Assembly (NCBI GenBank): GCA_017509715.1 | Contig: JAFWOU010000001.1 | Coordinates: forward strand, 62,001 to 126,000 | Origin: Paludibacteraceae bacterium | GTDB lineage: Bacteria > Bacteroidota > Bacteroidia > Bacteroidales > Paludibacteraceae | DNA length: 64,000 nt | Direction: 5' to 3' | Shown: piece by piece, positions 1-64,000 of the stretch | Numbering within the stretch: the stretch's first letter is position 1 | Layout: the number at the start of each line of letters is the position of its first letter | The notes under the pieces: model-generated | What the model was told of the DNA's origin: nothing | What the model saw: only the letters and a program-made list of their open reading frames with translations | The model's database searches: none | Position numbers and translations under genes: made by a program

Positions 1-33
1 ATGGAGTTTGAGATTCTGGATATCTCGTTGTAA
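1..33 (+). CDS. C-terminal tail of an upstream gene, possibly greA (partial)
   Basis: An open frame runs from the first base of the window to a TAA stop at 31-33 and gives MEFEILDISL. The ATG at base 1 need not be the start, because the gene enters from outside the window. The short hydrophobic beta-strand-like ending fits the last residues of GreA-type transcript cleavage factors, and greA often precedes a HIT gene in Bacteroidales. That is inference from context and ten residues only. The stop codon directly abuts a heptamer repeat array. Confidence 0.4.
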   Translation: MEFEILDISL

Positions 34-75
34 GGGTTACGGGTTACGGGTTACAGGTTATAGGTTATAGGTTAT
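34..75 (+). repeat. Six tandem heptamers, family RGGTTAY
   Basis: Three copies of GGGTTAC are followed by three copies of AGGTTAT, and a decayed seventh unit runs into the ATG of the HIT gene at 80. Together they fill the whole gap between the upstream stop (31-33) and the HIT start. The same family forms an eight-unit array at 32571-32626. Confidence 0.95.
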
Positions 76-79
76 AGTT

Positions 80-493
80 ATGACAATATTTACCAAGATA
101 ATCAAGGGCGAGATTCCCAGCTACAAGGTAGCCGAGGACGATCGCTACTACGCCTTCCTGGACATCAATCCGCTGCAGAAGGGACACACGCTGGTGATCC
201 CCAAACTGCCGGAGCCGGAAGCCGACTACATCTTCGACCTGGACGATGAGTTGCTGGCCGGCATGATGGTGTTCGCAAAAAAAGTAGCCCGCGGCCTGAA
301 AGAGGCCACAGGCTGCAAGCGTGTGGGTGTTGCCGTACTGGGCATGGAGGTGAATCACGTGCATATCCATCTTGTGCCGATGAATTCGGAGAAAGATATG
401 CTTTTCACCAATCCCAAGCTGACGCTCGAGAGCGACGAGATGGCCGAGATAGCCAACTCAATCGCCGTAGCCGTAGAATCACTTGACGCGTAG
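80..493 (+). CDS. HIT family nucleotide-binding hydrolase
   Basis: The 137-residue protein is a complete histidine triad protein of the Hint/protein kinase C inhibitor-like class. These cytosolic enzymes hydrolyse nucleoside phosphoramidates or dinucleotides. The triad H93-V-H95-I-H97 lies in VNHVHIHLVP, and by family knowledge the middle histidine (95) is the nucleophile. The N-terminal stretch MTIFTKIIKGEIPSY and the later GHTLVIPK segment are also typical. The ATG is the only sensible start and sits at the end of a heptamer repeat array that replaces a normal leader. The 3' end overlaps the convergent DUF2147 gene by 15 bp. Physiological substrate is not indicated. Confidence 0.93.
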   Translation: MTIFTKIIKGEIPSYKVAEDDRYYAFLDINPLQKGHTLVIPKLPEPEADYIFDLDDELLAGMMVFAKKVARGLKEATGCKRVGVAVLGMEVNHVHIHLVPMNSEKDMLFTNPKLTLESDEMAEIANSIAVAVESLDA

Positions 494-910
494 CCAGGTC
501 TGGCTGCGCCCAAGTATTCCGGCGCGATCTAAGGAACCACGCAGCACCAGCTTACCATTCTTTAGGTATATTTTACCATAGTAGAATTTACCACTCTCAG
601 GATCAAGGAGTTTGCCACCGCGCAATTCTCCTTTTTCTTCATGCATACCGCGGATAAAGACCAGCCCCTCCAGCTTCTTGCCATGGTCGGCTCCCTTGCA
701 CTCGGTGCAGGTCATGTTGGGATCGCCCATGAGCAGGCGGTCGATCTTGCCGTAGTAGAGGCCATCCGAACCGCGATAGATAAGCACGACGGAGTAGCTA
801 TTGCCGGTGCGGTCGTCCACGGTCTTCCATCGACCGAGAATCTCACTCACCTGCGCCGACGCCGACAGCGTCAGGCAGATCATCAACACACAAAAAATCG
901 TTCGTTTCAT
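479..910 (-). CDS. DUF2147 family secreted protein
   Basis: The 143-residue product starts MKRTIFCVLMICLTLSASAQ, a clear signal peptide with probable cleavage after AQ, so the protein is periplasmic or exported. The mature part begins ILGRWKTVDDRTGN and carries the DUF2147 pattern (a GRWKT-type start, GKIDRLL, then a TECKGADHGKKLEG segment with two cysteines), expected to form a small beta-barrel. Its function is unknown. I chose this methionine over an upstream in-frame one because it gives the signal peptide and lies 23 nt downstream of a good promoter. It is divergent from rdgB and overlaps the HIT gene tail to tail. Confidence 0.85.
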   Translation of the reverse strand: MKRTIFCVLMICLTLSASAQVSEILGRWKTVDDRTGNSYSVVLIYRGSDGLYYGKIDRLLMGDPNMTCTECKGADHGKKLEGLVFIRGMHEEKGELRGGKLLDPESGKFYYGKIYLKNGKLVLRGSLDRAGILGRSQTWLRVK

Positions 911-933
911 ACCATTTGCTTTAAAATCGCTGA

Positions 934-965
934 CAAAATTATACAAAATTTTGCATATATGCAAA
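934..965 (-). promoter_or_regulatory. Bacteroidetes-type promoter for the DUF2147 gene
   Basis: Read on the minus strand there is a -33 TTTG (962-965, extended TTTGCATAT), a 20-bp spacer and a -7 TAATTTTG (934-941). It interlocks with the rdgB promoter: the -33 elements of both lie in one perfect 16-bp palindrome at 950-965. Confidence 0.75.
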
Positions 966-981
966 TTCTTTTGTATCTTTG
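950..981 (+). promoter_or_regulatory. Bacteroidetes-type promoter for rdgB
   Basis: The -33 TTTG (950-953) is followed after 20 bp by -7 TATCTTTG (974-981). The rdgB ATG begins at 986, only five bases after the -7 box, so the transcript should be leaderless or nearly so. Confidence 0.8.
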
Positions 982-985
982 CAGC

Positions 986-1582
986 ATGAAATTGGTTTTT
1001 GCAACAAATAACGCCCACAAATTGGACGAAGTGCGCAGGATTTTGCCCCAGGAGGTGGAAGTGCTCAGCCTGGAGCAGGTAGGTTTTCTGCACGACATCG
1101 ACGAGACCGGTACTACCCTGGCCGAGAACAGCCGGATCAAGGCCGAAGCTGTCGCTAAGTTTTTGGTGGAAAGTGGAAAGTGGAAGGAGGAAGGACCGGA
1201 TGGGGTCTTTGCCGACGACACCGGGCTGGAGATCGAGGCGCTGGGTGGTAAGCCGGGCGTATATACCGCTCGCTGGGCCGGAGAACCCGCTGCCAACCGC
1301 CGGAAAGCACTACAGGAACTGGCCGACAAACCGAATCGCGCCGCGCAGTTCCGCACCGTCGTAACGCTGATCGACCGTACCGGCACCCGCCAGGTGGATG
1401 GCATCGTACGCGGCCGGATAGCTACCGAAGAACGCGGCGACGGAGGATTCGGGTACGACCCGGTATTCATTCCGGAGGGGTATGACCGCACCTTTGCCGA
1501 ACTGCCGGCGGAAATCAAGAATACGATCAGTCACCGCGCTCGCGCCATGAGCGAACTCAAAAAACTACTGCAACTCTCGTGA
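986..1582 (+). CDS. rdgB: XTP/dITP pyrophosphatase (RdgB/HAM1)
   Basis: This 198-residue cytosolic enzyme hydrolyses non-canonical purine triphosphates (ITP, XTP, dITP) to monophosphates and so keeps them out of DNA and RNA. The N-terminus KLVFATNNAHKLDEVRRIL is the substrate-binding start of the family, and FADDTGLEIEALGG (residues 75-88) carries the catalytic and metal-binding aspartates. SHRARAM near the C-terminus is also conserved. The start was set at 986 because conserved sequence begins there, although the frame is open upstream. Residues 61-70 are encoded by four tandem GTGGAAA-like heptamers, a low-complexity insertion just before the catalytic motif. The stop overlaps the GTG start of the next gene. 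Confidence 0.95.
   Translation: MKLVFATNNAHKLDEVRRILPQEVEVLSLEQVGFLHDIDETGTTLAENSRIKAEAVAKFLVESGKWKEEGPDGVFADDTGLEIEALGGKPGVYTARWAGEPAANRRKALQELADKPNRAAQFRTVVTLIDRTGTRQVDGIVRGRIATEERGDGGFGYDPVFIPEGYDRTFAELPAEIKNTISHRARAMSELKKLLQLS
1166..1193 (+). repeat. Four tandem heptamers (GTGGAAA family) inside rdgB
   Basis: The units are GTGGAAA, GTGGAAA, GTGGAAG and GAGGAAG. They encode the polar run VESGKWKEEG between a conserved helix and the ADDTGLE catalytic motif, where RdgB proteins differ in length. Confidence 0.85.
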
Positions 1583-4500
1583 AACGAATACTAACCATAC
1601 TATGCGCGCTTGTCCTCTGCCTGGGTCTCAATGCCGGCAAATGGACCACGCACTTTGCCTACAACAACGTGACGCAGATAGCGGCGTCGCCGGACCGGGT
1701 GTATGCCCTCTCCGACGGTAGCCTCTTCAGCGTGGATAAACAGACCGAGCAAATCACGATCTATAATCGCCAGACCGGCCTGCACAGCACGGGTATCTCG
1801 TGTATTCACTACGACGAACTCGGCGAGCAACTGATCATCGCCTACTCTACCGGCAAGATCGATATCCTGTCCTCACGCGGCGTGAAATACATCGGCGATC
1901 TGTACGACAAGGACATGACGCAGCGCAAGACGATCTACAACGTCACGATCTCCGGACGTACGGCCTACCTGGCCACACACTACGGCATCCAGACCATGGA
2001 CCTGAGGGAGTACAAACTGGTGGACAGCTACTGGCTGCGCCCTGCCGGAGCGGAGACGCCCATCAAGGACGTGCTGCTCCAAGGCGACTCCATCTACGCC
2101 TTCTCGGACGACAGCCTCTATAGCGCCGCGCTCAGCGACCCGCTCTCTGACTACCATTACTGGCATCGCGAAGCCGCGGGACGCATAGCACCCGATGCGA
2201 CCAAAGGCCGGCAATATACCGACAACGGCACCACCTGGTTGGCCGACGCTGCCAACGGCGTGACGCGTATCTCGCCCACGGAGACGATGCACTACAAGCC
2301 GGACGGCCCGATACAGAACACGCCGTACCGCATCCGCGCGATAGGGGATAAGATAGGCGTTATTCCTGGCGGATACGTGATCTCACGTTATAGCCGACCC
2401 GGCACCATCATGCTGTATGAAAACGGGCGCTGGACCAACTACGACGCGGCGTACCTGACTGCTAAAACAGGTATAAGTAATATCCTCGATATGAGTGATA
2501 TCCTGTTCGACCCGTCGGACCCGAAACATTTCTTTGCGACCAGCTTCGGCTACGGATTGTTTGAGTTCCGCCAAGACACGCTCTACCGCCACTACACCCC
2601 GGAAAACAGTGCGCTGGAGCCCGTCATCCCGACTCCTGTGTTCCAGTACGTATGGACAGACGGTCTATGCTGGGACCGGGACGGCAACCTATGGATGCTC
2701 AACAACGGAGTGAACGGCATCAAAGTGCTCAAGACCGACCAGACCTGGTTGAGCCTCTCCAACGCGGCCTGCGCCAACCTGGACCGCAGCAAAGACTTAC
2801 TGGTATCCGTACGTAATCCGAATATCAAACTGATCTCCTCGATCCGCAACGGCATCGGCGTGATGGACGACAACGGTACGTTAGACGACGCGACGGACGA
2901 CCGTGCGGTGCTGTGCGCCGACTTTGTGGATGCCAACGGGAATGTGCTGATCATCGAGCGCATCACGGCTTTCCACCAGACGCCATCGGGCATTCTGCTG
3001 GTAGGTACGGAGGGCGGTCTGCACCGCATTGACAATCCCGAAGCCATGCTGGACGGCAATCGGCTGTGCCTGCCTGTGGACCTGGATCTGCCGGAAGAGG
3101 GACGGCTGTCGGTATTTGCTACCGAGCATATCCGAAGCCTGACCACCGACCACCTGAACCGCGTATGGGTCGGCACCCAGAACGCAGGCCTGTACTGCCT
3201 GAATGAAGACCTGACGCAGATAGAGGCACACTACTCGATCGACAACAGTCCGATGCCGAGCAACGACGTGCTCTCCATCTGCTGGACTACGGAGAATCCG
3301 CACCTATTCATCGGTACGGCGGACGGACTGGTAGAATTCGACCCGCAGGGCATCGATGAAGGTCTGCAGAACGAGGAGAACAACACAGACGAGACGCAGG
3401 AGGAAGGCAGTATGCTACGCTGGAGAGTGCATCTATGCTACTCCAACCCGACGGAGATAGCCGCCTCGGATGAGGCCGTCTATGCCGCAGCGGAAGGCTC
3501 GCTATTCAGTATCGACCGCGAGGACCTGAGCATCAGCTATTGGGGTAAATCGACAGGACTGAAAGGCAACACCGTATCGCATATCGCCTATGACAAGACG
3601 TCCCAACAGCTGGTCATCGCCTACGAGGACGGACGTATCGATCTGCTGGATAAGAAGGGCAACGTGCGTCAGATGCCGGACCTGTATATGAAAGCCGGTT
3701 CGACAGCGATAGACATCCATTGTATCACCCCCGGGACAAAAGCTACGTATCTGGGCACCTCGTTCGGCGTGATGGCCATCAATACGCGCAAAGCAGAGAT
3801 ATCGGACACCTACTATATCGGCAACGAAGCAAGCGCGGTAGAGGTGCAGCAAGTGGTGGAATACCACGACTCGCTGTTGGTCTTCTCGTATAATAAACTA
3901 TACCGCGCCTCGCTCCACGACAACCTGATCGACTACCACTATTGGAAGTCCGAGACGATGCCGTGCGAACAGGTACAGGCGGCCGGTGTATGGGAGGATG
4001 CGGTATATACCCTGCAGCATGACTCCCTGTATCGTCTTGCAGGAAGCACCTGGCAACTGGTACGACCGGAAGCGATCCGATGGATGCATATCCAGGACGG
4101 CAAATTGCTCTTCTACACCTCGGAGGGACTGCACCAACTGAAAGAGGACAGCGGGAAAGAGCTGCTGAGCAATCTGTATAGCATGAACGACGCCATCTAT
4201 ACCAACGGCGAGTACTGGCTGGCAGAGACCAACTACGGCTTGATTCGTCTGGGCACAAGCGGCGACGACTATTTCCATACCGAAGGCCCGAACAGCAACT
4301 TCGGCTATTGCATGTACGCCATGCACGATCGCATCTACTCGGCCACAGGCGGTCGTTGGGGTGCGCAGTTCGTTCGACCGGGACGTATCAATATCTACGA
4401 CGGTACGGCATGGCGCTGTATTGACGAGGGACAGATAGGCTCGGCTTTAGGCACACCGGCGTATGATATCTCGTCGCTGGGTATCGACCCGCAGGATCCG

Positions 4501-5637
4501 GGCCACTTCTTTGCGGCCTCCTACGGTCGTGGCGTGTATGAGTTCCGCGACTATAAGGCCATCAAGCACTACACGCCGGCCAACAGCACCATCCGGGAAG
4601 CGGCCGAGGGTATCAATCCGAATTTATACACCTTTGTGGACGGTGCGACCGTGGATCAAGAGGGCAACCTGTGGGTGCTGAACAACACATCCCTGGCCAG
4701 CGGTCAACCGCTACATATCCTCACCCCCTACGGACAATGGTTTGCCCTACCGCTCTACAGCGGCGGCCAGAATCAGCAACTGATCACGCCTACGGGTATC
4801 TGGACCGACAAGCGCAACAGTCAGTATAAATGGCTCATGGCACAGCGTAGCGAACCGAAACTGATCCTGCTGGACGACGGCGGCACACCCACCAAGAGCA
4901 GCGACGACCGCTGCCGGGCGCGCAGTTCATTTGTGGATCAAAACGGGAATGTCCTTACGCCTACGCAGTTCCGCTGCTGGGCACAGGATGCGACCAACCG
5001 CATCTGGATCGGTACGGACAAGGGAATCCTGCTGCTGGAGGAGAAGACCGACTTCTTCACCTCGAATGCCTGCAAGCGCATCATCATTCCGCGTAACGAC
5101 GGTACAGGTCTGGGCGACTACCTGCTGGGCGACGAGCAGATCAACTGCATCGCCGTGGATGGCGGCAACCGCGTATGGATAGGTACAGGCAACTCCGGTC
5201 TGTACCTCATGCAGGATGATACAATCACCGTAGCGCATTTCACCGAGAACAACAGCCTGCTGCCCTCCAACACCATCCAGTCGATTGCTATCCTGCCTAA
5301 GACGGGTGAGGTGTTTGTGGGTACAGACAAGGGTATCGCCTCCTACCGCAGCGACGCCAGCGAACCGCAGGAGACGATGAGCGGAGCATATGCGTATCCG
5401 AATCCCGTGCGACCGGACTATGCAGGCGTGGTATCTATCACCGGCCTGATGGAGAACACCACGGTAAACATCATCGACGAGGGAGGTAACCTGGTCTGCA
5501 AGACCCGCAGCAATGGTGGTACTGCCGTATGGGACTTGAAACTGCAGAACGGCAAACGTGCCACACCGGGCGTCTATACGGCGCTATGCAACACGCAAGG
5601 CGGACATACAGTCGTTAAAATTCTGGTAACGCGATGA
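1579..5637 (+). CDS. PorZ-like beta-propeller protein, internally duplicated, with T9SS C-terminal domain
   Basis: The 1352-residue product starts at a GTG that overlaps the rdgB stop and has a signal peptide (MKRILTILCALVLCLGLNAG). It resembles PorZ, the surface protein of the type IX secretion system attachment complex, in its WTTHFAYNNVTQIAAS start, its series of propeller blades (GNLWMLNNG, NRVWVGTQNAGLY) and its final roughly 80-residue sorting-type domain beginning AYPNPVRPDYAG and ending VVKILVTR. PorZ proteins are normally about 770-800 residues. Here a second propeller unit begins near residue 617 (RWRVHLCYSNPTEIAAS) after an acidic linker rich in E, N and T, and the two halves match at about 594-residue spacing. 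Only the second half has the sorting domain. The PorZ role is inferred from family resemblance. Confidence 0.82.
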   Translation: MKRILTILCALVLCLGLNAGKWTTHFAYNNVTQIAASPDRVYALSDGSLFSVDKQTEQITIYNRQTGLHSTGISCIHYDELGEQLIIAYSTGKIDILSSRGVKYIGDLYDKDMTQRKTIYNVTISGRTAYLATHYGIQTMDLREYKLVDSYWLRPAGAETPIKDVLLQGDSIYAFSDDSLYSAALSDPLSDYHYWHREAAGRIAPDATKGRQYTDNGTTWLADAANGVTRISPTETMHYKPDGPIQNTPYRIRAIGDKIGVIPGGYVISRYSRPGTIMLYENGRWTNYDAAYLTAKTGISNILDMSDILFDPSDPKHFFATSFGYGLFEFRQDTLYRHYTPENSALEPVIPTPVFQYVWTDGLCWDRDGNLWMLNNGVNGIKVLKTDQTWLSLSNAACANLDRSKDLLVSVRNPNIKLISSIRNGIGVMDDNGTLDDATDDRAVLCADFVDANGNVLIIERITAFHQTPSGILLVGTEGGLHRIDNPEAMLDGNRLCLPVDLDLPEEGRLSVFATEHIRSLTTDHLNRVWVGTQNAGLYCLNEDLTQIEAHYSIDNSPMPSNDVLSICWTTENPHLFIGTADGLVEFDPQGIDEGLQNEENNTDETQEEGSMLRWRVHLCYSNPTEIAASDEAVYAAAEGSLFSIDREDLSISYWGKSTGLKGNTVSHIAYDKTSQQLVIAYEDGRIDLLDKKGNVRQMPDLYMKAGSTAIDIHCITPGTKATYLGTSFGVMAINTRKAEISDTYYIGNEASAVEVQQVVEYHDSLLVFSYNKLYRASLHDNLIDYHYWKSETMPCEQVQAAGVWEDAVYTLQHDSLYRLAGSTWQLVRPEAIRWMHIQDGKLLFYTSEGLHQLKEDSGKELLSNLYSMNDAIYTNGEYWLAETNYGLIRLGTSGDDYFHTEGPNSNFGYCMYAMHDRIYSATGGRWGAQFVRPGRINIYDGTAWRCIDEGQIGSALGTPAYDISSLGIDPQDPGHFFAASYGRGVYEFRDYKAIKHYTPANSTIREAAEGINPNLYTFVDGATVDQEGNLWVLNNTSLASGQPLHILTPYGQWFALPLYSGGQNQQLITPTGIWTDKRNSQYKWLMAQRSEPKLILLDDGGTPTKSSDDRCRARSSFVDQNGNVLTPTQFRCWAQDATNRIWIGTDKGILLLEEKTDFFTSNACKRIIIPRNDGTGLGDYLLGDEQINCIAVDGGNRVWIGTGNSGLYLMQDDTITVAHFTENNSLLPSNTIQSIAILPKTGEVFVGTDKGIASYRSDASEPQETMSGAYAYPNPVRPDYAGVVSITGLMENTTVNIIDEGGNLVCKTRSNGGTAVWDLKLQNGKRATPGVYTALCNTQGGHTVVKILVTR

Positions 5638-6653
5638 TGAAGACTCGTGATAACTGCTTCGGCTTTCTGCGTTTTGTCTTCGCGTTGGTGATCGTGATTG
5701 CCCACTTGAGGGTGCTGACGCGCATACCGGAACTGGAGAGCACACGCTTCTTGAGCCTGATCGTCAACCGGACGGCCTTCTTTGTCATCTCGGGTTTTCT
5801 GATCATGGTCAGCTATGACCACAGCGAGAGCATCCGGCATTTCTTTCGGAAACGTGCGCGGCGTATCTTCCCCGCCTACATCACGGTGATACTATGCTGT
5901 GCGGTGTTCCTGGTGCTGCTGAGTAGCTATTCTCCGGCAGCCTATTACACCCATCCCGAGTGGTGGCGGTATGTGGTAGCGAATCTCGGTTTTATGAATT
6001 TCCTGCAGCCGAGCCTGCCGGGTGTGTTCGAGGACGCGATGTTTGTGAACAGTTCGGTCAATGCGGCTCTCTGGACCCAAAAAGTGGAAGTGGGTTTCTA
6101 CCTGATAGTACCCATACTGGCCTACATCCTGCATAAGAGCAAACGTCCGTGGGCATGGCTACTGGGCATCTACCTTTGTTCCGTAGTATGGAGCAACGTC
6201 TTCATGTGGCTGTCCGACCATACGGGCAAGCCGATGTATCTATTCCTGGAGCATCAGTTGCCGGGATGCTTGTCGTATTTCGCCGCCGGTATGTTTGCAT
6301 ATCAGTATAAAGACCTGTTTATGAAATACCGACATCTGATCATCCTGCCGGCGATCGCTATCGTGGTGTTTGAAAAAATGACGGGCATGAGTTGGTTGCA
6401 GCCGGCCGGCAACGCGGCGGTACTGCTGTGGTGCGCTTACTCCTTGCCCAAATTGAACCGGCTGGAATGTCTGGGTAATTTCTCGTACGGCATGTATCTG
6501 TACCACTGCCCTATACTGATGGTGATGATGTCGCTCGGCGCCTTCCAGGCGATGAACGTATGGGTAGCATCGGCATGCTTCATCGGTATCGTGATTGCCT
6601 TGGCAGCGCTATCGTGGTACACATTAGAAAAAAGATTCATCAACAAGCGTTAA
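5634..6653 (+). CDS. Acyltransferase 3 family membrane protein
   Basis: The 339-residue integral membrane protein belongs to the OafA/WecH-type acyltransferase 3 family, which transfers acetyl or other acyl groups to surface sugars. The first segment FGFLRFVFALVIVIAHLRV holds the conserved early Arg and the catalytic-type His at the end of membrane helix 1. AFFVISGFLIMVSY and RRIFPAY are further family hallmarks. About ten hydrophobic segments follow. The gene overlaps the stop of the PorZ-like gene by 4 bp (ATGATGA), so the two are probably co-transcribed. A link to lipopolysaccharide modification is inference. The final codons form one arm of a terminator. Confidence 0.88.
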   Translation: MMKTRDNCFGFLRFVFALVIVIAHLRVLTRIPELESTRFLSLIVNRTAFFVISGFLIMVSYDHSESIRHFFRKRARRIFPAYITVILCCAVFLVLLSSYSPAAYYTHPEWWRYVVANLGFMNFLQPSLPGVFEDAMFVNSSVNAALWTQKVEVGFYLIVPILAYILHKSKRPWAWLLGIYLCSVVWSNVFMWLSDHTGKPMYLFLEHQLPGCLSYFAAGMFAYQYKDLFMKYRHLIILPAIAIVVFEKMTGMSWLQPAGNAAVLLWCAYSLPKLNRLECLGNFSYGMYLYHCPILMVMMSLGAFQAMNVWVASACFIGIVIALAALSWYTLEKRFINKR

Positions 6654-6664
6654 TGAATCTTTTT
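6628..6664. terminator. Bidirectional intrinsic terminator
   Basis: The arms AAAAAGATTCAT and ATGAATCTTTTT form a perfect 12-bp stem around a 12-base loop, with A and T tracts on either side. It lies between the convergent acyltransferase and folE genes and overlaps the end of the acyltransferase frame, so it can stop transcription from both sides. Confidence 0.8.
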
Positions 6665-6686
6665 GCCTTTAATGTATCCGTTTCCG

Positions 6687-7268
6687 TTAGTGTATCAGCT
6701 TCATAAACTCTTCACGCGTCTTGGCATGCTGGAAGACGCCGGTGAAGTCGGAGGTGACCGTCATGGCGTGCTGTTTCTGCACACCGCGCATCTGCATGCA
6801 TAGGTGCTCTGCCTCGATGACGACCATCACACCCAGGGGATCCAGGGTCTGCTGAATACAGTCCTTGATCTGGGTGGTCAGGCGCTCCTGGACTTGCAGG
6901 CGGCGGGCAAAGACATCCACCACGCGGGCGATCTTGCTCAGGCCCGTAATACGTCCGTTGGGGATATAGGCCACATGCACCTTGCCGAAGAAAGGCAGCA
7001 TATGATGCTCACAGAGCGAGTAGAAGTCGATATCCTTGACCACCACCATCTGACGATAGTCTTCCTCAAACAGAGCCGAACGCAGAATAGCCTCGGGATC
7101 CTCGTGGTAGCCCTTGGTAAGAAACTGCATGGCTTTGCCTACGCGGTGGGGCGTACGCTGCAGTCCTTCGCGCTCGGGATCCTCGCCTATCTCACGCAGC
7201 AGGGCCTCTACATGCTCGGCGATACGATCCGTCTTGGTCGTATCGGGATTGAATTGCTGTAAGTCCAT
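6687..7268 (-). CDS. folE: GTP cyclohydrolase I
   Basis: FolE converts GTP to 7,8-dihydroneopterin triphosphate, the first step of folate and related pterin synthesis, in the cytosol. The 193-residue length is normal for the bacterial type IA enzyme. Zinc ligands are visible as C86 and H89 in SLCEHHM and C157 in HLCMQMRG. The motifs [11 protein letters not shown] and TSDFTGVF are also as expected. It is the last gene of a minus-strand run and lies 2 bp after the SPOR gene, with the terminator at 6628-6664 behind it. Confidence 0.97.
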
Positions 7269-7270
7269 CG

Positions 7271-7852
7271 TTATCTCTCCTCTCTCTCTTTCTGACGCTG
7301 AATGACTACGGCCTTGATGTGGTCGCGTACCACGTAGGTCTGGCGACTCATGCCGGGGAAGCGCTGCAGGAACGAGCGCTTGTACTCTTGCGCCTCATCC
7401 AGGGTGCGGAAATCGCCGATACGCACACGCCAGAACGGGGTGTAGAAACGTACGTAGATAGGTACGGTCACCTTACCCGTCAGCATGGCGCGGATACGAT
7501 TGGCTTCGCCCTGACCGACACGCTGGTCGTTGGACTGATAGATCTCCAGTCGATAGCCAACGGGATTGGCACTCACGGTCTTCTTACGACGTACCTTGCC
7601 GGGCGTGGTACGGATATACTTACCCTCGGCCAGTACACGGATATAACGCGGCTGATGGACGGTGACAAAGGGCAGCATGTCGTTCCATATGGTCAACTCC
7701 ACGCTATCCTGCGCCAGCGAGTCTTGCGCCAGGCTGTCCACGAGTATCTCCGCAGCGATGGGCTGCGAAGGTACAGGATATACATCTTGTGCCCGGAGCA
7801 GCGCGCTACCGGCACAGAGCATCAGCAATAAACAAATACCAAATTTTTTCAT
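7271..7852 (-). CDS. SPOR domain exported protein
   Basis: The 193-residue protein has a signal peptide ([22 protein letters not shown]). A middle section contains a DSLAQ repeat, and a C-terminal SPOR domain spans roughly residues 95-185, with [11 protein letters not shown] at its first strand and [18 protein letters not shown] at its third. SPOR domains bind denuded glycan strands of peptidoglycan, so a periplasmic cell-wall location is likely. It sits between the nucleoside kinase (6 bp upstream) and folE (2 bp downstream), and context gives no further function. Confidence 0.87.
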
Positions 7853-7858
7853 ATCTTC

Positions 7859-9553
7859 TTAATAGTGGAACGAACTACCACCCACGAACTCACGCAACAA
7901 GGACGTTGGCGGAATTTCCTTCTCGGGTATAGGTATGAAGTATTGCAGGAACTTGATCAGACGATGTGCCTCGGTATACTCCTCGCAGTACTTCGGTACT
8001 TCCTGTAGGATAGGTTCGGCATGACGCTTCAGGACGGCCAACTCGAAGAGCAGGGCCGAGTTGAACATCACGTCGGCTTCCTCCTGGAACGGATAGATCC
8101 ATTTATCCTCGCCGCGACGCACACTCGGGCTACGAGCTATCGTCTCACGGGCCGAGTAGCCACGATACTTGTAGTCGCGCACAATACGGCGCAGCAGACG
8201 AATATCGGTGGTCGGTATCCAGTTGTGGTTGTCGATATTGATGGTCGTCAATGCCGATACGTAAATTTTGAACGTCAAACTCCGTGCCACATCGGGCAAA
8301 ATAATCGGATTAAGTGCATGCAGACCCTCGATGACCAGCACGTTGTTCTTCTCCAGCTTCAGCTTATGACCCTCAAACTGGCGTGCTCCTTTCTCGAAGG
8401 AGAAGGTAGGCAGGTCCACTTCCTTGCCGTCCAGCAGGTCGTGCATTTGCTGACGGAAGAAGGGCAGGTCTACAGCCTCTACATTCTCAAAATCCCAATC
8501 GCCGTTTTCGTCGCGAGGGGTGTCTTCACGATTGACGAAATAGTCGTCCATCGAGATCACTACCGGGCGAATACCGTTGACCAGCAACTGGATCTGCAGA
8601 CGCTTGGAGAACGTGGTCTTACCCGAGGAGGACGGACCGGCGATAAAGATCAGCTTGGGTTGCTTTTCCGCGATTTGATCGGCTATCTGGGCCACTTTCT
8701 TCTCGTGCAGCGCCTCAGCCAACTTGATCAACTCGAACGAACGGTTGTTCTTGCAAGCGATATTGAAGTCGCTCACGTTATGGATATGCAGCAACTTGTT
8801 CCAATAGCTGAACTCCGAGAAGATCTGGAACATATTGTCCTGCACCAGCTTATCCTCCAGTCGATCCGGATTGGCACGGTTCGGAATACGGAGCAACATG
8901 CCGTCGTGATAAGGCTCCAGGTCGAAGATATTCACGTAGCCGGTAGAGGGCATGGTGCTGCTGGTATAGTAGTCGATATAGTCGCCCATGCGGAAATAGC
9001 GGCAGTAGGGATTGCCCAGGGTCTCAAAGATGGTGGACTCGCCGTCGGCACGGGCGCCGAACATCTTGATGACCTCCTTGGTCTGCTTCTCCTCCTCATG
9101 GATCGGACGATTCTCATGGATAATGCCCCACATACGATTCTTGATGGCATCCACCATCTCCGGCGTCAGTACGGGTTCGCCGGCCTCTGCATTCAGGTCG
9201 CCATTCTTCGGCATACGCCATTGCAAAGTGCAGTAGTATCCCTTGCTGATCGGGTGCTCGATACGCAGGTCAGCACGCGGATAGAGTTCGTTGATGGCAC
9301 ACGCCAGGATCATATTCAGCGTACGCACATAGCAACGCATTCCGCTGGGCGAACTGGCATCCAGAAACTCCACATCCTTGGGTTTGTAGAGGAGGAAGTC
9401 CAGATTCTCGACCTTGTAATTGACGTGAGCTGCTATGATCGGGTAGCGAAGTTGCACACCTATCTTATCCTTCAACTCAATCAGGGAAATTCCACGCGGC
9501 ACCTCATGATAGGTGTGGGTATTTTTGCAATAGACAGTAATTGTGGGTTCCAT
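7859..9553 (-). CDS. Uridine kinase-like nucleoside kinase with TGS-like N-terminal domain
   Basis: The 564-residue cytosolic protein has a TGS/ubiquitin-like start (residues 1-65), a threonyl-tRNA synthetase-like second domain (about 70-260) and a C-terminal phosphoribulokinase/uridine kinase P-loop domain. The Walker A GPSSSGKT is at 306-313, followed by VISMDDYFVNRE and VIEGLHALNP. This three-part architecture is common in Bacteroidota and Firmicutes, where it is usually labelled nucleoside kinase. The phosphate acceptor has not been settled. It lies 12 bp downstream of kdsD in the same run. Confidence 0.88.
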   Translation of the reverse strand: MEPTITVYCKNTHTYHEVPRGISLIELKDKIGVQLRYPIIAAHVNYKVENLDFLLYKPKDVEFLDASSPSGMRCYVRTLNMILACAINELYPRADLRIEHPISKGYYCTLQWRMPKNGDLNAEAGEPVLTPEMVDAIKNRMWGIIHENRPIHEEEKQTKEVIKMFGARADGESTIFETLGNPYCRYFRMGDYIDYYTSSTMPSTGYVNIFDLEPYHDGMLLRIPNRANPDRLEDKLVQDNMFQIFSEFSYWNKLLHIHNVSDFNIACKNNRSFELIKLAEALHEKKVAQIADQIAEKQPKLIFIAGPSSSGKTTFSKRLQIQLLVNGIRPVVISMDDYFVNREDTPRDENGDWDFENVEAVDLPFFRQQMHDLLDGKEVDLPTFSFEKGARQFEGHKLKLEKNNVLVIEGLHALNPIILPDVARSLTFKIYVSALTTINIDNHNWIPTTDIRLLRRIVRDYKYRGYSARETIARSPSVRRGEDKWIYPFQEEADVMFNSALLFELAVLKRHAEPILQEVPKYCEEYTEAHRLIKFLQYFIPIPEKEIPPTSLLREFVGGSSFHY

Positions 9554-9565
9554 ACGTATGTTGGA

Positions 9566-10519
9566 TTAATTAAAATCTATAATATGATGTATCGACAGTA
9601 TGCCGAGTATCTCGGTGGATTCGGGTGTCTCGGTGACAGCCAGGGTCGTGATGTTGTGCTTGTCCATCAGCTCGAGCGCATCGCTCATGAGGGCATCGCG
9701 ATGGATATGCTTGTAGCTCGGCGTCATGATGTCGGCCGCCACGAGCGCATCCAGTTGCGGACGGTTCTCGATCGCGCGACGCAGGTCGCCATCGGTGATA
9801 ATACCCCGGCAGGCATCGCCCTCGTAGACCATGGTCATACCCATATGGCCTTTCGACATCTCCAGCACCAGTTCGCGCAGCGGCGTCGCAGTCTGTACGT
9901 GCGGCACATACTGCTGCATATGCTGGCCAACGCGTCCTAAGAGTTTGCGCCCTAAGGCACCGCCGGGATGGTAGACGGCAAAGTTCTCGGCCCGAAAGCG
10001 CCGTTTCTCCATCAGGCAGACTACGAGCGCATCGCCCAGCATACAGGTGGCCGTCGTGCTGGTGGTGGGTGCCAAGCCGAGCGGACAAGCCTCGCGGTCC
10101 ACATGCATCGAGAGGACGATGTCGCAGCTCTTGGCCAAGCGTGACTGCTCATCACCCGTCATGGCGATCAGTCGGCAGCCTATCTTACGCAGCGGATCGA
10201 TGACGGAGAGTATCTCGTTGGTCTCGCCGCTGTTGCTCACCAGCATGACGATATCCTCGCGGCATACCATGCCCAGGTCGCCATGCACAGCCTCCGCTGC
10301 ATTGACGAAGATAGCCTGCGTGCCGGTGGAAGCCAAGGACGAGGCGATCTTATGGCCGATGATACCGGTCTTGCCGATACCCATGATGACCAGTTTGCCC
10401 CGGCAGGCATATATCGCCTCCACCGTCTCATCAAAACGGCTGTCAATCTGACGACTCAGATGTTCCAGTTCCTGTATTTCCTCCGCGAAAATCTGTTTCG
10501 CACGTTCGCTATGCGTCAT
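9566..10519 (-). CDS. kdsD: Arabinose-5-phosphate isomerase (KpsF/GutQ family)
   Basis: KdsD interconverts ribulose 5-phosphate and arabinose 5-phosphate, the first committed step to the Kdo sugar of lipopolysaccharide. The 317-residue protein has the usual order: an SIS sugar isomerase domain (GIGKTGIIGHKIASSLASTG near residue 50, then SNSGETNE and PTTSTT) and two CBS domains, the second ending VTETPESTEILGILSIHH. The start overlaps the stop of kdsA by 4 bp. This pairing with kdsA makes the Kdo assignment firm compared with the gut-operon homologue GutQ. Confidence 0.95.
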   Translation of the reverse strand: MTHSERAKQIFAEEIQELEHLSRQIDSRFDETVEAIYACRGKLVIMGIGKTGIIGHKIASSLASTGTQAIFVNAAEAVHGDLGMVCREDIVMLVSNSGETNEILSVIDPLRKIGCRLIAMTGDEQSRLAKSCDIVLSMHVDREACPLGLAPTTSTTATCMLGDALVVCLMEKRRFRAENFAVYHPGGALGRKLLGRVGQHMQQYVPHVQTATPLRELVLEMSKGHMGMTMVYEGDACRGIITDGDLRRAIENRPQLDALVAADIMTPSYKHIHRDALMSDALELMDKHNITTLAVTETPESTEILGILSIHHIIDFN

Positions 10520-11304
10520 AGTGTCTGCGTTAGTTCGTGTATCTGTTTGGCTTGCTGCAGGATATGCTCTATATCGCTCAGGCGCACCTGATTAGCTGCA
10601 TCGCTGATGGCCTCTTCCGGACGGGGATGTACCTCCAGGAACAGGCCGTCCACACCTACGGCCAAGGCGGCCCGCATCAGGTGGGGCACCATCTCGCGGT
10701 TGCCACCGGTGATGCCTTGCTGACTGCTGGGCTGCTGTACGGAATGCGTGGCGTCAAAGATGACGGGACAGCCGAACCGGCGCATTTCCACCAGTCCGGT
10801 CATATCCACTACCAGCCGGCCGTAGCCGAAGCTGGATCCGCGTTCCGTGAGCCATATGCCGTCCTGCCGTCCGTCGCGTACCGCTGCTATCTTATCGATC
10901 GCACCGCGCATATCCCAGGGCGCCATGAACTGCCCTTTCTTGACGTTCACGATACGTCCGGTACGGGCTGCGGCTTGCAGCAGGTCGGTCTGACGACTCA
11001 GGAAAGCGGGTATCTGCAGCACATCCGCCACTTCGCTCACCGGGGCACATTGCCACGACTCATGCACATCGGTCACGATAGGCAACGAGAACTGCTCTTT
11101 GACCTCTTGCAGGATCTTGAGCCCCTCGTCCATACCTATGCCGCGGGCAGAAGCGCTGGTGCGATTGGCCTTGTCGAACGACGACTTAAAATAAAGCGTC
11201 ATGCCCAGCCGGCCGCACACCTCACGGAGGCGTTCGGCGGTCTGCATCACGATGTCGCGACGCTCGATGGCGCAGGGCCCGGCTATGAGCAGGAGCGGTT
11301 TCAT
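10516..11304 (-). CDS. kdsA: 3-deoxy-8-phosphooctulonate synthase (Kdo8P synthase)
   Basis: KdsA condenses arabinose 5-phosphate with phosphoenolpyruvate to Kdo 8-phosphate for lipid A core assembly. The 262-residue protein shows IAGPCAIE at the N-terminus, KSSFDKANRTS, VTDVHE, KKGQFMAPWDM and FDATHSVQQPS, all family motifs. It overlaps kdsD at its 3' end and the GH16-like gene at its 5' end by 4 bp each (ATGA junctions), so translation of the three is probably coupled. Confidence 0.97.
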   Translation of the reverse strand: MKPLLLIAGPCAIERRDIVMQTAERLREVCGRLGMTLYFKSSFDKANRTSASARGIGMDEGLKILQEVKEQFSLPIVTDVHESWQCAPVSEVADVLQIPAFLSRQTDLLQAAARTGRIVNVKKGQFMAPWDMRGAIDKIAAVRDGRQDGIWLTERGSSFGYGRLVVDMTGLVEMRRFGCPVIFDATHSVQQPSSQQGITGGNREMVPHLMRAALAVGVDGLFLEVHPRPEEAISDAANQVRLSDIEHILQQAKQIHELTQTL

Positions 11305-12623
11305 TTGACGTGCTTATATACGCGTATCCAAGCTACGTTGAGCGTACCCTCCATGGCTTTCTGCTGCTCGTCGATGAACGACGAGATGGCCAGGAAGAGC
11401 GGCTCCTTAGGCAGGTTGTAGGAGGTGCGATATACCTCCAAGTTGTTGACATACCAGATCAGTTCGCGCTCGGTCCAACGAAGCGTGTAGATATAGTACT
11501 TGGTGGGCGATATACCACGCAGGGTGGTGCCGTCGAAGCCTTTCTCCTTGTAGTTGCCCATGGTGATACGCTTGCCGTTGTAGTGGAAGAGGCTGATCAT
11601 CGGCAGTTTCTTGCCCGAACCCAACCATACGGCGTGGTGAATATCACCCTCCGTACGCAGTTTCACCATGAACATACCCTCTTTCTGACGGAAGGCATCA
11701 GCCGTCTGGATAATATCGCTCGTATATTCGAAGTCCTTGTTGATGAATCCTTTCTTCGGGTCCCAAGCCGGTGCGGTCACATGCTCGTTCTTGGTGAACA
11801 AGCAGAGCTTGGCATCCATCGTACCTACGTTCTTGCCGCCGTTGTTGGCCTGCTGCTCGTTAGCAAACGAGTGCTGCTGCTTCAGCTTCGGATTGTCGTA
11901 CGCGAAACCAGGCTTCCATGCCGACTCCGACATGCGGATCCACTCAAACTCGTCCTTAAAGGTCTCCTTCCTGCTCTCCAGTTCCTCGATCTGCTTGCGG
12001 TCTTCCTTGAAGAAATACTGGATATCGGCCATCGCTGCCAGTTGCTTGTAGCGCACCTCTTGCTGGTACTCATCCGTGGTCTTCCAGCGCTTGGGGTTGC
12101 TCCAGAAAGCGTGCTGCTCTTTGTACTCGGGCGTCGACACCTCAGCCACCAAGGCGCGGAAGCGATCCGGCGTCTTCGAACTGCGGAAACGGATATAGGC
12201 CTTGAAGTCAGCCGACTTCTCAAACTCGGCCCATTGCTTGAGTTCCAACGAGTTGCGCACCTCTTTCTTGCTCTGCAGCTTGATGTAGTTCGGACTCTGG
12301 CGGAACTCCATATAGTCCTTCAGACGCTGGCTATTCTCCAGCTCCAGGTAGAGTTGCAACTCCTTATCATGCAGCATCTTTTTATACTGACTGATAGTCT
12401 CATAGATTGAAGTACTCTTGTACTTGGTGTGTACCCAGTTGTACTTCTTCTGCTGAAATTCCTTGCTCTCGACCACTTGCTTGAGCTCGAGATACTCTTT
12501 CATTTCAGCCGACTGCTCAATCTGACGATAACGTGCGATACGCTCCTCCTGAGCAATCATGTTGCGCTCCATCTTGTCCGTGGAATGGAGACGACCGGTT
12601 AATCTTGATAAGAAAAGATTCAT
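11301..12623 (-). CDS. GH16/concanavalin-like domain protein with N-terminal helical repeats
   Basis: The 440-residue protein has no signal peptide or membrane helix and is predicted cytosolic. Residues 25-230 are strongly helical and charged, with a loosely repeated pattern of 20-30 residues (YLELKQVVESKEF, YMEFRQSPNYIKL, WAEFEKSADFKAYIRF). Residues 245-440 resemble a GH16/laminarinase-like beta-sandwich: APAWDPKKGFINKDFEYTSD, GMFMVKLRTEGDIHHAVWL and TLRWTERELIWYVNN. The GH16 catalytic pattern E-x-D-x-E that should follow the HHAVWL strand is not visible (LPMISLFHYNGK stands there), so hydrolase activity is doubtful. It lies between the LOG gene and kdsA with a 4-bp overlap. A role near Kdo or envelope synthesis is only suggested by position. 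Confidence 0.6.
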   Translation of the reverse strand: MNLFLSRLTGRLHSTDKMERNMIAQEERIARYRQIEQSAEMKEYLELKQVVESKEFQQKKYNWVHTKYKSTSIYETISQYKKMLHDKELQLYLELENSQRLKDYMEFRQSPNYIKLQSKKEVRNSLELKQWAEFEKSADFKAYIRFRSSKTPDRFRALVAEVSTPEYKEQHAFWSNPKRWKTTDEYQQEVRYKQLAAMADIQYFFKEDRKQIEELESRKETFKDEFEWIRMSESAWKPGFAYDNPKLKQQHSFANEQQANNGGKNVGTMDAKLCLFTKNEHVTAPAWDPKKGFINKDFEYTSDIIQTADAFRQKEGMFMVKLRTEGDIHHAVWLGSGKKLPMISLFHYNGKRITMGNYKEKGFDGTTLRGISPTKYYIYTLRWTERELIWYVNNLEVYRTSYNLPKEPLFLAISSFIDEQQKAMEGTLNVAWIRVYKHVK

Positions 12624-12635
12624 ACTAAAAAGGTA

Positions 12636-13166
12636 TTAATGGATCATTTGATATATTTCTTCCAAACTATCTACATAGATTGGTTTGTAACTTTCCTCTT
12701 TCGGCAGGAACTGCAACCTGCGCATATGCTCCGCCAGGTGCTTCAGATCGTCGTAGAAGCCCCGGTAATTGAGCACATAGAGCGGTTTGCGATGTTCTCC
12801 CACCGTACCGCTGGCCAGAACATCCATCATCTCGTCCAGCGTGCCGTAGCTGCCCGGCAGGCAGATGAAGCAATCGGCCTGTTCGCGCATCCGTTGCTTA
12901 CGCTCCGCCATATTGGCCACCTCAATCAGTTCGTCGCAGTTGTGTGCCAGCCGACCGGCCGCCTTGATGCGGGGCGGTATGACGCCTATCACGTGGGCTC
13001 CCGCCGCCTTGGCAGCATCGCTCACGTGGGTCATCAGTCCGCCCGTAGCACCGCCATACACCAGCGTATGACCGTGCTCGCCCAGCCATCGGCCCAACGC
13101 ATCTCCCAGCGCCAGATACTCGGCCGGGATCACGTCCTTTGCACTACAATAAACTGCGATTTTCAT
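12636..13166 (-). CDS. LOG family protein (TIGR00730, lysine decarboxylase-like Rossmann fold)
   Basis: The 176-residue cytosolic protein has the start IAVYCSAKDVIPAEY and the nucleotide-binding GATGGLMTHVSDAAK of LOG proteins. Members include cytokinin-activating nucleoside 5'-monophosphate phosphoribohydrolases, and most bacterial members have no assigned role. The signature is normally PGGxGTxxE; here it reads PGSYGTLDE (about residues 103-111), a Gly to Ser change, while the Thr and catalytic-type Glu remain. It follows gyrB by 31 bp and precedes the GH16-like gene by 12 bp. Confidence 0.85.
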   Translation of the reverse strand: MKIAVYCSAKDVIPAEYLALGDALGRWLGEHGHTLVYGGATGGLMTHVSDAAKAAGAHVIGVIPPRIKAAGRLAHNCDELIEVANMAERKQRMREQADCFICLPGSYGTLDEMMDVLASGTVGEHRKPLYVLNYRGFYDDLKHLAEHMRRLQFLPKEESYKPIYVDSLEEIYQMIH

Positions 13167-13197
13167 ATTTTCACATTTTTACACTGTCAAGATTGAC

Positions 13198-15342
<2,145 letters not shown>

Positions 15343-15359
15343 TTAGGAATTTTCGCTTT

Positions 15360-16880
15360 TTAGGCCTTTATGAGCCCTTTTTCTGCCGCCAGTTGCATCA
15401 AATAGGCCTTGGCGGGCTCGTACTCATTGGGGATCACACCGTCTAATATAGCGTCCTTTATGGCCGCTTTGAGTTCGCCCACGGTAGAGCAGGGCTCCAG
15501 GCCCAACAGTTGCATAATCTCCTCGCCCTTCACAGGCGGCTGGAAATTGCGGATACGGTCGCGTTCCTCGAGTTCCACCATCTTCTCTCTTACAAGCTGA
15601 TAATTCCGATGGAATCGGGCCACTTTCTCTTCGTTGCGGCTCGTGATATCCGCATCGCAGAGCAACATCAGGTCCTCGATATCATCGCCCGCTTCGAAGA
15701 GCAGACGGCGTACGGCCGAGTCGGTCACGGTGTCCTCTATGAGGTGGATTGGCCGCATATGCAGGTCCACCATCTTCTGGACATATTGCATCTTCTCATT
15801 GAGGGGCAACTTCATCGTGCGGAAGATCTTGGGGATCATCTTGCTACCGATATAGTTATGGTTTCGGAACGTCCATCCCGCCTGCGGGTCCCAGGCCTTG
15901 GAGCGCGGTTTGCCGATATCGTGCAAGAGCGCTGCCCAACGCAGCCAGAGTTCATGGTCTGAAGGCTGAATGCTGACGGCCGATGGCTGTCGCAACGCGA
16001 CATTATCCACCACCCGTAGCGTATGCAGGAATACGTCCTTATGTCCCCGACCGGACTTTACCTCCACGCCTTTCAATGCCGCCAGTTCGGGAAAGATGAG
16101 GGGCAGCAGGCCCGTCTTGTCGAGCAATAGCCAGCCCTCGGAGGGACGACGGCTCAGCATGATCTTATGCAGCTCCTCGTTGATGCGTTCCTTGGTGATG
16201 ATCTTGATGCGTTCTTTGTTTCGCACGATGGCATCAAAGGTCTCGCCATCCAGGTTGAAACCCAGTTGCGTAGCAAAGCGGATGGCCCGCATCATGCGCA
16301 GCGGGTCGTCCGAGTAGGTGATGTCCGGATCCAGGGGCGTACGGATGATGCAACGCTCCAGATCGCCCATTCCGTCGAATGGGTCTACGAGTTCGCCGTA
16401 TTCCTTGTCGCCTACCACCTTTCGCCCTTCGCCATTATTCAGACATATGGCCATGGCGTTGATGGTAAAGTCGCGGCGATTCTGGTCCTCCTGGAGCGTA
16501 CCATCCTCCACAATGGGGTTTCGGCTATCGCGGGTATAACTCTCCCGGCGTGCACCGACAAACTCCAGCTCCAGGTCTTTCTTCTTGACTTGTGCTGTTC
16601 CGTAAGTCTTGAATACCGACAGGTGTGCGCCCTTGCCCATGCGTTTCGCCACCGCTTCCGCCAGCAGAATACCAATACCAGAACGACCGCCTTCTGAATG
16701 CTGATGGCTGACGGCTGACGGCCCCTTCGCCACCACTACATCAATATCCGTGCTCGGTCGGTGGAGGATCAGGTCGCGCACCCAGCCGCCTATCACGTAG
16801 CACTCCAGCCCCAGACGGTCGGCTTCCTCGCCTATCATCCGGAGAATAGGATCCTGTATTTTCTCGCTTGTGATACGCAT
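15360..16880 (-). CDS. cca: CCA-adding tRNA nucleotidyltransferase with HD domain
   Basis: This enzyme builds or repairs the 3' CCA of tRNAs. The 506-residue protein has the class II nucleotidyltransferase head (VIGGWVRDLILHRPSTDIDVV with the catalytic D-x-D), RRDFTINAMA, the RNA-binding RMMRAIRFATQLGF segment and an HD domain (LLHDIGKP). Two low-complexity insertions are present. One sits just after the D-x-D strand (GPSAVSHQHSEGGRSG) and the other just before the HD motif (RQPSAVSIQPSDHE). Both come from four tandem CTGAYGG-type heptamers and read in frame. The rest looks complete, so the gene is probably active. It lies 3 bp downstream of the flavodoxin gene. Confidence 0.95.
   Translation of the reverse strand: MRITSEKIQDPILRMIGEEADRLGLECYVIGGWVRDLILHRPSTDIDVVVAKGPSAVSHQHSEGGRSGIGILLAEAVAKRMGKGAHLSVFKTYGTAQVKKKDLELEFVGARRESYTRDSRNPIVEDGTLQEDQNRRDFTINAMAICLNNGEGRKVVGDKEYGELVDPFDGMGDLERCIIRTPLDPDITYSDDPLRMMRAIRFATQLGFNLDGETFDAIVRNKERIKIITKERINEELHKIMLSRRPSEGWLLLDKTGLLPLIFPELAALKGVEVKSGRGHKDVFLHTLRVVDNVALRQPSAVSIQPSDHELWLRWAALLHDIGKPRSKAWDPQAGWTFRNHNYIGSKMIPKIFRTMKLPLNEKMQYVQKMVDLHMRPIHLIEDTVTDSAVRRLLFEAGDDIEDLMLLCDADITSRNEEKVARFHRNYQLVREKMVELEERDRIRNFQPPVKGEEIMQLLGLEPCSTVGELKAAIKDAILDGVIPNEYEPAKAYLMQLAAEKGLIKA
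15959..15986 (+). repeat. Four tandem heptamers (CTGAYGG family) inside cca, HD side
   Basis: Units on the plus strand are CTGAAGG, CTGAATG, CTGACGG and CCGATGG, with a partial fifth (CTGTCGC). They encode an insertion immediately upstream of the HD-domain motif. The same family occurs at 16695-16722 in the same gene. Confidence 0.85.
16695..16722 (+). repeat. Four tandem heptamers (CTGAYGG family) inside cca, catalytic side
   Basis: Units on the plus strand are CTGAATG, CTGATGG, CTGACGG and CTGACGG. They encode an insertion right after the catalytic D-x-D strand of the nucleotidyltransferase domain. Confidence 0.87.
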
Positions 16881-16883
16881 GAT

Positions 16884-17393
16884 TTAGTGCTTATTCATCA
16901 GTTTGCCCTTCTTCCATTTCAACGTGGGATAGGTCTTCTTCAGGTACGCCTCGGCACCCTCTATACCGCTACTACCGCTCGTAGCGAACGGGATGAGCAC
17001 TTTGCCCTCCAGTTGCGGCAGGTTGTTGTCGATCCACGAGTTGATGATACGCGGACAGATACCCCACCAGATGGGGAATCCCACATAGATGGTGTCGTAG
17101 GGAAGGATGTTGGTGCATTGCTTGATCGTAGGACGTGCCTCGGGGTCGTTCATCTCGACGGACGAACGCGACTTCTTGTTGCGCCAATCCAGGTCGGCAG
17201 CTGTATATTTTTCAGCCGGTTCGATCTCCCAAAGCGTAGCCTTATGCTCGCGGGCCAGGCGCTGGGCAGCGGCCTTGGTTGTTCCCGTCGCCGAGAAATA
17301 AACCACCATCGTTTTCTTGGTTTTCTGTACGTTCTGTGCGCTTACCGGCAGAAGCATCATCGCTGCCAGGGCTATAAAAAGTATTCGTTTCAT
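16884..17393 (-). CDS. Exported flavodoxin-like protein
   Basis: The 169-residue protein starts with a signal peptide (MKRILFIALAAMMLLPVSAQ) and continues with a flavodoxin fold. TMVVYFSATGTTKAAAQRLA is the FMN phosphate-binding loop, and VGFPIWWGICPRIINSWID is the second FMN-contact region typical of the flavodoxin_4 group. An exported flavodoxin would carry electrons in the periplasm; its partner is unknown. It is first in a two-gene unit with cca (3-bp gap) and has its own promoter at 17419-17450. Confidence 0.85.
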   Translation of the reverse strand: MKRILFIALAAMMLLPVSAQNVQKTKKTMVVYFSATGTTKAAAQRLAREHKATLWEIEPAEKYTAADLDWRNKKSRSSVEMNDPEARPTIKQCTNILPYDTIYVGFPIWWGICPRIINSWIDNNLPQLEGKVLIPFATSGSSGIEGAEAYLKKTYPTLKWKKGKLMNKH

Positions 17394-17418
17394 AAATGAT
17401 TATATTCCAATATTGCTG

Positions 17419-17450
17419 CAAAATTACTACTTTTTTGGAATATATGCAAG
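17419..17450 (-). promoter_or_regulatory. Bacteroidetes-type promoter for the flavodoxin-cca unit
   Basis: On the minus strand a -33 CTTGCATATA (first four bases at 17447-17450) is followed after 20 bp by -7 TAATTTTG (17419-17426), 25 nt before the flavodoxin ATG. Confidence 0.75.
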
Positions 17451-17489
17451 TTTTGGGGCAAAAAAATCGATATTTTTGCAGAATAGGAT

Positions 17490-17636
17490 GTCGCTATGTC
17501 GCTGTTTAGACGGTGTGGTTTTGGAACTTTGAGACTTTGATGAGATTTTGTAAACAAATGATATTCTGCAAGTTATTACCAATAGTCTCAATAATCTCAA
17601 TAATCTCATGCAAAAAATAAAGAGCGACATAGCGAC
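17490..17636. repeat. Inverted repeat, 14-bp arms
   Basis: GTCGCTATGTCGCT at 17490-17503 is exactly complementary to AGCGACATAGCGAC at 17623-17636. The interior holds further imperfect complementary stretches: GAGACTTTGATGAGA on the left against TCTCAATAATCTCA on the right. A transcript could form a long hairpin. Confidence 0.75.
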
Positions 17637-17691
17637 AAAGCGACACGTAAAAAAGAAAACCGTCAAACCGTCAAACCGTCACGAAAAAATC

Positions 17692-17719
17692 GATTAGGGA
17701 TTATCGATTGTGGATTGTC
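17692..17719 (+). repeat. Four degenerate heptamers (GATTRKS family)
   Basis: The units are GATTAGG, GATTATC, GATTGTG and GATTGTC. Copy number and unit length match the arrays found inside genes, but this one is intergenic. Confidence 0.8.
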
Positions 17720-17744
17720 GAAGGGGCTATGGTGAGCCTGTGGT

Positions 17745-17788
17745 AAGGCTAATAACCAACGAATATCTAACGAATAACTAACGTTAGA
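17745..17788 (+). repeat. Four degenerate 11-mers
   Basis: The units are AAGGCTAATAA, CCAACGAATAT, CTAACGAATAA and CTAACGTTAGA, without spacers. The first and last are the most diverged. Confidence 0.65.
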
Positions 17789-17924
17789 CAGGGCTTAGGT
17801 ATGCTATATAGACGACGCTGACTCGTCGTCAAGGGGACGTACTGAAGAGTGTGGGTAAGGAACTTAATCTTAAGAATCGGACATTTTTGAGGGGAAAAAT
17901 AGGCATTTATAAACCATGGGAAAA

Positions 17925-17968
17925 CCATGACTTACCCATGACTTACCCATGACTTACCCATGACTTGC
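17925..17968 (+). repeat. Four tandem 11-mers CCATGACTTAC
   Basis: Three perfect copies of CCATGACTTAC are followed by one copy with a single change (CCATGACTTGC). The array lies between the two copies of the 20-bp direct repeat AATCTTAAGAATCGGACATT. Confidence 0.92.
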
Positions 17969-18174
17969 CCCTTAGTGAGCAAAATCTTAAGAATCGGACA
18001 TTATGCATGGGGCGTTTCATTACCGGATCGAATCCGTTGAGAAATCCCAACGGGAAAAGCCTCGATGATGATTTGTAGACCTGCTAATCACAAAAACTCT
18101 TCTTGATAAGTCCTATATTTTTTATGATACTCTCCATAGGTTTCAATTTTTCTGGAAAGTGTAAATATTAAATA

Positions 18175-19050
18175 TCATGATTTATCCTTTTGTTCTTCGT
18201 CGACAGGCAATTCCTGCGCAGGAGCGTCTTCGATGGGGCGGAGATAATCCGAAGCTCTTTCGGACGAGATGACAGAGCGACCTAATTGGCGCTCCAGATC
18301 TTCACGAGCGTTCTTCGCCACTTTGCCTCCGGCTTGTGCTGCCTGCCGGCTTTCGAGCATACCTTGCGGATTGCGCTGACGCGAGAGTTCGGTGGTTGCC
18401 ACCTCGGCTAAGGTATTGAGCGCGAGTTCGATATTGGTCATGTTGTCGCGCAAGTTCTCCTTCGTCAGTCCCTTATGGCGCTTGTACTCACCGGTAGTCA
18501 TGCCGCTCCATGCTTTGGTCAGTACGTTGGTCAGGATGGCAAAGTCCCGATGCTCCGTAATGCCTGCGCGCTGCCATTCGTCGGTCAACTCTTTGCGCAT
18601 CTCTATGGAACGCATGCGCTCGTTAATCCACTTGTCGGAATAGCCCTGACGACGATAGTCCTCCACAGCCATCTGGAAGGTCAACTCGGGGTCTATCATC
18701 TGGTCGATACGCTGCTGTCCCAATTGCGCAAGCCATTGCTTGACGGGCTCCGCTTTCTTGGACGGAACGGACTGAATGATACGGAAAATATCCTGTAAAT
18801 CAGCGACATCTGTTAAACGCCGTTTGCCATCTGCAGCCAGCAATTTCAACTGGTGACAATTTGTCACCGTTTCATTTCCTTCTTCGGATAGTCTTTGCTT
18901 GAGTTTGTTCCAATACTTTCGGCCGTCTGCACTATTAGTTAACACTTGTACTATATCTACGACTGAGAAATAGTACTTCTCCTGCTCATCATCCCATACG
19001 ATGCGGACTTTATTGCCTTCGAAAAGTTGTATAGCAAAATTGTCTTCCAT
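18175..19050 (-). CDS. Bro-N / DinD-like protein
   Basis: The 291-residue product begins with a BRO N-terminal DNA-binding-type domain (IQLFEGNKVRIVWDDEQEKYYFSVVDIVQVLT, ending near SVPSKKAEPVKQWLAQLGQQRID at about residue 115). It continues with a charged helical region (GYSDKWINERMRSIEMRKELTDEW, HRDFAILTNVLTKAWSG) like that of the DNA damage-inducible protein D group. Such proteins are phage antirepressor relatives, and E. coli DinD inhibits RecA. Which role applies here is unknown. It has its own promoter, is flanked by non-coding repeats, and opens the accessory segment. Confidence 0.78.
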   Translation of the reverse strand: MEDNFAIQLFEGNKVRIVWDDEQEKYYFSVVDIVQVLTNSADGRKYWNKLKQRLSEEGNETVTNCHQLKLLAADGKRRLTDVADLQDIFRIIQSVPSKKAEPVKQWLAQLGQQRIDQMIDPELTFQMAVEDYRRQGYSDKWINERMRSIEMRKELTDEWQRAGITEHRDFAILTNVLTKAWSGMTTGEYKRHKGLTKENLRDNMTNIELALNTLAEVATTELSRQRNPQGMLESRQAAQAGGKVAKNAREDLERQLGRSVISSERASDYLRPIEDAPAQELPVDEEQKDKS

Positions 19051-19071
19051 AGTAGTATCTTATTTTGGCTG

Positions 19072-19103
19072 CAAAGTTACTACTTTTTTCTGAAAAATGC
19101 AAA
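19072..19103 (-). promoter_or_regulatory. Bacteroidetes-type promoter for the Bro-N gene
   Basis: On the minus strand a -33 TTTG (19100-19103, extended TTTGCATTT) is followed after 20 bp by -7 TAACTTTG (19072-19079), 21 nt upstream of the ATG. Confidence 0.75.
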
Positions 19104-19192
19104 TATTTCTGCAAAAAAAATCAAAAATTCCTTGCTATTTTTGAGCAGAAACTTGCACTCTTCACAAAATATAGTTTGTCGCCTCCTTGGTC

Positions 19193-19777
19193 TTAAATAT
19201 TGGGTAAGACATTGTTTTCAATATAATTTCTCGAACGTTCGTCAAGGTAGTCATATTCTATAAACAAACCACATTGAGATACCATCCTTGCTATATCTAT
19301 ATTGAAATACACATCAGTCTCGCTATGGTGATAAAATGACGGACTATTCACATATACATAGTAATCATACCCAAATCGCACATATGTTCTCGTTCGCTTA
19401 TGATATAGAGTGCCCCATATATTTTCGCGAAGTATCAATGGCACGATATATTGAATATCATCCAGCGACAAAGACATATGATTAGACACTCGCTGATACC
19501 ATTTCTTAAGCATACCATCCTTATCGTATTTAGCAATAGGTGGCGTAATACCATGATCAAAATGAATCAATTTAATCTTTTTCGCTCCTACATATTTAAA
19601 GATTGAAACAATAAGATCAACATATGCCTTTTCTGTCTTTTTATACTCTTTGTATGTGAATTTATGGCCATTATATATCCCAATATCATATATGGATGTC
19701 CATGAATTACTCCAACGGTAATTATCCTCTTTCAATACAGGGAGTGCATTATAACACCATTTAATTTTATCAATCAT
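19193..19777 (-). CDS. Uncharacterised A+T-rich protein
   Basis: The 194-residue product has no signal peptide, no membrane segment and no motif I recognise. It is rich in Tyr, Ile, Lys and Asp, and its codon use is clearly more A/T-ending than in the housekeeping genes around the accessory segment. Features are an N-terminal IDKIKWCYNALPVLKEDNYRW, a central KKIKLIHFDHGITPPIAKYDKDG and a Tyr-rich RFGYDYYVYVNSPSFYHH. It is the last gene of a minus-strand series of unknown small genes downstream of an AAA ATPase gene. An immunity or toxin-neutralising role would be a guess from context only. Confidence 0.55.
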   Translation of the reverse strand: MIDKIKWCYNALPVLKEDNYRWSNSWTSIYDIGIYNGHKFTYKEYKKTEKAYVDLIVSIFKYVGAKKIKLIHFDHGITPPIAKYDKDGMLKKWYQRVSNHMSLSLDDIQYIVPLILRENIWGTLYHKRTRTYVRFGYDYYVYVNSPSFYHHSETDVYFNIDIARMVSQCGLFIEYDYLDERSRNYIENNVLPNI

Positions 19778-19828
19778 ACTATTCTATATGTTTCTATTAT
19801 TATATTGTCACAATTAGAAAGATGCAGT

Positions 19829-19864
19829 ATCTGTTTCTAATGTAGTACAAGAGATTTTCATGCG
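19829..19864. repeat. 36-bp direct repeat, copy 1
   Basis: These 36 bases recur exactly at 20474-20509. On the minus strand the repeat begins at the end of a short signal-peptide-like frame (MKPISAILLLIASA, then TGA) and runs into non-coding sequence upstream of the 19777 gene. The segment between the copies carries the membrane protein gene. Confidence 0.9.
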
Positions 19865-19905
19865 CTGGCGATGAGAAGTAATATGGCGGAGATGGGTTTC
19901 ATGAT
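19861..19905 (-). pseudogene. Truncated secretion-signal open frame (14 codons)
   Basis: Immediately after the stop of the membrane protein gene the minus strand reads ATG then KPISAILLLIASA and a TGA that lies in direct-repeat copy 1. It looks like the signal peptide of an exported protein whose body has been lost at the repeat junction. The alternative is a chance hydrophobic microORF. Confidence 0.35.
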
Positions 19906-20495
19906 TAAAGTGATTGTTTGTTTCTTCTCTCTATTTGTAGCACTATATAAGCAACGATTATTGAGAGATAATGGAACAGCGGAAGAATATATAGGTATAG
20001 ATGAGACAGTTTAGAATAAAAGTCATTTACGAACAAGGCAGAAGCCGCCCATACAGCTATAAGTGCAACGCATAATTTGGCGATCTTCCATGGCCGTTTG
20101 TGCGGCGCGTCAAATAGAACGGTCCATTGCTGGCACAAACTATACACATAACACAAGGTGCATAAAACCAACATCTTATCATTGTTAAGAAACAGAACAG
20201 GGCCGTATTCGACGTCAACGCATATATTGATGATTTGCAGATGATATATTGCGGAAACGACTATGATTATCGCTATTCTCACAAGAGGTCGATATTTGGA
20301 TCTTGCAATCATGTATATTCCTAGACTCATAGCGGCCAGCAAGATGCATTCGAGCATAGGAATATCGTTCCCGAACAATAAATATCCGGAAAGCAGCAAT
20401 ATTCCTGTTAGCATTGCGAGCGATATTGATTTATACAAAGTGTGCATAAGACTATTCGCTATCGTTTTTCTCCATCTGTTTCTAATGTAGTACAA
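19905..20495 (-). CDS. Uncharacterised small membrane protein
   Basis: The 196-residue frame encodes five or six hydrophobic segments (for example ISLAMLTGILLLSGYLLFG, IPMLECILLAAMSLGIYMIA, LVRIAIIIVVSAIYHL, IAKLCVALIAVWAASALFV, LYLYILPLFHYLSIIVAYIV) and a basic C-terminus. It is therefore an inner membrane protein. The longest start is a TTG inside direct-repeat copy 2. An internal ATG (MHTLYKSISLAML) gives a more conventional N-terminus and may be the real start. I recognise no family. It is bracketed by the two 36-bp repeats, as if carried as one module. Confidence 0.5.
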   Translation of the reverse strand: MYYIRNRWRKTIANSLMHTLYKSISLAMLTGILLLSGYLLFGNDIPMLECILLAAMSLGIYMIARSKYRPLVRIAIIIVVSAIYHLQIINICVDVEYGPVLFLNNDKMLVLCTLCYVYSLCQQWTVLFDAPHKRPWKIAKLCVALIAVWAASALFVNDFYSKLSHLYLYILPLFHYLSIIVAYIVLQIERRNKQSL

Positions 20496-20509
20496 GAGAT
20501 TTTCATGCG
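20474..20509. repeat. 36-bp direct repeat, copy 2
   Basis: An exact copy of 19829-19864. On the minus strand it starts within the last codons of the 21039 gene (the TGA at 20503-20505 lies inside it) and covers the probable ribosome-binding region and start of the membrane protein gene. Confidence 0.9.
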
Positions 20510-21039
20510 TAGCTTGCCATCAGTCTCAGTGCTACTGACGCACCGGGAGAACTCGTTTGAAAAGGGTACTGTGCTTGAGCTTGCGAAAGAGGTATTATCC
20601 TATAACGGAAAGTCCATGTTTGCTTAGGATAAAACGTTAGCGGATTTATATATTTTCCGGTCCACCAATGAAGGGTCAATAGCTCTTCTCGGAACTGGTT
20701 TGACCATTTAGCCGTCTCAACAAGTTGAGGCTTTACAAATTCTATATCCGTAATATCAACAACAGGTATCTCCTGATATAAGCCTACATTTTCAGTGTCA
20801 AAATGAACGATACAAGTCAACGCTCCTTGCAAAGTGTCTCCTACATCGGCCGAATAGATGACAAGACTGGATTCTGAATCGCATAAGGTATCCCCCGGAT
20901 AATACTGAACCATACTACAGAATAAAGTCTTACCGACATATATCGGTGTTGAAGTCGGATCATATATGGTATCATTACTTTGCGCGTACCCATACATGAT
21001 ACTTAATATCAAGGAAAGTATGACTGTCTTTGTCTTCAT
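20503..21039 (-). CDS. Uncharacterised secreted protein
   Basis: The 178-residue product has a signal peptide (MKTKTVILSLILSIMYGYAQ) and a mature domain that I cannot assign. It contains three cysteines and a Tyr/Trp-rich C-terminal half (WSNQFREELLTLHWWTGKYINPLTFYPKQTWTF, split here only for description). Base composition is more A+T-rich than in the housekeeping genes. The last two codons lie in the 36-bp repeat, so the natural C-terminus may have been altered by recombination. It follows a gene fragment and the ATPase gene on the same strand. Confidence 0.55.
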   Translation of the reverse strand: MKTKTVILSLILSIMYGYAQSNDTIYDPTSTPIYVGKTLFCSMVQYYPGDTLCDSESSLVIYSADVGDTLQGALTCIVHFDTENVGLYQEIPVVDITDIEFVKPQLVETAKWSNQFREELLTLHWWTGKYINPLTFYPKQTWTFRYRIIPLSQAQAQYPFQTSSPGASVALRLMASYA

Positions 21040-21051
21040 TTCATATTATAA

Positions 21052-21228
21052 TTAGCGTTCATAGCCATCTACACGATAGTATTTTTCGAGTAGTTTTTGT
21101 TCCTTGTGCGTGTTTGCGGAACGATGCCAGACTTCGAAACGTGCAACATAGTATTGCATAGGCGCACCTTCATAAATAACAAAATGTTTGTCACTAACCT
21201 GACAGCTTTCAGAAGTAACTAATGTTGC
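21052..21228 (-). pseudogene. 5'-truncated gene remnant (58 codons)
   Basis: A frame open from just after an in-frame TAA (21229-21231) to a TAA at 21052-21054 reads coding-like sequence such as SDKHFVIYEGAPMQYYVAR and ends EKYYRVDGYER. No start codon precedes its conserved-looking part, and its 5' end overlaps the last codons of the ATPase gene, so it looks like the C-terminal remnant of a lost gene. A 35-residue protein starting at the internal ATG (MQYYVARFEVW) cannot be excluded. I recognise no family. Confidence 0.45.
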
Positions 21229-22376
21229 TTAAGCCAGAGTTCCATGACCGGGTCGGAGAGGTAAAGCCCCTCTTCGCGGCGCTCAACAAAATCCTTTTCC
21301 AACAACAATGTTTGCATTTTAGCTATATTGGATTTTGTACCTAAATTGTATTTACTCATCACCTCTTGCGATGTCCACTGATCGTGTTGTCCGGAATGGA
21401 TAGCACGCAAGAAATTCATCTGGTAGGTGGTAAGGGAATTCAATTGCTCCATAAACAAAGGTGTACATTGGTCAAGAAGATCACTCACGCCCTGCTTAAC
21501 AACTTCTTCTGTCACTTCGGTGTCGGTATTGAGCATCACGTTCCATGCCAACTGCTGCACATACGAGGATTGGTTGCGTACAATATCGCAAATCTCTATA
21601 ACGAATTTTTCGTTGATAGTCAACCCCTTTTCTGCAAACTTCCCCTGTATAAACGGTATCCAATCAGCCGTAGGAATTGGCTGCAGGTAGTTCGGCTCGC
21701 CAAACTGATAGAACGGCATCCGTTTGTTTTGAAAAATATTAGTCATCATATGTTGCCTGCTGCCAAATAAACAATAGGAAACATGTTGCTGATGTTGCCA
21801 TACGCCACGCATACGTTTTTGCACGTAGATACTATCCGGCCATTCGCCTATCTGCTGGAACTCGTCAATACAAACAACGATATGCTTGCCTATATGCTTT
21901 GCTAATAACTCCGGCAATGCCAATATCTCTTCGGGAGAATACTCTTTGGGCGTAATACCTAAAGAAAAGGAGTATTCTGCTGTCAAATCAGGACTAAAAG
22001 AGACTTTCGGTGTAAGGCGCACTAAAAAACGCTTGATATTTTCTATCGCCAATTCCATTTTATTGGCGGTTTGCTTCATCAATGACTCCGCAAACTTATT
22101 ATAGAAATCATACTCCGACCGACAATCATAAATATCTACATATACCGTTTGAATCAAAGACGGATCTACTATCTCCTGAACGCGTTTTACCAAAGAGGTC
22201 TTTCCCATACGACGTGGAGAGATGAGTACGACATTCAGTCCGTTCTCAAAATTCATCTTCAAACGACGGCTCTCTTTGACGCGATCAGTGAAGTTGTTGC
22301 CTCCAACAGAAACACCATACACAAAAGCCTTATTGACGTCCTTTACCATTGCTGTAATTGTTTTATTTATTGACAT
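21219..22376 (-). CDS. AAA-type ATP-binding protein (archaeal ATPase-like)
   Basis: The 385-residue protein is a P-loop ATPase of the group often annotated ATP-binding protein and related to archaeal ATPases. It shows VVLISPRRMGKTSLVKRV (Walker A), VVCIDEFQQIGEWPD (Walker B) and SYCLFGSRQHMM (sensor-like strand). A C-terminal winged-helix region follows, ending LEKDFVERREEGLYLSDPVMELWL. Family members are common in Bacteroidota genomes and are often next to mobile or variable DNA. Their substrate is unknown. A second in-frame methionine (MVKDVNKAFVYG) is a possible alternative start. A clear promoter lies upstream. Confidence 0.8.
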   Translation of the reverse strand: MSINKTITAMVKDVNKAFVYGVSVGGNNFTDRVKESRRLKMNFENGLNVVLISPRRMGKTSLVKRVQEIVDPSLIQTVYVDIYDCRSEYDFYNKFAESLMKQTANKMELAIENIKRFLVRLTPKVSFSPDLTAEYSFSLGITPKEYSPEEILALPELLAKHIGKHIVVCIDEFQQIGEWPDSIYVQKRMRGVWQHQQHVSYCLFGSRQHMMTNIFQNKRMPFYQFGEPNYLQPIPTADWIPFIQGKFAEKGLTINEKFVIEICDIVRNQSSYVQQLAWNVMLNTDTEVTEEVVKQGVSDLLDQCTPLFMEQLNSLTTYQMNFLRAIHSGQHDQWTSQEVMSKYNLGTKSNIAKMQTLLLEKDFVERREEGLYLSDPVMELWLKQH

Positions 22377-22430
22377 TTATGCGGTACACCATTTAGTGGT
22401 CCACCAAGTAGTGAACTTTTAAATTCGCTG

Positions 22431-22462
22431 CAAAGGTACAACAAATATTTGGAATATGCAAA
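22431..22462 (-). promoter_or_regulatory. Bacteroidetes-type promoter for the ATPase gene
   Basis: On the minus strand a -33 TTTG (22459-22462, extended TTTGCATAT) is followed after 20 bp by -7 TACCTTTG (22431-22438), about 54 nt before the first ATG. Confidence 0.8.
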
Positions 22463-22524
22463 TATTGGTGGGATTTTTTGCAAAAATCATCGGATAACAT
22501 CCGATACAATGAACGACGAAGAAA

Positions 22525-22541
22525 GCCCGATTCAATCGGGC
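22525..22541 (-). terminator. Hairpin terminator after the lipoprotein gene
   Basis: The 17-base sequence pairs GCCCGATT with AATCGGGC around one base (effectively a 6-bp stem with a five-base loop). On the minus strand it is followed by TTTCTT. It lies 38 bp after the end of the 22579 gene. A second small hairpin (ATCGGAT/ATCCGAT) lies at 22489-22505. Confidence 0.6.
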
Positions 22542-22578
22542 ACAAAAGAAGAAAGACATTTTTGCCGATTAAGGCTGA

Positions 22579-23568
22579 CTACTGAATATATTCTTCTTTG
22601 TGAGTGCGTGTCCATTCATACCACTCGTCGTCAAAGAATATGCCGTATTCAGATGGTAAGACACGTTGAATAGCCTCGTTGAAATAGACAGAATCATAGT
22701 AGAAGAAACGAGGGCACAAAACCTCTTTAATTATTTCTCCTGGATAAGCGTCAGACCATTGTAGCATCTTGATATACGCGTCACGGAAAAGCGGGTTGGC
22801 TTTGGCACGGGAAACAGCCAGATCGTAAATCACTTGAGAGCGTTCATTGAATATAGAAAATTCAGGATCATAAATGCGATATTGATCTCTATTTTGTGGC
22901 ATAGCGTCCAACAACTGCTCGTCGGAAATACTATCTCCGGTTTTGATTTGCCAGTATAATTCCAATAGTTTGTCGTTATATTCCTGTTCATTGAAATAGC
23001 ACTTGGCTGTCCAGTCGTAATAGCGGATAGTGGTATCTTTGTGCGATAATGGAATAAACTTGTCCGCCATAAGGTATTTTGTTTCAGACAATTCTATTAA
23101 CAGCGTGTCAGAAAAGGGAGAGTCTTTACGATTGTTCTCCATAGTATAAAAGTTATATTCCTGCAATGTAACCGTGTCGCCAGTTATCAAATATTTAGTG
23201 CTATATGCATATTCCATAGCAATGGAATCGGTTAATATCAGCCATTCCGGAATATATACTATCGGATGTTGCTCCAAGAAATCCGCAACAGTTGTGTCTT
23301 GCAAGTTGACCAAAACCAAATAACCCGTAACGTCATACCACGCTTCATACAAACGCCCGGAAGGATCCGGTTGTTGCGCAGGGCATATACCATGTTCAAG
23401 CCACTCGTTCGGATGGCATTTTTGACGCCAATAATCCGCAATACATTTGATGATAGCACTATCAGATACGATTGCAGATCCAGTCCCAGGTGTATTGTCT
23501 GTAGTTGTGGCTTTATGGCAAGCTGTCAGGCAAAGACAGGCGAGGAGAATAGGAAGAAGGCGTTTCAT
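22579..23568 (-). CDS. Uncharacterised lipoprotein
   Basis: The 329-residue product has a lipoprotein signal (MKRLLPILLACLCLTAC, lipobox LTAC with Cys17) and should be anchored in the envelope. The mature part shows no family I can name. It includes an early cysteine-containing segment (IADYWRQKCHPNEWLEHGICP), a strand-rich middle and a helical C-terminus with many acidic and aromatic residues (YGIFFDDEWYEWTRTHKEEY). It is last in a three-gene set with the 24393 membrane protein (3-bp gap) and the macroglobulin-like gene, which suggests a shared envelope role. Confidence 0.62.
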   Translation of the reverse strand: MKRLLPILLACLCLTACHKATTTDNTPGTGSAIVSDSAIIKCIADYWRQKCHPNEWLEHGICPAQQPDPSGRLYEAWYDVTGYLVLVNLQDTTVADFLEQHPIVYIPEWLILTDSIAMEYAYSTKYLITGDTVTLQEYNFYTMENNRKDSPFSDTLLIELSETKYLMADKFIPLSHKDTTIRYYDWTAKCYFNEQEYNDKLLELYWQIKTGDSISDEQLLDAMPQNRDQYRIYDPEFSIFNERSQVIYDLAVSRAKANPLFRDAYIKMLQWSDAYPGEIIKEVLCPRFFYYDSVYFNEAIQRVLPSEYGIFFDDEWYEWTRTHKEEYIQ

Positions 23569-23571
23569 AGA

Positions 23572-24393
23572 CTAATGAAATAAATTGTAAATATAGGTGC
23601 TATCTATGTGGTGTGACTGAAGAAATTGAACTTTCGGGAACGGGGTATCATGACTTGTAGCACCGCCGGCAAACTGGAAGCTTACTTCGGGCAGATAAGG
23701 GCAAGCATACTTATTGTTCAATTGGAAATACATTTCCTGTTCCAAATAAGGATGGTGGGGTATTTCGTACCAATATTTTCCAAACCCCCGATTGGTGAAA
23801 TGGATATTGACCAAACTATCCGGCATAAAAACCGTAAACTCACCTATGTTGGCAGCCTTGTGCAGTTGTATAATGCGTTGAGCCTGAGAAGCATCTATAT
23901 CAAAAACAGTGTCCTCAGTAAAGATCCTTACCGGGTATGAAATAAGGCGGTTTCTTCCTATTACTTTGCGCGTCTGCAATTGGCTGTTTTTGGTAATGAC
24001 CAATGCTGTACTATCCGGTAAAGAAAGCGAATCCGTTGCATAACGGCACAAGTGGATAATAGCATCATGATTATCCATATATTGTTTCTCCATGCCATTT
24101 GGGATGCGATTTGTGCCATTAGGAAGGACATAGAAGGTGAGAACAAGTAAAACAATAAGTGAGCCATTCCAGATGAGCGCTACTTTGCGGAAAACCGGGT
24201 TGTCTTTTTGAACCAGTGCATAAATGGATAGTCCGAGGCCAACAAGTATTGTATGTATCGCAATTACAGAACCAATCCAAATAGGCAGAAACAGATCCAC
24301 CTCATATAAACAGATGTTGAGACACAAGAGGAACACGTATAAAGTGTTGATCGCCAGGATAATATATGTAATAATAGGAATGATGCGTTTCAT
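23572..24393 (-). CDS. Uncharacterised membrane protein with periplasmic domain
   Basis: The 273-residue protein has three N-terminal hydrophobic segments (IIPIITYIILAINTLYVFLL, LPIWIGSVIAIHTILVGLGL, VALIWNGSLIVLLVLTFYVL). A soluble domain of about 165 residues follows, presumably periplasmic, with strand-rich sequence (VFDIDASQAQRIIQLHKAAN, MPDSLVNIHFTNRGFGKYWY). No family was recognised. It lies 11 bp downstream of the macroglobulin-like gene and 3 bp upstream of a lipoprotein gene, so the three are probably co-expressed. Confidence 0.62.
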   Translation of the reverse strand: MKRIIPIITYIILAINTLYVFLLCLNICLYEVDLFLPIWIGSVIAIHTILVGLGLSIYALVQKDNPVFRKVALIWNGSLIVLLVLTFYVLPNGTNRIPNGMEKQYMDNHDAIIHLCRYATDSLSLPDSTALVITKNSQLQTRKVIGRNRLISYPVRIFTEDTVFDIDASQAQRIIQLHKAANIGEFTVFMPDSLVNIHFTNRGFGKYWYEIPHHPYLEQEMYFQLNNKYACPYLPEVSFQFAGGATSHDTPFPKVQFLQSHHIDSTYIYNLFH

Positions 24394-24404
24394 AGGGCTT
24401 TATA

Positions 24405-27400
24405 TTATTGGTTGCCATGAAGGGTTTCTGTGGTGGTGTGGGCAGTGAATTCGGGGGCGAGTTCAGAGACGATAGATGCCAGGCCGGCGAGGGTGGTGCC
24501 GGAAGCAGTAACATAACACTCATACGAGATCACCGTGGTGCCACGACTGAGGTGGTCGATATAAAAACGCTCTTCGGTGTTGTGGATGTCTCTGTAATAG
24601 AAGGCGTTATTCGTCCAGCGATATGCAGAAACGCCTATAGGCTCTAATAGTGCGGCACGATGATCAGTCAGAACGACATTATCCATCTCGCGATCGGTAG
24701 TGATCGTCAGGACAACACGTATCTTTTCGCCCTTGGTGAGCGGTTTATCAGTGGCGATAGTGGCATCACAGCGCTCGAAGCGACGCTGGATCCGGAGTGC
24801 TTTGGTCGAGAAGGACCGCAATTGGTCAGCCGGCGCGTCAAAAGAGGTCATGAGGGCTCCCCAGGCGGGTGTGCCGACGGTATGACGAACGGTATAACGG
24901 GTCGTGGTGTCCGGCAACGCGATCGTTTCCAACGGTGCATTCTCATGGGGCTGCACGGACGGCATACCGTTCATCAGTGCGTATGTGACATATGCGTTGA
25001 GCGATGACTGCCCCCAGTCCGTGGTGCGGTTGTTGAGGATCAGCCATTGACGGAGACCCTCCAACTCCTGCGTCTGCGGGTCTATACGTGAGAAAGCAAG
25101 CAGGAACGAGGCCTGCAGGTCTGCCTGTCGGTACCACCAGTAGCGGTCCGGCAGGTTGTTCCAGTACATGCCGTGGTCATGATCAATGGTAGCGTATCGG
25201 CGCAAGCCGTTGATGAGCGAGAGCGCACGGTCGTGTTGTCCGGCACGTTCGAACGTGAGAGCAAGCATGGGCCACGAAGTCAGCTCGGCTGTATTGAGAT
25301 GGGCATATAAGGAATCGAGTGCAGCAGAATAGATACGCTGTGCGTCATCGAAAAGGGGTTGCTCTTTAAACATCGCTCTAACGTACGCATACGACGCAAA
25401 AACAGAATAGTCAGATAGCGAGTCGTGATGCGCTTTGCGATACGCTTTCTCACGACGAACCACCTCTTTGTCGATGAAACGAACGGCATTTTCCTTAATG
25501 CTACTCAGTTGGGGTTCCAACGCATCAGCTTCTTGCAACTCACCCAGCATAGCCAACACGCGAAGGCTGAGATAATAGGAGGCCGTACTACGGCTGTCCA
25601 TGAGCCAAGAGAACGCTCCGCTGCTACGCTGGTAAGCACGCAGTTTCGCCCTAAACGACGAGATATCCACAGCCGTGATAGACGGATGGTCTGCGGCGAG
25701 TTTGTTGCGCAGCGCCAGGGCGTAGTAGTTATGGACGAGTTGGGTGATCGTGACAGCCGACGAGTCGATGCCCGATGGTAGTTGGGCTGCGATATAGGCC
25801 AACGGATCGTTGCAAAGCATCAGCGATACCCTGCGATTGGAGGCATGAGCCGGCGAAGGCAAAGTGAGCGTGAGCAGACTATCCGCCGCATGCATATAGA
25901 ACGGCAGACACTCCGACACGGGTTCTACGATCGGTAGCACGGCCAGACGACGCTGTTCTCCATCGGAAGTGCCATGAGCATCCCGCACCTCGGCACGCAC
26001 AATGATGTCGTGTGCGGAAGATGCTGTATAAGGGAAGAACCGGGTTTCAGAAGCGTGCGGCGCTACAGACAAGTCCTCCGCAAAGGTAGCCAGCAGCGAG
26101 TCGGTCACGGCATCACGTATCTGCAACGAGACGTGCGTCGGACGGACAGAGTCAGCGGCGTTGCTGATGACACATGGCAACGTGAGGGCATCTCCCTGCC
26201 GCATGAAGCGCGGCATTTGGAGACGCAGCATCAGGGTACGACGAGCCAAGAGGGTACGGGTAAAGTAGTCGGAACGGCCGTTGTCGGCCCAAGCCATCGC
26301 CTGTATCAACCATTCGGTATTATCCGGAGGAGTAAGAAAACGCACGTGTACTTCTCCGGCGGTGTCCGTATGCAGGTTCGGCAAGTATAAGGCCAGACGG
26401 GTATCACCCTGACGGAACGCAGGAGAGGTCTCTACCACGGAGGAACCGACGTCTTCTTTAACAACACATAATTGTACAGCGTCTTCTTCCATAAGCCTGA
26501 GTCTATCAGCCTCCTTTATAGAACCGACACCACGAATGCTTATGCTATTTTTTTGCACTCCTGCCACGCTTCCATAGCCGGTCACAACTACTTCACTGAG
26601 TGCCTTCTGGTCGTCCTCCATAACGATAAACATGTTACTATACGATCTGCAGGAGACCGATACCATGCCGATGAAATCACATCGGATCATCGCATTCGGG
26701 CTGACAGCCAGACTGAAATAGCCTTCCAAATCGGTGACAGTTCCACGCGTGGTGCCTTCCTCTATGATGCAGGCACCAATGATCGGTTCTCCTTGGGTAT
26801 CTACCACCTGACCAAAGATCACAATCATTTGTGACGAGTCCACGCGATACGGCTCATACAACATCGGGGACTGGTAATAGACTTCCCTTGCAGTCTTAGG
26901 AACTTGCGAGAGGAAATGCTGTGACTGAGGGACATAAGTCGGCTTGCGGAATGTGGTAAACGGGAGTTCCCATTTCGGCATAAAGGGTCTTCCCCATAAC
27001 GAGGAATGGAGCGACTCCAGGGCTTGGTCGGTCATGTTGAGCACCATATGTCCTTGTAGGGGTTTTCCATGCGCGTCGGTCAGACGGAAAGTCCAGGTCT
27101 CATGGGCATCCGGCGTCAGATAATCGCGCATAGTGACAGGCACGATATGCAGTTCCGTCCGGTTGATGCCTTTCAGGTGATGATGCCTGTCGCAGAATGT
27201 ACCGTCTTCGCGGCAAGTGAGGAAACGCACATCCAGGTATTCGTCGGTTCGGTCAGGCAGCGTAAATGTAAAAGAGTGCATGCCCGGCGTAAGCAAATGC
27301 CACTGATGCGTGAGGATCTTATTGCGAGAGGATGTAACGCAATATACCCACGTTGTACGCGGTACGCCGAGACGTAACGTCGCCTCTTGGCCGTTGATCG

Positions 27401-29255
27401 TCATGCTATCGCTCGGCAGCCACAACACGGAGTCCTGCGGAATGCCATGCAGCATAGGCAGGGGCTGATCATCGGCAGAAGATTGTTCGGCAGTTAGGGA
27501 TATGCGGAGCGAAGCCTCACGAAGTTCTCCATCTGCGGAAGTTGCATACGCGGTGACAGACAGGAAATTATGCTTGCAATTTTTTGCGACAATACTATCT
27601 GCCAGCGAGAAACGGAAAACGCCATTCATGTCGGTGGTGACAGTATCCGAACAGATATTTGTTCTCACTTGCACACCCGTTAACGGCAGGCCGTTCGAAC
27701 GGAGCACTTTGCCGGTTATAGGCTTGAGATGTTCCCGTTTCATCGTGCGGCATGAGTCGTCGAAAGCGATGGAAAAGGAGGGCAGACGGTAATCCTCCAG
27801 CTGAACGGTTGTAAATACCCCTGCAGAACGATCTTTCAAGCGTGCATTGACGTAATAGTATCCTCGACGCATATCATTCGTGAACGGCAGATCCATCGTC
27901 GCGATGGCGTCCTCGTTCATGACAAGAATGGTATCTATTAATTCTCTTTGCGGGCTTGAGATAGATACATGCAACGATTTGTGTTTCGTCAGACTGGTTT
28001 TGAACTTAAGCCTTTGCTGCCCAATAAACGCGATGTGCAGTGTATCTCCCGGACGGAAGATGGTAGCATTAGGTAGCGCAATGATCGCCGCATGATATTC
28101 AGCCGCCATATTTTCATTATACAATTCGGCATTATGGTACTTATCCTCACCTAACGACAGCTGATAGATGCGATAATACGTATTCCGTTTCGAAGTCTTG
28201 GCTTCTCCATTCCGGTTTGTGTAGCGTGCAAGCTGCTTATCGGACTTAACCTTGACATGATGAAGCGGTTGACCGGTATGGACATCCGTGACAATGATCC
28301 AGGGCTTTGGCTGCTTCATCTGTCCCTCTTGCATTAACAGATACCGCAGGTCACTTACCGTGAAGATACGGTAGTAAATGCGAGGATTAGGGAGACTATC
28401 CACCGGCGTCTGTAAGGTATCATCGGGTACGCGGGCATAAACAAAATAGGTGCCGAATGGTTGCGGCTTCATCTTGCATTGCTGGTCCTGCAGTTCGAAG
28501 ATCAGCGATTCGTCTGTGGTGACGCGCAGCGAATCCACTTTCACCAAGGATGCGGCAAGCCGACCTTTCCTTGGCCACTTCTCCGGCAGACGATAGACTT
28601 CGAAGACAATCTCCCGGGCATTCGTGTTGTTATACGAGATGGTCAAAGAATCGGTAGTGGAAACCAGCGACGGATACGAGTAATCGATCTCAATCTGTTC
28701 GCACATACGCTTGCTATACAAGATGTCGGAAGCAAAAGGAGAATTCGGGAACGAACGCAGATACGCACATACAGAGCGGTAGTATCGTTTGTTTTTATAC
28801 TCTTGCTGGTAGGTCAGCACATATCCGCGCTCCCAACTATCCGGTAGCGAGTCATACAAATCTAACAATTTGTTGCCATACGTGCTCTTGAGTCTGTTGA
28901 GCCGGATGTACAATCGGGGCAGAACAGACGCATCCTGTTCGTGAAACGCGAGCCAACTTCGGGCCACAGAGTCGTAGCTCGGCAGACGACGGGTATAGTA
29001 CTCATTCGCAATGAGGTCGTACAACGTAGGCATCAACAGCATGTTGAGCGTATCGGTAGAGACAACATTCAGTTCCTCGTACCATTGCGCCACGGAAATG
29101 GATCGCGTAAGCGAATCATGCCGGATAGCCATCTTGACAAAATCGGCATGCTCCATCGTGTTCGACAACTGATGAAGCGAATGGATATCCAAGTCCTCTG
29201 CTCGTGCCACAAGCAGAAGTGCAAGACTAATAATAAACAGAATAGCGCGTTTCAT
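24405..29255 (-). CDS. Alpha-2-macroglobulin-like protein with embedded CarboxypepD/plug module
   Basis: The 1616-residue product has a signal peptide (MKRAILFIISLALLLVARAED) and the layout of Bacteroidota alpha-2-macroglobulin family proteins. There is a helical N-terminal region, MG2-type beta domains (HIAFIGQQRLKFKTSLTKH, GYYYVNARLKDRSAGVFTTV), and a late alpha-alpha barrel region (YHSLRVLAMLGELQEADALE-like helices, WPMLALTFERAGQHDRALSL). Residues near 812-920 hold a carboxypeptidase-regulatory-like repeat (VVDTQGEPIIGACIIEEGTT) and a SusC-style stretch (LSEVVVTGYGSV). The thioester motif CxEQ of classical macroglobulins is not visible where helices begin (SSAVTITQLVHNYY stands there). A protease-trapping or surface role is family inference. 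It leads a three-gene minus-strand set. Confidence 0.82.
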   Translation of the reverse strand: MKRAILFIISLALLLVARAEDLDIHSLHQLSNTMEHADFVKMAIRHDSLTRSISVAQWYEELNVVSTDTLNMLLMPTLYDLIANEYYTRRLPSYDSVARSWLAFHEQDASVLPRLYIRLNRLKSTYGNKLLDLYDSLPDSWERGYVLTYQQEYKNKRYYRSVCAYLRSFPNSPFASDILYSKRMCEQIEIDYSYPSLVSTTDSLTISYNNTNAREIVFEVYRLPEKWPRKGRLAASLVKVDSLRVTTDESLIFELQDQQCKMKPQPFGTYFVYARVPDDTLQTPVDSLPNPRIYYRIFTVSDLRYLLMQEGQMKQPKPWIIVTDVHTGQPLHHVKVKSDKQLARYTNRNGEAKTSKRNTYYRIYQLSLGEDKYHNAELYNENMAAEYHAAIIALPNATIFRPGDTLHIAFIGQQRLKFKTSLTKHKSLHVSISSPQRELIDTILVMNEDAIATMDLPFTNDMRRGYYYVNARLKDRSAGVFTTVQLEDYRLPSFSIAFDDSCRTMKREHLKPITGKVLRSNGLPLTGVQVRTNICSDTVTTDMNGVFRFSLADSIVAKNCKHNFLSVTAYATSADGELREASLRISLTAEQSSADDQPLPMLHGIPQDSVLWLPSDSMTINGQEATLRLGVPRTTWVYCVTSSRNKILTHQWHLLTPGMHSFTFTLPDRTDEYLDVRFLTCREDGTFCDRHHHLKGINRTELHIVPVTMRDYLTPDAHETWTFRLTDAHGKPLQGHMVLNMTDQALESLHSSLWGRPFMPKWELPFTTFRKPTYVPQSQHFLSQVPKTAREVYYQSPMLYEPYRVDSSQMIVIFGQVVDTQGEPIIGACIIEEGTTRGTVTDLEGYFSLAVSPNAMIRCDFIGMVSVSCRSYSNMFIVMEDDQKALSEVVVTGYGSVAGVQKNSISIRGVGSIKEADRLRLMEEDAVQLCVVKEDVGSSVVETSPAFRQGDTRLALYLPNLHTDTAGEVHVRFLTPPDNTEWLIQAMAWADNGRSDYFTRTLLARRTLMLRLQMPRFMRQGDALTLPCVISNAADSVRPTHVSLQIRDAVTDSLLATFAEDLSVAPHASETRFFPYTASSAHDIIVRAEVRDAHGTSDGEQRRLAVLPIVEPVSECLPFYMHAADSLLTLTLPSPAHASNRRVSLMLCNDPLAYIAAQLPSGIDSSAVTITQLVHNYYALALRNKLAADHPSITAVDISSFRAKLRAYQRSSGAFSWLMDSRSTASYYLSLRVLAMLGELQEADALEPQLSSIKENAVRFIDKEVVRREKAYRKAHHDSLSDYSVFASYAYVRAMFKEQPLFDDAQRIYSAALDSLYAHLNTAELTSWPMLALTFERAGQHDRALSLINGLRRYATIDHDHGMYWNNLPDRYWWYRQADLQASFLLAFSRIDPQTQELEGLRQWLILNNRTTDWGQSSLNAYVTYALMNGMPSVQPHENAPLETIALPDTTTRYTVRHTVGTPAWGALMTSFDAPADQLRSFSTKALRIQRRFERCDATIATDKPLTKGEKIRVVLTITTDREMDNVVLTDHRAALLEPIGVSAYRWTNNAFYYRDIHNTEERFYIDHLSRGTTVISYECYVTASGTTLAGLASIVSELAPEFTAHTTTETLHGNQ

Positions 29256-29297
29256 AGTACAATATTTTTATAGCTACACCTGTATTCCTTTACTCTC

Positions 29298-29341
29298 CAA
29301 TGGATGCTCAATGGATGCTGAATGGGTGCTCAATGGATGCT
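29298..29341 (+). repeat. Four tandem 11-mers CAATGGATGCT
   Basis: Two perfect copies, one diverged copy (GAATGGGTGCT) and a final perfect copy lie between the macroglobulin-like gene and the YcxB-like gene. This is the same four-copy, 11-bp organisation as at 17925-17968, but an unrelated sequence. Confidence 0.92.
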
Positions 29342-29383
29342 CATAATGACGCAAGCCTATCATTATGCCAAGAGAACACCGAC

Positions 29384-29893
29384 TTACATCCGCTTGTTGC
29401 GGAGGTTTTCGATGAAGAGGTCGAAGCCGGCGGGGCAGACGTCGCGCGTCATGCAATACCCCATATTTGGGGCGTACATGAGGTAGATATCCTGGTCGGT
29501 CAGGACGATGTCGGTCAGGTCGGTATATTTATGGCTGCTATCACCCATCGGCGACTTCACTTCGAAATGGTCGTCATAGAAAGAAAACTCCCATTCTATC
29601 GACATATTCGTGGCACGGAAGTTCTTCAAGGCCTGCTTTTTGATATTACGTGGGAACTGCCAATAGGTAAACACCAAAAGCACAGCCGTTACGATATAAA
29701 TCACCCAGGGCTGGAAGTTTTCAAATATCTTGACATAATACAGCACAGCAACAATGATTGCCGTTGCCAATACAGAAGTCAGGATGCGGTTGAGCTTGAA
29801 CTTCGGCTGGCGAAAATTGATGGCGTGGTTGTAACGCAGATAGAGTTCCTCCGTCAACTTGGACGTGAAATGATACTTGGGACTTGGATTCAT
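29384..29893 (-). CDS. YcxB-like membrane protein
   Basis: The 169-residue product has two adjacent membrane helices near residues 37-78 (ILTSVLATAIIVAVLYYV and WVIYIVTAVLLVFTYWQF). A C-terminal domain resembles the YcxB-like family: FSFYDDHFEVKSPMGDSSHKY, then LTDIVLTDQDIYLMYAPNMG. The N-terminal FTSKLTEELYLRYNHAI also fits. The function of the family is unknown. It follows the GH53 gene by 12 bp and probably shares its promoter. Confidence 0.65.
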   Translation of the reverse strand: MNPSPKYHFTSKLTEELYLRYNHAINFRQPKFKLNRILTSVLATAIIVAVLYYVKIFENFQPWVIYIVTAVLLVFTYWQFPRNIKKQALKNFRATNMSIEWEFSFYDDHFEVKSPMGDSSHKYTDLTDIVLTDQDIYLMYAPNMGYCMTRDVCPAGFDLFIENLRNKRM

Positions 29894-29905
29894 AATGGTA
29901 TCGGT

Positions 29906-30943
29906 TTATTCGGGTTTATCAATAAACATGCGACGAAGCACCTCAGACGGTCCGCCATCCTTGGTAAACGCTCCCATATCGTAGCTACCCCAGCCCAGCG
30001 GGATATACTCGGCCGGACGCCAACCGCCATAGACCTCAGGCTCCCAATAGAAGATGCCGGCGCAGGAGTCGATAGCCTGGATTCTGCCGATGAAATCGGT
30101 CATAACTTCGACCGACTCGTCATTATTGGCAAACATACCCACCTCGGCTATCATGACGGGGCAATGCCACTGACCAATCAGGCGACGGATATTCTCCTCT
30201 GCGAGTTGATTCATCTCCTGCCACGACTTACCGCCGTTCCAGGCGCTCATCATCGGATAGTGCGACAGACCGATCATGTCCCACTTGCCGCCATGCTCCT
30301 TCAGCGCCTGCCAGAACCAGTCGCGTTGCTCGTAAGCATTGTCCACATGCACAATGACCTGGATATCAGGGAAAATCTCCTTGGCGGCATCGTAGCCCAT
30401 AGCCGTCAGACCGGCATATTGGTCCCAATTGCCTTTGTCGCGCTCCACCTTGCCGATGGGCCAGAGCATACCGTTGGGTGTCTCGTTACCGATCTGCACC
30501 CACTCCGGGCGGATGCCTTCCTCCTTGAGCGTACCCAGAATATCCATGGTATGTTCACGCACAGCCTCGAGCATCGTCGGGTAATCATATTCGCGCCATG
30601 CCATCGGGATATCCTGGCGATGCGGGTCGGCAAAGAAATCGGAATAATGAATATCGATCATGATTCGTTGGCCGGCCTTGGCAGCACGCTTAGCCAGCAG
30701 GAGCATATCGTCCTTATTACTCCAGCCGGTGGAGTGGTTGACCCACACGCGCAGACGCACCGCATTCATACCCATGCTGCGGAGACTATCGATACAATCG
30801 TAGCGGAACATGCTGTCATGCTCCATCTCGCTGAGCCAACTCAGGTCACAGCCCTTGGCCCACGAGCCGCGGGGACTATCGGTCTTGTAATAACAACTCG
30901 TCAGCAGCAGCGCTGCAGTGGCGATAAAAAGAAAGCGTTTCAT
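29906..30943 (-). CDS. GH53 arabinogalactan endo-beta-1,4-galactanase, lipoprotein
   Basis: The 345-residue protein has a lipoprotein signal (MKRFLFIATAALLLTSC, Cys17) and a full GH53 barrel. It should cleave beta-1,4-galactan side chains of pectin at the cell surface or in the periplasm. Family motifs are GCDLSWLSEME, NAVRLRVWVNHSTGWS and IDIHYSDFFADP. The acid/base Glu154 lies in VQIGNETPNGMLWP and the nucleophile Glu267 in VMIAEVG. No SusCD pair or other glycosidase is next to it, so it is a stand-alone enzyme rather than part of a visible polysaccharide locus. The promoter at 30972-31003 precedes it. Confidence 0.93.
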   Translation of the reverse strand: MKRFLFIATAALLLTSCYYKTDSPRGSWAKGCDLSWLSEMEHDSMFRYDCIDSLRSMGMNAVRLRVWVNHSTGWSNKDDMLLLAKRAAKAGQRIMIDIHYSDFFADPHRQDIPMAWREYDYPTMLEAVREHTMDILGTLKEEGIRPEWVQIGNETPNGMLWPIGKVERDKGNWDQYAGLTAMGYDAAKEIFPDIQVIVHVDNAYEQRDWFWQALKEHGGKWDMIGLSHYPMMSAWNGGKSWQEMNQLAEENIRRLIGQWHCPVMIAEVGMFANNDESVEVMTDFIGRIQAIDSCAGIFYWEPEVYGGWRPAEYIPLGWGSYDMGAFTKDGGPSEVLRRMFIDKPE

Positions 30944-30971
30944 ACGTATAGAACAGATTGATTAACGGTGG

Positions 30972-31003
30972 CAAAATTACAATAAAAATCTGACATATGC
31001 AAA
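30972..31003 (-). promoter_or_regulatory. Bacteroidetes-type promoter for the GH53 gene
   Basis: On the minus strand a -33 TTTG (31000-31003, extended TTTGCATATG) is followed after 20 bp by -7 TAATTTTG (30972-30979), 28 nt upstream of the ATG. It stands back to back with the yjjI promoter. Confidence 0.78.
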
Positions 31004-31018
31004 TTGAAGCACGTTTTT

Positions 31019-31050
31019 TTTGCATATTTCAAAAAAAAGCAGTACTTTTG
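31019..31050 (+). promoter_or_regulatory. Bacteroidetes-type promoter for yjjI
   Basis: A -33 TTTG (31019-31022, extended TTTGCATAT) is followed after 20 bp by -7 TACTTTTG (31043-31050). The leader to the chosen ATG is about 26 nt and contains AAGGAAGAA. Confidence 0.8.
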
Positions 31051-31081
31051 CAGGCAAATTCAAAAAAACACAAGGAAGAAC

Positions 31082-32569
31082 ATGTCGGACATCTATTCTA
31101 TCGTGACATCCCGCCAGCTGAGCTACGAGCAGAAAGTAGTGGCTCTGGCGCATGCTGCCGAAGACACCCTGCAGGTACTGAACATCCCGGAGCAGACGCG
31201 CCGCTACATGGAGCAAGGCGTGATATGCAATCTGAACGAAGGCAATGCGCCCTACCGGCCCCGCTACATCATGCCGGACTATGCGAAAGCCGTGCGCCAG
31301 GGCGTTAAGTTCCTGGAACTGGACCCGCCGCAGGACCTGGACGAACTGCTGACGTTCCTGCAGGTGCTCTACCGCCACGTACCGTCCATCACCACCTACC
31401 CCGTCTTTCTGGGCGACTTGGACCAACTGATCGAGCCCTTTATCGACGGACTGAGTGATGAGGTGGTGAAGAAGAAACTGCGAAATTTCTTTATATACCT
31501 GGACCGCACCATCACCGACTCGTTCTGCCACGCCAATCTGGGGCCGAAAGATACGCGGGCAGGCCGACTGATCCTGGACGTAGATCGCCAGTTGGAGCAG
31601 GCAGTGCCCAACCTGACGCTAAAATACGATCCGGCACAAACCCCCGATGAATTCGCAGAACAAGCCATCCTGACCTCGCTCTGCGTAGCCAATCCCGCGA
31701 TATGCAACGACGTGCTGAACAGCCGCACCTACGATAGGTACGGTATCTCGTCGTGCTACAATATCCTACCCATCGGCGGAGGAAGCTACACGCTGACACG
31801 ACTGGTACTGCCCCGCCTGGCCCAGATGACCGAGGATAAGGAGCAGTTCCTCCGGCAACTGCTACCCGACGCCATGCGATGCATGGCCGACTATATGAGC
31901 GAGCGCATCTGCTTCATCGTGGAGAAGTCCGGCTTCTTTGAAAGCCATTTCCTGGCGACGGAGGGACTGGTAGAAAGGGATCGCTTTGTAGCGATGTTCG
32001 GACTGGTAGGTCTGGCCGAAGCCGCCAATCATTTTGCGCCCGGCAAGAAATACGGCACGGACCCGGAGGCGGACGAGGTAGCCGAGCAGATCATGGAGGT
32101 GATCTCCGGTTTTGCAGCCCAATACGAGTGCCCCTACTGCGAGATCGCGAACCATCGACTGCTGCTGCATGCGCAGGTAGGTATCGACACCGACCATGGC
32201 ATCACCTCCGGCATCCGCATCCCCGTAGGCGACGAACCGGCCTCTATCTATGACCATCTACGGCATTCCAGTCGCTTCCATCGGTATATTCCGACCGGCT
32301 GCTCGGACATACTACCCTTTGACATCACGGGTAAGCAGAATCCGGCCGCCGTGCTGGATATCGTGAAAGGGGCGTTCCAACTTGGCCAGAAATATATCGC
32401 CTTTTATGCATCGGATTCGGACCTTGTGCGCATCACGGGCTACCTGGTAAAACGCTCGGAGATCGAGAAATGGAACAGCGGCCAGGCCGTGCTGCAGAAC
32501 ACGACCCAACTGGGTGCACCGACCTACGCCTCGGCCCATCTGGCCAATCGTAAAGTACGTGGGGTCTAG
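31082..32569 (+). CDS. yjjI: YjjI family glycyl radical enzyme (DUF3029)
   Basis: The 495-residue protein matches YjjI, a short glycyl radical enzyme related to class III ribonucleotide reductase and pyruvate formate-lyase whose substrate is unknown. Conserved sequence includes EQGVICNLNEGNAPYRPRYI, LYRHVPSITTYPVFLGDLDQ and GISSCYNILPIGGGSYTLTR, where Cys225 is the likely thiyl residue. ASDSDLVRITGYLVKRS holds the radical Gly453 in an R-I-T-G-Y motif. Although many annotations would call it NrdD, the ATP-cone and C-terminal zinc site of NrdD are absent. The start at 31082 was chosen because it follows the promoter and AAGGAAGAA and begins family similarity. The activating enzyme gene is 48 bp downstream. 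Confidence 0.87.
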   Translation: MSDIYSIVTSRQLSYEQKVVALAHAAEDTLQVLNIPEQTRRYMEQGVICNLNEGNAPYRPRYIMPDYAKAVRQGVKFLELDPPQDLDELLTFLQVLYRHVPSITTYPVFLGDLDQLIEPFIDGLSDEVVKKKLRNFFIYLDRTITDSFCHANLGPKDTRAGRLILDVDRQLEQAVPNLTLKYDPAQTPDEFAEQAILTSLCVANPAICNDVLNSRTYDRYGISSCYNILPIGGGSYTLTRLVLPRLAQMTEDKEQFLRQLLPDAMRCMADYMSERICFIVEKSGFFESHFLATEGLVERDRFVAMFGLVGLAEAANHFAPGKKYGTDPEADEVAEQIMEVISGFAAQYECPYCEIANHRLLLHAQVGIDTDHGITSGIRIPVGDEPASIYDHLRHSSRFHRYIPTGCSDILPFDITGKQNPAAVLDIVKGAFQLGQKYIAFYASDSDLVRITGYLVKRSEIEKWNSGQAVLQNTTQLGAPTYASAHLANRKVRGV

Positions 32570-32570
32570 G

Positions 32571-32626
32571 GGGTTATAGGTTACGGGTTATAGGTTACGG
32601 GTTATGGGTTATGGGTTATGGGTTAC
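32571..32626 (+). repeat. Eight tandem heptamers, family RGGTTAY
   Basis: The units alternate GGGTTAT/AGGTTAC, then run GGGTTAT three times and GGGTTAC. They fill the gap between the yjjI stop (32567-32569) and the activase gene and supply its ATG at 32618. This is the same family as at 34-75. Confidence 0.95.
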
Positions 32627-33352
32627 AGGCGAAAGGTGAGAATTAGGAAGATCATATCGCAATCTACCGTGGACGGACCGGGCAACCGGTTCGCCATCTT
32701 CCTGCAGGGTTGCAACATCCGCTGCCTGTACTGCCATAACCCCGAGACGCAAGCCATGGAGGATGCGGAGGCGCAGGAGATGACGACGGAGGAACTCATC
32801 GAAGCCATCCGGCCCTGCGTACCCTTTCTGCGCGGCGTGACGGTCAGCGGAGGAGAATGTATGCTGCAGGCGGAACAGTTGACAGAACTGTTTCGGGCTG
32901 TAAAAGCCCTCGCTGCAGAGATGCATCACCCGCTCACCTGCCTCTTGGACAGCAACGGTACGATCGCCTTCAGCCGGTACCCGGAACTGATGCAAGCGTG
33001 CGACGGCGTCATGCTGGACGTAAAAGCCTGGGACGAGACGGTGTATGAACAGTTGACGGGCGCCAAGACGAACAGCACGGTACGGGAGAACGTACGATGG
33101 CTACTGGAACACGACCTACTGGAGGAGGTGCGCATCGTATGTCTGCCGGGGCGGGTGGACGTAGAGACGATTCTCCAAAACATCGCGGAAATATTCGATT
33201 CCATCGGCAAAACATCGCCTATTCGATTGCTCCGATTTCGCCCGCACGGCGTGATAGGCGAACTGGAAAACGCACCGATGCCCACCGACGAGCAGATGGC
33301 CCAACTGAGCGAACTGGCCGCCCGGTACGGTTTGCAAACTACGATACGATAA
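32618..33352 (+). CDS. yjjW: Radical SAM glycyl radical enzyme activase (YjjW-like)
   Basis: The 244-residue radical SAM protein would install the glycyl radical on YjjI, using S-adenosylmethionine and a 4Fe-4S cluster. The cluster cysteines C32, C36 and C39 are in LQGCNIRCLYCHNPE. The STVDGPGNRFAIF lead-in, VTVSGGECMLQAEQL and DVKAWDE are family motifs. The usual second ferredoxin-like cluster insert of some activases is absent. The ATG at 32618 lies within the heptamer array. A GTG at 32636 (VRIRKIISQ) is an equally plausible start, since conserved sequence begins near there. Confidence 0.87.
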   Translation: MGYRRKVRIRKIISQSTVDGPGNRFAIFLQGCNIRCLYCHNPETQAMEDAEAQEMTTEELIEAIRPCVPFLRGVTVSGGECMLQAEQLTELFRAVKALAAEMHHPLTCLLDSNGTIAFSRYPELMQACDGVMLDVKAWDETVYEQLTGAKTNSTVRENVRWLLEHDLLEEVRIVCLPGRVDVETILQNIAEIFDSIGKTSPIRLLRFRPHGVIGELENAPMPTDEQMAQLSELAARYGLQTTIR

Positions 33353-33395
33353 ATTAAAGTTTTTGCACGCGCACACGCTTTTTTTTGCGCGCAGG

Positions 33396-33427
33396 CTTGC
33401 GTATATCGAAAAAAATTCGTACCTTTG
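33396..33427 (+). promoter_or_regulatory. Bacteroidetes-type promoter for the OPT transporter
   Basis: A -33 CTTG (33396-33399, in CTTGCGTATA) is followed after 20 bp by -7 TACCTTTG (33420-33427), about 27 nt upstream of the ATG at 33455. Confidence 0.75.
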
Positions 33428-33454
33428 TGCCCGATTTTGTGCATAAAGTACCGT

Positions 33455-35320
33455 ATGGAAGAAAAGAAAAGCAAATTTACCCCTATTCTGAAGCCGGATC
33501 AGACGTATCCGGAAGTGACTCCCTATAGCGTCTCGATGGGTGTGCTGATGGCCGTGATCTTCTCCGCCGCAGCCGCTTATCTGGGTCTGAAAGTAGGACA
33601 GGTATTCGAAGCCGCTATTCCGATTGCAATCATAGCGGTCAGCCTGTCGTCGATATTGAAACGCAAGGATGCCATCGGCGAGAACGTGATGATTCAGTCG
33701 ATTGGTGCCAGTTCGGGTGTGATCGTAGCGGGTGCTATCTTCACCTTGCCGGCTCTGTATATCTTGCAGGCCAAGTATCCGGAGATGACGGTGACGTTCT
33801 GGCAGATATTCTTCTCATCGATGCTGGGCGGATGCCTGGGTATACTGTTCTTGATTCCGTTCCGCAAATACTTTGTGCAGGAGAAAGACGGCGAATATCC
33901 CTTCCCCGAGGCTACGGCCACGACTCAGGTGCTCGTGAGCGGCGAAGGCGAATCCTCGTCGGCCAAGCCCCTGCTTCTGGCAGCCGGTATCGGTGGTGTG
34001 TATGATTTCCTGGTCAGCACCTTCGGCCTCTGGACCGAACAGATCTCCAGCCGCATGACGGCATGGGGTGCTACCGTGGCGGCTAAGACGAAGCTGGTAT
34101 TCTCGATGAACACCTCGGCCGCTGTGCTGGGTCTGGGATATATCATCGGACTGAAATATGCCGGTATTATATGTGCCGGTTCGATCTTCGTATGGTGGGT
34201 ACTGATGCCTGTATTAGGCGCCGTACCCGAACTGGCCGACGTAGACCCGCGCGATTTGTTCTTCGGCTACGGACGCAACATCGGTATCGGTGCGATCGCC
34301 ATGGCCGGACTGATCGGTATTATCAAGTCGTGGGGCGTGATAAAAGGTGCGGTAGGCCTGATCAAGACGCAAGGCCGCAGCGCTGCACAGGCCCAGGACA
34401 ACACGCCAAGGACGGAGAAGGACCTGAGCATGCGGTTGATGGTGATTGCCATCGGCGTAGCGCTGCTCTGTACGTTGGTGTTCTTCTGGGTAGGTGTGCT
34501 GCATAATTTCTGGCAGGCGCTGGTAGCCTTCCTGGTAGTAACGGTCATTGCGTTCCTCTTCACGACGGTAGCGGCTAACGCCATCGCCATCGTGGGCTCG
34601 AATCCCGTGAGCGGTATGACGCTGATGACGCTGATCGTAGCGTCGGTAGTATTCGTAGCCATCGGCATGAAGGGCGCCAGCGGCATGGTAGGCGCGATGG
34701 TGATCGGCGGCGTGGTATGTACGGCGTTGGCGATGGCCGGCGGATTCATCACGGATCTGAAGATCGGCTACTGGATCGGTTCGACGCCGCGGAAGCAGGA
34801 GACCTGGAAATTCCTGGGCACGCTGGTGAGTGCAGCTACGGTAGGCGGCGTGATGATGGTGCTGAACAAGACATACGGTTTCGTAGGCGATAACGCGCTG
34901 GTAGCGCCGCAGGCTAACGCCATGGCAGCCGTGATCGAGCCGCTGATGTCCGGACAAGGAGCGCCCTGGATGCTCTATCTGGCGGGTGCGGTACTCGCCA
35001 TGGTGCTGAACTTCATGAAGGTACCCGTACTGCCGTTTGCGCTGGGTATGTTCATCCCGCTGCACCTGAATCTGCCGCTATTGGTAGGCGGCGGTATATC
35101 GTGGCTGGTAGGCGAGAAGCACCAGGAGAAAGGTACGCTGATTGCCAGCGGTTTCATCGCCGGCGGTGCGCTGATGGGCGTGGTATCGGCTATTGTGAAG
35201 TTCTGCGGCGCCGACTGGTACATGACCGGTTGGGCACAGAGCAGCGGTGCTGCCATCCTGGGCATCGTGGCGTATGCCGCGCTGGTGACCTACTTTATCA
35301 TCGCAGCCAAGAAGAAATAA
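33455..35320 (+). CDS. Oligopeptide transporter, OPT family
   Basis: The 621-residue inner membrane protein has about 14-16 hydrophobic segments and belongs to the OPT superfamily of proton-coupled peptide or metal-chelate transporters. Early motifs are TPYSVSMGVLMAVIFSAAAAYLGLKVGQ, split by eye into the first two helices, and ENVMIQSIGASSGVIVAGA. NPVSGMTLMTLIVASV occurs mid-protein. The start at MEEKKSKF is the only ATG between the promoter and conserved sequence. The substrate, peptide or otherwise, cannot be told from the sequence. Fructose-bisphosphate aldolase follows after 42 bp. Confidence 0.93.
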   Translation: MEEKKSKFTPILKPDQTYPEVTPYSVSMGVLMAVIFSAAAAYLGLKVGQVFEAAIPIAIIAVSLSSILKRKDAIGENVMIQSIGASSGVIVAGAIFTLPALYILQAKYPEMTVTFWQIFFSSMLGGCLGILFLIPFRKYFVQEKDGEYPFPEATATTQVLVSGEGESSSAKPLLLAAGIGGVYDFLVSTFGLWTEQISSRMTAWGATVAAKTKLVFSMNTSAAVLGLGYIIGLKYAGIICAGSIFVWWVLMPVLGAVPELADVDPRDLFFGYGRNIGIGAIAMAGLIGIIKSWGVIKGAVGLIKTQGRSAAQAQDNTPRTEKDLSMRLMVIAIGVALLCTLVFFWVGVLHNFWQALVAFLVVTVIAFLFTTVAANAIAIVGSNPVSGMTLMTLIVASVVFVAIGMKGASGMVGAMVIGGVVCTALAMAGGFITDLKIGYWIGSTPRKQETWKFLGTLVSAATVGGVMMVLNKTYGFVGDNALVAPQANAMAAVIEPLMSGQGAPWMLYLAGAVLAMVLNFMKVPVLPFALGMFIPLHLNLPLLVGGGISWLVGEKHQEKGTLIASGFIAGGALMGVVSAIVKFCGADWYMTGWAQSSGAAILGIVAYAALVTYFIIAAKKK

Positions 35321-35362
35321 CAAGACAACACAACATAACAATTTTTTAAAATTTTTAAAACT

Positions 35363-36364
35363 ATGGTAAGTTACAAGGAATTAGGCCTGGTGAACACCCG
35401 TGAGATGTTTGCAAAGGCAATCAAGGGTGGCTATGCTATCCCGGCATTTAACTTCAACAACATGGAGCAACTGCAGGCTATCATCAAGGCTTCGGCTGAG
35501 ACCAAATCGCCGGTGATCCTCCAGGTATCGAAAGGTGCGCGTAACTACGCTAACCAGACGCTGCTTCGTTACATGGCACAAGGTGCTGTAGAGTACGCAA
35601 AAGAGTTAGGATGGGAGCACCCGCAGATCTGCTTGCACCTCGATCACGGAGACAGCTTCGAGCTTTGCAAGAGCTGTGTGGACTTCGGTTTCTCGAGCGT
35701 GATGATTGATGCTTCTTCTCTCCCTTATGAAGAGAATATCGCATTGACGAAGAAGGTTGTAGACTACGCACATCAGTATGATGTAACGGTAGAGGCTGAA
35801 CTCGGTGTATTGGCAGGCGTAGAGGACGAGGTTTCGTCAGCAGTAAGCCACTATACCAAGCCGGAAGAGGTCGTTGATTTCGCTACCCGTACAGGCTGCG
35901 ACAGCCTGGCTATCTCGATTGGTACCAGCCACGGAGCATACAAGTTCACGCCGGAGCAGTGTACTCGTGACCCGAAAACCGGTCGTCTTGTTCCTCCTCC
36001 ATTGGCATTCGACGTGCTCGACGCTATCATGGAGCAACTCCCGGGCTTCCCGATCGTTCTCCACGGCTCGTCTTCTGTTCCGCAGGAGTATGTGGACATG
36101 ATTAACCAATACGGCGGTAAACTGCCTGACGCAGTGGGTATTCCTGAGGAGCAACTCCGCAAGGCTGCTAAGTCTGCTGTTTGCAAGATCAACATCGACT
36201 CTGACTCCCGTCTTGCATTTACCGCAGCTGTTCGTAAAGTATTTGCAGAGAAACCGGGTGAGTTCGATCCGCGTAAGTACTGCGGTCCCGCTCGTGATCT
36301 GATGACCGAGCTCTACAAGCATAAGATCATCAACGTCCTCGGTTCTGACGGCAAAGCTGAGTAA
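35363..36364 (+). CDS. fba: Class II fructose-bisphosphate aldolase
   Basis: The zinc-dependent aldolase splits fructose 1,6-bisphosphate to dihydroxyacetone phosphate and glyceraldehyde 3-phosphate in glycolysis and works in reverse in gluconeogenesis. The 333-residue protein has YAIPAFNFNNMEQLQAII, the zinc and catalytic region HLDHGDSFELCKSCVDFGF, EAELGVLAGVEDE, IGTSHGAYKF and VLHGSSSVPQEY. Codon choice shifts towards CGT, GCT, TCT and GTT compared with the neighbours, the pattern of a very highly expressed gene in this genome; the same bias is seen in the HU gene. No clear promoter box lies in the 42-bp gap, so it may start inside or upstream of the OPT gene. Confidence 0.95.
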   Translation: MVSYKELGLVNTREMFAKAIKGGYAIPAFNFNNMEQLQAIIKASAETKSPVILQVSKGARNYANQTLLRYMAQGAVEYAKELGWEHPQICLHLDHGDSFELCKSCVDFGFSSVMIDASSLPYEENIALTKKVVDYAHQYDVTVEAELGVLAGVEDEVSSAVSHYTKPEEVVDFATRTGCDSLAISIGTSHGAYKFTPEQCTRDPKTGRLVPPPLAFDVLDAIMEQLPGFPIVLHGSSSVPQEYVDMINQYGGKLPDAVGIPEEQLRKAAKSAVCKINIDSDSRLAFTAAVRKVFAEKPGEFDPRKYCGPARDLMTELYKHKIINVLGSDGKAE

Positions 36365-36501
36365 ATGTACGAAGGACAAATGTACCATGTACAAAGGATT
36401 TACGAAGGAAAATAAGTACAAAGGTCGCGCCGCGAAAATCGTACATTAACCAAATCGTACATAAATCGTACATCGTACATCAAAAAATCGTAAATAAAAT
36501 T
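36365..36501 (+). repeat. Intergenic repeats around AAATCGTACAT
   Basis: The gap between fba and the CoA-transferase gene is built largely of variants of two words. AAATCGTACAT occurs at 36436-36446, 36452-36462 and 36463-36473, with a shortened CGTACAT at 36474-36480 and AATCGTAAAT after it. TGTAC or GTACAAAGG words occur before them. No recognisable promoter or terminator was seen. Confidence 0.75.
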
Positions 36502-37995
36502 ATGCTTAATTTTATGTCAGCCGAGCAGGCTGCTGAATTGATACAACATGGTGACGTCTTGGGCATGGGTGGTTTCACGGCTACCGGAGTGCCCAAGGCC
36601 GTTCCTTTTGCCCTCGCACAGCGCGCAGAGAAATTGCACGCACAAGGCATCCCCTTCCGCGTAGGTCTGGAGACAGGTGCGTCGATGGGCGACAGTTGTG
36701 ACGGTGCGTTGGCACGTGCGCACGCTGTGGAGTTCCGTACGCCGTATCAGTCGAACAAGTCGATGCGCGAGGAGATCAACGCCGAGGGTACGCACTATTT
36801 CGACATGCACCTGAGCCACATGGCGCAAGACCTGCGTTATGGCTTCCTGCCGAAACCCAACTGGGCGATCATCGAGGCTTCGTATGTCGGTGAAGATGGT
36901 ACGATTGTGCCGGCTGCCGGAGTAGGAATCATGCCGACTATCTGCCGCATGGCCGATAAGATCATCGTGGAGCTCAACGAGATGTTCCCTGCTTCTATGC
37001 GTGGTATGCACGACTTATATGAGCCGCTTGATCCTCCTTGCCGCCGCGAGATACCGATCTACAAACCCTCTGACCGCTGCGGTTCGGATCATCTGAAAGT
37101 TGATCCCGCGAAGATTGCTGCCGTAGTGAAGACGAACCGTCCGAACGAAATCGCTGCTTTCACACCGGTGGATGAGACGACGGCTAAGATCGGTGCTAAC
37201 GTAGCTGCCTTCTTGGAGGCAGAGATGAAGGCCGGACGTATTCCTGCTTCTTTCCTGCCGATCCAGAGCGGTGTGGGCAACGTAGCTAACGCCGTGCTGG
37301 GCGAGCTGGGTAAGAACCCGCATATCCCGCCCTTTGAGATGTACTCGGAGGTGATTCAGGACTCGGTGGTAGACCTGATCAAAGCCGGTCATTGTAAGTT
37401 CGCCAGCGGATGCTCGCTGCGTCTGGTGGAGAGCAAGATGGCGGAGGTACTGGCCGATCTGGATTTCTACCGCGACAAGCTGCTGCTACGTCCGCAGGAG
37501 ACCTCGAACAGCCCGGAGATAGCACGCCGACTCGGCATCATCGCTATCAATACAGCCCTGGAGGCCGATATCTACGGCAACGTGAACTCGACGCACGTAT
37601 GCGGTACGAAGATGATGAACGGTATTGGAGGAAGCGGCGATTTCGCAAGAAACTCGTACCTGAGCATCTTCACGACGGCTTCGACAGCCAAGAACGGCGC
37701 CATCTCGTCGATCGTGCCGATGGTGACCCACCTGGATCACTCGGAGCACTCGGTGAAAGTGCTGGTGACCGAGCAGGGCGTAGCCGATCTGCGCGGCAAG
37801 AGTCCGCGTCAGCGTGCGGAGGAGATCATCAACAACTGCGTAGCGCCGGAGTATCGCGAGATGCTGCGTGACTACCTGAAGATCGCACGTCACGGACAGA
37901 CACAACATGAATTGTCATGCGCTTTCGCTATGCATGAGGAGTTCCTCAAGAGCGGCGACATGCGTAACACCAAGTGGGAGAATTACCGCCGATAA
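36502..37995 (+). CDS. Succinyl-CoA:acetate CoA-transferase (acetyl-CoA hydrolase family)
   Basis: The 497-residue class I CoA-transferase most resembles the AarC/SCACT group, which moves CoA between succinate and acetate. In an anaerobic Bacteroidales this links acetate or succinate formation to energy conservation. Motifs are LGMGGFTATGVPKAVP, VGLETGASMGD and NTALEADIYGNVNSTHV, with the likely catalytic Glu in the ALEAD motif. GTKMMNGIGGSGDFARN follows at the CoA-binding loop. The ATG at 36502 opens the conserved sequence, but no strong ribosome-binding site is visible. Its final codons form one arm of a stable hairpin. Confidence 0.9.
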   Translation: MLNFMSAEQAAELIQHGDVLGMGGFTATGVPKAVPFALAQRAEKLHAQGIPFRVGLETGASMGDSCDGALARAHAVEFRTPYQSNKSMREEINAEGTHYFDMHLSHMAQDLRYGFLPKPNWAIIEASYVGEDGTIVPAAGVGIMPTICRMADKIIVELNEMFPASMRGMHDLYEPLDPPCRREIPIYKPSDRCGSDHLKVDPAKIAAVVKTNRPNEIAAFTPVDETTAKIGANVAAFLEAEMKAGRIPASFLPIQSGVGNVANAVLGELGKNPHIPPFEMYSEVIQDSVVDLIKAGHCKFASGCSLRLVESKMAEVLADLDFYRDKLLLRPQETSNSPEIARRLGIIAINTALEADIYGNVNSTHVCGTKMMNGIGGSGDFARNSYLSIFTTASTAKNGAISSIVPMVTHLDHSEHSVKVLVTEQGVADLRGKSPRQRAEEIINNCVAPEYREMLRDYLKIARHGQTQHELSCAFAMHEEFLKSGDMRNTKWENYRR

Positions 37996-38010
37996 GGGCG
38001 GTAGTTCTCC
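37977..38010 (+). terminator. Stable hairpin spanning the CoA-transferase stop codon
   Basis: GGAGAATTACCGCC pairs with GGCGGTAGTTCTCC around a six-base loop (one mismatch), and the TAA stop is in the loop. No T-run follows, so it may slow ribosome release or protect the 3' end rather than terminate. It separates this gene from clpP. Confidence 0.5.
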
Positions 38011-38037
38011 TGCAGAACTATATCAGATAAAGAGACT

Positions 38038-38718
38038 ATGAATGATTTTTTGAAGTTTGCCAAGGCACAGGGCCTGAACACGATGCACGTGGAGAAAGCC
38101 ATGGAGGTCTCGGCTAATTATATCTCGCCTTCCATTTTGGAAGAAAGACAATTGAACGTAACGCAGATGGACGTGTTCTCCCGACTGATGGTGGACCGCA
38201 TCATCTTCCTGGGCACGGAAATCAACGACTATACCGCCAATGTGATTCAGGCACAGTTGCTCTACCTGGACTCTGCAGACTCGGAGCGCGACATCAATAT
38301 CTACCTGAACACCCCCGGCGGATCGGTATATGCCGGTCTGGGTATCTATGATACGATGCAGTTTGTGAGCTCGAAGGTAGGCACGATCTGCACGGGCATA
38401 GCAGCCTCGATGGGTGCTATCCTGCTGGTAGCCGGTGAGAAAGGTATGCGTGCGGCGTTGCCCCACTCACGCGTGATGATCCACCAGCCCCTGGGTGGTA
38501 TCCAGGGTCAGGCCTCGGATATCGAGATCACGGCACGTGAGATCCTGAAACTCAAAGACGAACTCTATCAGATCATTGCCGACCATAGCGGCCAGACCGT
38601 GGAGCGTATCCGTCAGGATGCCGACCGCGACTACTGGATGACCTCCAAGGAGGCGCTGGACTACGGCATGATCGACCTACTATACACCCGCAAGAACCAT
38701 GGCACACAAGAAAGCTAA
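38038..38718 (+). CDS. clpP: ATP-dependent Clp protease proteolytic subunit
   Basis: ClpP is the barrel-shaped serine protease that degrades substrates fed by ClpX. In the 226-residue protein the catalytic Ser124 is in [13 protein letters not shown], His149 in [11 protein letters not shown] and Asp198 in DADRDYWM. The N-terminal 30 residues ([16 protein letters not shown]) are longer than the processed E. coli enzyme. The last 20 bp overlap clpX. The trigger factor gene tig, which commonly precedes clpP, is not here; a CoA-transferase gene occupies that position. Confidence 0.96.
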
Positions 38719-39973
38719 ATGTAGTTTTTGCGGTCAGGAGCGTCCGGACTTGTTCTCCGGAGAAGACGGTAGTTACATCTGCCCCGATTGCATCGAGGCA
38801 GGTCATGCCATGCTGATGCGTGCGATGGGCCAAGCGCCCGAACCGCAGCAGGCGCCGCAGCCTGCCAAGAAACGGAAGCCGGCCGACCTAGGGCTGAGCC
38901 TGGACTCGCTACCCCGTCCGCAGGATATCAAGCAGTTTCTGGACCTATACGTGATTGGTCAGGAGGATGCGAAAAAATACCTGTCGGTAGCGGTATACAA
39001 CCACTACAAGCGCATCCTGCAGAAGCACGACAAGAACGAGGTAGAGATCGAGAAATCGAATATCCTGCTGGTAGGCTCGACCGGTACGGGTAAGACCCTG
39101 CTGGCCCGCACGATAGCCAAACTGCTGAAAGTGCCGTTCGCCATCGTAGATGCTACGGCGCTGACCCAGGCGGGTTATGTGGGTGAGGACGTGGAGTCGC
39201 TGCTGACACGTCTGTTGCAAGACTGCGAGTACGACATCCCGAAAGCCGAGCAGGGTATTGTGTTCATCGATGAGATCGACAAGATCGCAAGGAAATCAGA
39301 GAACCCGAGCATCACGCGTGACGTGTCGGGCGAGGGCGTACAGCAGAGTCTGCTGAAGCTGCTGGAGGGTGCGATGATCAACGTACCGCCCGAGGGAGGG
39401 CGTAAGCATCCGGAGCAGGAGTTTCTGCACGTAGAGACAAAGAATATATTGTTCATCTGCGGCGGCGCCTTTGACGGCATTGAGAAGAAGATCGCCCAGC
39501 GTATGAATACGCAGGTGGTAGGCTTCGGTGCGCAAGAGAAGGCGCATAAGGTGGATAAGAGCAACCTGCTGCAGTACATCGCACCGCACGACCTGAAATC
39601 GTACGGCTTGATACCCGAGATCATCGGTCGTCTGCCGATCATCACGTATCTACATCCGCTGGACAAGAAGGCGCTGCGTAGCATCCTGACCGATCCGAAG
39701 AACGCCATCACCAAGCAGTATGAGAAGTTGCTGGAGATGGACGGTGTGAAGCTGACGTTTGCGCCCGACATGCTGGACTACGTGGTGGATAAAGCCGTAG
39801 AGAACAAACTCGGCGCACGCGGTCTGCGCGGACTGATGGAGAGTATCATGATCGACCTGATGTATGAGTTGCCGTCGAAGAAGACATGCGACAGATTTGA
39901 GGTCACGAAAGAATATGCTGAACAAAAAGTAGAAAAGGCAGATTTCTGTCGACTGAAAAACACAGAGGAATAA
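38699..39973 (+). CDS. clpX: ATP-dependent Clp protease ATP-binding subunit ClpX
   Basis: ClpX is the AAA+ unfoldase partner of ClpP. The 424-residue protein has the N-terminal C4 zinc-binding domain (C8, C11, C28 and C31 in KCSFCGQ and YICPDCIE), Walker A GSTGTGKT, the pore and Walker B segment [15 protein letters not shown], and the C-terminal [16 protein letters not shown]. The sequence [18 protein letters not shown] is also classical. Overlap with clpP implies translational coupling. The tmRNA gene in this same window would supply tagged ClpXP substrates. Confidence 0.97.
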
Positions 39974-39974
39974 T

Positions 39975-41963
39975 ATGAAAAACAAATGGTGCATTTTTAT
40001 GGCGCTGACGCTGGTCAGTTGCGTCGGTCAGAAGATGGGACTCGTCTCATCTCCTGCAGAGTATCCCACGAAACAAGGTTCGCTCAAAGAGTTGGTGTAT
40101 ACGCCCGCTGAGAGTCAGTTCTCCGTATGGAGTCCGGGTGCTAAGTCGGTCACGCTCCGTATCTACGCTACGGCAGAGGCCGAGGAGCCAATCAAATCGC
40201 TGAAGATGAAGCGTCAGCAAGACGGCTCGTGGACGGCTACCGTCAAGGGCGATCAGAAGGGACGTTTCTATACCTTCCAGGTGCAGCAGCCCCTCTCGCG
40301 CTGGCAACTGCATGAGACGCCGGGTATCTTTGCCACGGCGGTAAGCGTGAACGGCAAGAGAGCCGCCATCCTGGATCTGCGCGATACCGACCCGGAGGGT
40401 TGGCAGCAGGACCGTCGCCCCGCCTTCCGCGGCGCACAGGATGCCATCGTCTATGAGATGCATCATCGCGACTACTCGATTCATCCCAGTTCGGGTGTGC
40501 AGCATCGCGGTAAGTTCCTGGCACTCACAGAGCACGGTACCCGCAGCCCGGAAGGACTGAAGACGGGTATAGACCACCTGGTGGAACTGGGTGTGACCCA
40601 CGTACAGATCCTGCCGAGTTACGACTATGCGTCGGTGGACGAATCGCATCCGGAGCGGGCGCAGTATAACTGGGGCTATGACCCGCAGAACTACAACGTG
40701 CCGGAGGGTTCGTACGCTACGGACGCTACCGATCCTGCCTGCCGCATACGCGAGATGAAGCAGATGATTCAGGCGCTGCATAAGGCCGGCATACGCGTGA
40801 TCATGGACGTGGTGTACAACCATACGTTTGACGTAGAGAACAGTGCATTCACGCAGACTTGTCCGGACTATTTCTACCGCCTGACCAAGGACGGCCACCT
40901 GGGCAATGCCTCGGGCTGCGGCAACGAGACGGCTTCGGAGCGGGAGATGATGCACCGGTATATCGTGGAGTCGGTTCGCTACTGGACGGAGGAGTACCAC
41001 CTGGACGGTTTCCGCTTTGACCTGATGGGTATTCACGACCAGGCCACGATGATGGACGTACGTCGCATGCTGGATAGCATCGACCCCAGCCTGTTGCTCT
41101 ACGGCGAGGGTTGGGCAGCCGGCGGTCCGCTGCTGGACTACGACAAGCTGGCCATGAAGGCGCTGATCAAGAACATGCCGGGCGTAGGTGCTTTCTGCGA
41201 CGACATGCGTGACGCCATTCGCGGTCCGTTCTCCGACGACCATCAGGCCGCCTTTCTGGACGCACAGCCGGGTCATGAGGAGTCGATCAAGTTCGGACTG
41301 GTAGGATGTATCGCCCACCCGGACGTAGATATGAGCAAGGTGAACTACTCGCGCGAGCCATGGACCGTACAGCCGACGCAGTCGATCAACTACGTATCGT
41401 GCCACGACGATATGATGCTGACGGACCGTCTGCGTGCTTCGGTGAAACTGCAGGACGGCGAATTGGAGCGCCTGGACAAGTTGGCTCAGACGGCCGTGCT
41501 GACCAGCCAAGGTATACCCTTCCTGTGGGTAGGCGAAGAGGTGATGCGCGACAAGAAGGGCGTGCACAACAGCTATAACTCACCCGACTCGATCAATCAG
41601 ATCGACTGGTCGCTCAAGGCGAAGAACCTGGATCTGTTCCACTACTATCAAGGACTGATCGCCCTGCGCAAAGCCCATCCGGCTTTCCGCTTGGGTGATG
41701 CCGAACTGGTAAGAAAACATATGCACTTCCTGGAGGCACCGCAAGGCGTAGTAGCCTACGTGCTGACCGACTATGCCGGAGGCGATGCATGGCAGGATAT
41801 CGTAGTGGTGCTCAACAGCAATCGTGAGGCGGTGACGGTGCAGTTGCCGGACGGTAAATATACGGCTGTTTGCGCTGATGGACAATTCCTGAATGATGCT
41901 ACGACGGCCTACGAGAAAACAGCTACCGTTGCACCGCAATCGGCACTCATACTCCACGACTAA
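39975..41963 (+). CDS. pulA: Type I pullulanase-like GH13 lipoprotein
   Basis: The 662-residue protein debranches alpha-1,6 links of pullulan or glycogen-type glucans. A lipoprotein-like signal (MKNKWCIFMALTLVSC) suggests envelope anchoring. A CBM48-like N-terminal beta domain (FSVWSPGAKSVTLRIYATAE) precedes the GH13 barrel. The pullulanase mark YNWGYDPQNYNVPEGSYAT, the nucleophile Asp in LDGFRFDLMG, the acid/base Glu in LYGEGWAAG and the third acidic site in YVSCHDD are all visible. It starts one base after the clpX stop, and the following gene overlaps its stop by one base, so it sits in a compact clpP-clpX-led run despite the unrelated role. Confidence 0.92.
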   Translation: MKNKWCIFMALTLVSCVGQKMGLVSSPAEYPTKQGSLKELVYTPAESQFSVWSPGAKSVTLRIYATAEAEEPIKSLKMKRQQDGSWTATVKGDQKGRFYTFQVQQPLSRWQLHETPGIFATAVSVNGKRAAILDLRDTDPEGWQQDRRPAFRGAQDAIVYEMHHRDYSIHPSSGVQHRGKFLALTEHGTRSPEGLKTGIDHLVELGVTHVQILPSYDYASVDESHPERAQYNWGYDPQNYNVPEGSYATDATDPACRIREMKQMIQALHKAGIRVIMDVVYNHTFDVENSAFTQTCPDYFYRLTKDGHLGNASGCGNETASEREMMHRYIVESVRYWTEEYHLDGFRFDLMGIHDQATMMDVRRMLDSIDPSLLLYGEGWAAGGPLLDYDKLAMKALIKNMPGVGAFCDDMRDAIRGPFSDDHQAAFLDAQPGHEESIKFGLVGCIAHPDVDMSKVNYSREPWTVQPTQSINYVSCHDDMMLTDRLRASVKLQDGELERLDKLAQTAVLTSQGIPFLWVGEEVMRDKKGVHNSYNSPDSINQIDWSLKAKNLDLFHYYQGLIALRKAHPAFRLGDAELVRKHMHFLEAPQGVVAYVLTDYAGGDAWQDIVVVLNSNREAVTVQLPDGKYTAVCADGQFLNDATTAYEKTATVAPQSALILHD

Positions 41964-42616
41964 TGAAGCGAATAGCGTACATACTATTGCTCCTGCTGGC
42001 GGTGGGAAACCTGCAGGCTGAGACGCGCAGGGATGTCAAGGAGATGCCCAACGAACTGCGTATCGGATGGGGCGACATGCTCTTTGAGAGCCTGATGTGG
42101 CACAACCCCAAGTCGGTGGTACAGACCATGCCAACCAGCTACAGTTATACGTATCAGGAGGATTTTCGGCATCATCAGCACCTGTTTCTGGAGTACCAGC
42201 ACAGGTTTAACTACTGGTTCGGGCTGGGTGCAATGGTGGACCTGGGCGAAGTGGATTGGCAGAACGTGACACGCAACGGGCAGGGCGTAGAGATCGCGCG
42301 TGACCCGGGACACTATTTCTACAACGTGACGATCATGCCGACGTTCCGATTCACCTATTTCCATCACGAGAATGTGAACCTGTACTCGGGTCTGGGCTTA
42401 GGACTGGTGATCAACGGCGGTACGGAGCAGAACGCATTCGGCAACCGCACCGAGACAGGTTTTGCTGCCAATTTCACGGTGCTGGGCATCAGCGCCAACT
42501 ACAAGCGCTGGTTTGCCTCGGTGGAGTTTGGCGGCCTATACGGACTACGTAACGCAAATACGATTTACATGGCATCCTCTCGAATCTTCTCGGCTTCGAT
42601 AGGTGCAAGATTTTGA
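41963..42616 (+). CDS. Uncharacterised outer membrane beta-barrel-like protein
   Basis: The 217-residue product has a signal peptide (MKRIAYILLLLLAVGNLQAE) and alternating hydrophobic/polar strands with many Tyr, Phe and Gly (HLFLEYQHRFNYWFGLGAMV, GHYFYNVTIMPTFRFTYF, VNLYSGLGLGLVINGG). It ends in IFSASIGARF, a terminal aromatic residue typical of outer membrane barrels. No named family was recognised. The ATG overlaps the pulA stop by one base, and its own stop overlaps the next start (TGATG). Confidence 0.68.
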   Translation: MKRIAYILLLLLAVGNLQAETRRDVKEMPNELRIGWGDMLFESLMWHNPKSVVQTMPTSYSYTYQEDFRHHQHLFLEYQHRFNYWFGLGAMVDLGEVDWQNVTRNGQGVEIARDPGHYFYNVTIMPTFRFTYFHHENVNLYSGLGLGLVINGGTEQNAFGNRTETGFAANFTVLGISANYKRWFASVEFGGLYGLRNANTIYMASSRIFSASIGARF

Positions 42617-43944
42617 TGGGTATGAGACGCAAATATGCTATATTACTGCTGCTACCGGTGCTGCTGACCGCCTGCAAGTTCGGGCGGGAGGAGTATGTGG
42701 ATTTCACAAAGACGGCTGGACTGGACTCGACGATGTTTCGCGTGATAGGTCAGCATGAAGTGGACCTGGAGAACGGTTTTCCGATGAGCTGCTACCTGCC
42801 GGACGGCATGCGTATCAACGAGTACGAAGAACCGACGGATGCGGAGAACATAGGTCCGCGCAAGACCAGCTCGGTGACAGGAGCTGCCCTCGTGCAGAGC
42901 CTGCTGGACTGGGGCAACGGCAAGAAGGTGATCGAGGTGGTAGGCACGTATCCGAGTATAGACAGCGAGGGCAACGACATTATATTGTCGGGTAAAGTGA
43001 TGCTACCCGTCGGACGACGCCCGAAGCGCATGATATTGGTGAGTCACTACACCGTAGGCAGCAATATGGAAGCGCCCAGCAACGCGTTCTCGCTGGAGGG
43101 CGTGCTGGTGAAGATGGGCTACGGACTGGTGATTCCGGATTATATGGGCTATGGCGTGACAGTGGACAAGATACATCCCTACCTGGTGATGGACATCACG
43201 GCGCTGAACGTGATTGATATGTGGCGGGCGGTGCGTCCATGGCTGAAAGCCGTAGGCATGGAGCCGGAGCAGGAGGAGATCAACCTGATGGGCTACTCGC
43301 AGGGCGGTGCTACGACGATGGCCGTACTGCGTATGATCGAGTTGGCGTTCAGCAATCCGAAGCACAAGGAGTACATACCGGTTCACCGCGTGTTTGCCGG
43401 GGGCGGTCCGTATGACGTGAAGGCGACGTACGAGCGTTTTGTGACGACCGACACGGCCGGCTATCCCGTAGCCGTACCGCTGGTGCTGCAAGGCATGATC
43501 GAGGGCTATGGCATCGACGTGAAGATGGAAGATATGGTACAACCATGGCTGTGCGAGAAGATTGACGACTGGATCAACTCCAAGCGCTATACGACCGGCC
43601 AGATCAACAGTTTTATCAAGACACGTCGTACGCACGACCTGCTGACGCTGGAGGCCATGCAACAGAGTTCGGAGAAGGTGGCTGAGCTGTATAAGGCCAT
43701 GACCGACAACTCGATCATCTCCTATGATTGGCAGCCCGAAGCGCCGATATACCTGATGCACTCGATAGACGATGAGACGGTGCCCTATACGAATGCGGTG
43801 AACGCGAAGAACAAATGGCGGAATGCGAATATAGAGTATAACTTCGGTCACTATGGCACGCATGTACGTACGTGTCTCAGATTTATCTACTCGGTGCAGA
43901 CCCTGCTAGAGCAGGAAGAGAAAGAAAGGGGGCAGTATGAATAA
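42616..43944 (+). CDS. Alpha/beta-hydrolase (secreted lipase-like) lipoprotein
   Basis: The product, about 442 residues, has a lipoprotein signal (RRKYAILLLLPVLLTAC) and an alpha/beta-hydrolase domain. The nucleophile elbow is GYSQGG (in NLMGYSQGGATTMAVLRMIE), the probable oxyanion region is VSHYTVGSNMEAPS, and a late MHSIDDETVPY plus GHYGTHV supply the Asp and His. This arrangement resembles the secretory lipase and prolyl-peptidase-like families; the substrate is unknown. I start at the ATG of the TGATG overlap with the preceding gene. A second ATG six bases on is also possible. Confidence 0.8.
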   Translation: MGMRRKYAILLLLPVLLTACKFGREEYVDFTKTAGLDSTMFRVIGQHEVDLENGFPMSCYLPDGMRINEYEEPTDAENIGPRKTSSVTGAALVQSLLDWGNGKKVIEVVGTYPSIDSEGNDIILSGKVMLPVGRRPKRMILVSHYTVGSNMEAPSNAFSLEGVLVKMGYGLVIPDYMGYGVTVDKIHPYLVMDITALNVIDMWRAVRPWLKAVGMEPEQEEINLMGYSQGGATTMAVLRMIELAFSNPKHKEYIPVHRVFAGGGPYDVKATYERFVTTDTAGYPVAVPLVLQGMIEGYGIDVKMEDMVQPWLCEKIDDWINSKRYTTGQINSFIKTRRTHDLLTLEAMQQSSEKVAELYKAMTDNSIISYDWQPEAPIYLMHSIDDETVPYTNAVNAKNKWRNANIEYNFGHYGTHVRTCLRFIYSVQTLLEQEEKERGQYE

Positions 43945-44896
43945 TCGGCGAATGGCGAATGGCGAATGGCGAATGCTCATAGTGGCGTTATGTACGATGG
44001 CGCTAGGGCTGATGGCTTGTGAGCCGCTGCCTACGTATGAGGTGAATGATGTGCATATCACGTCTCAGACGCGTATCATCTCATCCGGCTTTATTGAGCA
44101 GGTCTTCACGACCGACCGCGATGCGTATTACCTGATTGGTATCGAACAGGTACAAGAGGGGTATGACCCCACCAAGCCGGAACTGCAGAAGCCCTTTATG
44201 ACCCTGGAACTGGACTCGGCGCATCAGGAGTACCTGGATTGGCGTCGTGAGTTGCTGCGCCAGGGTGAGTTTACGATTGCTTCGTTTGCGAGTCATAGTC
44301 TGCAATATGGCGAGACCGACTATTTCTTCACGGGACTGAAACGGAATACGGACTACTGGATATATGCCTTTGTGGTGGATCCGGAGAAGATGGTGCCGAA
44401 GGGCAAACTGAATCTGGTGAAAGTAACAACTACAGAGAATAGCACCGTGGATGTGCACTTTGAGTACCGCATCATGGACGACTGGGACTATATCTATCCT
44501 ATGGATTCTACGGGCGCCATGGTCACCCATTATCCGTACGTCATGGAGACGGTGGATAGTCTGGATATCGTAGCCTCGGGAGCCTACTGTCCGCAGTACT
44601 ATTTCAGCGACCGGCAAGCCTACTGGACCGCCAATCCGGATTCGGCTCATCTGCTATATGGCGTCTATACCCGTCAGAATATCGAGGTGGACGATGCGAA
44701 CGAGCAGGAATTGTTCGAAGAATTAGACTACAACTGCTTTAGCATCGGCCACACCTACTACACCTTCATCTGCGGATTCGACGACGGCTACTTCCACCCC
44801 ACGATCTATAAGTTCCGTTGGGATGGAGGCAAGATGAAATACTATTTCAACGGTAAAGACGGAACGAATCTGTTCGACTATATCGATCGCTGGTAG
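43937..44896 (+). CDS. Uncharacterised lipoprotein with repeat-coded N-terminus
   Basis: The frame encodes 319 residues. The lipobox LGLMAC lies near residue 28, after MLIVALCTMALG, so the mature lipoprotein begins at that Cys. Residues 4-12 (RRMANGEWR) are coded by four GGCGAAT heptamers, which put an unusual charged extension before the signal peptide. An in-frame ATG at 43973, immediately after the array, would give a standard lipoprotein signal and may be the real start. The mature part is acidic and strand-rich with no family that I recognise (YFFTGLKRNTDYWIYAFV resembles a fibronectin-type repeat strand). It overlaps the hydrolase gene by 8 bp. Confidence 0.65.
   Translation: MNNRRMANGEWRMLIVALCTMALGLMACEPLPTYEVNDVHITSQTRIISSGFIEQVFTTDRDAYYLIGIEQVQEGYDPTKPELQKPFMTLELDSAHQEYLDWRRELLRQGEFTIASFASHSLQYGETDYFFTGLKRNTDYWIYAFVVDPEKMVPKGKLNLVKVTTTENSTVDVHFEYRIMDDWDYIYPMDSTGAMVTHYPYVMETVDSLDIVASGAYCPQYYFSDRQAYWTANPDSAHLLYGVYTRQNIEVDDANEQELFEELDYNCFSIGHTYYTFICGFDDGYFHPTIYKFRWDGGKMKYYFNGKDGTNLFDYIDRW
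43947..43974 (+). repeat. Four perfect tandem heptamers GGCGAAT at a gene start
   Basis: Four identical GGCGAAT units lie between two in-frame ATG codons (43937 and 43973) of the lipoprotein gene. A gain or loss of one unit would frameshift translation from the first ATG but not from the second. Confidence 0.96.
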
Positions 44897-45600
44897 TGAT
44901 AGTCACTCCAGCGGTCGTTATCCCGATCGTCATCATGTCCGCGTAGGCGGCTCCAGAAAGCTTTCACTTTTTGTTCACCATAGCGCCAGTAGAGCAATAC
45001 GAGCGCTCCGAAAACCATGCCACCGAGGTGGGCAAAATGGGCTACATGGTCGGCCGAGAATCCGGCAATGGATCCAAGTCCAGCCAGCAACTCGATGACT
45101 GCGTATATTATAACAAGGACACGCGCGCGTATAGGGATGGGGATAAAGAGGATGAACATCCTCACGTCGGGGAACAGCCATCCGAAAGCCAGCAGGATGC
45201 CGAATACGGCACCCGAGGCACCGATGGTAAGGAGTTGATCGGCCAGGTGCGGGTAGACCGCTAACTCTGCGCCGAACATACCCATCCATACCAATTCTTG
45301 AGCCAGGGCAGCGCCGAGACCGCAGATGAGGTAGTAGATGAGGAAGCGCTTCTCGCCCCACTCACGTTCCAACACGGGTGCAAACATCAGCACGGCGAAC
45401 ATGTTGAAGAATATATGATTGAAATCGGCATGCATGAACATGTAGGTCAGGGGTTGCCAAAAGTGGAAACTATTGGCGGTCCAATAATGGAGACCCAGCA
45501 AGTTGTCCAGGTCCAAGCCGAAAGGATGAATGGCACTAATCAGCCATGCGATAAGATTGAGCAATAATAAATTGCGCGTAATAGTCGGTAAACTTCTCAT
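44878..45600 (-). CDS. Rhomboid family intramembrane serine protease
   Basis: The 240-residue membrane protein has six hydrophobic helices and the rhomboid catalytic dyad: Ser129 in TIGASGAVFG and His191 in HVAHFAHLGGMVFG. The L1-loop marker WEREWGEKRFLIYY-like sequence (LEREWGEKRFLIYY) and FMHADFNHIFFNMFAV (helix 2) are conserved. Substrates are unknown. A promoter box lies 9 bp upstream of the ATG, so the leader is very short. Its 3' end overlaps the convergent lipoprotein gene by 19 bp. Confidence 0.94.
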   Translation of the reverse strand: MRSLPTITRNLLLLNLIAWLISAIHPFGLDLDNLLGLHYWTANSFHFWQPLTYMFMHADFNHIFFNMFAVLMFAPVLEREWGEKRFLIYYLICGLGAALAQELVWMGMFGAELAVYPHLADQLLTIGASGAVFGILLAFGWLFPDVRMFILFIPIPIRARVLVIIYAVIELLAGLGSIAGFSADHVAHFAHLGGMVFGALVLLYWRYGEQKVKAFWSRLRGHDDDRDNDRWSDYHYQRSI

Positions 45601-45608
45601 AACGGGTG

Positions 45609-45644
45609 CAAAAGTACTAATTTTTCTTGATATTTCCCTACAAA
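45609..45644 (-). promoter_or_regulatory. Probable promoter for the rhomboid gene
   Basis: On the minus strand -7 TACTTTTG (45609-45616) is convincing. The nearest -33 TTTG (45641-45644) is 24 bp away, longer than the usual 20, so the upstream element is weak. Confidence 0.55.
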
Positions 45645-45707
45645 AAGCGTGCTTTTTTGCAAAAAATGCCCAAATTGGCAGAAAAAACGCATTTTTTTTA
45701 CATTTTT

Positions 45708-45739
45708 CTTGGTCGTATCAACTTTTTGTCGTATCTTTG
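45708..45739 (+). promoter_or_regulatory. Bacteroidetes-type promoter for the HU gene
   Basis: A -33 CTTG (45708-45711) is followed after 20 bp by -7 TATCTTTG (45732-45739). The leader is about 70 nt. Confidence 0.78.
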
Positions 45740-45814
45740 CACTTGCAAACGCGGATTTCGGTCCGTAAAGCATAGAATTAAACGTTTAATTAATTATTTT
45801 AAATTTGTTTTAGT

Positions 45815-46078
45815 ATGAATAAAACTGGACTCGTTGAAGCAGTAGCTCTGAAGGCTAATGTTTCGAAGGCAGAGGCTGCTAAAGTTGTTGACGCAGCTAT
45901 CGAGGCTATCGTAGAAGGCCTGAAAAAGGAAGGTAAAGTAGAAGTTATTGGTTTTGCATCGCTGAAGGTTGCTGAGCGCGGTGAGCGCAAGGGTATCAAC
46001 CCGCTGACCAAAGAGGCTATCGTTATCCCGGCAAAGAAAGTTGTTAAGTTCAAAGCTGGTTCGAAACTCGCTCTCTAA
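45815..46078 (+). CDS. HU-family DNA-binding protein
   Basis: The 87-residue histone-like protein binds and bends DNA as a dimer. The start MNKTGLVEAVALKANVSKAEAAKVV, GFASLKVAERGERKGINP and the C-terminal VIPAKKVVKFKAGSKL are all typical of HU, with the usual Pro in the DNA-binding arm (INPLTKEAIVIPA). Codons are strongly biased to T-ending forms, as in fba, which implies high expression. It is monocistronic, with its own promoter and a strong terminator at 46098. Confidence 0.96.
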   Translation: MNKTGLVEAVALKANVSKAEAAKVVDAAIEAIVEGLKKEGKVEVIGFASLKVAERGERKGINPLTKEAIVIPAKKVVKFKAGSKLAL

Positions 46079-46097
46079 TCAATACAACTGCGTATAA

Positions 46098-46127
46098 ACG
46101 AGTTGCTCATTCGGGCAACTCGTTTTT
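46098..46127 (+). terminator. Intrinsic terminator after the HU gene
   Basis: ACGAGTTGC and GCAACTCGT form a perfect 9-bp stem around an eight-base loop and are followed by TTTT. It lies 19 bp after the HU stop. Confidence 0.92.
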
Positions 46128-46196
46128 GCGTGGAAACTTGCGCGCCTGCGTTGCGCGTAAAAGAAAAAGGTATTAGTTTATATTTAAGGTCGAAAT

Positions 46197-46775
46197 ATGT
46201 TGAATATCATTCTTTGCGGTGCGCCCGGTAGTGGTAAGGGAACGCAATCGCAATATATCATGGAGAAATTCGGTCTGCAACACCTCTCTACCGGTGATGT
46301 GCTGCGTGCCGAAATTGCAAGTGGCAGCAAACTGGGCGTACATATCGATGCCCTTATATCGCGTGGCAATCTGGTGCCCGACGATATGATGTACGGCGTG
46401 ATTGATAATTATCTGCGCAACTTGCCCAAAGACTGCAAGGGCATCATCCTGGATGGCTATCCCCGTACGGTGCCTCAGGCCGAGTCGCTGACCGAGCTGC
46501 TGAAAAAATACAAGATGGATGCCATCATGATTGACCTGCTCGTAGATGAGCAACTGCTGATCCAGCGACTCATCGAGCGCGGCAAGGTGAGCGGTCGTGC
46601 GGACGACAACCTGAATACGATTCGTCATCGCATTGCCGTCTATCATAATCAGACGGAGCCTATCGCCCATTATTACCTGCACCATGGCAACTACTGCCCG
46701 GTGAACGGTAATCATAGCGTAGAGGATGTGTTCCTGCAGATTGAAGGCATCATCAAGCGCGAAACCAAGAAATAA
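46197..46775 (+). CDS. adk: Adenylate kinase
   Basis: Adk interconverts ATP plus AMP and two ADP in the cytosol. The 192-residue short form lacks the zinc/LID insertion of longer enzymes. P-loop GAPGSGKGTQ, STGDVLRAE, LDGYPRTVPQAE (AMP-binding) and RLIERGKVSGRADDN (LID arginines) are visible. It lies 19 bp upstream of obgE, and the pair is commonly linked in Bacteroidales. Confidence 0.97.
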   Translation: MLNIILCGAPGSGKGTQSQYIMEKFGLQHLSTGDVLRAEIASGSKLGVHIDALISRGNLVPDDMMYGVIDNYLRNLPKDCKGIILDGYPRTVPQAESLTELLKKYKMDAIMIDLLVDEQLLIQRLIERGKVSGRADDNLNTIRHRIAVYHNQTEPIAHYYLHHGNYCPVNGNHSVEDVFLQIEGIIKRETKK

Positions 46776-46794
46776 ACGTAACACGTAATCACTT

Positions 46795-47973
46795 ATGGCA
46801 AGCAATTTCATAGACTACGTTAAGATCTACTGCCGCTCCGGAAAGGGAGGTGCGGGCAGCATGCATTTCCATCGTGCCAAATACCTGCCGAAAGGTGGTC
46901 CGGACGGTGGCGATGGCGGTCGTGGAGGTAGTATCATCCTGCACGGCAACCGCAATCTATGGACGTTGCTTCACCTGAAGTATCAAAAGCATATCATGGC
47001 CACCGATGGCGGACGTGGCGGCGAGAGTCGTTCGTCGGGCAAGGATGGCGAGGATAGGATCATCGAAGTGCCGTGCGGTACGGTGGCCTATGACGGCGAT
47101 ACGGGCGAGTGGCTATGCGAAGTGAAGGAGCATGATGAGCGCATCGTGTTGCTTCGTGGCGGTAAGGGCGGACTCGGTAACTGGAATTTCCGTACGGCCA
47201 CCAACCAAGCGCCGCGTTATGCCCAGCCGGGCGAGCCTTGTCAGGAGAGGAACGTCATCTTGCAACTGAAAGTGCTGGCCGACGTAGGATTGGTGGGATT
47301 TCCGAATGCGGGCAAATCGACCCTGCTGAGCGTAGTGTCGGCGGCCAAACCCGAGATAGCCGACTATCCCTTCACGACGCTGACACCCCAACTGGGCATC
47401 GTGAAATATCGTGACGAGCGCTCGTTCTGCATGGCCGATATACCGGGTATCATCGAGGGAGCGAGTGAAGGCAAGGGACTTGGACTCCGGTTCTTGCGTC
47501 ATATTGAAAGGAATGCCGTACTGCTATTCCTGGTGCCGGCTGCTACGCCGGACATCGTGGCCGAGTATAACATATTGCTCTCCGAATTGGAGAAATATAA
47601 TCCGGAGCTGCTGACCAAGGCACGCATCCTGGCGGTTTCCAAATGCGACCTGCCTCCGTATAACGAGGAGGGCGAGATCTTGCCGATTCCATCCGCAAAA
47701 GAGATCTCGGAGCAGATCGGTATCCCTGTGGTACATATCGCATCCTACACGGGCATGGGATTGGACGAACTGAAGGACATGATCTGGACCGAACTCAACA
47801 AGGAGCAGAATCAGGTCATCGAGATCTCGCATGCGCCGATTGAGATCAACCAGATAGAGCGCGACGAACCGATGGCACAGGACGAAGAGGACGAGGAGGG
47901 TACGATCTACCTCAACGAAGTGGAGGAAGAGTGGGACCTCTCGAAATACAAGGGTATCGGATGGGATGAGTAA
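46795..47973 (+). CDS. obgE: GTPase ObgE/CgtA
   Basis: Obg is an essential GTPase of 50S ribosome assembly and the stringent response. The 392-residue protein has the glycine-rich Obg fold at the N-terminus (YCRSGKGGAGSMHFHRAKYLP, GGDGGRGG) and the G domain with FPNAGKSTLLS (G1), DIPGIIEGASEGKGLG (G3) and SKCDLP (G4). An acidic C-terminal tail is rich in Asp and Glu (QDEEDEEGTIYLNEVEEEWD). A heptamer array begins at the base after its stop codon. Confidence 0.97.
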   Translation: MASNFIDYVKIYCRSGKGGAGSMHFHRAKYLPKGGPDGGDGGRGGSIILHGNRNLWTLLHLKYQKHIMATDGGRGGESRSSGKDGEDRIIEVPCGTVAYDGDTGEWLCEVKEHDERIVLLRGGKGGLGNWNFRTATNQAPRYAQPGEPCQERNVILQLKVLADVGLVGFPNAGKSTLLSVVSAAKPEIADYPFTTLTPQLGIVKYRDERSFCMADIPGIIEGASEGKGLGLRFLRHIERNAVLLFLVPAATPDIVAEYNILLSELEKYNPELLTKARILAVSKCDLPPYNEEGEILPIPSAKEISEQIGIPVVHIASYTGMGLDELKDMIWTELNKEQNQVIEISHAPIEINQIERDEPMAQDEEDEEGTIYLNEVEEEWDLSKYKGIGWDE

Positions 47974-48001
47974 AGGCGAAAGGCTAAGGGCGAATGGCGA
48001 A
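47974..48001 (+). repeat. Four degenerate heptamers between obgE and the ClC gene
   Basis: The units AGGCGAA, AGGCTAA, GGGCGAA and TGGCGAA start immediately after the obgE stop and contain the ATG used by the ClC channel gene at 47994. The array is close in sequence to the GGCGAAT array at 43947-43974. Confidence 0.88.
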
Positions 48002-49802
48002 TGGTTTTTACGATAGGATGATTGAGTGGCGGGAACGCCATATTGGCGGCAAGCAGTTTGTGCTGCTGCTATCGTTCTTCGTAGGCTGTTTCTCGGCTTG
48101 TGCAGCGGTGCTGCTCAAGTCGTTTATCCACCTGATTCAGCATTTCATCGAGACGCAACTGATTGCAGATGATCGCACGTGGTGGTACCTGATCACGCCG
48201 ATGATCGGTATTACCCTGGCGGCGCTGTTTGTGCGGTATGTGGTACGGGATGATATCTCGCATGGTATCACCAAGATACTATATGCCATCTCGCAGCGCA
48301 AATCAATCATCAAGGCGCATAATATGTGGTCGTCGGTAGTGGGATCGGGACTGACGATCGGTTTTGGTGGATCGGTAGGAGCCGAGGCACCTATCGTACT
48401 GACGGGTGCGGCGATTGGTAGCAACCTAGCCAAAGCGTTCCGGCTCGACCAGAAGACGATGATGCTCATGATCGGTTGTGGTGCAGCCGGTGCGATAGGT
48501 GGTATCTTCAAGGCACCTATTGCCGGCCTGGTCTTCACGCTGGAGGTGCTGATGATGGACATCACAATGACCTCCGTGGCGCCGCTGCTGATCTCGTCGG
48601 TGACGGCCACGGCTATCTCGTATATTGCTACGGGTACCGACCCGATGTTCCCGCTGGATCAGTATGATGCATTTAATGTCAGTCGTATACCATGGTATTT
48701 GTTGCTGGGCGTAGTTTGCGGCTTTGCAAGCCTGTACTTCACGCGCGGCATGAACCGCTTGGAGCAACTCATGAAGCGGCATGTGCGCAGTATCGGCATG
48801 AAGATATTGGTAGGCGGTCTGACGTTGAGCATCTTGATCTTCCTCTTCCCACCGCTATATGGCGAGGGCTACGACGTGATCACCCAGTTGATCAACGGCA
48901 ACAGCATGGGGGCTATCGAGCACAGTCCGATCGTTGGTTGGATGGGGTACGATCCGAGTTATAAGTTGACGACGCTCAACGTACAGCTGATTATCATTGC
49001 CTATTTTACGGCCATTATCTTGCTCAAAATATTTGCGAGCGTGGCCACGAACGGCGGCGGTGGCGTAGGTGGTATCTTTGCACCCTCGCTGTTTATGGGT
49101 GCGTTGGTAGGTTTTGTGACGGCACGCGTGCTAAACCTGACGGGTGTATGGGTGCCGGAGACCAATTTCTCGCTGGTAGGTATGGCCGGACTGATGTCGG
49201 GCGTGATGCATGCGCCGCTGACGGGTATCTTCCTCATCGCCGAACTGACGGGCGGCTACCATCTGTTTATGCCGCTGATGATCGTGAGCGTCATCTCGTA
49301 TCTGACCATCATGATTTTTGAGCCCCACTCGCTGTATGCCATGCGTCTGGCGCAGAAGGGTGAACTGCTGACCCACAATAAGGATCGCAACGTGCTGACC
49401 CTGCTCAAGATGGATAATGTGCTGGAGACCGACCTGATCACTATCTTCCCGGAGATGACGCTCGGCGAACTGGTGAAAGTGATCTCGAAGAGCCGCAGAA
49501 ACATCTTCCCCGTGATCGATCATGAGGGGCATCTGAAGGGTGTGTTGCTGCTGGATGAGGTCAGGAATATCATGTTCCAACCGCGTCTGTATAAGCGCTT
49601 TACGGTAGGGCAACTCATGACATCTCCCGCCGCAATCTTGCGGTTTGACATGCAGATGGATAAGGTGATGGAGACCTTTGAAGATACCGGCGCATGGAAC
49701 TTACCCGTAGTGGATCAGGATCGCCGCTATCTGGGTTTTGTATCTAAATCAAAGATTTTTAATTCGTACCGTCACGTACTGGTTCACTTCTCAGAAGAGT
49801 GA
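47994..49802 (+). CDS. ClC-type chloride channel/transporter with CBS domains
   Basis: The 602-residue membrane protein has the ClC fold: GFGGSVGAEAPIVLTGAAIGSN carries the first anion-selectivity loop, GCGAAGAIGGIFKAPIAG the next, and NGGGGVGGIFAPSLFMGA the late loop. The E in GSVGAEAP is the gating/proton glutamate region. A C-terminal cytosolic pair of CBS domains follows (about residues 465-600, LKMDNVLETDLITIFPEM and VGQLMTSPAAILRFDMQMD). The first residues MANGFYDRM derive partly from the heptamer array; an in-frame ATG eight codons on (MIEWRERH) is a possible alternative start. It overlaps the convergent phosphatase gene by 19 bp. Confidence 0.93.
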   Translation: MANGFYDRMIEWRERHIGGKQFVLLLSFFVGCFSACAAVLLKSFIHLIQHFIETQLIADDRTWWYLITPMIGITLAALFVRYVVRDDISHGITKILYAISQRKSIIKAHNMWSSVVGSGLTIGFGGSVGAEAPIVLTGAAIGSNLAKAFRLDQKTMMLMIGCGAAGAIGGIFKAPIAGLVFTLEVLMMDITMTSVAPLLISSVTATAISYIATGTDPMFPLDQYDAFNVSRIPWYLLLGVVCGFASLYFTRGMNRLEQLMKRHVRSIGMKILVGGLTLSILIFLFPPLYGEGYDVITQLINGNSMGAIEHSPIVGWMGYDPSYKLTTLNVQLIIIAYFTAIILLKIFASVATNGGGGVGGIFAPSLFMGALVGFVTARVLNLTGVWVPETNFSLVGMAGLMSGVMHAPLTGIFLIAELTGGYHLFMPLMIVSVISYLTIMIFEPHSLYAMRLAQKGELLTHNKDRNVLTLLKMDNVLETDLITIFPEMTLGELVKVISKSRRNIFPVIDHEGHLKGVLLLDEVRNIMFQPRLYKRFTVGQLMTSPAAILRFDMQMDKVMETFEDTGAWNLPVVDQDRRYLGFVSKSKIFNSYRHVLVHFSEE

Positions 49803-50494
49803 CGGAACTCACGTTGGGCTTTGCGGAGTTGGCGGAGGTAGGCACGACTGGTATGCAGGCGGGCAAAGGCGGCGCTGGCTACCAGGCGGGCAGCATCTAC
49901 ATCGCTCTGCCAATGAAAACCTACGATGACACGGCTCTGGCCGTACTCAAAGCCCTCGCGAAGCAGGTCGTCCTGGGCAGCAGGATTGATCTCACAGAGA
50001 ATCAGGGCTGTAGTCCAGCCAAGCGTGGTATGTCCGGAGGGGTATGAGCCGTTATGACGCAGGATAGGTTCATCCTCGGGTACGGGCGTCGGTTCGTCGA
50101 AGTACATGAAGGGGCGCTGGCGCATATAGGTCTGCTTGGCGCTATGGCACGCAAGGTTGGTGGTAGCGGTAGCATCAACGAGGAGTTTCCATATTTGCGG
50201 CGTCTGCTCGGGCGAGATCCGGATACCCATGACGGGGGAGAATATCTCGGCCATGCGGCGGATACTATACTCGGCATCGGCCACGGCTTTCTGGCCGCGA
50301 GGCGTCTGGCGGAGACTTTTTCCCCAGTTGTACTGGGCTGTGTCGTAGGCAAAGCGCATCTCATCGGTGGTAGGCGGTGCCGGCAAGTAACGGACGGCAT
50401 TCGGCATCTCGGGTTCGGAGAAATACGGATGCGACTCTTGCGCCCAGGCAACGAGCGCAAGCCACATAAACGAACATAGTATCAAACGTCTCAT
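49784..50494 (-). CDS. Class A acid phosphatase (PAP2 superfamily)
   Basis: The 236-residue secreted enzyme has a signal peptide (MRRLILCSFMWLALVAWAQ) and the three-part PAP2 signature of class A non-specific acid phosphatases: KQTYMRQRP, GSYPSGHTTLGW and GQSRVIVGFHWQSDVDAAR, with His in the second and third motifs. It should release phosphate from organic monoesters in the periplasm. The preceding 110 bp toward ssrA contain a duplicated tmRNA 3' end and several small hairpins, so its leader may be unusual. Confidence 0.93.
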   Translation of the reverse strand: MRRLILCSFMWLALVAWAQESHPYFSEPEMPNAVRYLPAPPTTDEMRFAYDTAQYNWGKSLRQTPRGQKAVADAEYSIRRMAEIFSPVMGIRISPEQTPQIWKLLVDATATTNLACHSAKQTYMRQRPFMYFDEPTPVPEDEPILRHNGSYPSGHTTLGWTTALILCEINPAAQDDLLREGFEYGQSRVIVGFHWQSDVDAARLVASAAFARLHTSRAYLRQLRKAQREFRHSSEK

Positions 50495-50510
50495 AGCGAA
50501 AAATAATTTA

Positions 50511-50531
50511 GTGGAGCTAGCGGGAGTCGAA
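50511..50531. repeat. Partial copy of the tmRNA 3' end (att-like direct repeat)
   Basis: These 21 bases exactly equal 50607-50627, the 3' acceptor and part of the T-arm of tmRNA. The copies are in the same orientation, 96 bp apart. Such duplications of tmRNA or tRNA 3' ends are the usual footprint of integrase-mediated insertion. Confidence 0.85.
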
Positions 50532-50606
50532 AATTGCTCTCTGCAATAATCGTGCCCTTCAGGGCTAAGAACCCGCGCGGGGTCGTCTCCCGATTGCTAC
50601 ATTTTT
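50532..50606. other. Hairpin-rich spacer between the two tmRNA 3'-end copies
   Basis: This 75-bp stretch holds three perfect small inverted repeats: ATTGC/GCAAT around five bases (50533-50547), GCCCT/AGGGC (50554-50565) and the palindrome CCCGCGCGGG (50572-50581). On the minus strand the last one met (the ATTGC hairpin) is followed by TTTTC, so it could act as the tmRNA terminator. No coding frame was seen. Confidence 0.6.
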
Positions 50607-50607
50607 G

Positions 50608-50998
50608 TGGAGCTAGCGGGAGTCGAACCCGCGTCCAAACAAGGACCGTATGTGCTTTCTACACGCTTATCTCGGCCTGGATTTTCGTCCGTCGGCAAGA
50701 CCCGAGCCACCAACCGCCGGCTTATCTGCTAAAGTTTCGGCATCGTATCGCAGCCTGCGACACCTATTCTGTGAATTTCTGCGCCGCTCAGTCCATTCAG
50801 CCCACAGACTCGGCTTGGAGCGACGTCCCGTTCAGGCACCTGGTGCCCGAAATAAGCTAATCTACTATACTTCGATTAGGCAGCGAGAGCATAAGCATTG
50901 TTGCCAGTTATAGTTTTGAGACGATATTTACGAGCATTGCCTCATTGCTCGGCGTGCTTACACAGGCGATCTACCTGCTGTCAAAACCAAATAGCCCC
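50608..50998 (-). ncRNA. ssrA: Transfer-messenger RNA (tmRNA, ssrA)
   Basis: The RNA rescues stalled ribosomes. Its 5' end GGGGCTA pairs with TAGCTCC at the 3' end to form the acceptor stem, and the T-arm is CGGGTTCGACTCCCG. The 5' part continues TTTGGTTTTGACAGC, as in other tmRNAs. The tag frame ends GNNAYALAA followed by TAA (near 50879-50908), which matches the YALAA ending of Bacteroidetes tags. The exact resume codon is uncertain; GGC is the likely one. CCA is not encoded. The length of about 391 nt is normal. A promoter at 51041-51072 precedes it, and the 3' end is partly duplicated downstream. Confidence 0.95.
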
Positions 50999-51040
50999 CT
51001 GCGTTTAGGAAAAAAAACGTATTTTTTTCAAAAGCGGGTG

Positions 51041-51072
51041 CAAAAGTACAAAATAATTTTGATATATGCAAA
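51041..51072 (-). promoter_or_regulatory. Bacteroidetes-type promoter for ssrA
   Basis: On the minus strand a -33 TTTG (51069-51072, extended TTTGCATATA) is followed after 20 bp by -7 TACTTTTG (51041-51048). The mature tmRNA 5' end lies about 43 nt further on. Its -33 region interlocks with that of ileS. Confidence 0.78.
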
Positions 51073-51088
51073 AAAATTCGTAATTTTG
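51058..51088 (+). promoter_or_regulatory. Bacteroidetes-type promoter for ileS
   Basis: A -33 TTTG (51058-51061) is followed after 19 bp by -7 TAATTTTG (51081-51088), about 40 nt before the ATG. It overlaps the divergent ssrA promoter, so both cannot be occupied at once. Confidence 0.78.
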
Positions 51089-51128
51089 CACGCTATTTTA
51101 TGCGTACACACATATATACACACTATAA

Positions 51129-54100
51129 ATGAAACATTTTAAGGAATACAAACAGTTGAATCTGGCCGCACTGAGCGAAGAAGTGCTGGCTGAGTGGGAA
51201 AAGGAACATTTGTTTGAGAAGAGCGTAGAGACACGCGAAGGACATCCTGCGTTTTTGTTCTTTGAGGGTCCTCCCTCGGCGAACGGTATGCCGGGTATTC
51301 ACCACGTGATGGCCCGTACGATCAAGGATACGTTCTGCCGCTTCAAGACGATGCAGGGATATCAGGTGCGTCGTAAAGCCGGATGGGACACGCACGGTCT
51401 GCCCGTGGAGCTGGGCGTGGAGAAGATGCTGGGTATCACCAAGGAGGATATCGGCAAGAAGATCTCGGTGGACGAGTACAACGCAGCCTGCCGCAAAGAG
51501 GTGATGAAATACACCGCCGAGTGGACCAAACTGACCAAGCAGATGGGCTACTGGGTGGACCTGAACGATCCGTATATCACGTACGACAACAAGTATATCG
51601 AGACCCTTTGGTACCTACTGAAGGAACTGTATAAGAAGGGCTATCTCTACAAGGGCTATACCATTCAGCCGTATTCGCCGGCTGCCGGAACGGGACTGAG
51701 TTCGCACGAGTTGAACCAGCCGGGATGCTATCGCGACGTAAAGGACCTGACTTGTACCGCCAAGTTCCATCTGAAAGACGGCCGTTACATCATCGCTTGG
51801 ACGACCACGCCGTGGACCTTGCCTTCGAATACGGCCCTTTGCGTGGGTCCGAAGATAGACTATGTAGAGATTGCGCTGGAGAGCGGCGAGCATATCATCC
51901 TGGCCGAAGCACGACTGAGTGCCTATTTCGAGAATGCCGAGATCGTGGCCCGTTACAAGGGTACTGACCTCGTTGGCCTGGAGTACGAACCCCTCTTTCC
52001 GTGGGTGAATCCGGGACCGGGTGCATATCGCGTTATTCCGGGTGACTATGTGACCACGGAAGACGGTACGGGTATTGTACATATCGCGCCGACGTTCGGT
52101 GCGGACGATAAGAAAGTGGGTGACGCTGCCGGCGTGCCGGGACTGTATATGCAGACCAAGGACTTCGGTCCGCGTCCGATGGTGGACTTCACGGGTAAGT
52201 ACTGGAAAATCGAGGACCTGGACGAGGCATGGGTAGCCGCCAACGTCAATACCGAACTGTATGGTAAGTATGCCGGACGCTTCGTGAAGAACGCGTACGA
52301 CCCGACGCTGACGGAGAAGGACGAGAGTCTGGACCTGCACCTCTGTCTGGAAATGAAAGCCGACGGCCGTCTGCTCAAGACTGAGAAGCACGTGCACTCC
52401 TACCCGCATTGCTGGCGTACCGACAAACCCGTCATCTACTACCCGCTCGACTCGTGGTTTATCAAGTCGACGATGGCACGCGACGAGATGATCGCGCTCA
52501 ACAAGACCATCAACTGGCAACCTGAAAGCACAGGTACGGGTCGTTTCGGTCAGTGGCTCAACAACCTCAACGACTGGAACTTAAGCCGCAGCCGTTACTG
52601 GGGTACGCCGCTACCTATCTGGCGCACCGAGGATGGCAAGGAAGAGATCTGTATCGGTTCGATCGCCGAACTCTTTGCTGAGATCGACAAGTCGGTCAAG
52701 GCTGGCTTCATGACCGCGAACCCGTGGCCGAAACACGTGGTGGGCGACTATAGCAAAGAGAACTACGACCCGAGCGTGATTGATCTGCATCGTCCGTATG
52801 TGGATAATATCATTCTGGTTTCGCCGAGCGGAAAACCGATGAAGCGTGAACTGGACCTGATCGACGTATGGTTCGACTCAGGCGCGATGCCGTATGCACA
52901 GAACCACTATCCGTTTGAGAACGCAGACGCTCCGCGTACCGCCGACTTCATCTCGGAGGGTGTGGATCAAACCCGCGGCTGGTTCTTCACGCTGCATGCT
53001 ATCCACACGATGATCGAGGGTCAGGTGGCCTATAAGAACGTCATCTCTACCGGACTGGTACTGGACAAGAACGGCAACAAGATGTCCAAACGTCTGGGCA
53101 ATGCCGTAGATCCGTTTACCGCGCTGGAGAAATACGGTGCAGACGCCGTTCGCTGGTATATGCTGACCAACTCCGCGCCATGGGAGAACCTGAAGTTCGA
53201 TCCGGAAGGTGTCGATGAGGTGCGCCGTAAGTTCTTCGGCACGCTGTATAACACCTACGGCTTCTTCGCCCTCTATGCCAACGTTGACGGCTGGCAACCT
53301 GCGTCTCTCACCGACGGTCAACCGACGGTCAACCGACAGTCAAAGCCAACGTCGAGCCAAGATCGTACCGAGATCGACCGCTGGATTCTCTCCAAACTCA
53401 ACTCGCTCGTAAAGGAGGTGACGGAGGCGTATGAGACGTATGAACCAACCAAAGCCGGTCGTGCTATCTCGGACTTCGTACAGGATGACCTGAGCAACTG
53501 GTACGTGCGTCTGAACCGCAAACGTTTCTGGGGCGGCGAGATGAATGCCGACAAGCAGGCAGCATACGAGACGCTGTACACCTGTCTGAAGACCGTAGCA
53601 CAACTGATGGCGCCGAATGCACCGTTCTATGCGGATCGTCTCTATCGCGACTTGGTAGGTGAGACCGTTCACTTGAGCGAGTGGCCGAAAGCCGACGAAT
53701 CGCTCATCGACCTCAACCTTGAGCGTCAGATGTACCTGGCACAGCAGGCCACCAGTATGATTCTCAGTCTGCGTAAACGCGCCGAGAAGAACGTGCGTCA
53801 ACCGCTGCAAAAGGCGGTCATCCCGACGCCGGATCAGGAGACGACAGACGCGTTGCTGCACGTAGCCGAACTGATCAAGAGCGAGGTGAACGTCAAGGAA
53901 CTGGTCGTTGTACCGGCCGAGCAGAGCGAGATTCGACTGGTCAAGAAGATCAAGCCGAACTTCAAAGTGCTCGGTAAGAAAGTAGGCGCACAGATGAAAG
54001 CTCTTGCTGCCGCCATCAGCGCCATGTCACAAGAAGATATTGAGAAAATGGAGAAAGAGGGAACTTTCAACTTTGAACTTTCAACTTCTCTCAACTCTCA

Positions 54101-54485
54101 ACCCTCAACTCTCAACTATACCCTCATCCCCGAGGACGTGGAGATCATCACAGAAGATATGCCGGGTTGGCTGGTAGCCAACAACGGCATTCTGACCATC
54201 GCGCTGGATATTGAGTTGACCGACGAGTTGGTAGAAGAGGGTCTGGCACGTGAGTTGATCAACCGTATTCAGAACCTCAGAAAGCAGAGCGGACTGGAGA
54301 TCACGGACCGCATCCGCGTGACGATCCAGGATGTAGAGACGATCCACAACGCCGTGCTGCATTGCAATGACTACATCGCATCGCAGGTACTGGCCACCCA
54401 GCTGGAGTTGGCACCGAGTTGCGAGGGCGAGACGATCGATATTGATGGACAGAACATACAAATCAAAATAGAAAAAGCATCATGA
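51129..54485 (+). CDS. ileS: Isoleucyl-tRNA synthetase
   Basis: IleS charges tRNA-Ile. The 1118-residue cytosolic enzyme has the HIGH-type motif in GPPSANGMPGIHHVMAR, the editing-domain segment WTTTPWTLPSNTAL, and the KMSKS-type GNKMSKRLGNAVDP, followed by an anticodon-binding region and a C-terminal domain ending IDGQNIQIKIEK. Two low-complexity tracts interrupt it. Residues near 728-740 come from 11-bp repeats (DGQPTVNRQSKPTS) just before the conserved DRTEIDRWILSKLNS. A 19-residue tract near 978-996 comes from eight heptamers (FELSTSLNSQPSTLN). Both keep the frame and lie at domain borders, so the enzyme should remain functional. The 3' end overlaps the next gene by 4 bp. Confidence 0.96.
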   Translation: MKHFKEYKQLNLAALSEEVLAEWEKEHLFEKSVETREGHPAFLFFEGPPSANGMPGIHHVMARTIKDTFCRFKTMQGYQVRRKAGWDTHGLPVELGVEKMLGITKEDIGKKISVDEYNAACRKEVMKYTAEWTKLTKQMGYWVDLNDPYITYDNKYIETLWYLLKELYKKGYLYKGYTIQPYSPAAGTGLSSHELNQPGCYRDVKDLTCTAKFHLKDGRYIIAWTTTPWTLPSNTALCVGPKIDYVEIALESGEHIILAEARLSAYFENAEIVARYKGTDLVGLEYEPLFPWVNPGPGAYRVIPGDYVTTEDGTGIVHIAPTFGADDKKVGDAAGVPGLYMQTKDFGPRPMVDFTGKYWKIEDLDEAWVAANVNTELYGKYAGRFVKNAYDPTLTEKDESLDLHLCLEMKADGRLLKTEKHVHSYPHCWRTDKPVIYYPLDSWFIKSTMARDEMIALNKTINWQPESTGTGRFGQWLNNLNDWNLSRSRYWGTPLPIWRTEDGKEEICIGSIAELFAEIDKSVKAGFMTANPWPKHVVGDYSKENYDPSVIDLHRPYVDNIILVSPSGKPMKRELDLIDVWFDSGAMPYAQNHYPFENADAPRTADFISEGVDQTRGWFFTLHAIHTMIEGQVAYKNVISTGLVLDKNGNKMSKRLGNAVDPFTALEKYGADAVRWYMLTNSAPWENLKFDPEGVDEVRRKFFGTLYNTYGFFALYANVDGWQPASLTDGQPTVNRQSKPTSSQDRTEIDRWILSKLNSLVKEVTEAYETYEPTKAGRAISDFVQDDLSNWYVRLNRKRFWGGEMNADKQAAYETLYTCLKTVAQLMAPNAPFYADRLYRDLVGETVHLSEWPKADESLIDLNLERQMYLAQQATSMILSLRKRAEKNVRQPLQKAVIPTPDQETTDALLHVAELIKSEVNVKELVVVPAEQSEIRLVKKIKPNFKVLGKKVGAQMKALAAAISAMSQEDIEKMEKEGTFNFELSTSLNSQPSTLNYTLIPEDVEIITEDMPGWLVANNGILTIALDIELTDELVEEGLARELINRIQNLRKQSGLEITDRIRVTIQDVETIHNAVLHCNDYIASQVLATQLELAPSCEGETIDIDGQNIQIKIEKAS
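53311..53343 (+). repeat. Three tandem 11-mers CCGACGGTCAA inside ileS
   Basis: Two perfect copies and one with a single change (CCGACAGTCAA). Two more diverged 11-bp units (AGCCAACGTCG, AGCCAAGATCG) follow. The tract encodes a Gln/Thr/Asn-rich linker before the anticodon-binding domain. Confidence 0.9.
54061..54117 (+). repeat. Two blocks of four heptamers inside ileS
   Basis: Block one is GAACTTT, CAACTTT, GAACTTT, CAACTTC. After one base, block two is CTCAACT, CTCAACC, CTCAACT, CTCAACT. The total of 57 bp equals 19 codons, so the reading frame is kept. Confidence 0.92.
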
Positions 54486-54925
54486 AAGCATGCACATTTC
54501 GTAAGTCGGCACTCCGACTCCTATTCTTTGCGCTGGCAGGTGCGGCGCTGACCGGTTGTATCCCCACCACGCAGCCCACGTTCTACCTGCACGATCTGCA
54601 GGGACTCTGGCAAGAGAATAACACCCAGCACTACGTACGCTTCACCACCGAGCAGAGCGACGAGGCGGGCTACCTCTACGGCCGCGAGTGGGACGAAGGC
54701 GAGGATGTCTTCGAAGAAGACCTGGTGCCCCACGGCAACGGATGGTTTAAGTACCTGTTCGAAACCGATAATCAGAAGTTGACGGAGATCCACTTGATGG
54801 ACAACGGCGGTGCGGAGATACCCAAGATATACGTGGTGACCAAGCTGAATAGCACCACGCTGGAATACTACGAGAAGGATCATAAGGCCATCACGTACCG
54901 TTTTCAGAAGATGGTAGATAAATAA
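54482..54925 (+). CDS. Small lipoprotein, lipocalin-like
   Basis: The 147-residue product has a lipoprotein signal (RLLFFALAGAALTGC, Cys26) and a mature domain with LQGLWQENNTQHYVRFTTEQS at its start and a series of beta strands ending TLEYYEKDHKAITYRFQKM. This resembles lipocalin-like domains common in Bacteroidales lipoproteins, but there is no firm family assignment. It overlaps the ileS stop (ATGA) and precedes the AsmA-like gene by 6 bp. Confidence 0.7.
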   Translation: MKACTFRKSALRLLFFALAGAALTGCIPTTQPTFYLHDLQGLWQENNTQHYVRFTTEQSDEAGYLYGREWDEGEDVFEEDLVPHGNGWFKYLFETDNQKLTEIHLMDNGGAEIPKIYVVTKLNSTTLEYYEKDHKAITYRFQKMVDK

Positions 54926-54931
54926 ACGGCT

Positions 54932-57900
54932 ATGAAACTGTTTTGGAAGATACTCAAGATCTGCGGCATCACGTTGGCAAGCCTGATCGTGGTCACGTTG
55001 CTGGCTGTCGGCATCGCAATATGGATCGTGTTCACGCCGGACAAGGTGACGCCTATCGCCCGCGATTTTGCGGACGAGTATGTCACGGCTCCGCACCAGT
55101 TGGGCGAGGTGGATCTGACTTTCTTCTCCACCTTCCCCTACTTCGGCGTGCGCGTCGAGGGGCTGGAAATCGTGAATCCCGTTGAGGGCGCACAGAGCGA
55201 CACGCTGCTGGCGGCCAAGCAGGTGGTAGCCACCATCGACCTGATGGCTTTTCTCAATCAGAAGAAGCTGGACATCGGTACGCTGACGCTTCGCGACGTA
55301 CAGGCCAATATCTTCATCGATTCGCTGGGGCAAGCCAACTGGAACGTGTTTAAGTTGCCGCCCGACACCGCTGCGGAAGACACCTCGGCTTTTGAGTTAC
55401 CCTTCGACGAGATACGCGTCGACAACGCCATGATGGCCAGCAACCGACTGAGTTTCGTGGACCGCAAAGACAGCATCGAGGCCTCAATCCAGGGTTTTGC
55501 CTTTGATGCGGCCATCGACGGTTGGGACGACATACGGGTGCAGCTGAAGACCCTGGCTGTGAACGCTCGCGTCAAGGAGACCACCTATGCCACCGATGCC
55601 CAGATCAGCATCGATGCACCAGCAGCTGTTCATCTGGATAGCATGTATTTCGCCTTGCGCGATGCATCCGTAGCGGTCAATGACCTCAAGCTTGGACTGG
55701 ACGGCTGGATCGCCCTGAAGCCCGACATACGGATGGACATGAAAGCTACGGCCGAGAAATGGGATATCGAGCAACTGCTGGCGCTGGTGCCGAAGCAGTT
55801 TACCCGGGCGCTACGCGACATCGACGCCAAGGGATTGCTCACGCTGGAAGCTTCGGCCAAGGGTGTGTATAACGACTCGACAATGCCCGTGGCAGATGCC
55901 CACGTGCTGCTGGAAGATGCAACGGCACAATACAAGCCAATCCCCTTAGTTGCCGAGAATGTGCAAGCGGATATCACAGCGCACCTCGATTTGAACGACT
56001 CGCTGGCTTCCACGGCCTCGCTGAGCCTAGAGGCCGATACGAAGAAGAGTCACGTAAAGCTGACGGGTAGCGGCAAAGAACTGCTGGCCGATGCAGAGAT
56101 TGATGCGCAAGCCGAACTGGATGCCAACCTGCCGGACTTTGCATACTTCCTGCCGAAAGATATGAAGTTGGCCGGCAAAACGAAAGGCCAGGTGAGCGTC
56201 AAAGCACGCCTGTCGGAACTCCGGAAAATGCAACTCCGTCAGAGCAAGATAGATGGCGACTTCGACCTCAAGAAACTCGATGTACGCATGAGCGACCTGC
56301 AGGCCCAGTTGCCGGAAGGCAAACTCAAGGTGCGTCTGCCGAATCGCAAACCCTCGGCGCCGACCTACCGATGGCTGGATGCCAATTTGCAGATCAGCAA
56401 TGTGGACGTGCGGATGGGCGACATGCGCGTCAAACTGACGCAACCTACGCTGCGTGCCGAGACCAACGACCTCATGCATGGCAAGCAGATGGATGTCAAT
56501 GCCTCGCTGGCTGCGGCACTGTTGACGGCCAAGTCGGACAGTATGGACGTGACGGGCAAGCAGCCCAAGTTGGCGGCTAAGATGCAGTATGACACCCGCT
56601 CCGGTGCGCTGCCGACGATAGACGCTACGCTCAATATGACCGGACTGGATGCGCAGTACACCGATATCGACGCCGTGCTGAAGCAGACCAATCTGGTAGC
56701 CCACATGCATAGCGATCCGCAGCAGAAAGAGATGATGCACCTCAAGGCCGACCTGCAGACGCCGGACCTGAGCGTCAAGAAGGGGGATAGCATCCAGGCA
56801 CGGCTGACCGCTCCTAAACTGGCAGCCACGATGCAGTATAACAGCCAGGATACCACGACCTTGCCGACCATCGATGCCACGCTCGACTTCGCCAATATGG
56901 ACGGTACGTTCTCCGATATCACCACTTCGCTCAAGCAGGCTAAGTTGACAGCCGGCGTTCGCAGCGAGAAGAACAAGAAAGACGAACCGCAGATCAAGGC
57001 CTCGCTGGCCTCCGCGGCTCTCAAAGTCATGATGGGCGAGACGGTGAAAGCCAAGACACAAACCATCTCGATGGATGCCAAGGCACATTATAACCCCAAG
57101 TACAAGAAGAACCTGCTGCTGCAGTGGAATCCCCATCTGCGCGTCAACCTGCAGCAAGGCGAAGCCGAACTGGCGATGCTGACCATGCCGATTATCATAC
57201 CGTCGATCGACTTCTCCTACACCAACAAGATCTTCAAGATCAACCGCTCGCAGGTGCACCTGGGCAGTTCAGACTTCACCCTCTCGGGCGACGTGAACGA
57301 TATCGGTCCGTGGCTGCGCGGCGAAGGCATATTGAAGGGTGAGTTGAATTTTGAGAGCGACTATACCGACGTCAACGAGCTGATGGCACTCTTCTCGGCC
57401 GATGAGGGAAGCGAAGAGCAGACAGAGGAGTCGAAAGCTAAAAGTCAAAAGTCGAAAGACACACCGCACGAAGGCCCGTTCCTGGTGCCGACCGATGTGG
57501 ATCTGGCGCTCAATACCCGTATTGGTACCGCCGATGTATTCACCGAGCAGATATACGACGTAGGCGGCAAGGTATACGTGCGCAACGGCATTCTGGCGCT
57601 GGAGGAGATGGGCTTTGTATGTAATGCCGCCCGTCTGCAACTGACGGCCATGTACCGCACGCCTCGCCGCAACCACCTCTACCTGGGTCTGGATTACCAC
57701 ATGCTGGACGTAGATATCGACACGTTGATTGACATGATACCTACCGTCAAGGAGATAGTACCGATGCTCAATTCGTTCAAGGGCAATGCGGAGTTCCACC
57801 TGGCAGCCGAGACCTACCTCAACCAGAATTACGAACCCAAGATGTCCACCCTGCGCGGTGCGGCCTCGCTGTTTGCCAAGGACCTGGTAGTCATGGACGG

Positions 57901-58279
57901 CCAGACATTCACCAAGATCGCCAAACTGCTTAACTTCAAGAAGAAGACAGAGAACAAGGTGGATAGCATCTCGGCCGAGTTGACGGTATACAAGAACGAG
58001 ATCGACGTCTATCCGTTCTGCGTGCAGATGGACAACTACATGGTGGCGATGGGCGGACGGCATAATACCAACATGACCTTCGACTACGACATCAATGTCC
58101 TCAGCCCGATCTACCTGGGCGTCAACGTGAGCGGCAACCTGGATGACTTGCATATCAAGTTAGCCAAGTGTAAGTGGGCTAAGGACTTCAAGCCCCTGTT
58201 CCACCGCAAGGTGGATACCGAGTCGGCCGACCTGAGACGTCGCATCCGACAGTCGATGCAAAAAAATGTTAAAATTTAA
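54932..58279 (+). CDS. AsmA family / AsmA-like C-terminal region protein
   Basis: The 1115-residue protein has one N-terminal membrane helix (ITLASLIVVTLLAVGIAIWIV) and a long periplasmic beta-rich body of the AsmA group, bridge-like proteins linked to lipid transport and outer membrane assembly. VDLTFFSTFPYFGVRVEGLEI near the start and the C-terminal NMTFDYDINVLSPIYLGVNVSGNLDDLHIKLA-type region are typical. Residues about 505-720 hold tandem units of about 84 residues (LPTIDATLNMTGLDAQYTDI and LPTIDATLDFANMDGTFSDI mark two of them). A charged linker near residues 830-845 (EESKAKSQKSKD) is coded by four heptamers. Confidence 0.88.
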   Translation: MKLFWKILKICGITLASLIVVTLLAVGIAIWIVFTPDKVTPIARDFADEYVTAPHQLGEVDLTFFSTFPYFGVRVEGLEIVNPVEGAQSDTLLAAKQVVATIDLMAFLNQKKLDIGTLTLRDVQANIFIDSLGQANWNVFKLPPDTAAEDTSAFELPFDEIRVDNAMMASNRLSFVDRKDSIEASIQGFAFDAAIDGWDDIRVQLKTLAVNARVKETTYATDAQISIDAPAAVHLDSMYFALRDASVAVNDLKLGLDGWIALKPDIRMDMKATAEKWDIEQLLALVPKQFTRALRDIDAKGLLTLEASAKGVYNDSTMPVADAHVLLEDATAQYKPIPLVAENVQADITAHLDLNDSLASTASLSLEADTKKSHVKLTGSGKELLADAEIDAQAELDANLPDFAYFLPKDMKLAGKTKGQVSVKARLSELRKMQLRQSKIDGDFDLKKLDVRMSDLQAQLPEGKLKVRLPNRKPSAPTYRWLDANLQISNVDVRMGDMRVKLTQPTLRAETNDLMHGKQMDVNASLAAALLTAKSDSMDVTGKQPKLAAKMQYDTRSGALPTIDATLNMTGLDAQYTDIDAVLKQTNLVAHMHSDPQQKEMMHLKADLQTPDLSVKKGDSIQARLTAPKLAATMQYNSQDTTTLPTIDATLDFANMDGTFSDITTSLKQAKLTAGVRSEKNKKDEPQIKASLASAALKVMMGETVKAKTQTISMDAKAHYNPKYKKNLLLQWNPHLRVNLQQGEAELAMLTMPIIIPSIDFSYTNKIFKINRSQVHLGSSDFTLSGDVNDIGPWLRGEGILKGELNFESDYTDVNELMALFSADEGSEEQTEESKAKSQKSKDTPHEGPFLVPTDVDLALNTRIGTADVFTEQIYDVGGKVYVRNGILALEEMGFVCNAARLQLTAMYRTPRRNHLYLGLDYHMLDVDIDTLIDMIPTVKEIVPMLNSFKGNAEFHLAAETYLNQNYEPKMSTLRGAASLFAKDLVVMDGQTFTKIAKLLNFKKKTENKVDSISAELTVYKNEIDVYPFCVQMDNYMVAMGGRHNTNMTFDYDINVLSPIYLGVNVSGNLDDLHIKLAKCKWAKDFKPLFHRKVDTESADLRRRIRQSMQKNVKI
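57430..57457 (+). repeat. Four heptamers (GTCGAAA family) inside the AsmA-like gene
   Basis: The units are GTCGAAA, GCTAAAA, GTCAAAA and GTCGAAA. They encode a Lys/Ser-rich linker between beta-rich segments. Confidence 0.88.
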
Positions 58280-58283
58280 GCAT

Positions 58284-60365
58284 ATGAAAAAATCAGTATT
58301 TTTAGGACTTATGGCAATGAGTTTAATTGCTTGTACATGCAAGGATGAATGCCCTACTACGTATTCCGTACCGGCATTCGACCAGATCAAATTGGAGGAG
58401 TTCATGCCTGCTTTTGAGGCAGCTATCCAAGAGCAAAAAACCGAGGTGGACGCTATTGTCAACAACAGCGAGGAGCCCACTTTTGAGAACACCGTCGTAG
58501 CGCTCGACCGCACCGGCCTGAAGCTCGACAGCATCTCCGGAATCTTCTTCAACGTGCTGGAGGCTGACGGCAACGACGAGTGGAACGAGATCGCCGAGAA
58601 GGTATCGCCCCTCTTGAGCGACCTGAACGACGGCATTCTGCTCAACGAGGCGCTCTTCCAACGTGTGAAGGCTGTCTATGACCAGCGTGAGTCGCTGGGT
58701 CTGACGCCGGAGCAGATGCGACTGTTGACCGAGACCTACAAGTCGTTCGTCAACAACGGTGCCCAACTCAATCCCGAGCAGAAAGCCCGTCTGATGGAGA
58801 TCAACAAAGAGCTGGCTCTGCTAAGCCTGAAATTCGGCAACAACGTGGTAGCCGAGACCAACGCTTATCAGTACTTTGTGAAGGACGAGTCCCAACTGAA
58901 GGGTCTGCCCGAGAGCGCCAAAGCCGCCGCAGCCGAAGAGGCAGAGGCAGCCGGTCATAAGGGCGAGTGGCTCTTCACGCCCAAGCGCACCAGTTTCACC
59001 CCGGTGCTCCAGTACTGCGAGAATCGCGAGCTGCGCAAGGAGCTGCTCATGGCTTACACCACCCGTGGCAACCACGACAACGCCAATGACAACAAAGAAG
59101 TGATCAAGCGCACCATGGCGCTGCGTATCGAGAAAGCCAAACTGTTTGGCTACGACTGCCCCGCCGACTATATCCTGGCCGACTGCATGGCTAAGGACTC
59201 GAAGACCGTGGATAAGTTCCTGGCATCGGTATGGACGCCATCGCTGGAGGCGGCTAAGCGTGAGGCTGCCGAACTGCAGAAGATGCTGGAGCAGGACCTG
59301 CCGGGCGAGAAGTTGCAACCCTGGGACTGGTGGTACTACGCCGAGAAACTGCGTGCCGAGAAGTACAACCTGAACGAGGAAGAGCTGAAGCCCTACTTCG
59401 AACTGAACAACGTACGCAAGGGTGCCTTTGATCTGGCTACCAAACTGTATGGCATCCAGTTTGAGAAGGTGGACAACATGCCGGTATATAATCCGGAAGT
59501 GGAGGTATTCAAGGTGACCGAAGCCGACGGACGTCTCGTAGGCTTCCTCTATACCGACTATTTCCCGCGCGCAGGCAAGCGTCCGGGTGCATGGATGAAC
59601 AATATCTCTTCGCAGTATATCGACGCCAACGGCGTGGATCATCGTCCGGTGATCATCAACGTGGGTAACTTCAACAAGCCTACCGCAGGCAACCCCTCGC
59701 TGCTCTCGATGGACGACGTAGAGACCCTCTTCCATGAGTTTGGTCATGCCCTGCACGGTCTGCTCTCCAAGGCCCACTATAAGAGCCTGAGCGGAACCAA
59801 TACGCCGCGCGACTTCGTGGAACTGCCCTCGCAGTTCATGGAGAACTACTGCTACGAGCCGGAGATCATCCGTACCTATGCGCGTCACTACAAGACCGAC
59901 GAGGTCATCCCCGATAGCCTGATCGAGAAGATCAATAATGCCGGTAAGTTCAACCAGGGATTCGTCACCACCGAACTGCTCTCCGCATCCATCCTGGATA
60001 TGGACTACCATGAGTTGACCACTGTAGACGGACTGGATGTCAATGCCTTTGAGGCCGCTTCGATGGCTAAGATGCAGATGATCCCGGAGATCATCGTACG
60101 CTATCGCTCCACGTTCTACAACCATATCTTCACCACCGGCTACGAGGCTGGCTACTACAGCTACACCTGGTCGGCTGTGCTGGATGCCGATGCGTTTGCA
60201 GCCTTCAAGGAGACGGGCAACATCCTGAATCCGGAGGTAGCTAAGCGTTTCCGTCACTTGCTGGAGCAGGGCGGTACGCGTGATGCACAAGAGCTCTACC
60301 TGGAGTTCCGCGGCAAGGAAGCCGATCCGCAGTACCTGCTGCGCCGCAAGGGATTCATCGAGTAA
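58284..60365 (+). CDS. M3 family metallopeptidase (peptidyl-dipeptidase Dcp-like), lipoprotein
   Basis: The 693-residue protein has a lipoprotein signal (MKKSVFLGLMAMSLIAC, Cys17) and the M3 zinc site HEFGH at residues 483-487 (in ETLFHEFGHALHGLLSK), with the third ligand Glu region downstream (DFVELPSQFMENYC). It matches the Dcp branch of oligopeptidases, which remove C-terminal dipeptides. As a lipoprotein it would act on peptides in the periplasm or at the surface. The internal ATG at 58284 was chosen over one six codons earlier because it gives the canonical signal sequence. A short gap (11 bp) separates it from the next gene. Confidence 0.94.
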   Translation: MKKSVFLGLMAMSLIACTCKDECPTTYSVPAFDQIKLEEFMPAFEAAIQEQKTEVDAIVNNSEEPTFENTVVALDRTGLKLDSISGIFFNVLEADGNDEWNEIAEKVSPLLSDLNDGILLNEALFQRVKAVYDQRESLGLTPEQMRLLTETYKSFVNNGAQLNPEQKARLMEINKELALLSLKFGNNVVAETNAYQYFVKDESQLKGLPESAKAAAAEEAEAAGHKGEWLFTPKRTSFTPVLQYCENRELRKELLMAYTTRGNHDNANDNKEVIKRTMALRIEKAKLFGYDCPADYILADCMAKDSKTVDKFLASVWTPSLEAAKREAAELQKMLEQDLPGEKLQPWDWWYYAEKLRAEKYNLNEEELKPYFELNNVRKGAFDLATKLYGIQFEKVDNMPVYNPEVEVFKVTEADGRLVGFLYTDYFPRAGKRPGAWMNNISSQYIDANGVDHRPVIINVGNFNKPTAGNPSLLSMDDVETLFHEFGHALHGLLSKAHYKSLSGTNTPRDFVELPSQFMENYCYEPEIIRTYARHYKTDEVIPDSLIEKINNAGKFNQGFVTTELLSASILDMDYHELTTVDGLDVNAFEAASMAKMQMIPEIIVRYRSTFYNHIFTTGYEAGYYSYTWSAVLDADAFAAFKETGNILNPEVAKRFRHLLEQGGTRDAQELYLEFRGKEADPQYLLRRKGFIE

Positions 60366-60376
60366 GACCTGAACGC

Positions 60377-61291
60377 ATGGGGCTCCTGCTTAAATACATA
60401 TCCAAACTGTCTCTACCGGTAGCTATCCTGCTACTGGTAGGGATTGGTTTGCTATGGTTGCCCTCGTTTACGGAGCATAATGGCGGCAACGTCATGCTCA
60501 CGCTGCTGCTCACACTCCTCTCGGCTGCGTTGCTGCAGTTCTTCTTCCATTTCTCGGGTATGACGCGCGACACCGACATACTGCCGGCCGTACTCTATTT
60601 TGCGGCTATCTCGGTGTTCCCCACGCTCCACACGCAATGGCAAGCGCAAGTCGGTGTATGCGCTATGCTGATCATCATGCATATCCTCTTCCGGGGTTTT
60701 CGTGAGAAAGAGACCGCCCAAGATGCCTTCATCTCCTCGCTGCTCCTGCTGCTCGCATCGCTGCTGGTGCCCGACATGATTTGGCTCTTTCCCTTCATAT
60801 GGATAGCCTATATCGTCCTCTCCGCCTTCAGCGTGCGCACTATGCTGGCTACGCTCATCGCCCTGGGCGTGTTTGTCATCTACCTGGGCTTGGGTGTCTA
60901 TACCCGGCATATGGCCAATCCGTATATCCATCTGCTGGATCGTCAGTTTATCTTTGAGTCGGCCGACCCGGAAGAATGGGTCATGCAGGCCGCACTCATG
61001 TGCATGGGTTGCTATTTCTTCATCATCACGATCATTCGTGTCGACCGCGACAGTGTGCGCCAGCAGGCGGTGCTGACGCTCTATGCGCTCTTCTTTGCCG
61101 CCACTATCATGATGGTGCTCTACCCCATGTCGCCCATGCGCGCCCTGCCGCTGATGCTCGTGATGCTCACCGGACTGGCTGTGACCTTCATGCGCCAGAC
61201 CGAGTCGGTTCACCGCGGTCTGGTATTCTTGCTTTATATGGCGCTGCTTGCGGCCGGATATGTTGTTCCTACACTGGTGTTCGACATTTAG
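60377..61291 (+). CDS. Uncharacterised polytopic membrane protein (DUF6427-like)
   Basis: The 304-residue protein has about ten membrane helices (for example LSLPVAILLLVGIGLLWLP, VMLTLLLTLLSAALLQFFF, AFISSLLLLLASLLVPDMIW, MLATLIALGVFVIYLGLGVY, ALPLMLVMLTGLAVTFM). The pattern, with a short DTDILPAVLY loop and a central PFIWIAYIVLS, resembles the DUF6427 membrane proteins of Bacteroidota; I am not certain of this. Function is unknown. It ends the plus-strand run that begins with ileS and overlaps the convergent TonB receptor gene by 4 bp. Confidence 0.72.
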   Translation: MGLLLKYISKLSLPVAILLLVGIGLLWLPSFTEHNGGNVMLTLLLTLLSAALLQFFFHFSGMTRDTDILPAVLYFAAISVFPTLHTQWQAQVGVCAMLIIMHILFRGFREKETAQDAFISSLLLLLASLLVPDMIWLFPFIWIAYIVLSAFSVRTMLATLIALGVFVIYLGLGVYTRHMANPYIHLLDRQFIFESADPEEWVMQAALMCMGCYFFIITIIRVDRDSVRQQAVLTLYALFFAATIMMVLYPMSPMRALPLMLVMLTGLAVTFMRQTESVHRGLVFLLYMALLAAGYVVPTLVFDI

Positions 61292-63606
61292 AATTCCACC
61301 TGAAAACCGGCATGCACGTTGATGCCTGCCTGTGCATAATACCAGGTGCATCGGCTACCGTCTAAGAAGCGGCTGGCCTCGGCACCGCCGTTGCTGGCAT
61401 ATTTCTCGTTGAAGATATTATTCAGTTGGCAGTTGAGTCGTACGTTGGGTACCCCGCGCCTGTCGGCAAACCACTTGCGCATCGGCAGCTGGTACTGCAG
61501 GTGGACGTTGGTCGTGGTATAGGCTTTCAGCATCGCGTGTACGTCCTGGGTGTTGTCCAGGTACTGACGACTCACCACGTTGGTCTGGACGGTAGCCATG
61601 AAGCCTTCGTACTCAAACGTGAAGAGCGACATCGCCGTGATGGTCGGCGAGAAAGCGATCGTCACATCGCCCTCGATAGAGTCCAGTCCTACCCAGTTCC
61701 AGTTGGTCTGATCGTCATACAGGTCGATATACTGCTTGTAGTTCTGCAGTTTGTTGCGACTCACCACCATATTGCCTTCCCAGCGCATCCAGTCCGTAAT
61801 CCGTACGCCTGCGGTCAGTTCCGCACCCATACGGTACGAGTCCTTGACGTTGACGGTCTTCATCGCGCCTACGTCGTTATACTCGCCCGTGAGCACCAAC
61901 TGGTTGTCATAGTCCATGAAGTAGAGATTCAGACCTATATTAAAACGCGCGTGCGCGTATTGATAGCCCAGTTCGTAGTCATACAGCCGCTCCGCCTTCG
62001 GCAGGTTGGTCCAGGTGCCGGTTGAGGCATCGTAGCGCGCATTCTCCTTGTAGTTGTTGCGACTCGGATCGCGGTTGGCAATAGCAAACGAGGCGGAAAG
62101 CATGTGACCGCCATTCTGGTAGGTCAGTCCGGCTTTGGGATTGAAGAAATGGTAATTGGCCGTGAGGGGCAGATCCTCCATGTTCTCGTCGTTGATACCA
62201 TCGCGGCTATAACGCACGTAGCGGTACTGCAGGTCGCCGTACAGACTCAGTTTCTCCTGACCGCGATGGATAATGCGCCAGTTGGCCTTGGCATAGGTAT
62301 TCACATCGATCTTATTAGCTTTGTTGCGGTAGTACTCATAGTGAATAGGCAGAGCTTGGAGCGTCGGCTTGGCCAGATATTCCAGCGTTCCCCAGTGATG
62401 ACCCAGGTAGTTGTTGCCGGCTACGCCCACCTGGAAGTCCACCGGCTCCGACACATACTTGGCATTGATCAGAAAACCCGCATAGTGGTTCTCCAGCCAT
62501 TTCTGGTACATACCGTAGCTCTTGTCCTTGGGATTGCTGACCATCGCTGGGTCGGTCAGTCCCCAGTAGCTGTATTTCTTCTTCTTATACTGCTCGTAGT
62601 AGCCGCCTCCGTGCGTATAGTGGAGCGTGGTGGAGATATTCCATTGCGGCGTGAAGCGGTGCAGGATGGTCAGCTGGGCATGCTGCTGGGCGTAGTTGTC
62701 GGTCTGGTTGGGATAGTAGACGGTGGAGTCGCTTCCATCCGCCGCCTTGACGCTATATTCTCCGGCGGGATTATAACGCCGATCGGCACCGTCAATGCCG
62801 TAAGCCGTGTTGTAGTCCACGCCTTCCCAGCCCATGCCGGTCTTCTCCGCACCGCCAAAGGCACGCAGGATCACCTGCGTCTTACGTCCGTACCAGCCGA
62901 TGTCGCCGTAGTAGCTGTACAGGTCACTCTTGGTGCGGTACAGAAAACCATCAGAGTCCACCTTGCTGAAGCGGGCATTCAGTTTCCAGCGGTTGGCTAT
63001 CGAGGCATGGGCATTGATCATCTCGCGGAAGGTATTGTACATACCGCCGTTAAAGGCGATGGTCATATGGCTGACCGTGTCCACGAAGTTGGTCTGCATA
63101 TTCAGGCTCGCACCAAAGGCCGAACCGCTCGTACTCGTTCCTACACCGCGCTGTACATCCACTTGCGAGATTGACGAAGCCATGTCCGACATGTTGACCC
63201 AGAACACGGTCTGACTCTCCTGGTCGTTGAGTTGCACCTCGTTGACGGTCATGTTGATACGCGTATGATCTGTGCCACGCACGCGGAAGTAGGTATAACC
63301 TACTCCGAGTCCGTCGTCCGAAGTCACCTGCAGACCGGGCACGGTGGATAGCAGGTAGGGCAGGTTCTGACCCGTATTCTCCCGGTTCAGTTCCTGCGTA
63401 CCTACCGCATCAGTACTGAGCGTGGTCTGCTGCACGCGCGCGGCCTGGACGTAGATCTCCTCCAGTTCTTTATAGCGCGTGAGCGAGTCTTGCGGGTTAG
63501 CAACTTGAGCGATGGCACTTACGCTCGTTAACGACCAAATGGCCACCGAGATGACCAATTGGTACACATAGAAATGTCTAATTTTTCTCATTTTCCTTAG
63601 CAGCAT
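61288..63606 (-). CDS. TonB-dependent outer membrane receptor
   Basis: The 772-residue product has a signal sequence (YVYQLVISVAIWSLTSVSAIAQ) and a plug domain directly after it (YVQAARVQQTTLSTDAVGTQEL, LPYLLSTVPGLQV, YFRVRGTDHTRINMTVNEVQLNDQES). The beta-barrel ends in a terminal Phe (GINVHAGFQVEF). There is no CarboxypepD-type N-terminal extension, so it is not SusC-like and more probably takes up a metal chelate or vitamin. An in-frame ATG at 63591 (MRKIRHFYVYQLV), preceded by AAGGAAA, is at least as likely as the first ATG. A divergent or downstream AraC-type gene lies next to it and could regulate it. Confidence 0.92.
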   Translation of the reverse strand: MLLRKMRKIRHFYVYQLVISVAIWSLTSVSAIAQVANPQDSLTRYKELEEIYVQAARVQQTTLSTDAVGTQELNRENTGQNLPYLLSTVPGLQVTSDDGLGVGYTYFRVRGTDHTRINMTVNEVQLNDQESQTVFWVNMSDMASSISQVDVQRGVGTSTSGSAFGASLNMQTNFVDTVSHMTIAFNGGMYNTFREMINAHASIANRWKLNARFSKVDSDGFLYRTKSDLYSYYGDIGWYGRKTQVILRAFGGAEKTGMGWEGVDYNTAYGIDGADRRYNPAGEYSVKAADGSDSTVYYPNQTDNYAQQHAQLTILHRFTPQWNISTTLHYTHGGGYYEQYKKKKYSYWGLTDPAMVSNPKDKSYGMYQKWLENHYAGFLINAKYVSEPVDFQVGVAGNNYLGHHWGTLEYLAKPTLQALPIHYEYYRNKANKIDVNTYAKANWRIIHRGQEKLSLYGDLQYRYVRYSRDGINDENMEDLPLTANYHFFNPKAGLTYQNGGHMLSASFAIANRDPSRNNYKENARYDASTGTWTNLPKAERLYDYELGYQYAHARFNIGLNLYFMDYDNQLVLTGEYNDVGAMKTVNVKDSYRMGAELTAGVRITDWMRWEGNMVVSRNKLQNYKQYIDLYDDQTNWNWVGLDSIEGDVTIAFSPTITAMSLFTFEYEGFMATVQTNVVSRQYLDNTQDVHAMLKAYTTTNVHLQYQLPMRKWFADRRGVPNVRLNCQLNNIFNEKYASNGGAEASRFLDGSRCTWYYAQAGINVHAGFQVEF

Positions 63607-63672
63607 TACCTGCTCAGGTTCTACGGGTGTGTTCTCAGCTTTGTCAGCACCCCGAATGAATCTGAACGATGT

Positions 63673-64000
63673 TTATGAATTGCGATATACTTTCGGTGTG
63701 ACGCCCACGTGCGACTTGAAGAATCGGTTGAAGAACGCGATATTATCAAATCCCAGCGAGAGGGCGATCTCTTTAATCTGCAGATTGGTAACTTTTAGTT
63801 GTGCTTTAGCATCCGTCAGGATGGCATCGTTGATGATGTCGCCGGCCGTACGTTCGCTCACCTGGCGTATGGTGGAGCATAGGTGCGGCAGGGTGATACG
63901 CATAGCCTGCGCATACTGGTTGACGTGGTGCCACTCGTGGTAGTGCTTCACCACCAGTTGGCAGTAGTCGTGGTATATCTCCGACTTGCGATCCAGCGGC
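63673..64000 (-). CDS. AraC-type transcriptional regulator (C-terminal part)
   Basis: The frame is open to the end of the window, so the N-terminal part is missing. The visible 108 residues are an AraC/XylS double helix-turn-helix domain: TLPHLCSTIRQVSERTAGDIIND is the first HTH and LQIKEIALSLGFDNIAFFNRFFKSHVGVTPKVYR the second, with the usual GF and F-x-R-x-F-K marks. It is on the same strand as and upstream of the TonB receptor gene, 66 bp away, so local control of that receptor is plausible. Confidence 0.92.
   Translation of the reverse strand, partial: PLDRKSEIYHDYCQLVVKHYHEWHHVNQYAQAMRITLPHLCSTIRQVSERTAGDIINDAILTDAKAQLKVTNLQIKEIALSLGFDNIAFFNRFFKSHVGVTPKVYRNS

What the first reader, a model, noticed from the sequence alone, without database searches (positions are those of the whole stretch)
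34..57457. Dispersed short tandem arrays that keep to four units of 7 bp or 11 bp
At least fourteen arrays of unrelated sequence share one format. Exactly four 7-bp units (28 bp) occur at 1166, 15959, 16695, 17692, 43947, 47974, 57430 and twice at 54061-54117. Four 11-bp units (44 bp) occur at 17745, 17925 and 29298. Longer 7-bp arrays lie at 34-75 (six) and 32571-32626 (eight). Units are often degenerate, unlike simple slippage products, and arrays occur between genes, over start codons and inside conserved genes. Heptamer repeats (STRR) are known in heterocystous cyanobacteria, but I know of no described system with this copy-number rule in Bacteroidales. A dedicated generating or diversifying process, or a protein that binds four-unit arrays, is possible.
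Basis: seen in the sequence. Interest (0 to 1): 0.82.

Follow-up and report, generated by a model that had tools for sequence, protein, structure and literature searches.

The report
Swappable four-unit heptamer repeat arrays
This uncultured gut bacterium and its relatives carry hundreds of short repeat arrays, typically about 30 letters long and some inside housekeeping genes, and a close relative often has an array at the same place but with a quite different repeat, likely because arrays are copied over one another by a process not yet identified.

Summary
The observation largely holds. In 364 kb of this Paludibacteraceae-type genome 54 of 128 tandem arrays have 7-bp units, then 8 (14), 11 (10), 9 (6); periods 10, 12, 13 give none. 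Heptamer copy number peaks at four and drops at five. In the largest family 40 of 59 gathered arrays have exactly four units. Ten genomes of other Bacteroidales families show 2 heptamer arrays in 352 kb. Four-unit arrays recur en bloc in unrelated surroundings with shared ends and sit in frame in housekeeping genes, including loops of the CCA-adding enzyme that hold other arrays or nothing in other species. Against the closest relative (flanks 84-97% identical) 24 of 52 covered arrays keep their family, 17 face a different array at the same place, 11 neither. Best reading: arrays are copied over resident arrays, trimmed by slippage and held near 30 bp by selection on frame and length; independent insertion into few permissive spots is a serious rival, since array edges agree only roughly. 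No enzyme is identified. Heptamer repeats and in-frame mini-elements are known separately; I found no description of this combination.

The parts
34..77 (+). 7-bp array, GGGTTAC/GGTTATA family, about 6 units; 14 bp (two units) longer than in G046
1166..1195 (+). 7-bp array (GTGGAAA), about four units, inside a Ham1-family gene (641-1582); G046 has another heptamer array there
15360..16880 (-). CCA-adding enzyme / poly(A) polymerase-family gene with three filled variable loops
15959..15989 (-). degenerate 7-bp array, GCCNTCA family on the coding strand, loop B of the CCA gene
16401..16439 (-). degenerate GGCGAAG-like heptamer insert, loop D of the CCA gene (residues 148-160)
16695..16722 (-). 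7-bp array, GCCGTCA family, four units, loop A of the CCA gene; empty in G002
17580..17970 (.). intergenic cluster of arrays with 9-, 8-, 8-, 7-, 11- and 11-bp units
29298..29343 (+). 11-bp array, 4.2 units; 44 bp (four units) longer in G046
32571..32626 (+). 7-bp array, eight units, over the start of a radical-SAM gene (32618); 21 bp longer than in G046
43947..43975 (+). perfect GGCGAAT x4 at a gene junction; no array there in G046
47972..48004 (+). GGCGAAA/GGCTAAG/GGCGAAT x4 at the obg stop codon, before a ClC-channel gene; empty, other arrays or other sequence in relatives
53310..53343 (+). 11-bp array, three units, inside a class I tRNA synthetase gene (51129-54485, isoleucyl type by recall); kept in G046
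54062..54117 (+). heptamer array (AACTTTC / CTCTCAA) inside the same synthetase gene; no array there in G046
57429..57458 (+). degenerate 7-bp array (AGTCAAA, 73% matches) inside ORF 54932-58279; below my threshold

Best explanation
Short tandem arrays of mostly 7-bp units, typically about four units or 30 bp, lie at many places in this genome, and at many of these places a close relative also has an array but of a different repeat unit; the change is likely a copy-in replacement, in which an array elsewhere in the genome serves as template and overwrites the resident array. Shown: period and copy-number peaks, en bloc recurrence with shared ends, several unit families per genome, empty sites in relatives, different content at the same place, partly mixed arrays, and length changes by whole units. 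Inferred: that the change is templated (template switching or repair synthesis at a break inside an array, using letters that families share), that slippage then trims arrays, and that purifying selection keeps frame and length (about 30-33 bp) in protein loops and at gene junctions. No enzyme is identified.
For: Periods: 54 of 128 arrays are 7 bp; copy excess peaks at four. GTCRAAA: 130 overlapping three-unit windows in the whole genome, 0 of the reversed control; 40 of 59 gathered arrays have four units; of these 40, A at -1 in 39, G at +1 in 39, C at +2 in 30, T at -2 in 23, A or T at -4 in 38, unit order G-A-G-G in 17. Different array at the same place in G046: 17 of 52 covered arrays (a set enriched for this family); 6 of 21 in the untargeted sample and 4 of 16 in reverse, with mean flank identity 91-92% in both the changed and the unchanged class. 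Flank similarity runs up to the array in both genomes at L231:537 (31 v 28 bp between flanks), L236:1033 (36 v 36), L021:13681 (27 v 27), L188:1500 (36 v 40). At L206:1947 own, G046 and G002 have GTCGAAA, TCAGCCG and CAGCCAA arrays. Mixed arrays: L019:12810, L246:1041. CCA loops filled by many families. Whole-unit length changes of 14, 16, 18, 21, 32, 44 and 72 bp.
Against: No change of family has been seen within one species; aligned DNA of own and G046 is about 91% identical, so independent insertion near the same spot is not excluded. Called array edges agree within 6 bp on both sides in only 7 of the 17 changed rows, within 3 bp in 1; the caller drops degenerate end units, so this is a lower bound, but it does not show exact replacement. 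Of the 17 rows one is the same family inverted (L187) and two (L236:359, 411) are one site. Shared ends (TA...GC) suit insertion of a discrete element better than template switching. Same-unit pairs within a genome were not significantly enriched over 80 relatives' loci (5 of 165; 284 of 2000 shuffles reach this). In 6 of 52 cases the other genome has hairpins or unrelated sequence, not an array.
Confidence: 0.42

Rival explanations
1. Independent insertion: 30-33 bp elements bombard the genome, only a limited number of spots (surface loops, stop-start junctions) tolerate them, and these are filled and emptied independently in each species.
For: Empty sites: W47972, W16700 and L223 against G002; own empty against a 24-bp in-frame array of G046 at W51778; 9 of 22 parsed obg-ClC junctions are 7-14 bp. 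Shared element ends. Array edges at changed sites agree only roughly.
Against: Occupied places more often face a different array (17 of 52) than a shorter array-free or empty site (5 of 52) in G046; with many possible spots in a genome, two independent hits so close together should be rare unless the spots are few; mixed arrays exist.
Confidence: 0.34
2. Ordinary replication slippage (long simple sequence repeats) plus mutation and homogenisation in place; heptamers dominate because of a polymerase property, as proposed for other bacteria.
For: Heptamers are the commonest class of such repeats in most genomes (Mrazek 2007, as summarised in the introduction of PMC4679880). Whole-unit length changes are seen. 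11-bp units are nearly all unique to one array (10 families in 10 arrays of own, 44 in 45 of relatives), so these may arise locally; 9-bp arrays, and 8-bp arrays in relatives, fall off from two copies as slippage predicts.
Against: For heptamers four copies exceed two above chance; unit order and ends recur in unrelated surroundings; units differ in most letters while flanks differ by about 9%.
Confidence: 0.13
3. The arrays are binding sites on DNA or mRNA for a four-subunit regulator and are kept for that function.
For: Four-unit rule; positions right after stop and just before start codons, as in the TAACTGA repeats; of 7 arrays between two tandem genes, 6 lie in sense.
Against: Many unrelated unit families, families changed at one place, many arrays inside coding sequence. 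The sense bias in genes fits stop codons: the two arrays well inside antisense ORFs of over 200 aa (L228, L244) have only GTCGAAA among their clean units, whose reverse strand has no TGA.
Confidence: 0.07
4. Hairpin- or RNA-based mobile elements moved by a Y1 (RAYT-type) transposase or a reverse transcriptase.
For: GC-rich hairpins (CCGGAGTGCCTCCGGAGTCG, GGTGCCTCCGGGCACTCCGA) abut about a dozen of the 59 GTCRAAA arrays (counted by eye); G046 has a 52-bp array-plus-hairpin insert absent in own (L016:18818). Own has two weak Y1_Tnp hits.
Against: RVT_1: none in own, and in 4 of 15 others of the genus searched. Y1_Tnp: none in the array-bearing G001, G002 and G015, which are 82, 90 and 78% complete.
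Confidence: 0.04

Closest known systems
STRR heptamers of heterocystous cyanobacteria (features recalled; paper listings only)
   Same: Dispersed short tandem arrays with 7-bp units, several unit types per genome.
   Different: Different phylum; here a four-unit peak, many arrays inside coding genes, and different unit families at the same place in close relatives.
TAACTGA direct repeats of Beggiatoaceae, cyanobacteria and five Bacteroidetes (PMC4679880; abstract, introduction, section 15 and passages read)
   Same: [quoted passage not shown] mobility considered there, no mechanism evident.
   Different: One unit sequence, mostly intergenic; here dozens of units, in-frame insertion in housekeeping genes, and changing content. 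TAACTGA is not among own's 29 families.
Long simple sequence repeats with heptamer excess (Mrazek 2007, known only through PMC4679880 introduction and PMC4692102 passages)
   Same: Seven is the favoured unit length.
   Different: Slippage does not predict a four-copy peak, en bloc dispersal or changes of family.
Rickettsia palindromic elements (PMC10969869, passages)
   Same: Small elements repeatedly inserted in frame in unrelated genes.
   Different: About 150 bp and palindromic; here about 30 bp, direct repeats.
BrickBuilt MITE of Porphyromonas gingivalis (PMC4596501, outline and abstract)
   Same: Bacteroidales; a dispersed element built of tandem units.
   Different: 23-bp units with leader, tail and inverted-repeat ends, always intergenic, 19 copies in one strain.
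GGGAATC and GGGGA(T/C)T heptamers of Xanthomonas and Nostoc (PMC4692102, passages)
   Same: Heptamer arrays that vary in length and sequence between close species.
   Different: That study treats G-rich units in intergenic regions; here many units of other composition, also in genes.

Membership tests
STRR heptamers | tandem 7-bp units dispersed in the genome | tested here: met
   54 heptamer arrays in 364 kb
STRR heptamers | heterocystous cyanobacterial host (recalled) | tested here: not met
   relatives are Paludibacteraceae/Bacteroidales
STRR heptamers | outside coding genes (recalled) | tested here: not met
   arrays inside CCA-enzyme, tRNA-synthetase and Ham1-family genes; 45 of 59 GTCRAAA arrays overlap an ORF of 80 aa or more (mechanical ORFs, some doubtful)
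TAACTGA repeats | unit TAACTGA | tested here: not met
   absent from the 29 heptamer families of own; for relatives only the 40 commonest of 73 were listed
Slippage microsatellites (LSSR) | copy number falls steadily from two copies up | tested here: not met
   heptamers; 9 bp does fall, and 8 bp in relatives
Slippage microsatellites (LSSR) | length changes by whole units | tested here: met
   14, 16, 18, 21, 32, 44, 72 bp
Slippage microsatellites (LSSR) | same unit at orthologous sites of close relatives | tested here: inconclusive
   same family in 24 of 52 and 11 of 21, different array in 17 and 6
REP/RAYT | Y1 transposase in array-bearing genomes | tested here: not met
   none in G001, G002 and G015 (incomplete genomes); two weak hits in own
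REP/RAYT | hairpin as the repeated unit | tested here: not met
   arrays are direct repeats; hairpins only sometimes adjacent
Rickettsia palindromic elements | in-frame insertion into genes | tested here: met
Rickettsia palindromic elements | palindrome of about 150 bp | tested here: not met
   about 30 bp, direct repeats
BrickBuilt MITE | 23-bp units with inverted-repeat ends | tested here: not met
   7-bp units, ends TA...GC; no inverted repeat evident in the flank tallies (no dedicated search)
Retroelement (RT-borne) | reverse transcriptase in the genome | tested here: not met
   no RVT_1 match in own

The most novel reading that the evidence does not exclude
The genome runs an array-exchange system: a large set of ~30-bp slots, many of them in loops of housekeeping proteins and at stop-start junctions, whose content is overwritten from a small, lineage-specific pool of four-unit arrays faster than the surrounding DNA diverges. 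That would be a genome-wide, homology-poor cassette exchange of a kind I know of in no bacterium.
Probability: 0.3. Interest if true: 0.88.

Novelty: new variant of a known kind. Interest (0 to 1): 0.7.

Why it matters
Heptamer repeats in bacteria are known, with polymerase slippage as a proposed explanation. Here slippage alone fails for the heptamers: arrays have a preferred copy number, travel en bloc, enter housekeeping genes in frame and differ in kind at the same place between close relatives. A genus with 178 held genomes, a pair about 91% identical and loci with no arrays make the birth and spread of short tandem repeats directly testable. If exchange is real, it changes loop peptides in many proteins without breaking reading frames.

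Tried and rejected
Slippage alone: rejected for the heptamers by copy number and en bloc order. Y1 transposase and reverse transcriptase as drivers: searched, not supported. RNA families: only tmRNA and a TPP riboswitch at the gathering cut-off. Sense-strand bias as a sign of an RNA mechanism: rejected as the main reading, because antisense GTCAAAA carries TGA, with a stricter open-frame rule, leaves 16 sense, 1 antisense (L233, which does carry GTCAAAA and lies at a gene junction), 2 ambiguous, 38 without such a frame and 2 at edges, so it decides little. Codon phase of the first G in those 16: 11, 3 and 2, not pursued. Same-unit clustering within genomes over 80 loci: not significant. A flank analysis of the GGGTTAY family failed through an off-by-one in my pattern and was not repeated. 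The AlphaFold model of the CCA enzyme is poor (mean pLDDT 64.7); insert A falls between a strand and a helix with pLDDT under 50, weak support only. G193 and G194, taken as a 96% pair from one locus, are about 73-86% identical in another 20 kb, so they were dropped as a strain comparison. Limits of the counts: the 99 rows are not 99 species, since several of the 18 search loci are the same genomes as named loci, and parsing failed for 8, 1, 18 and 1 rows at sites A, C, D and B, 22 of 30 loci were parsed, and in three of them (L276, L278, L289) the far end was not found and 120 bp were taken (L289 looks empty); arrays without both flanks in the sampled DNA (135, 81 and 141) are not in the counts; one search listed only the first places, so the 59 arrays are not the whole family. 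The class 'different array' was assigned by script (fewer than three shared 9-mers and an array present).
Full report
What is there. The window is 64 kb of a 2.38-Mb Bacteroidales genome (G000). Its nearest named relatives are uncultured Paludibacteraceae or Bacteroidales, including 'Candidatus Colicola', mostly from herbivore guts by their record titles. A lag-match scan finds heptamer, 8-, 9- and 11-bp arrays in the window and none at periods 3-6, 10, 12 or 13; shuffles give practically none.

How general it is. Eighty loci of relatives (1.48 Mb) give 414 arrays: 131 of period 7, 45 of 11, 40 of 8, 21 of 9, but also 9 of 10 and 17 of 12. Twenty stretches of ten genomes from other families of the order (352 kb) give 2 of period 7. 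Load varies within the genus: 1.51 heptamer arrays per 10 kb in own, 1.80 in G046, 0.48 in G002; L112, L115 and L117 (21 kb each, two of them Candidatus Colicola) have none of the main periods.

The four-unit rule. Counting heptamer arrays by copy number against one shuffled control, own gives 2:20 (11), 3:26 (2), 4:32 (0), 5:5 (0); relatives 2:67 (39), 3:76 (0), 4:79 (0), 5:21 (0). A slippage product should fall from two copies upward; this rises to four and then drops. 9-bp arrays, and 8-bp arrays in relatives, do fall from two, and 11-bp arrays in relatives are flat from two to four. Within the commonest family of own, GTCRAAA, 59 arrays gathered with their flanks have 3:4, 4:40, 5:8, 6:3, 7:2, 8:2 units (found by three clean units, so shorter ones could not appear). 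A second family has four units in 17 of 27 (two units in 6) and a third in 4 of 4.

Arrays are copied whole. The 40 four-unit GTCRAAA arrays share more than a unit: base -1 is A in 39, +1 is G in 39, +2 is C in 30, -2 is T in 23, -4 is A or T in 38 and -3 in 30, and the order of the two unit variants is GTCGAAA-GTCAAAA-GTCGAAA-GTCGAAA in 17; further out no letter exceeds 19 of 40. The C at +2 and T at -2 are not continuations of the repeat. This looks like copies of one ~31-33 bp sequence in unrelated surroundings. The family is patchy in the genus: a 17-base probe matches 86 times in own, 152 times in G149, and in 103 of 178 genomes at all, with at most 3 matches of the reversed control in a genome.

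Where they sit. Two arrays (and a third, degenerate one) fill loops of the CCA-adding enzyme gene (PolyA_pol and HD domains). In 99 rows from the genus (some genomes occur twice) four loops of this gene are either short or filled, and the fill differs: GTCAGCC, GTCGAAA, GGTTACG, AATCACC, AATGGTA and GGTGAAA heptamers, GAATGAAC octamers, 15-bp repeats, GC-rich hairpins or sequence without visible repeats. Some species have the same family in several loops (L067, L082, L088, L100). Other hosts are a class I tRNA synthetase gene and a Ham1-family gene. At the junction between obg and a ClC-channel gene, 22 of 30 loci could be parsed: 9 have 7-14 bp, 6 have arrays of four families, 7 have other sequence. 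In own the array begins within the stop codon; G002 lacks it.

Different content at the same place. Genome G046 is the closest held relative (93-94% identical at the obg locus; mean 90.6% over the aligned DNA). Of 52 own arrays with both flanks in the sampled G046 DNA, 24 have the same family, 17 another array, 6 other sequence of similar or greater length, 4 something shorter without an array, 1 nothing. This set is enriched for GTCRAAA arrays, because I fetched those on purpose; in the untargeted sample the counts are 11, 6, 2, 2 and 0 of 21, and in reverse 8, 4, 1, 0 and 3 of 16. Mean flank identity is 91-92% in both classes. Of the 17 rows one is the same family inverted (L187) and two are one site (L236:359, 411). 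At L231:537 the flanks are alike up to the array and 31 v 28 bp between them are GTCGAAA-type in one genome and TCAGCCA-type in the other; L236:1033 has 36 v 36 bp, L021:13681 27 v 27 bp, L188:1500 36 v 40 bp. L206:1947 has GTCGAAA, TCAGCCG and CAGCCAA arrays in own, G046 and G002. Measured by the array caller, edges agree within 6 bp on both sides in 7 of 17 rows and within 3 bp in 1; the caller drops degenerate end units, but exact replacement is not shown. Mixed cases exist (L019:12810, L246:1041). With about 9% divergence, mutation in place can hardly rewrite a heptamer in all four units.

Insertions and length changes. Gains are also seen: a 24-bp in-frame array in G046 within the synthetase gene at W51778, 30 bp at L019:7833, 63 bp at L011:19751, and a 52-bp array-plus-hairpin at L016:18818. 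Length changes in whole units (14, 16, 18, 21, 32, 44, 72 bp) show that slippage-like changes work on the arrays as well.

How it may work (inferred). Families share short stretches of letters, so a break or stalled polymerase inside an array could be continued on another array and return. Repeated rounds would give mixed arrays, change of family, and spread of one family through a genome, as seen. Slippage then trims, and selection against frame shifts and stops keeps about 30-33 bp in genes: the two arrays well inside antisense ORFs of over 200 aa consist of GTCGAAA units, which have no stop on the other strand. What this does not explain well is the shared ends; a discrete element with its own insertion enzyme explains those better. 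RVT_1 is absent from own and Y1_Tnp is weak in own and absent from three array-bearing relatives.

Known kinds. Heptamer excess in bacterial genomes is known (PMC4679880 introduction; PMC4692102 passages), as are TAACTGA arrays at gene starts and in-frame mini-elements (Rickettsia palindromic elements, PMC10969869 passages). I found no description of this combination, and no paper with both Paludibacteraceae and tandem repeats, in the held open-access papers (searches; listings only for nearly all hits); subscription papers are mostly not held.

Noticed in passing
L160:4677-4737, 9485-9562, 10849-10927, 12528-12590: Other dispersed repeats of about 40-80 bp with many matches, mostly 80-96% identical, in four related genomes.
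   Followed up: no
L192, L213, L221, L222, L224, L227, L234, L242, L247: GC-rich hairpin repeats (CCGGAGTGCCTCCGGAGTCG, GGTGCCTCCGGGCACTCCGA and variants) directly beside GTCRAAA arrays; GC-rich inverted repeats also fill loops of the CCA gene in L077, L081, L085 and L095.
   Followed up: partly
window 63576-63664 (-): TPP riboswitch aptamer (Rfam RF00059, 56.5 bits, gathering 54.3).
   Followed up: no
window 50607-50998 (-): tmRNA with tag GNNAYALAA.
   Followed up: no
L064 and L127 (CCA region): 96% identical around the CCA gene, although another 20 kb of the two genomes is about 73-82% identical in its long matches: likely gene transfer between species, or a binning error.
   Followed up: no
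window 17393-18175: One intergenic stretch of about 780 bp with six or more arrays of different unit length, the densest spot of the window.
   Followed up: no
L100 (14.9 kb), CCA gene: Loops B, C and D are all filled by the GTCGAAA family in this one genome.
   Followed up: partly
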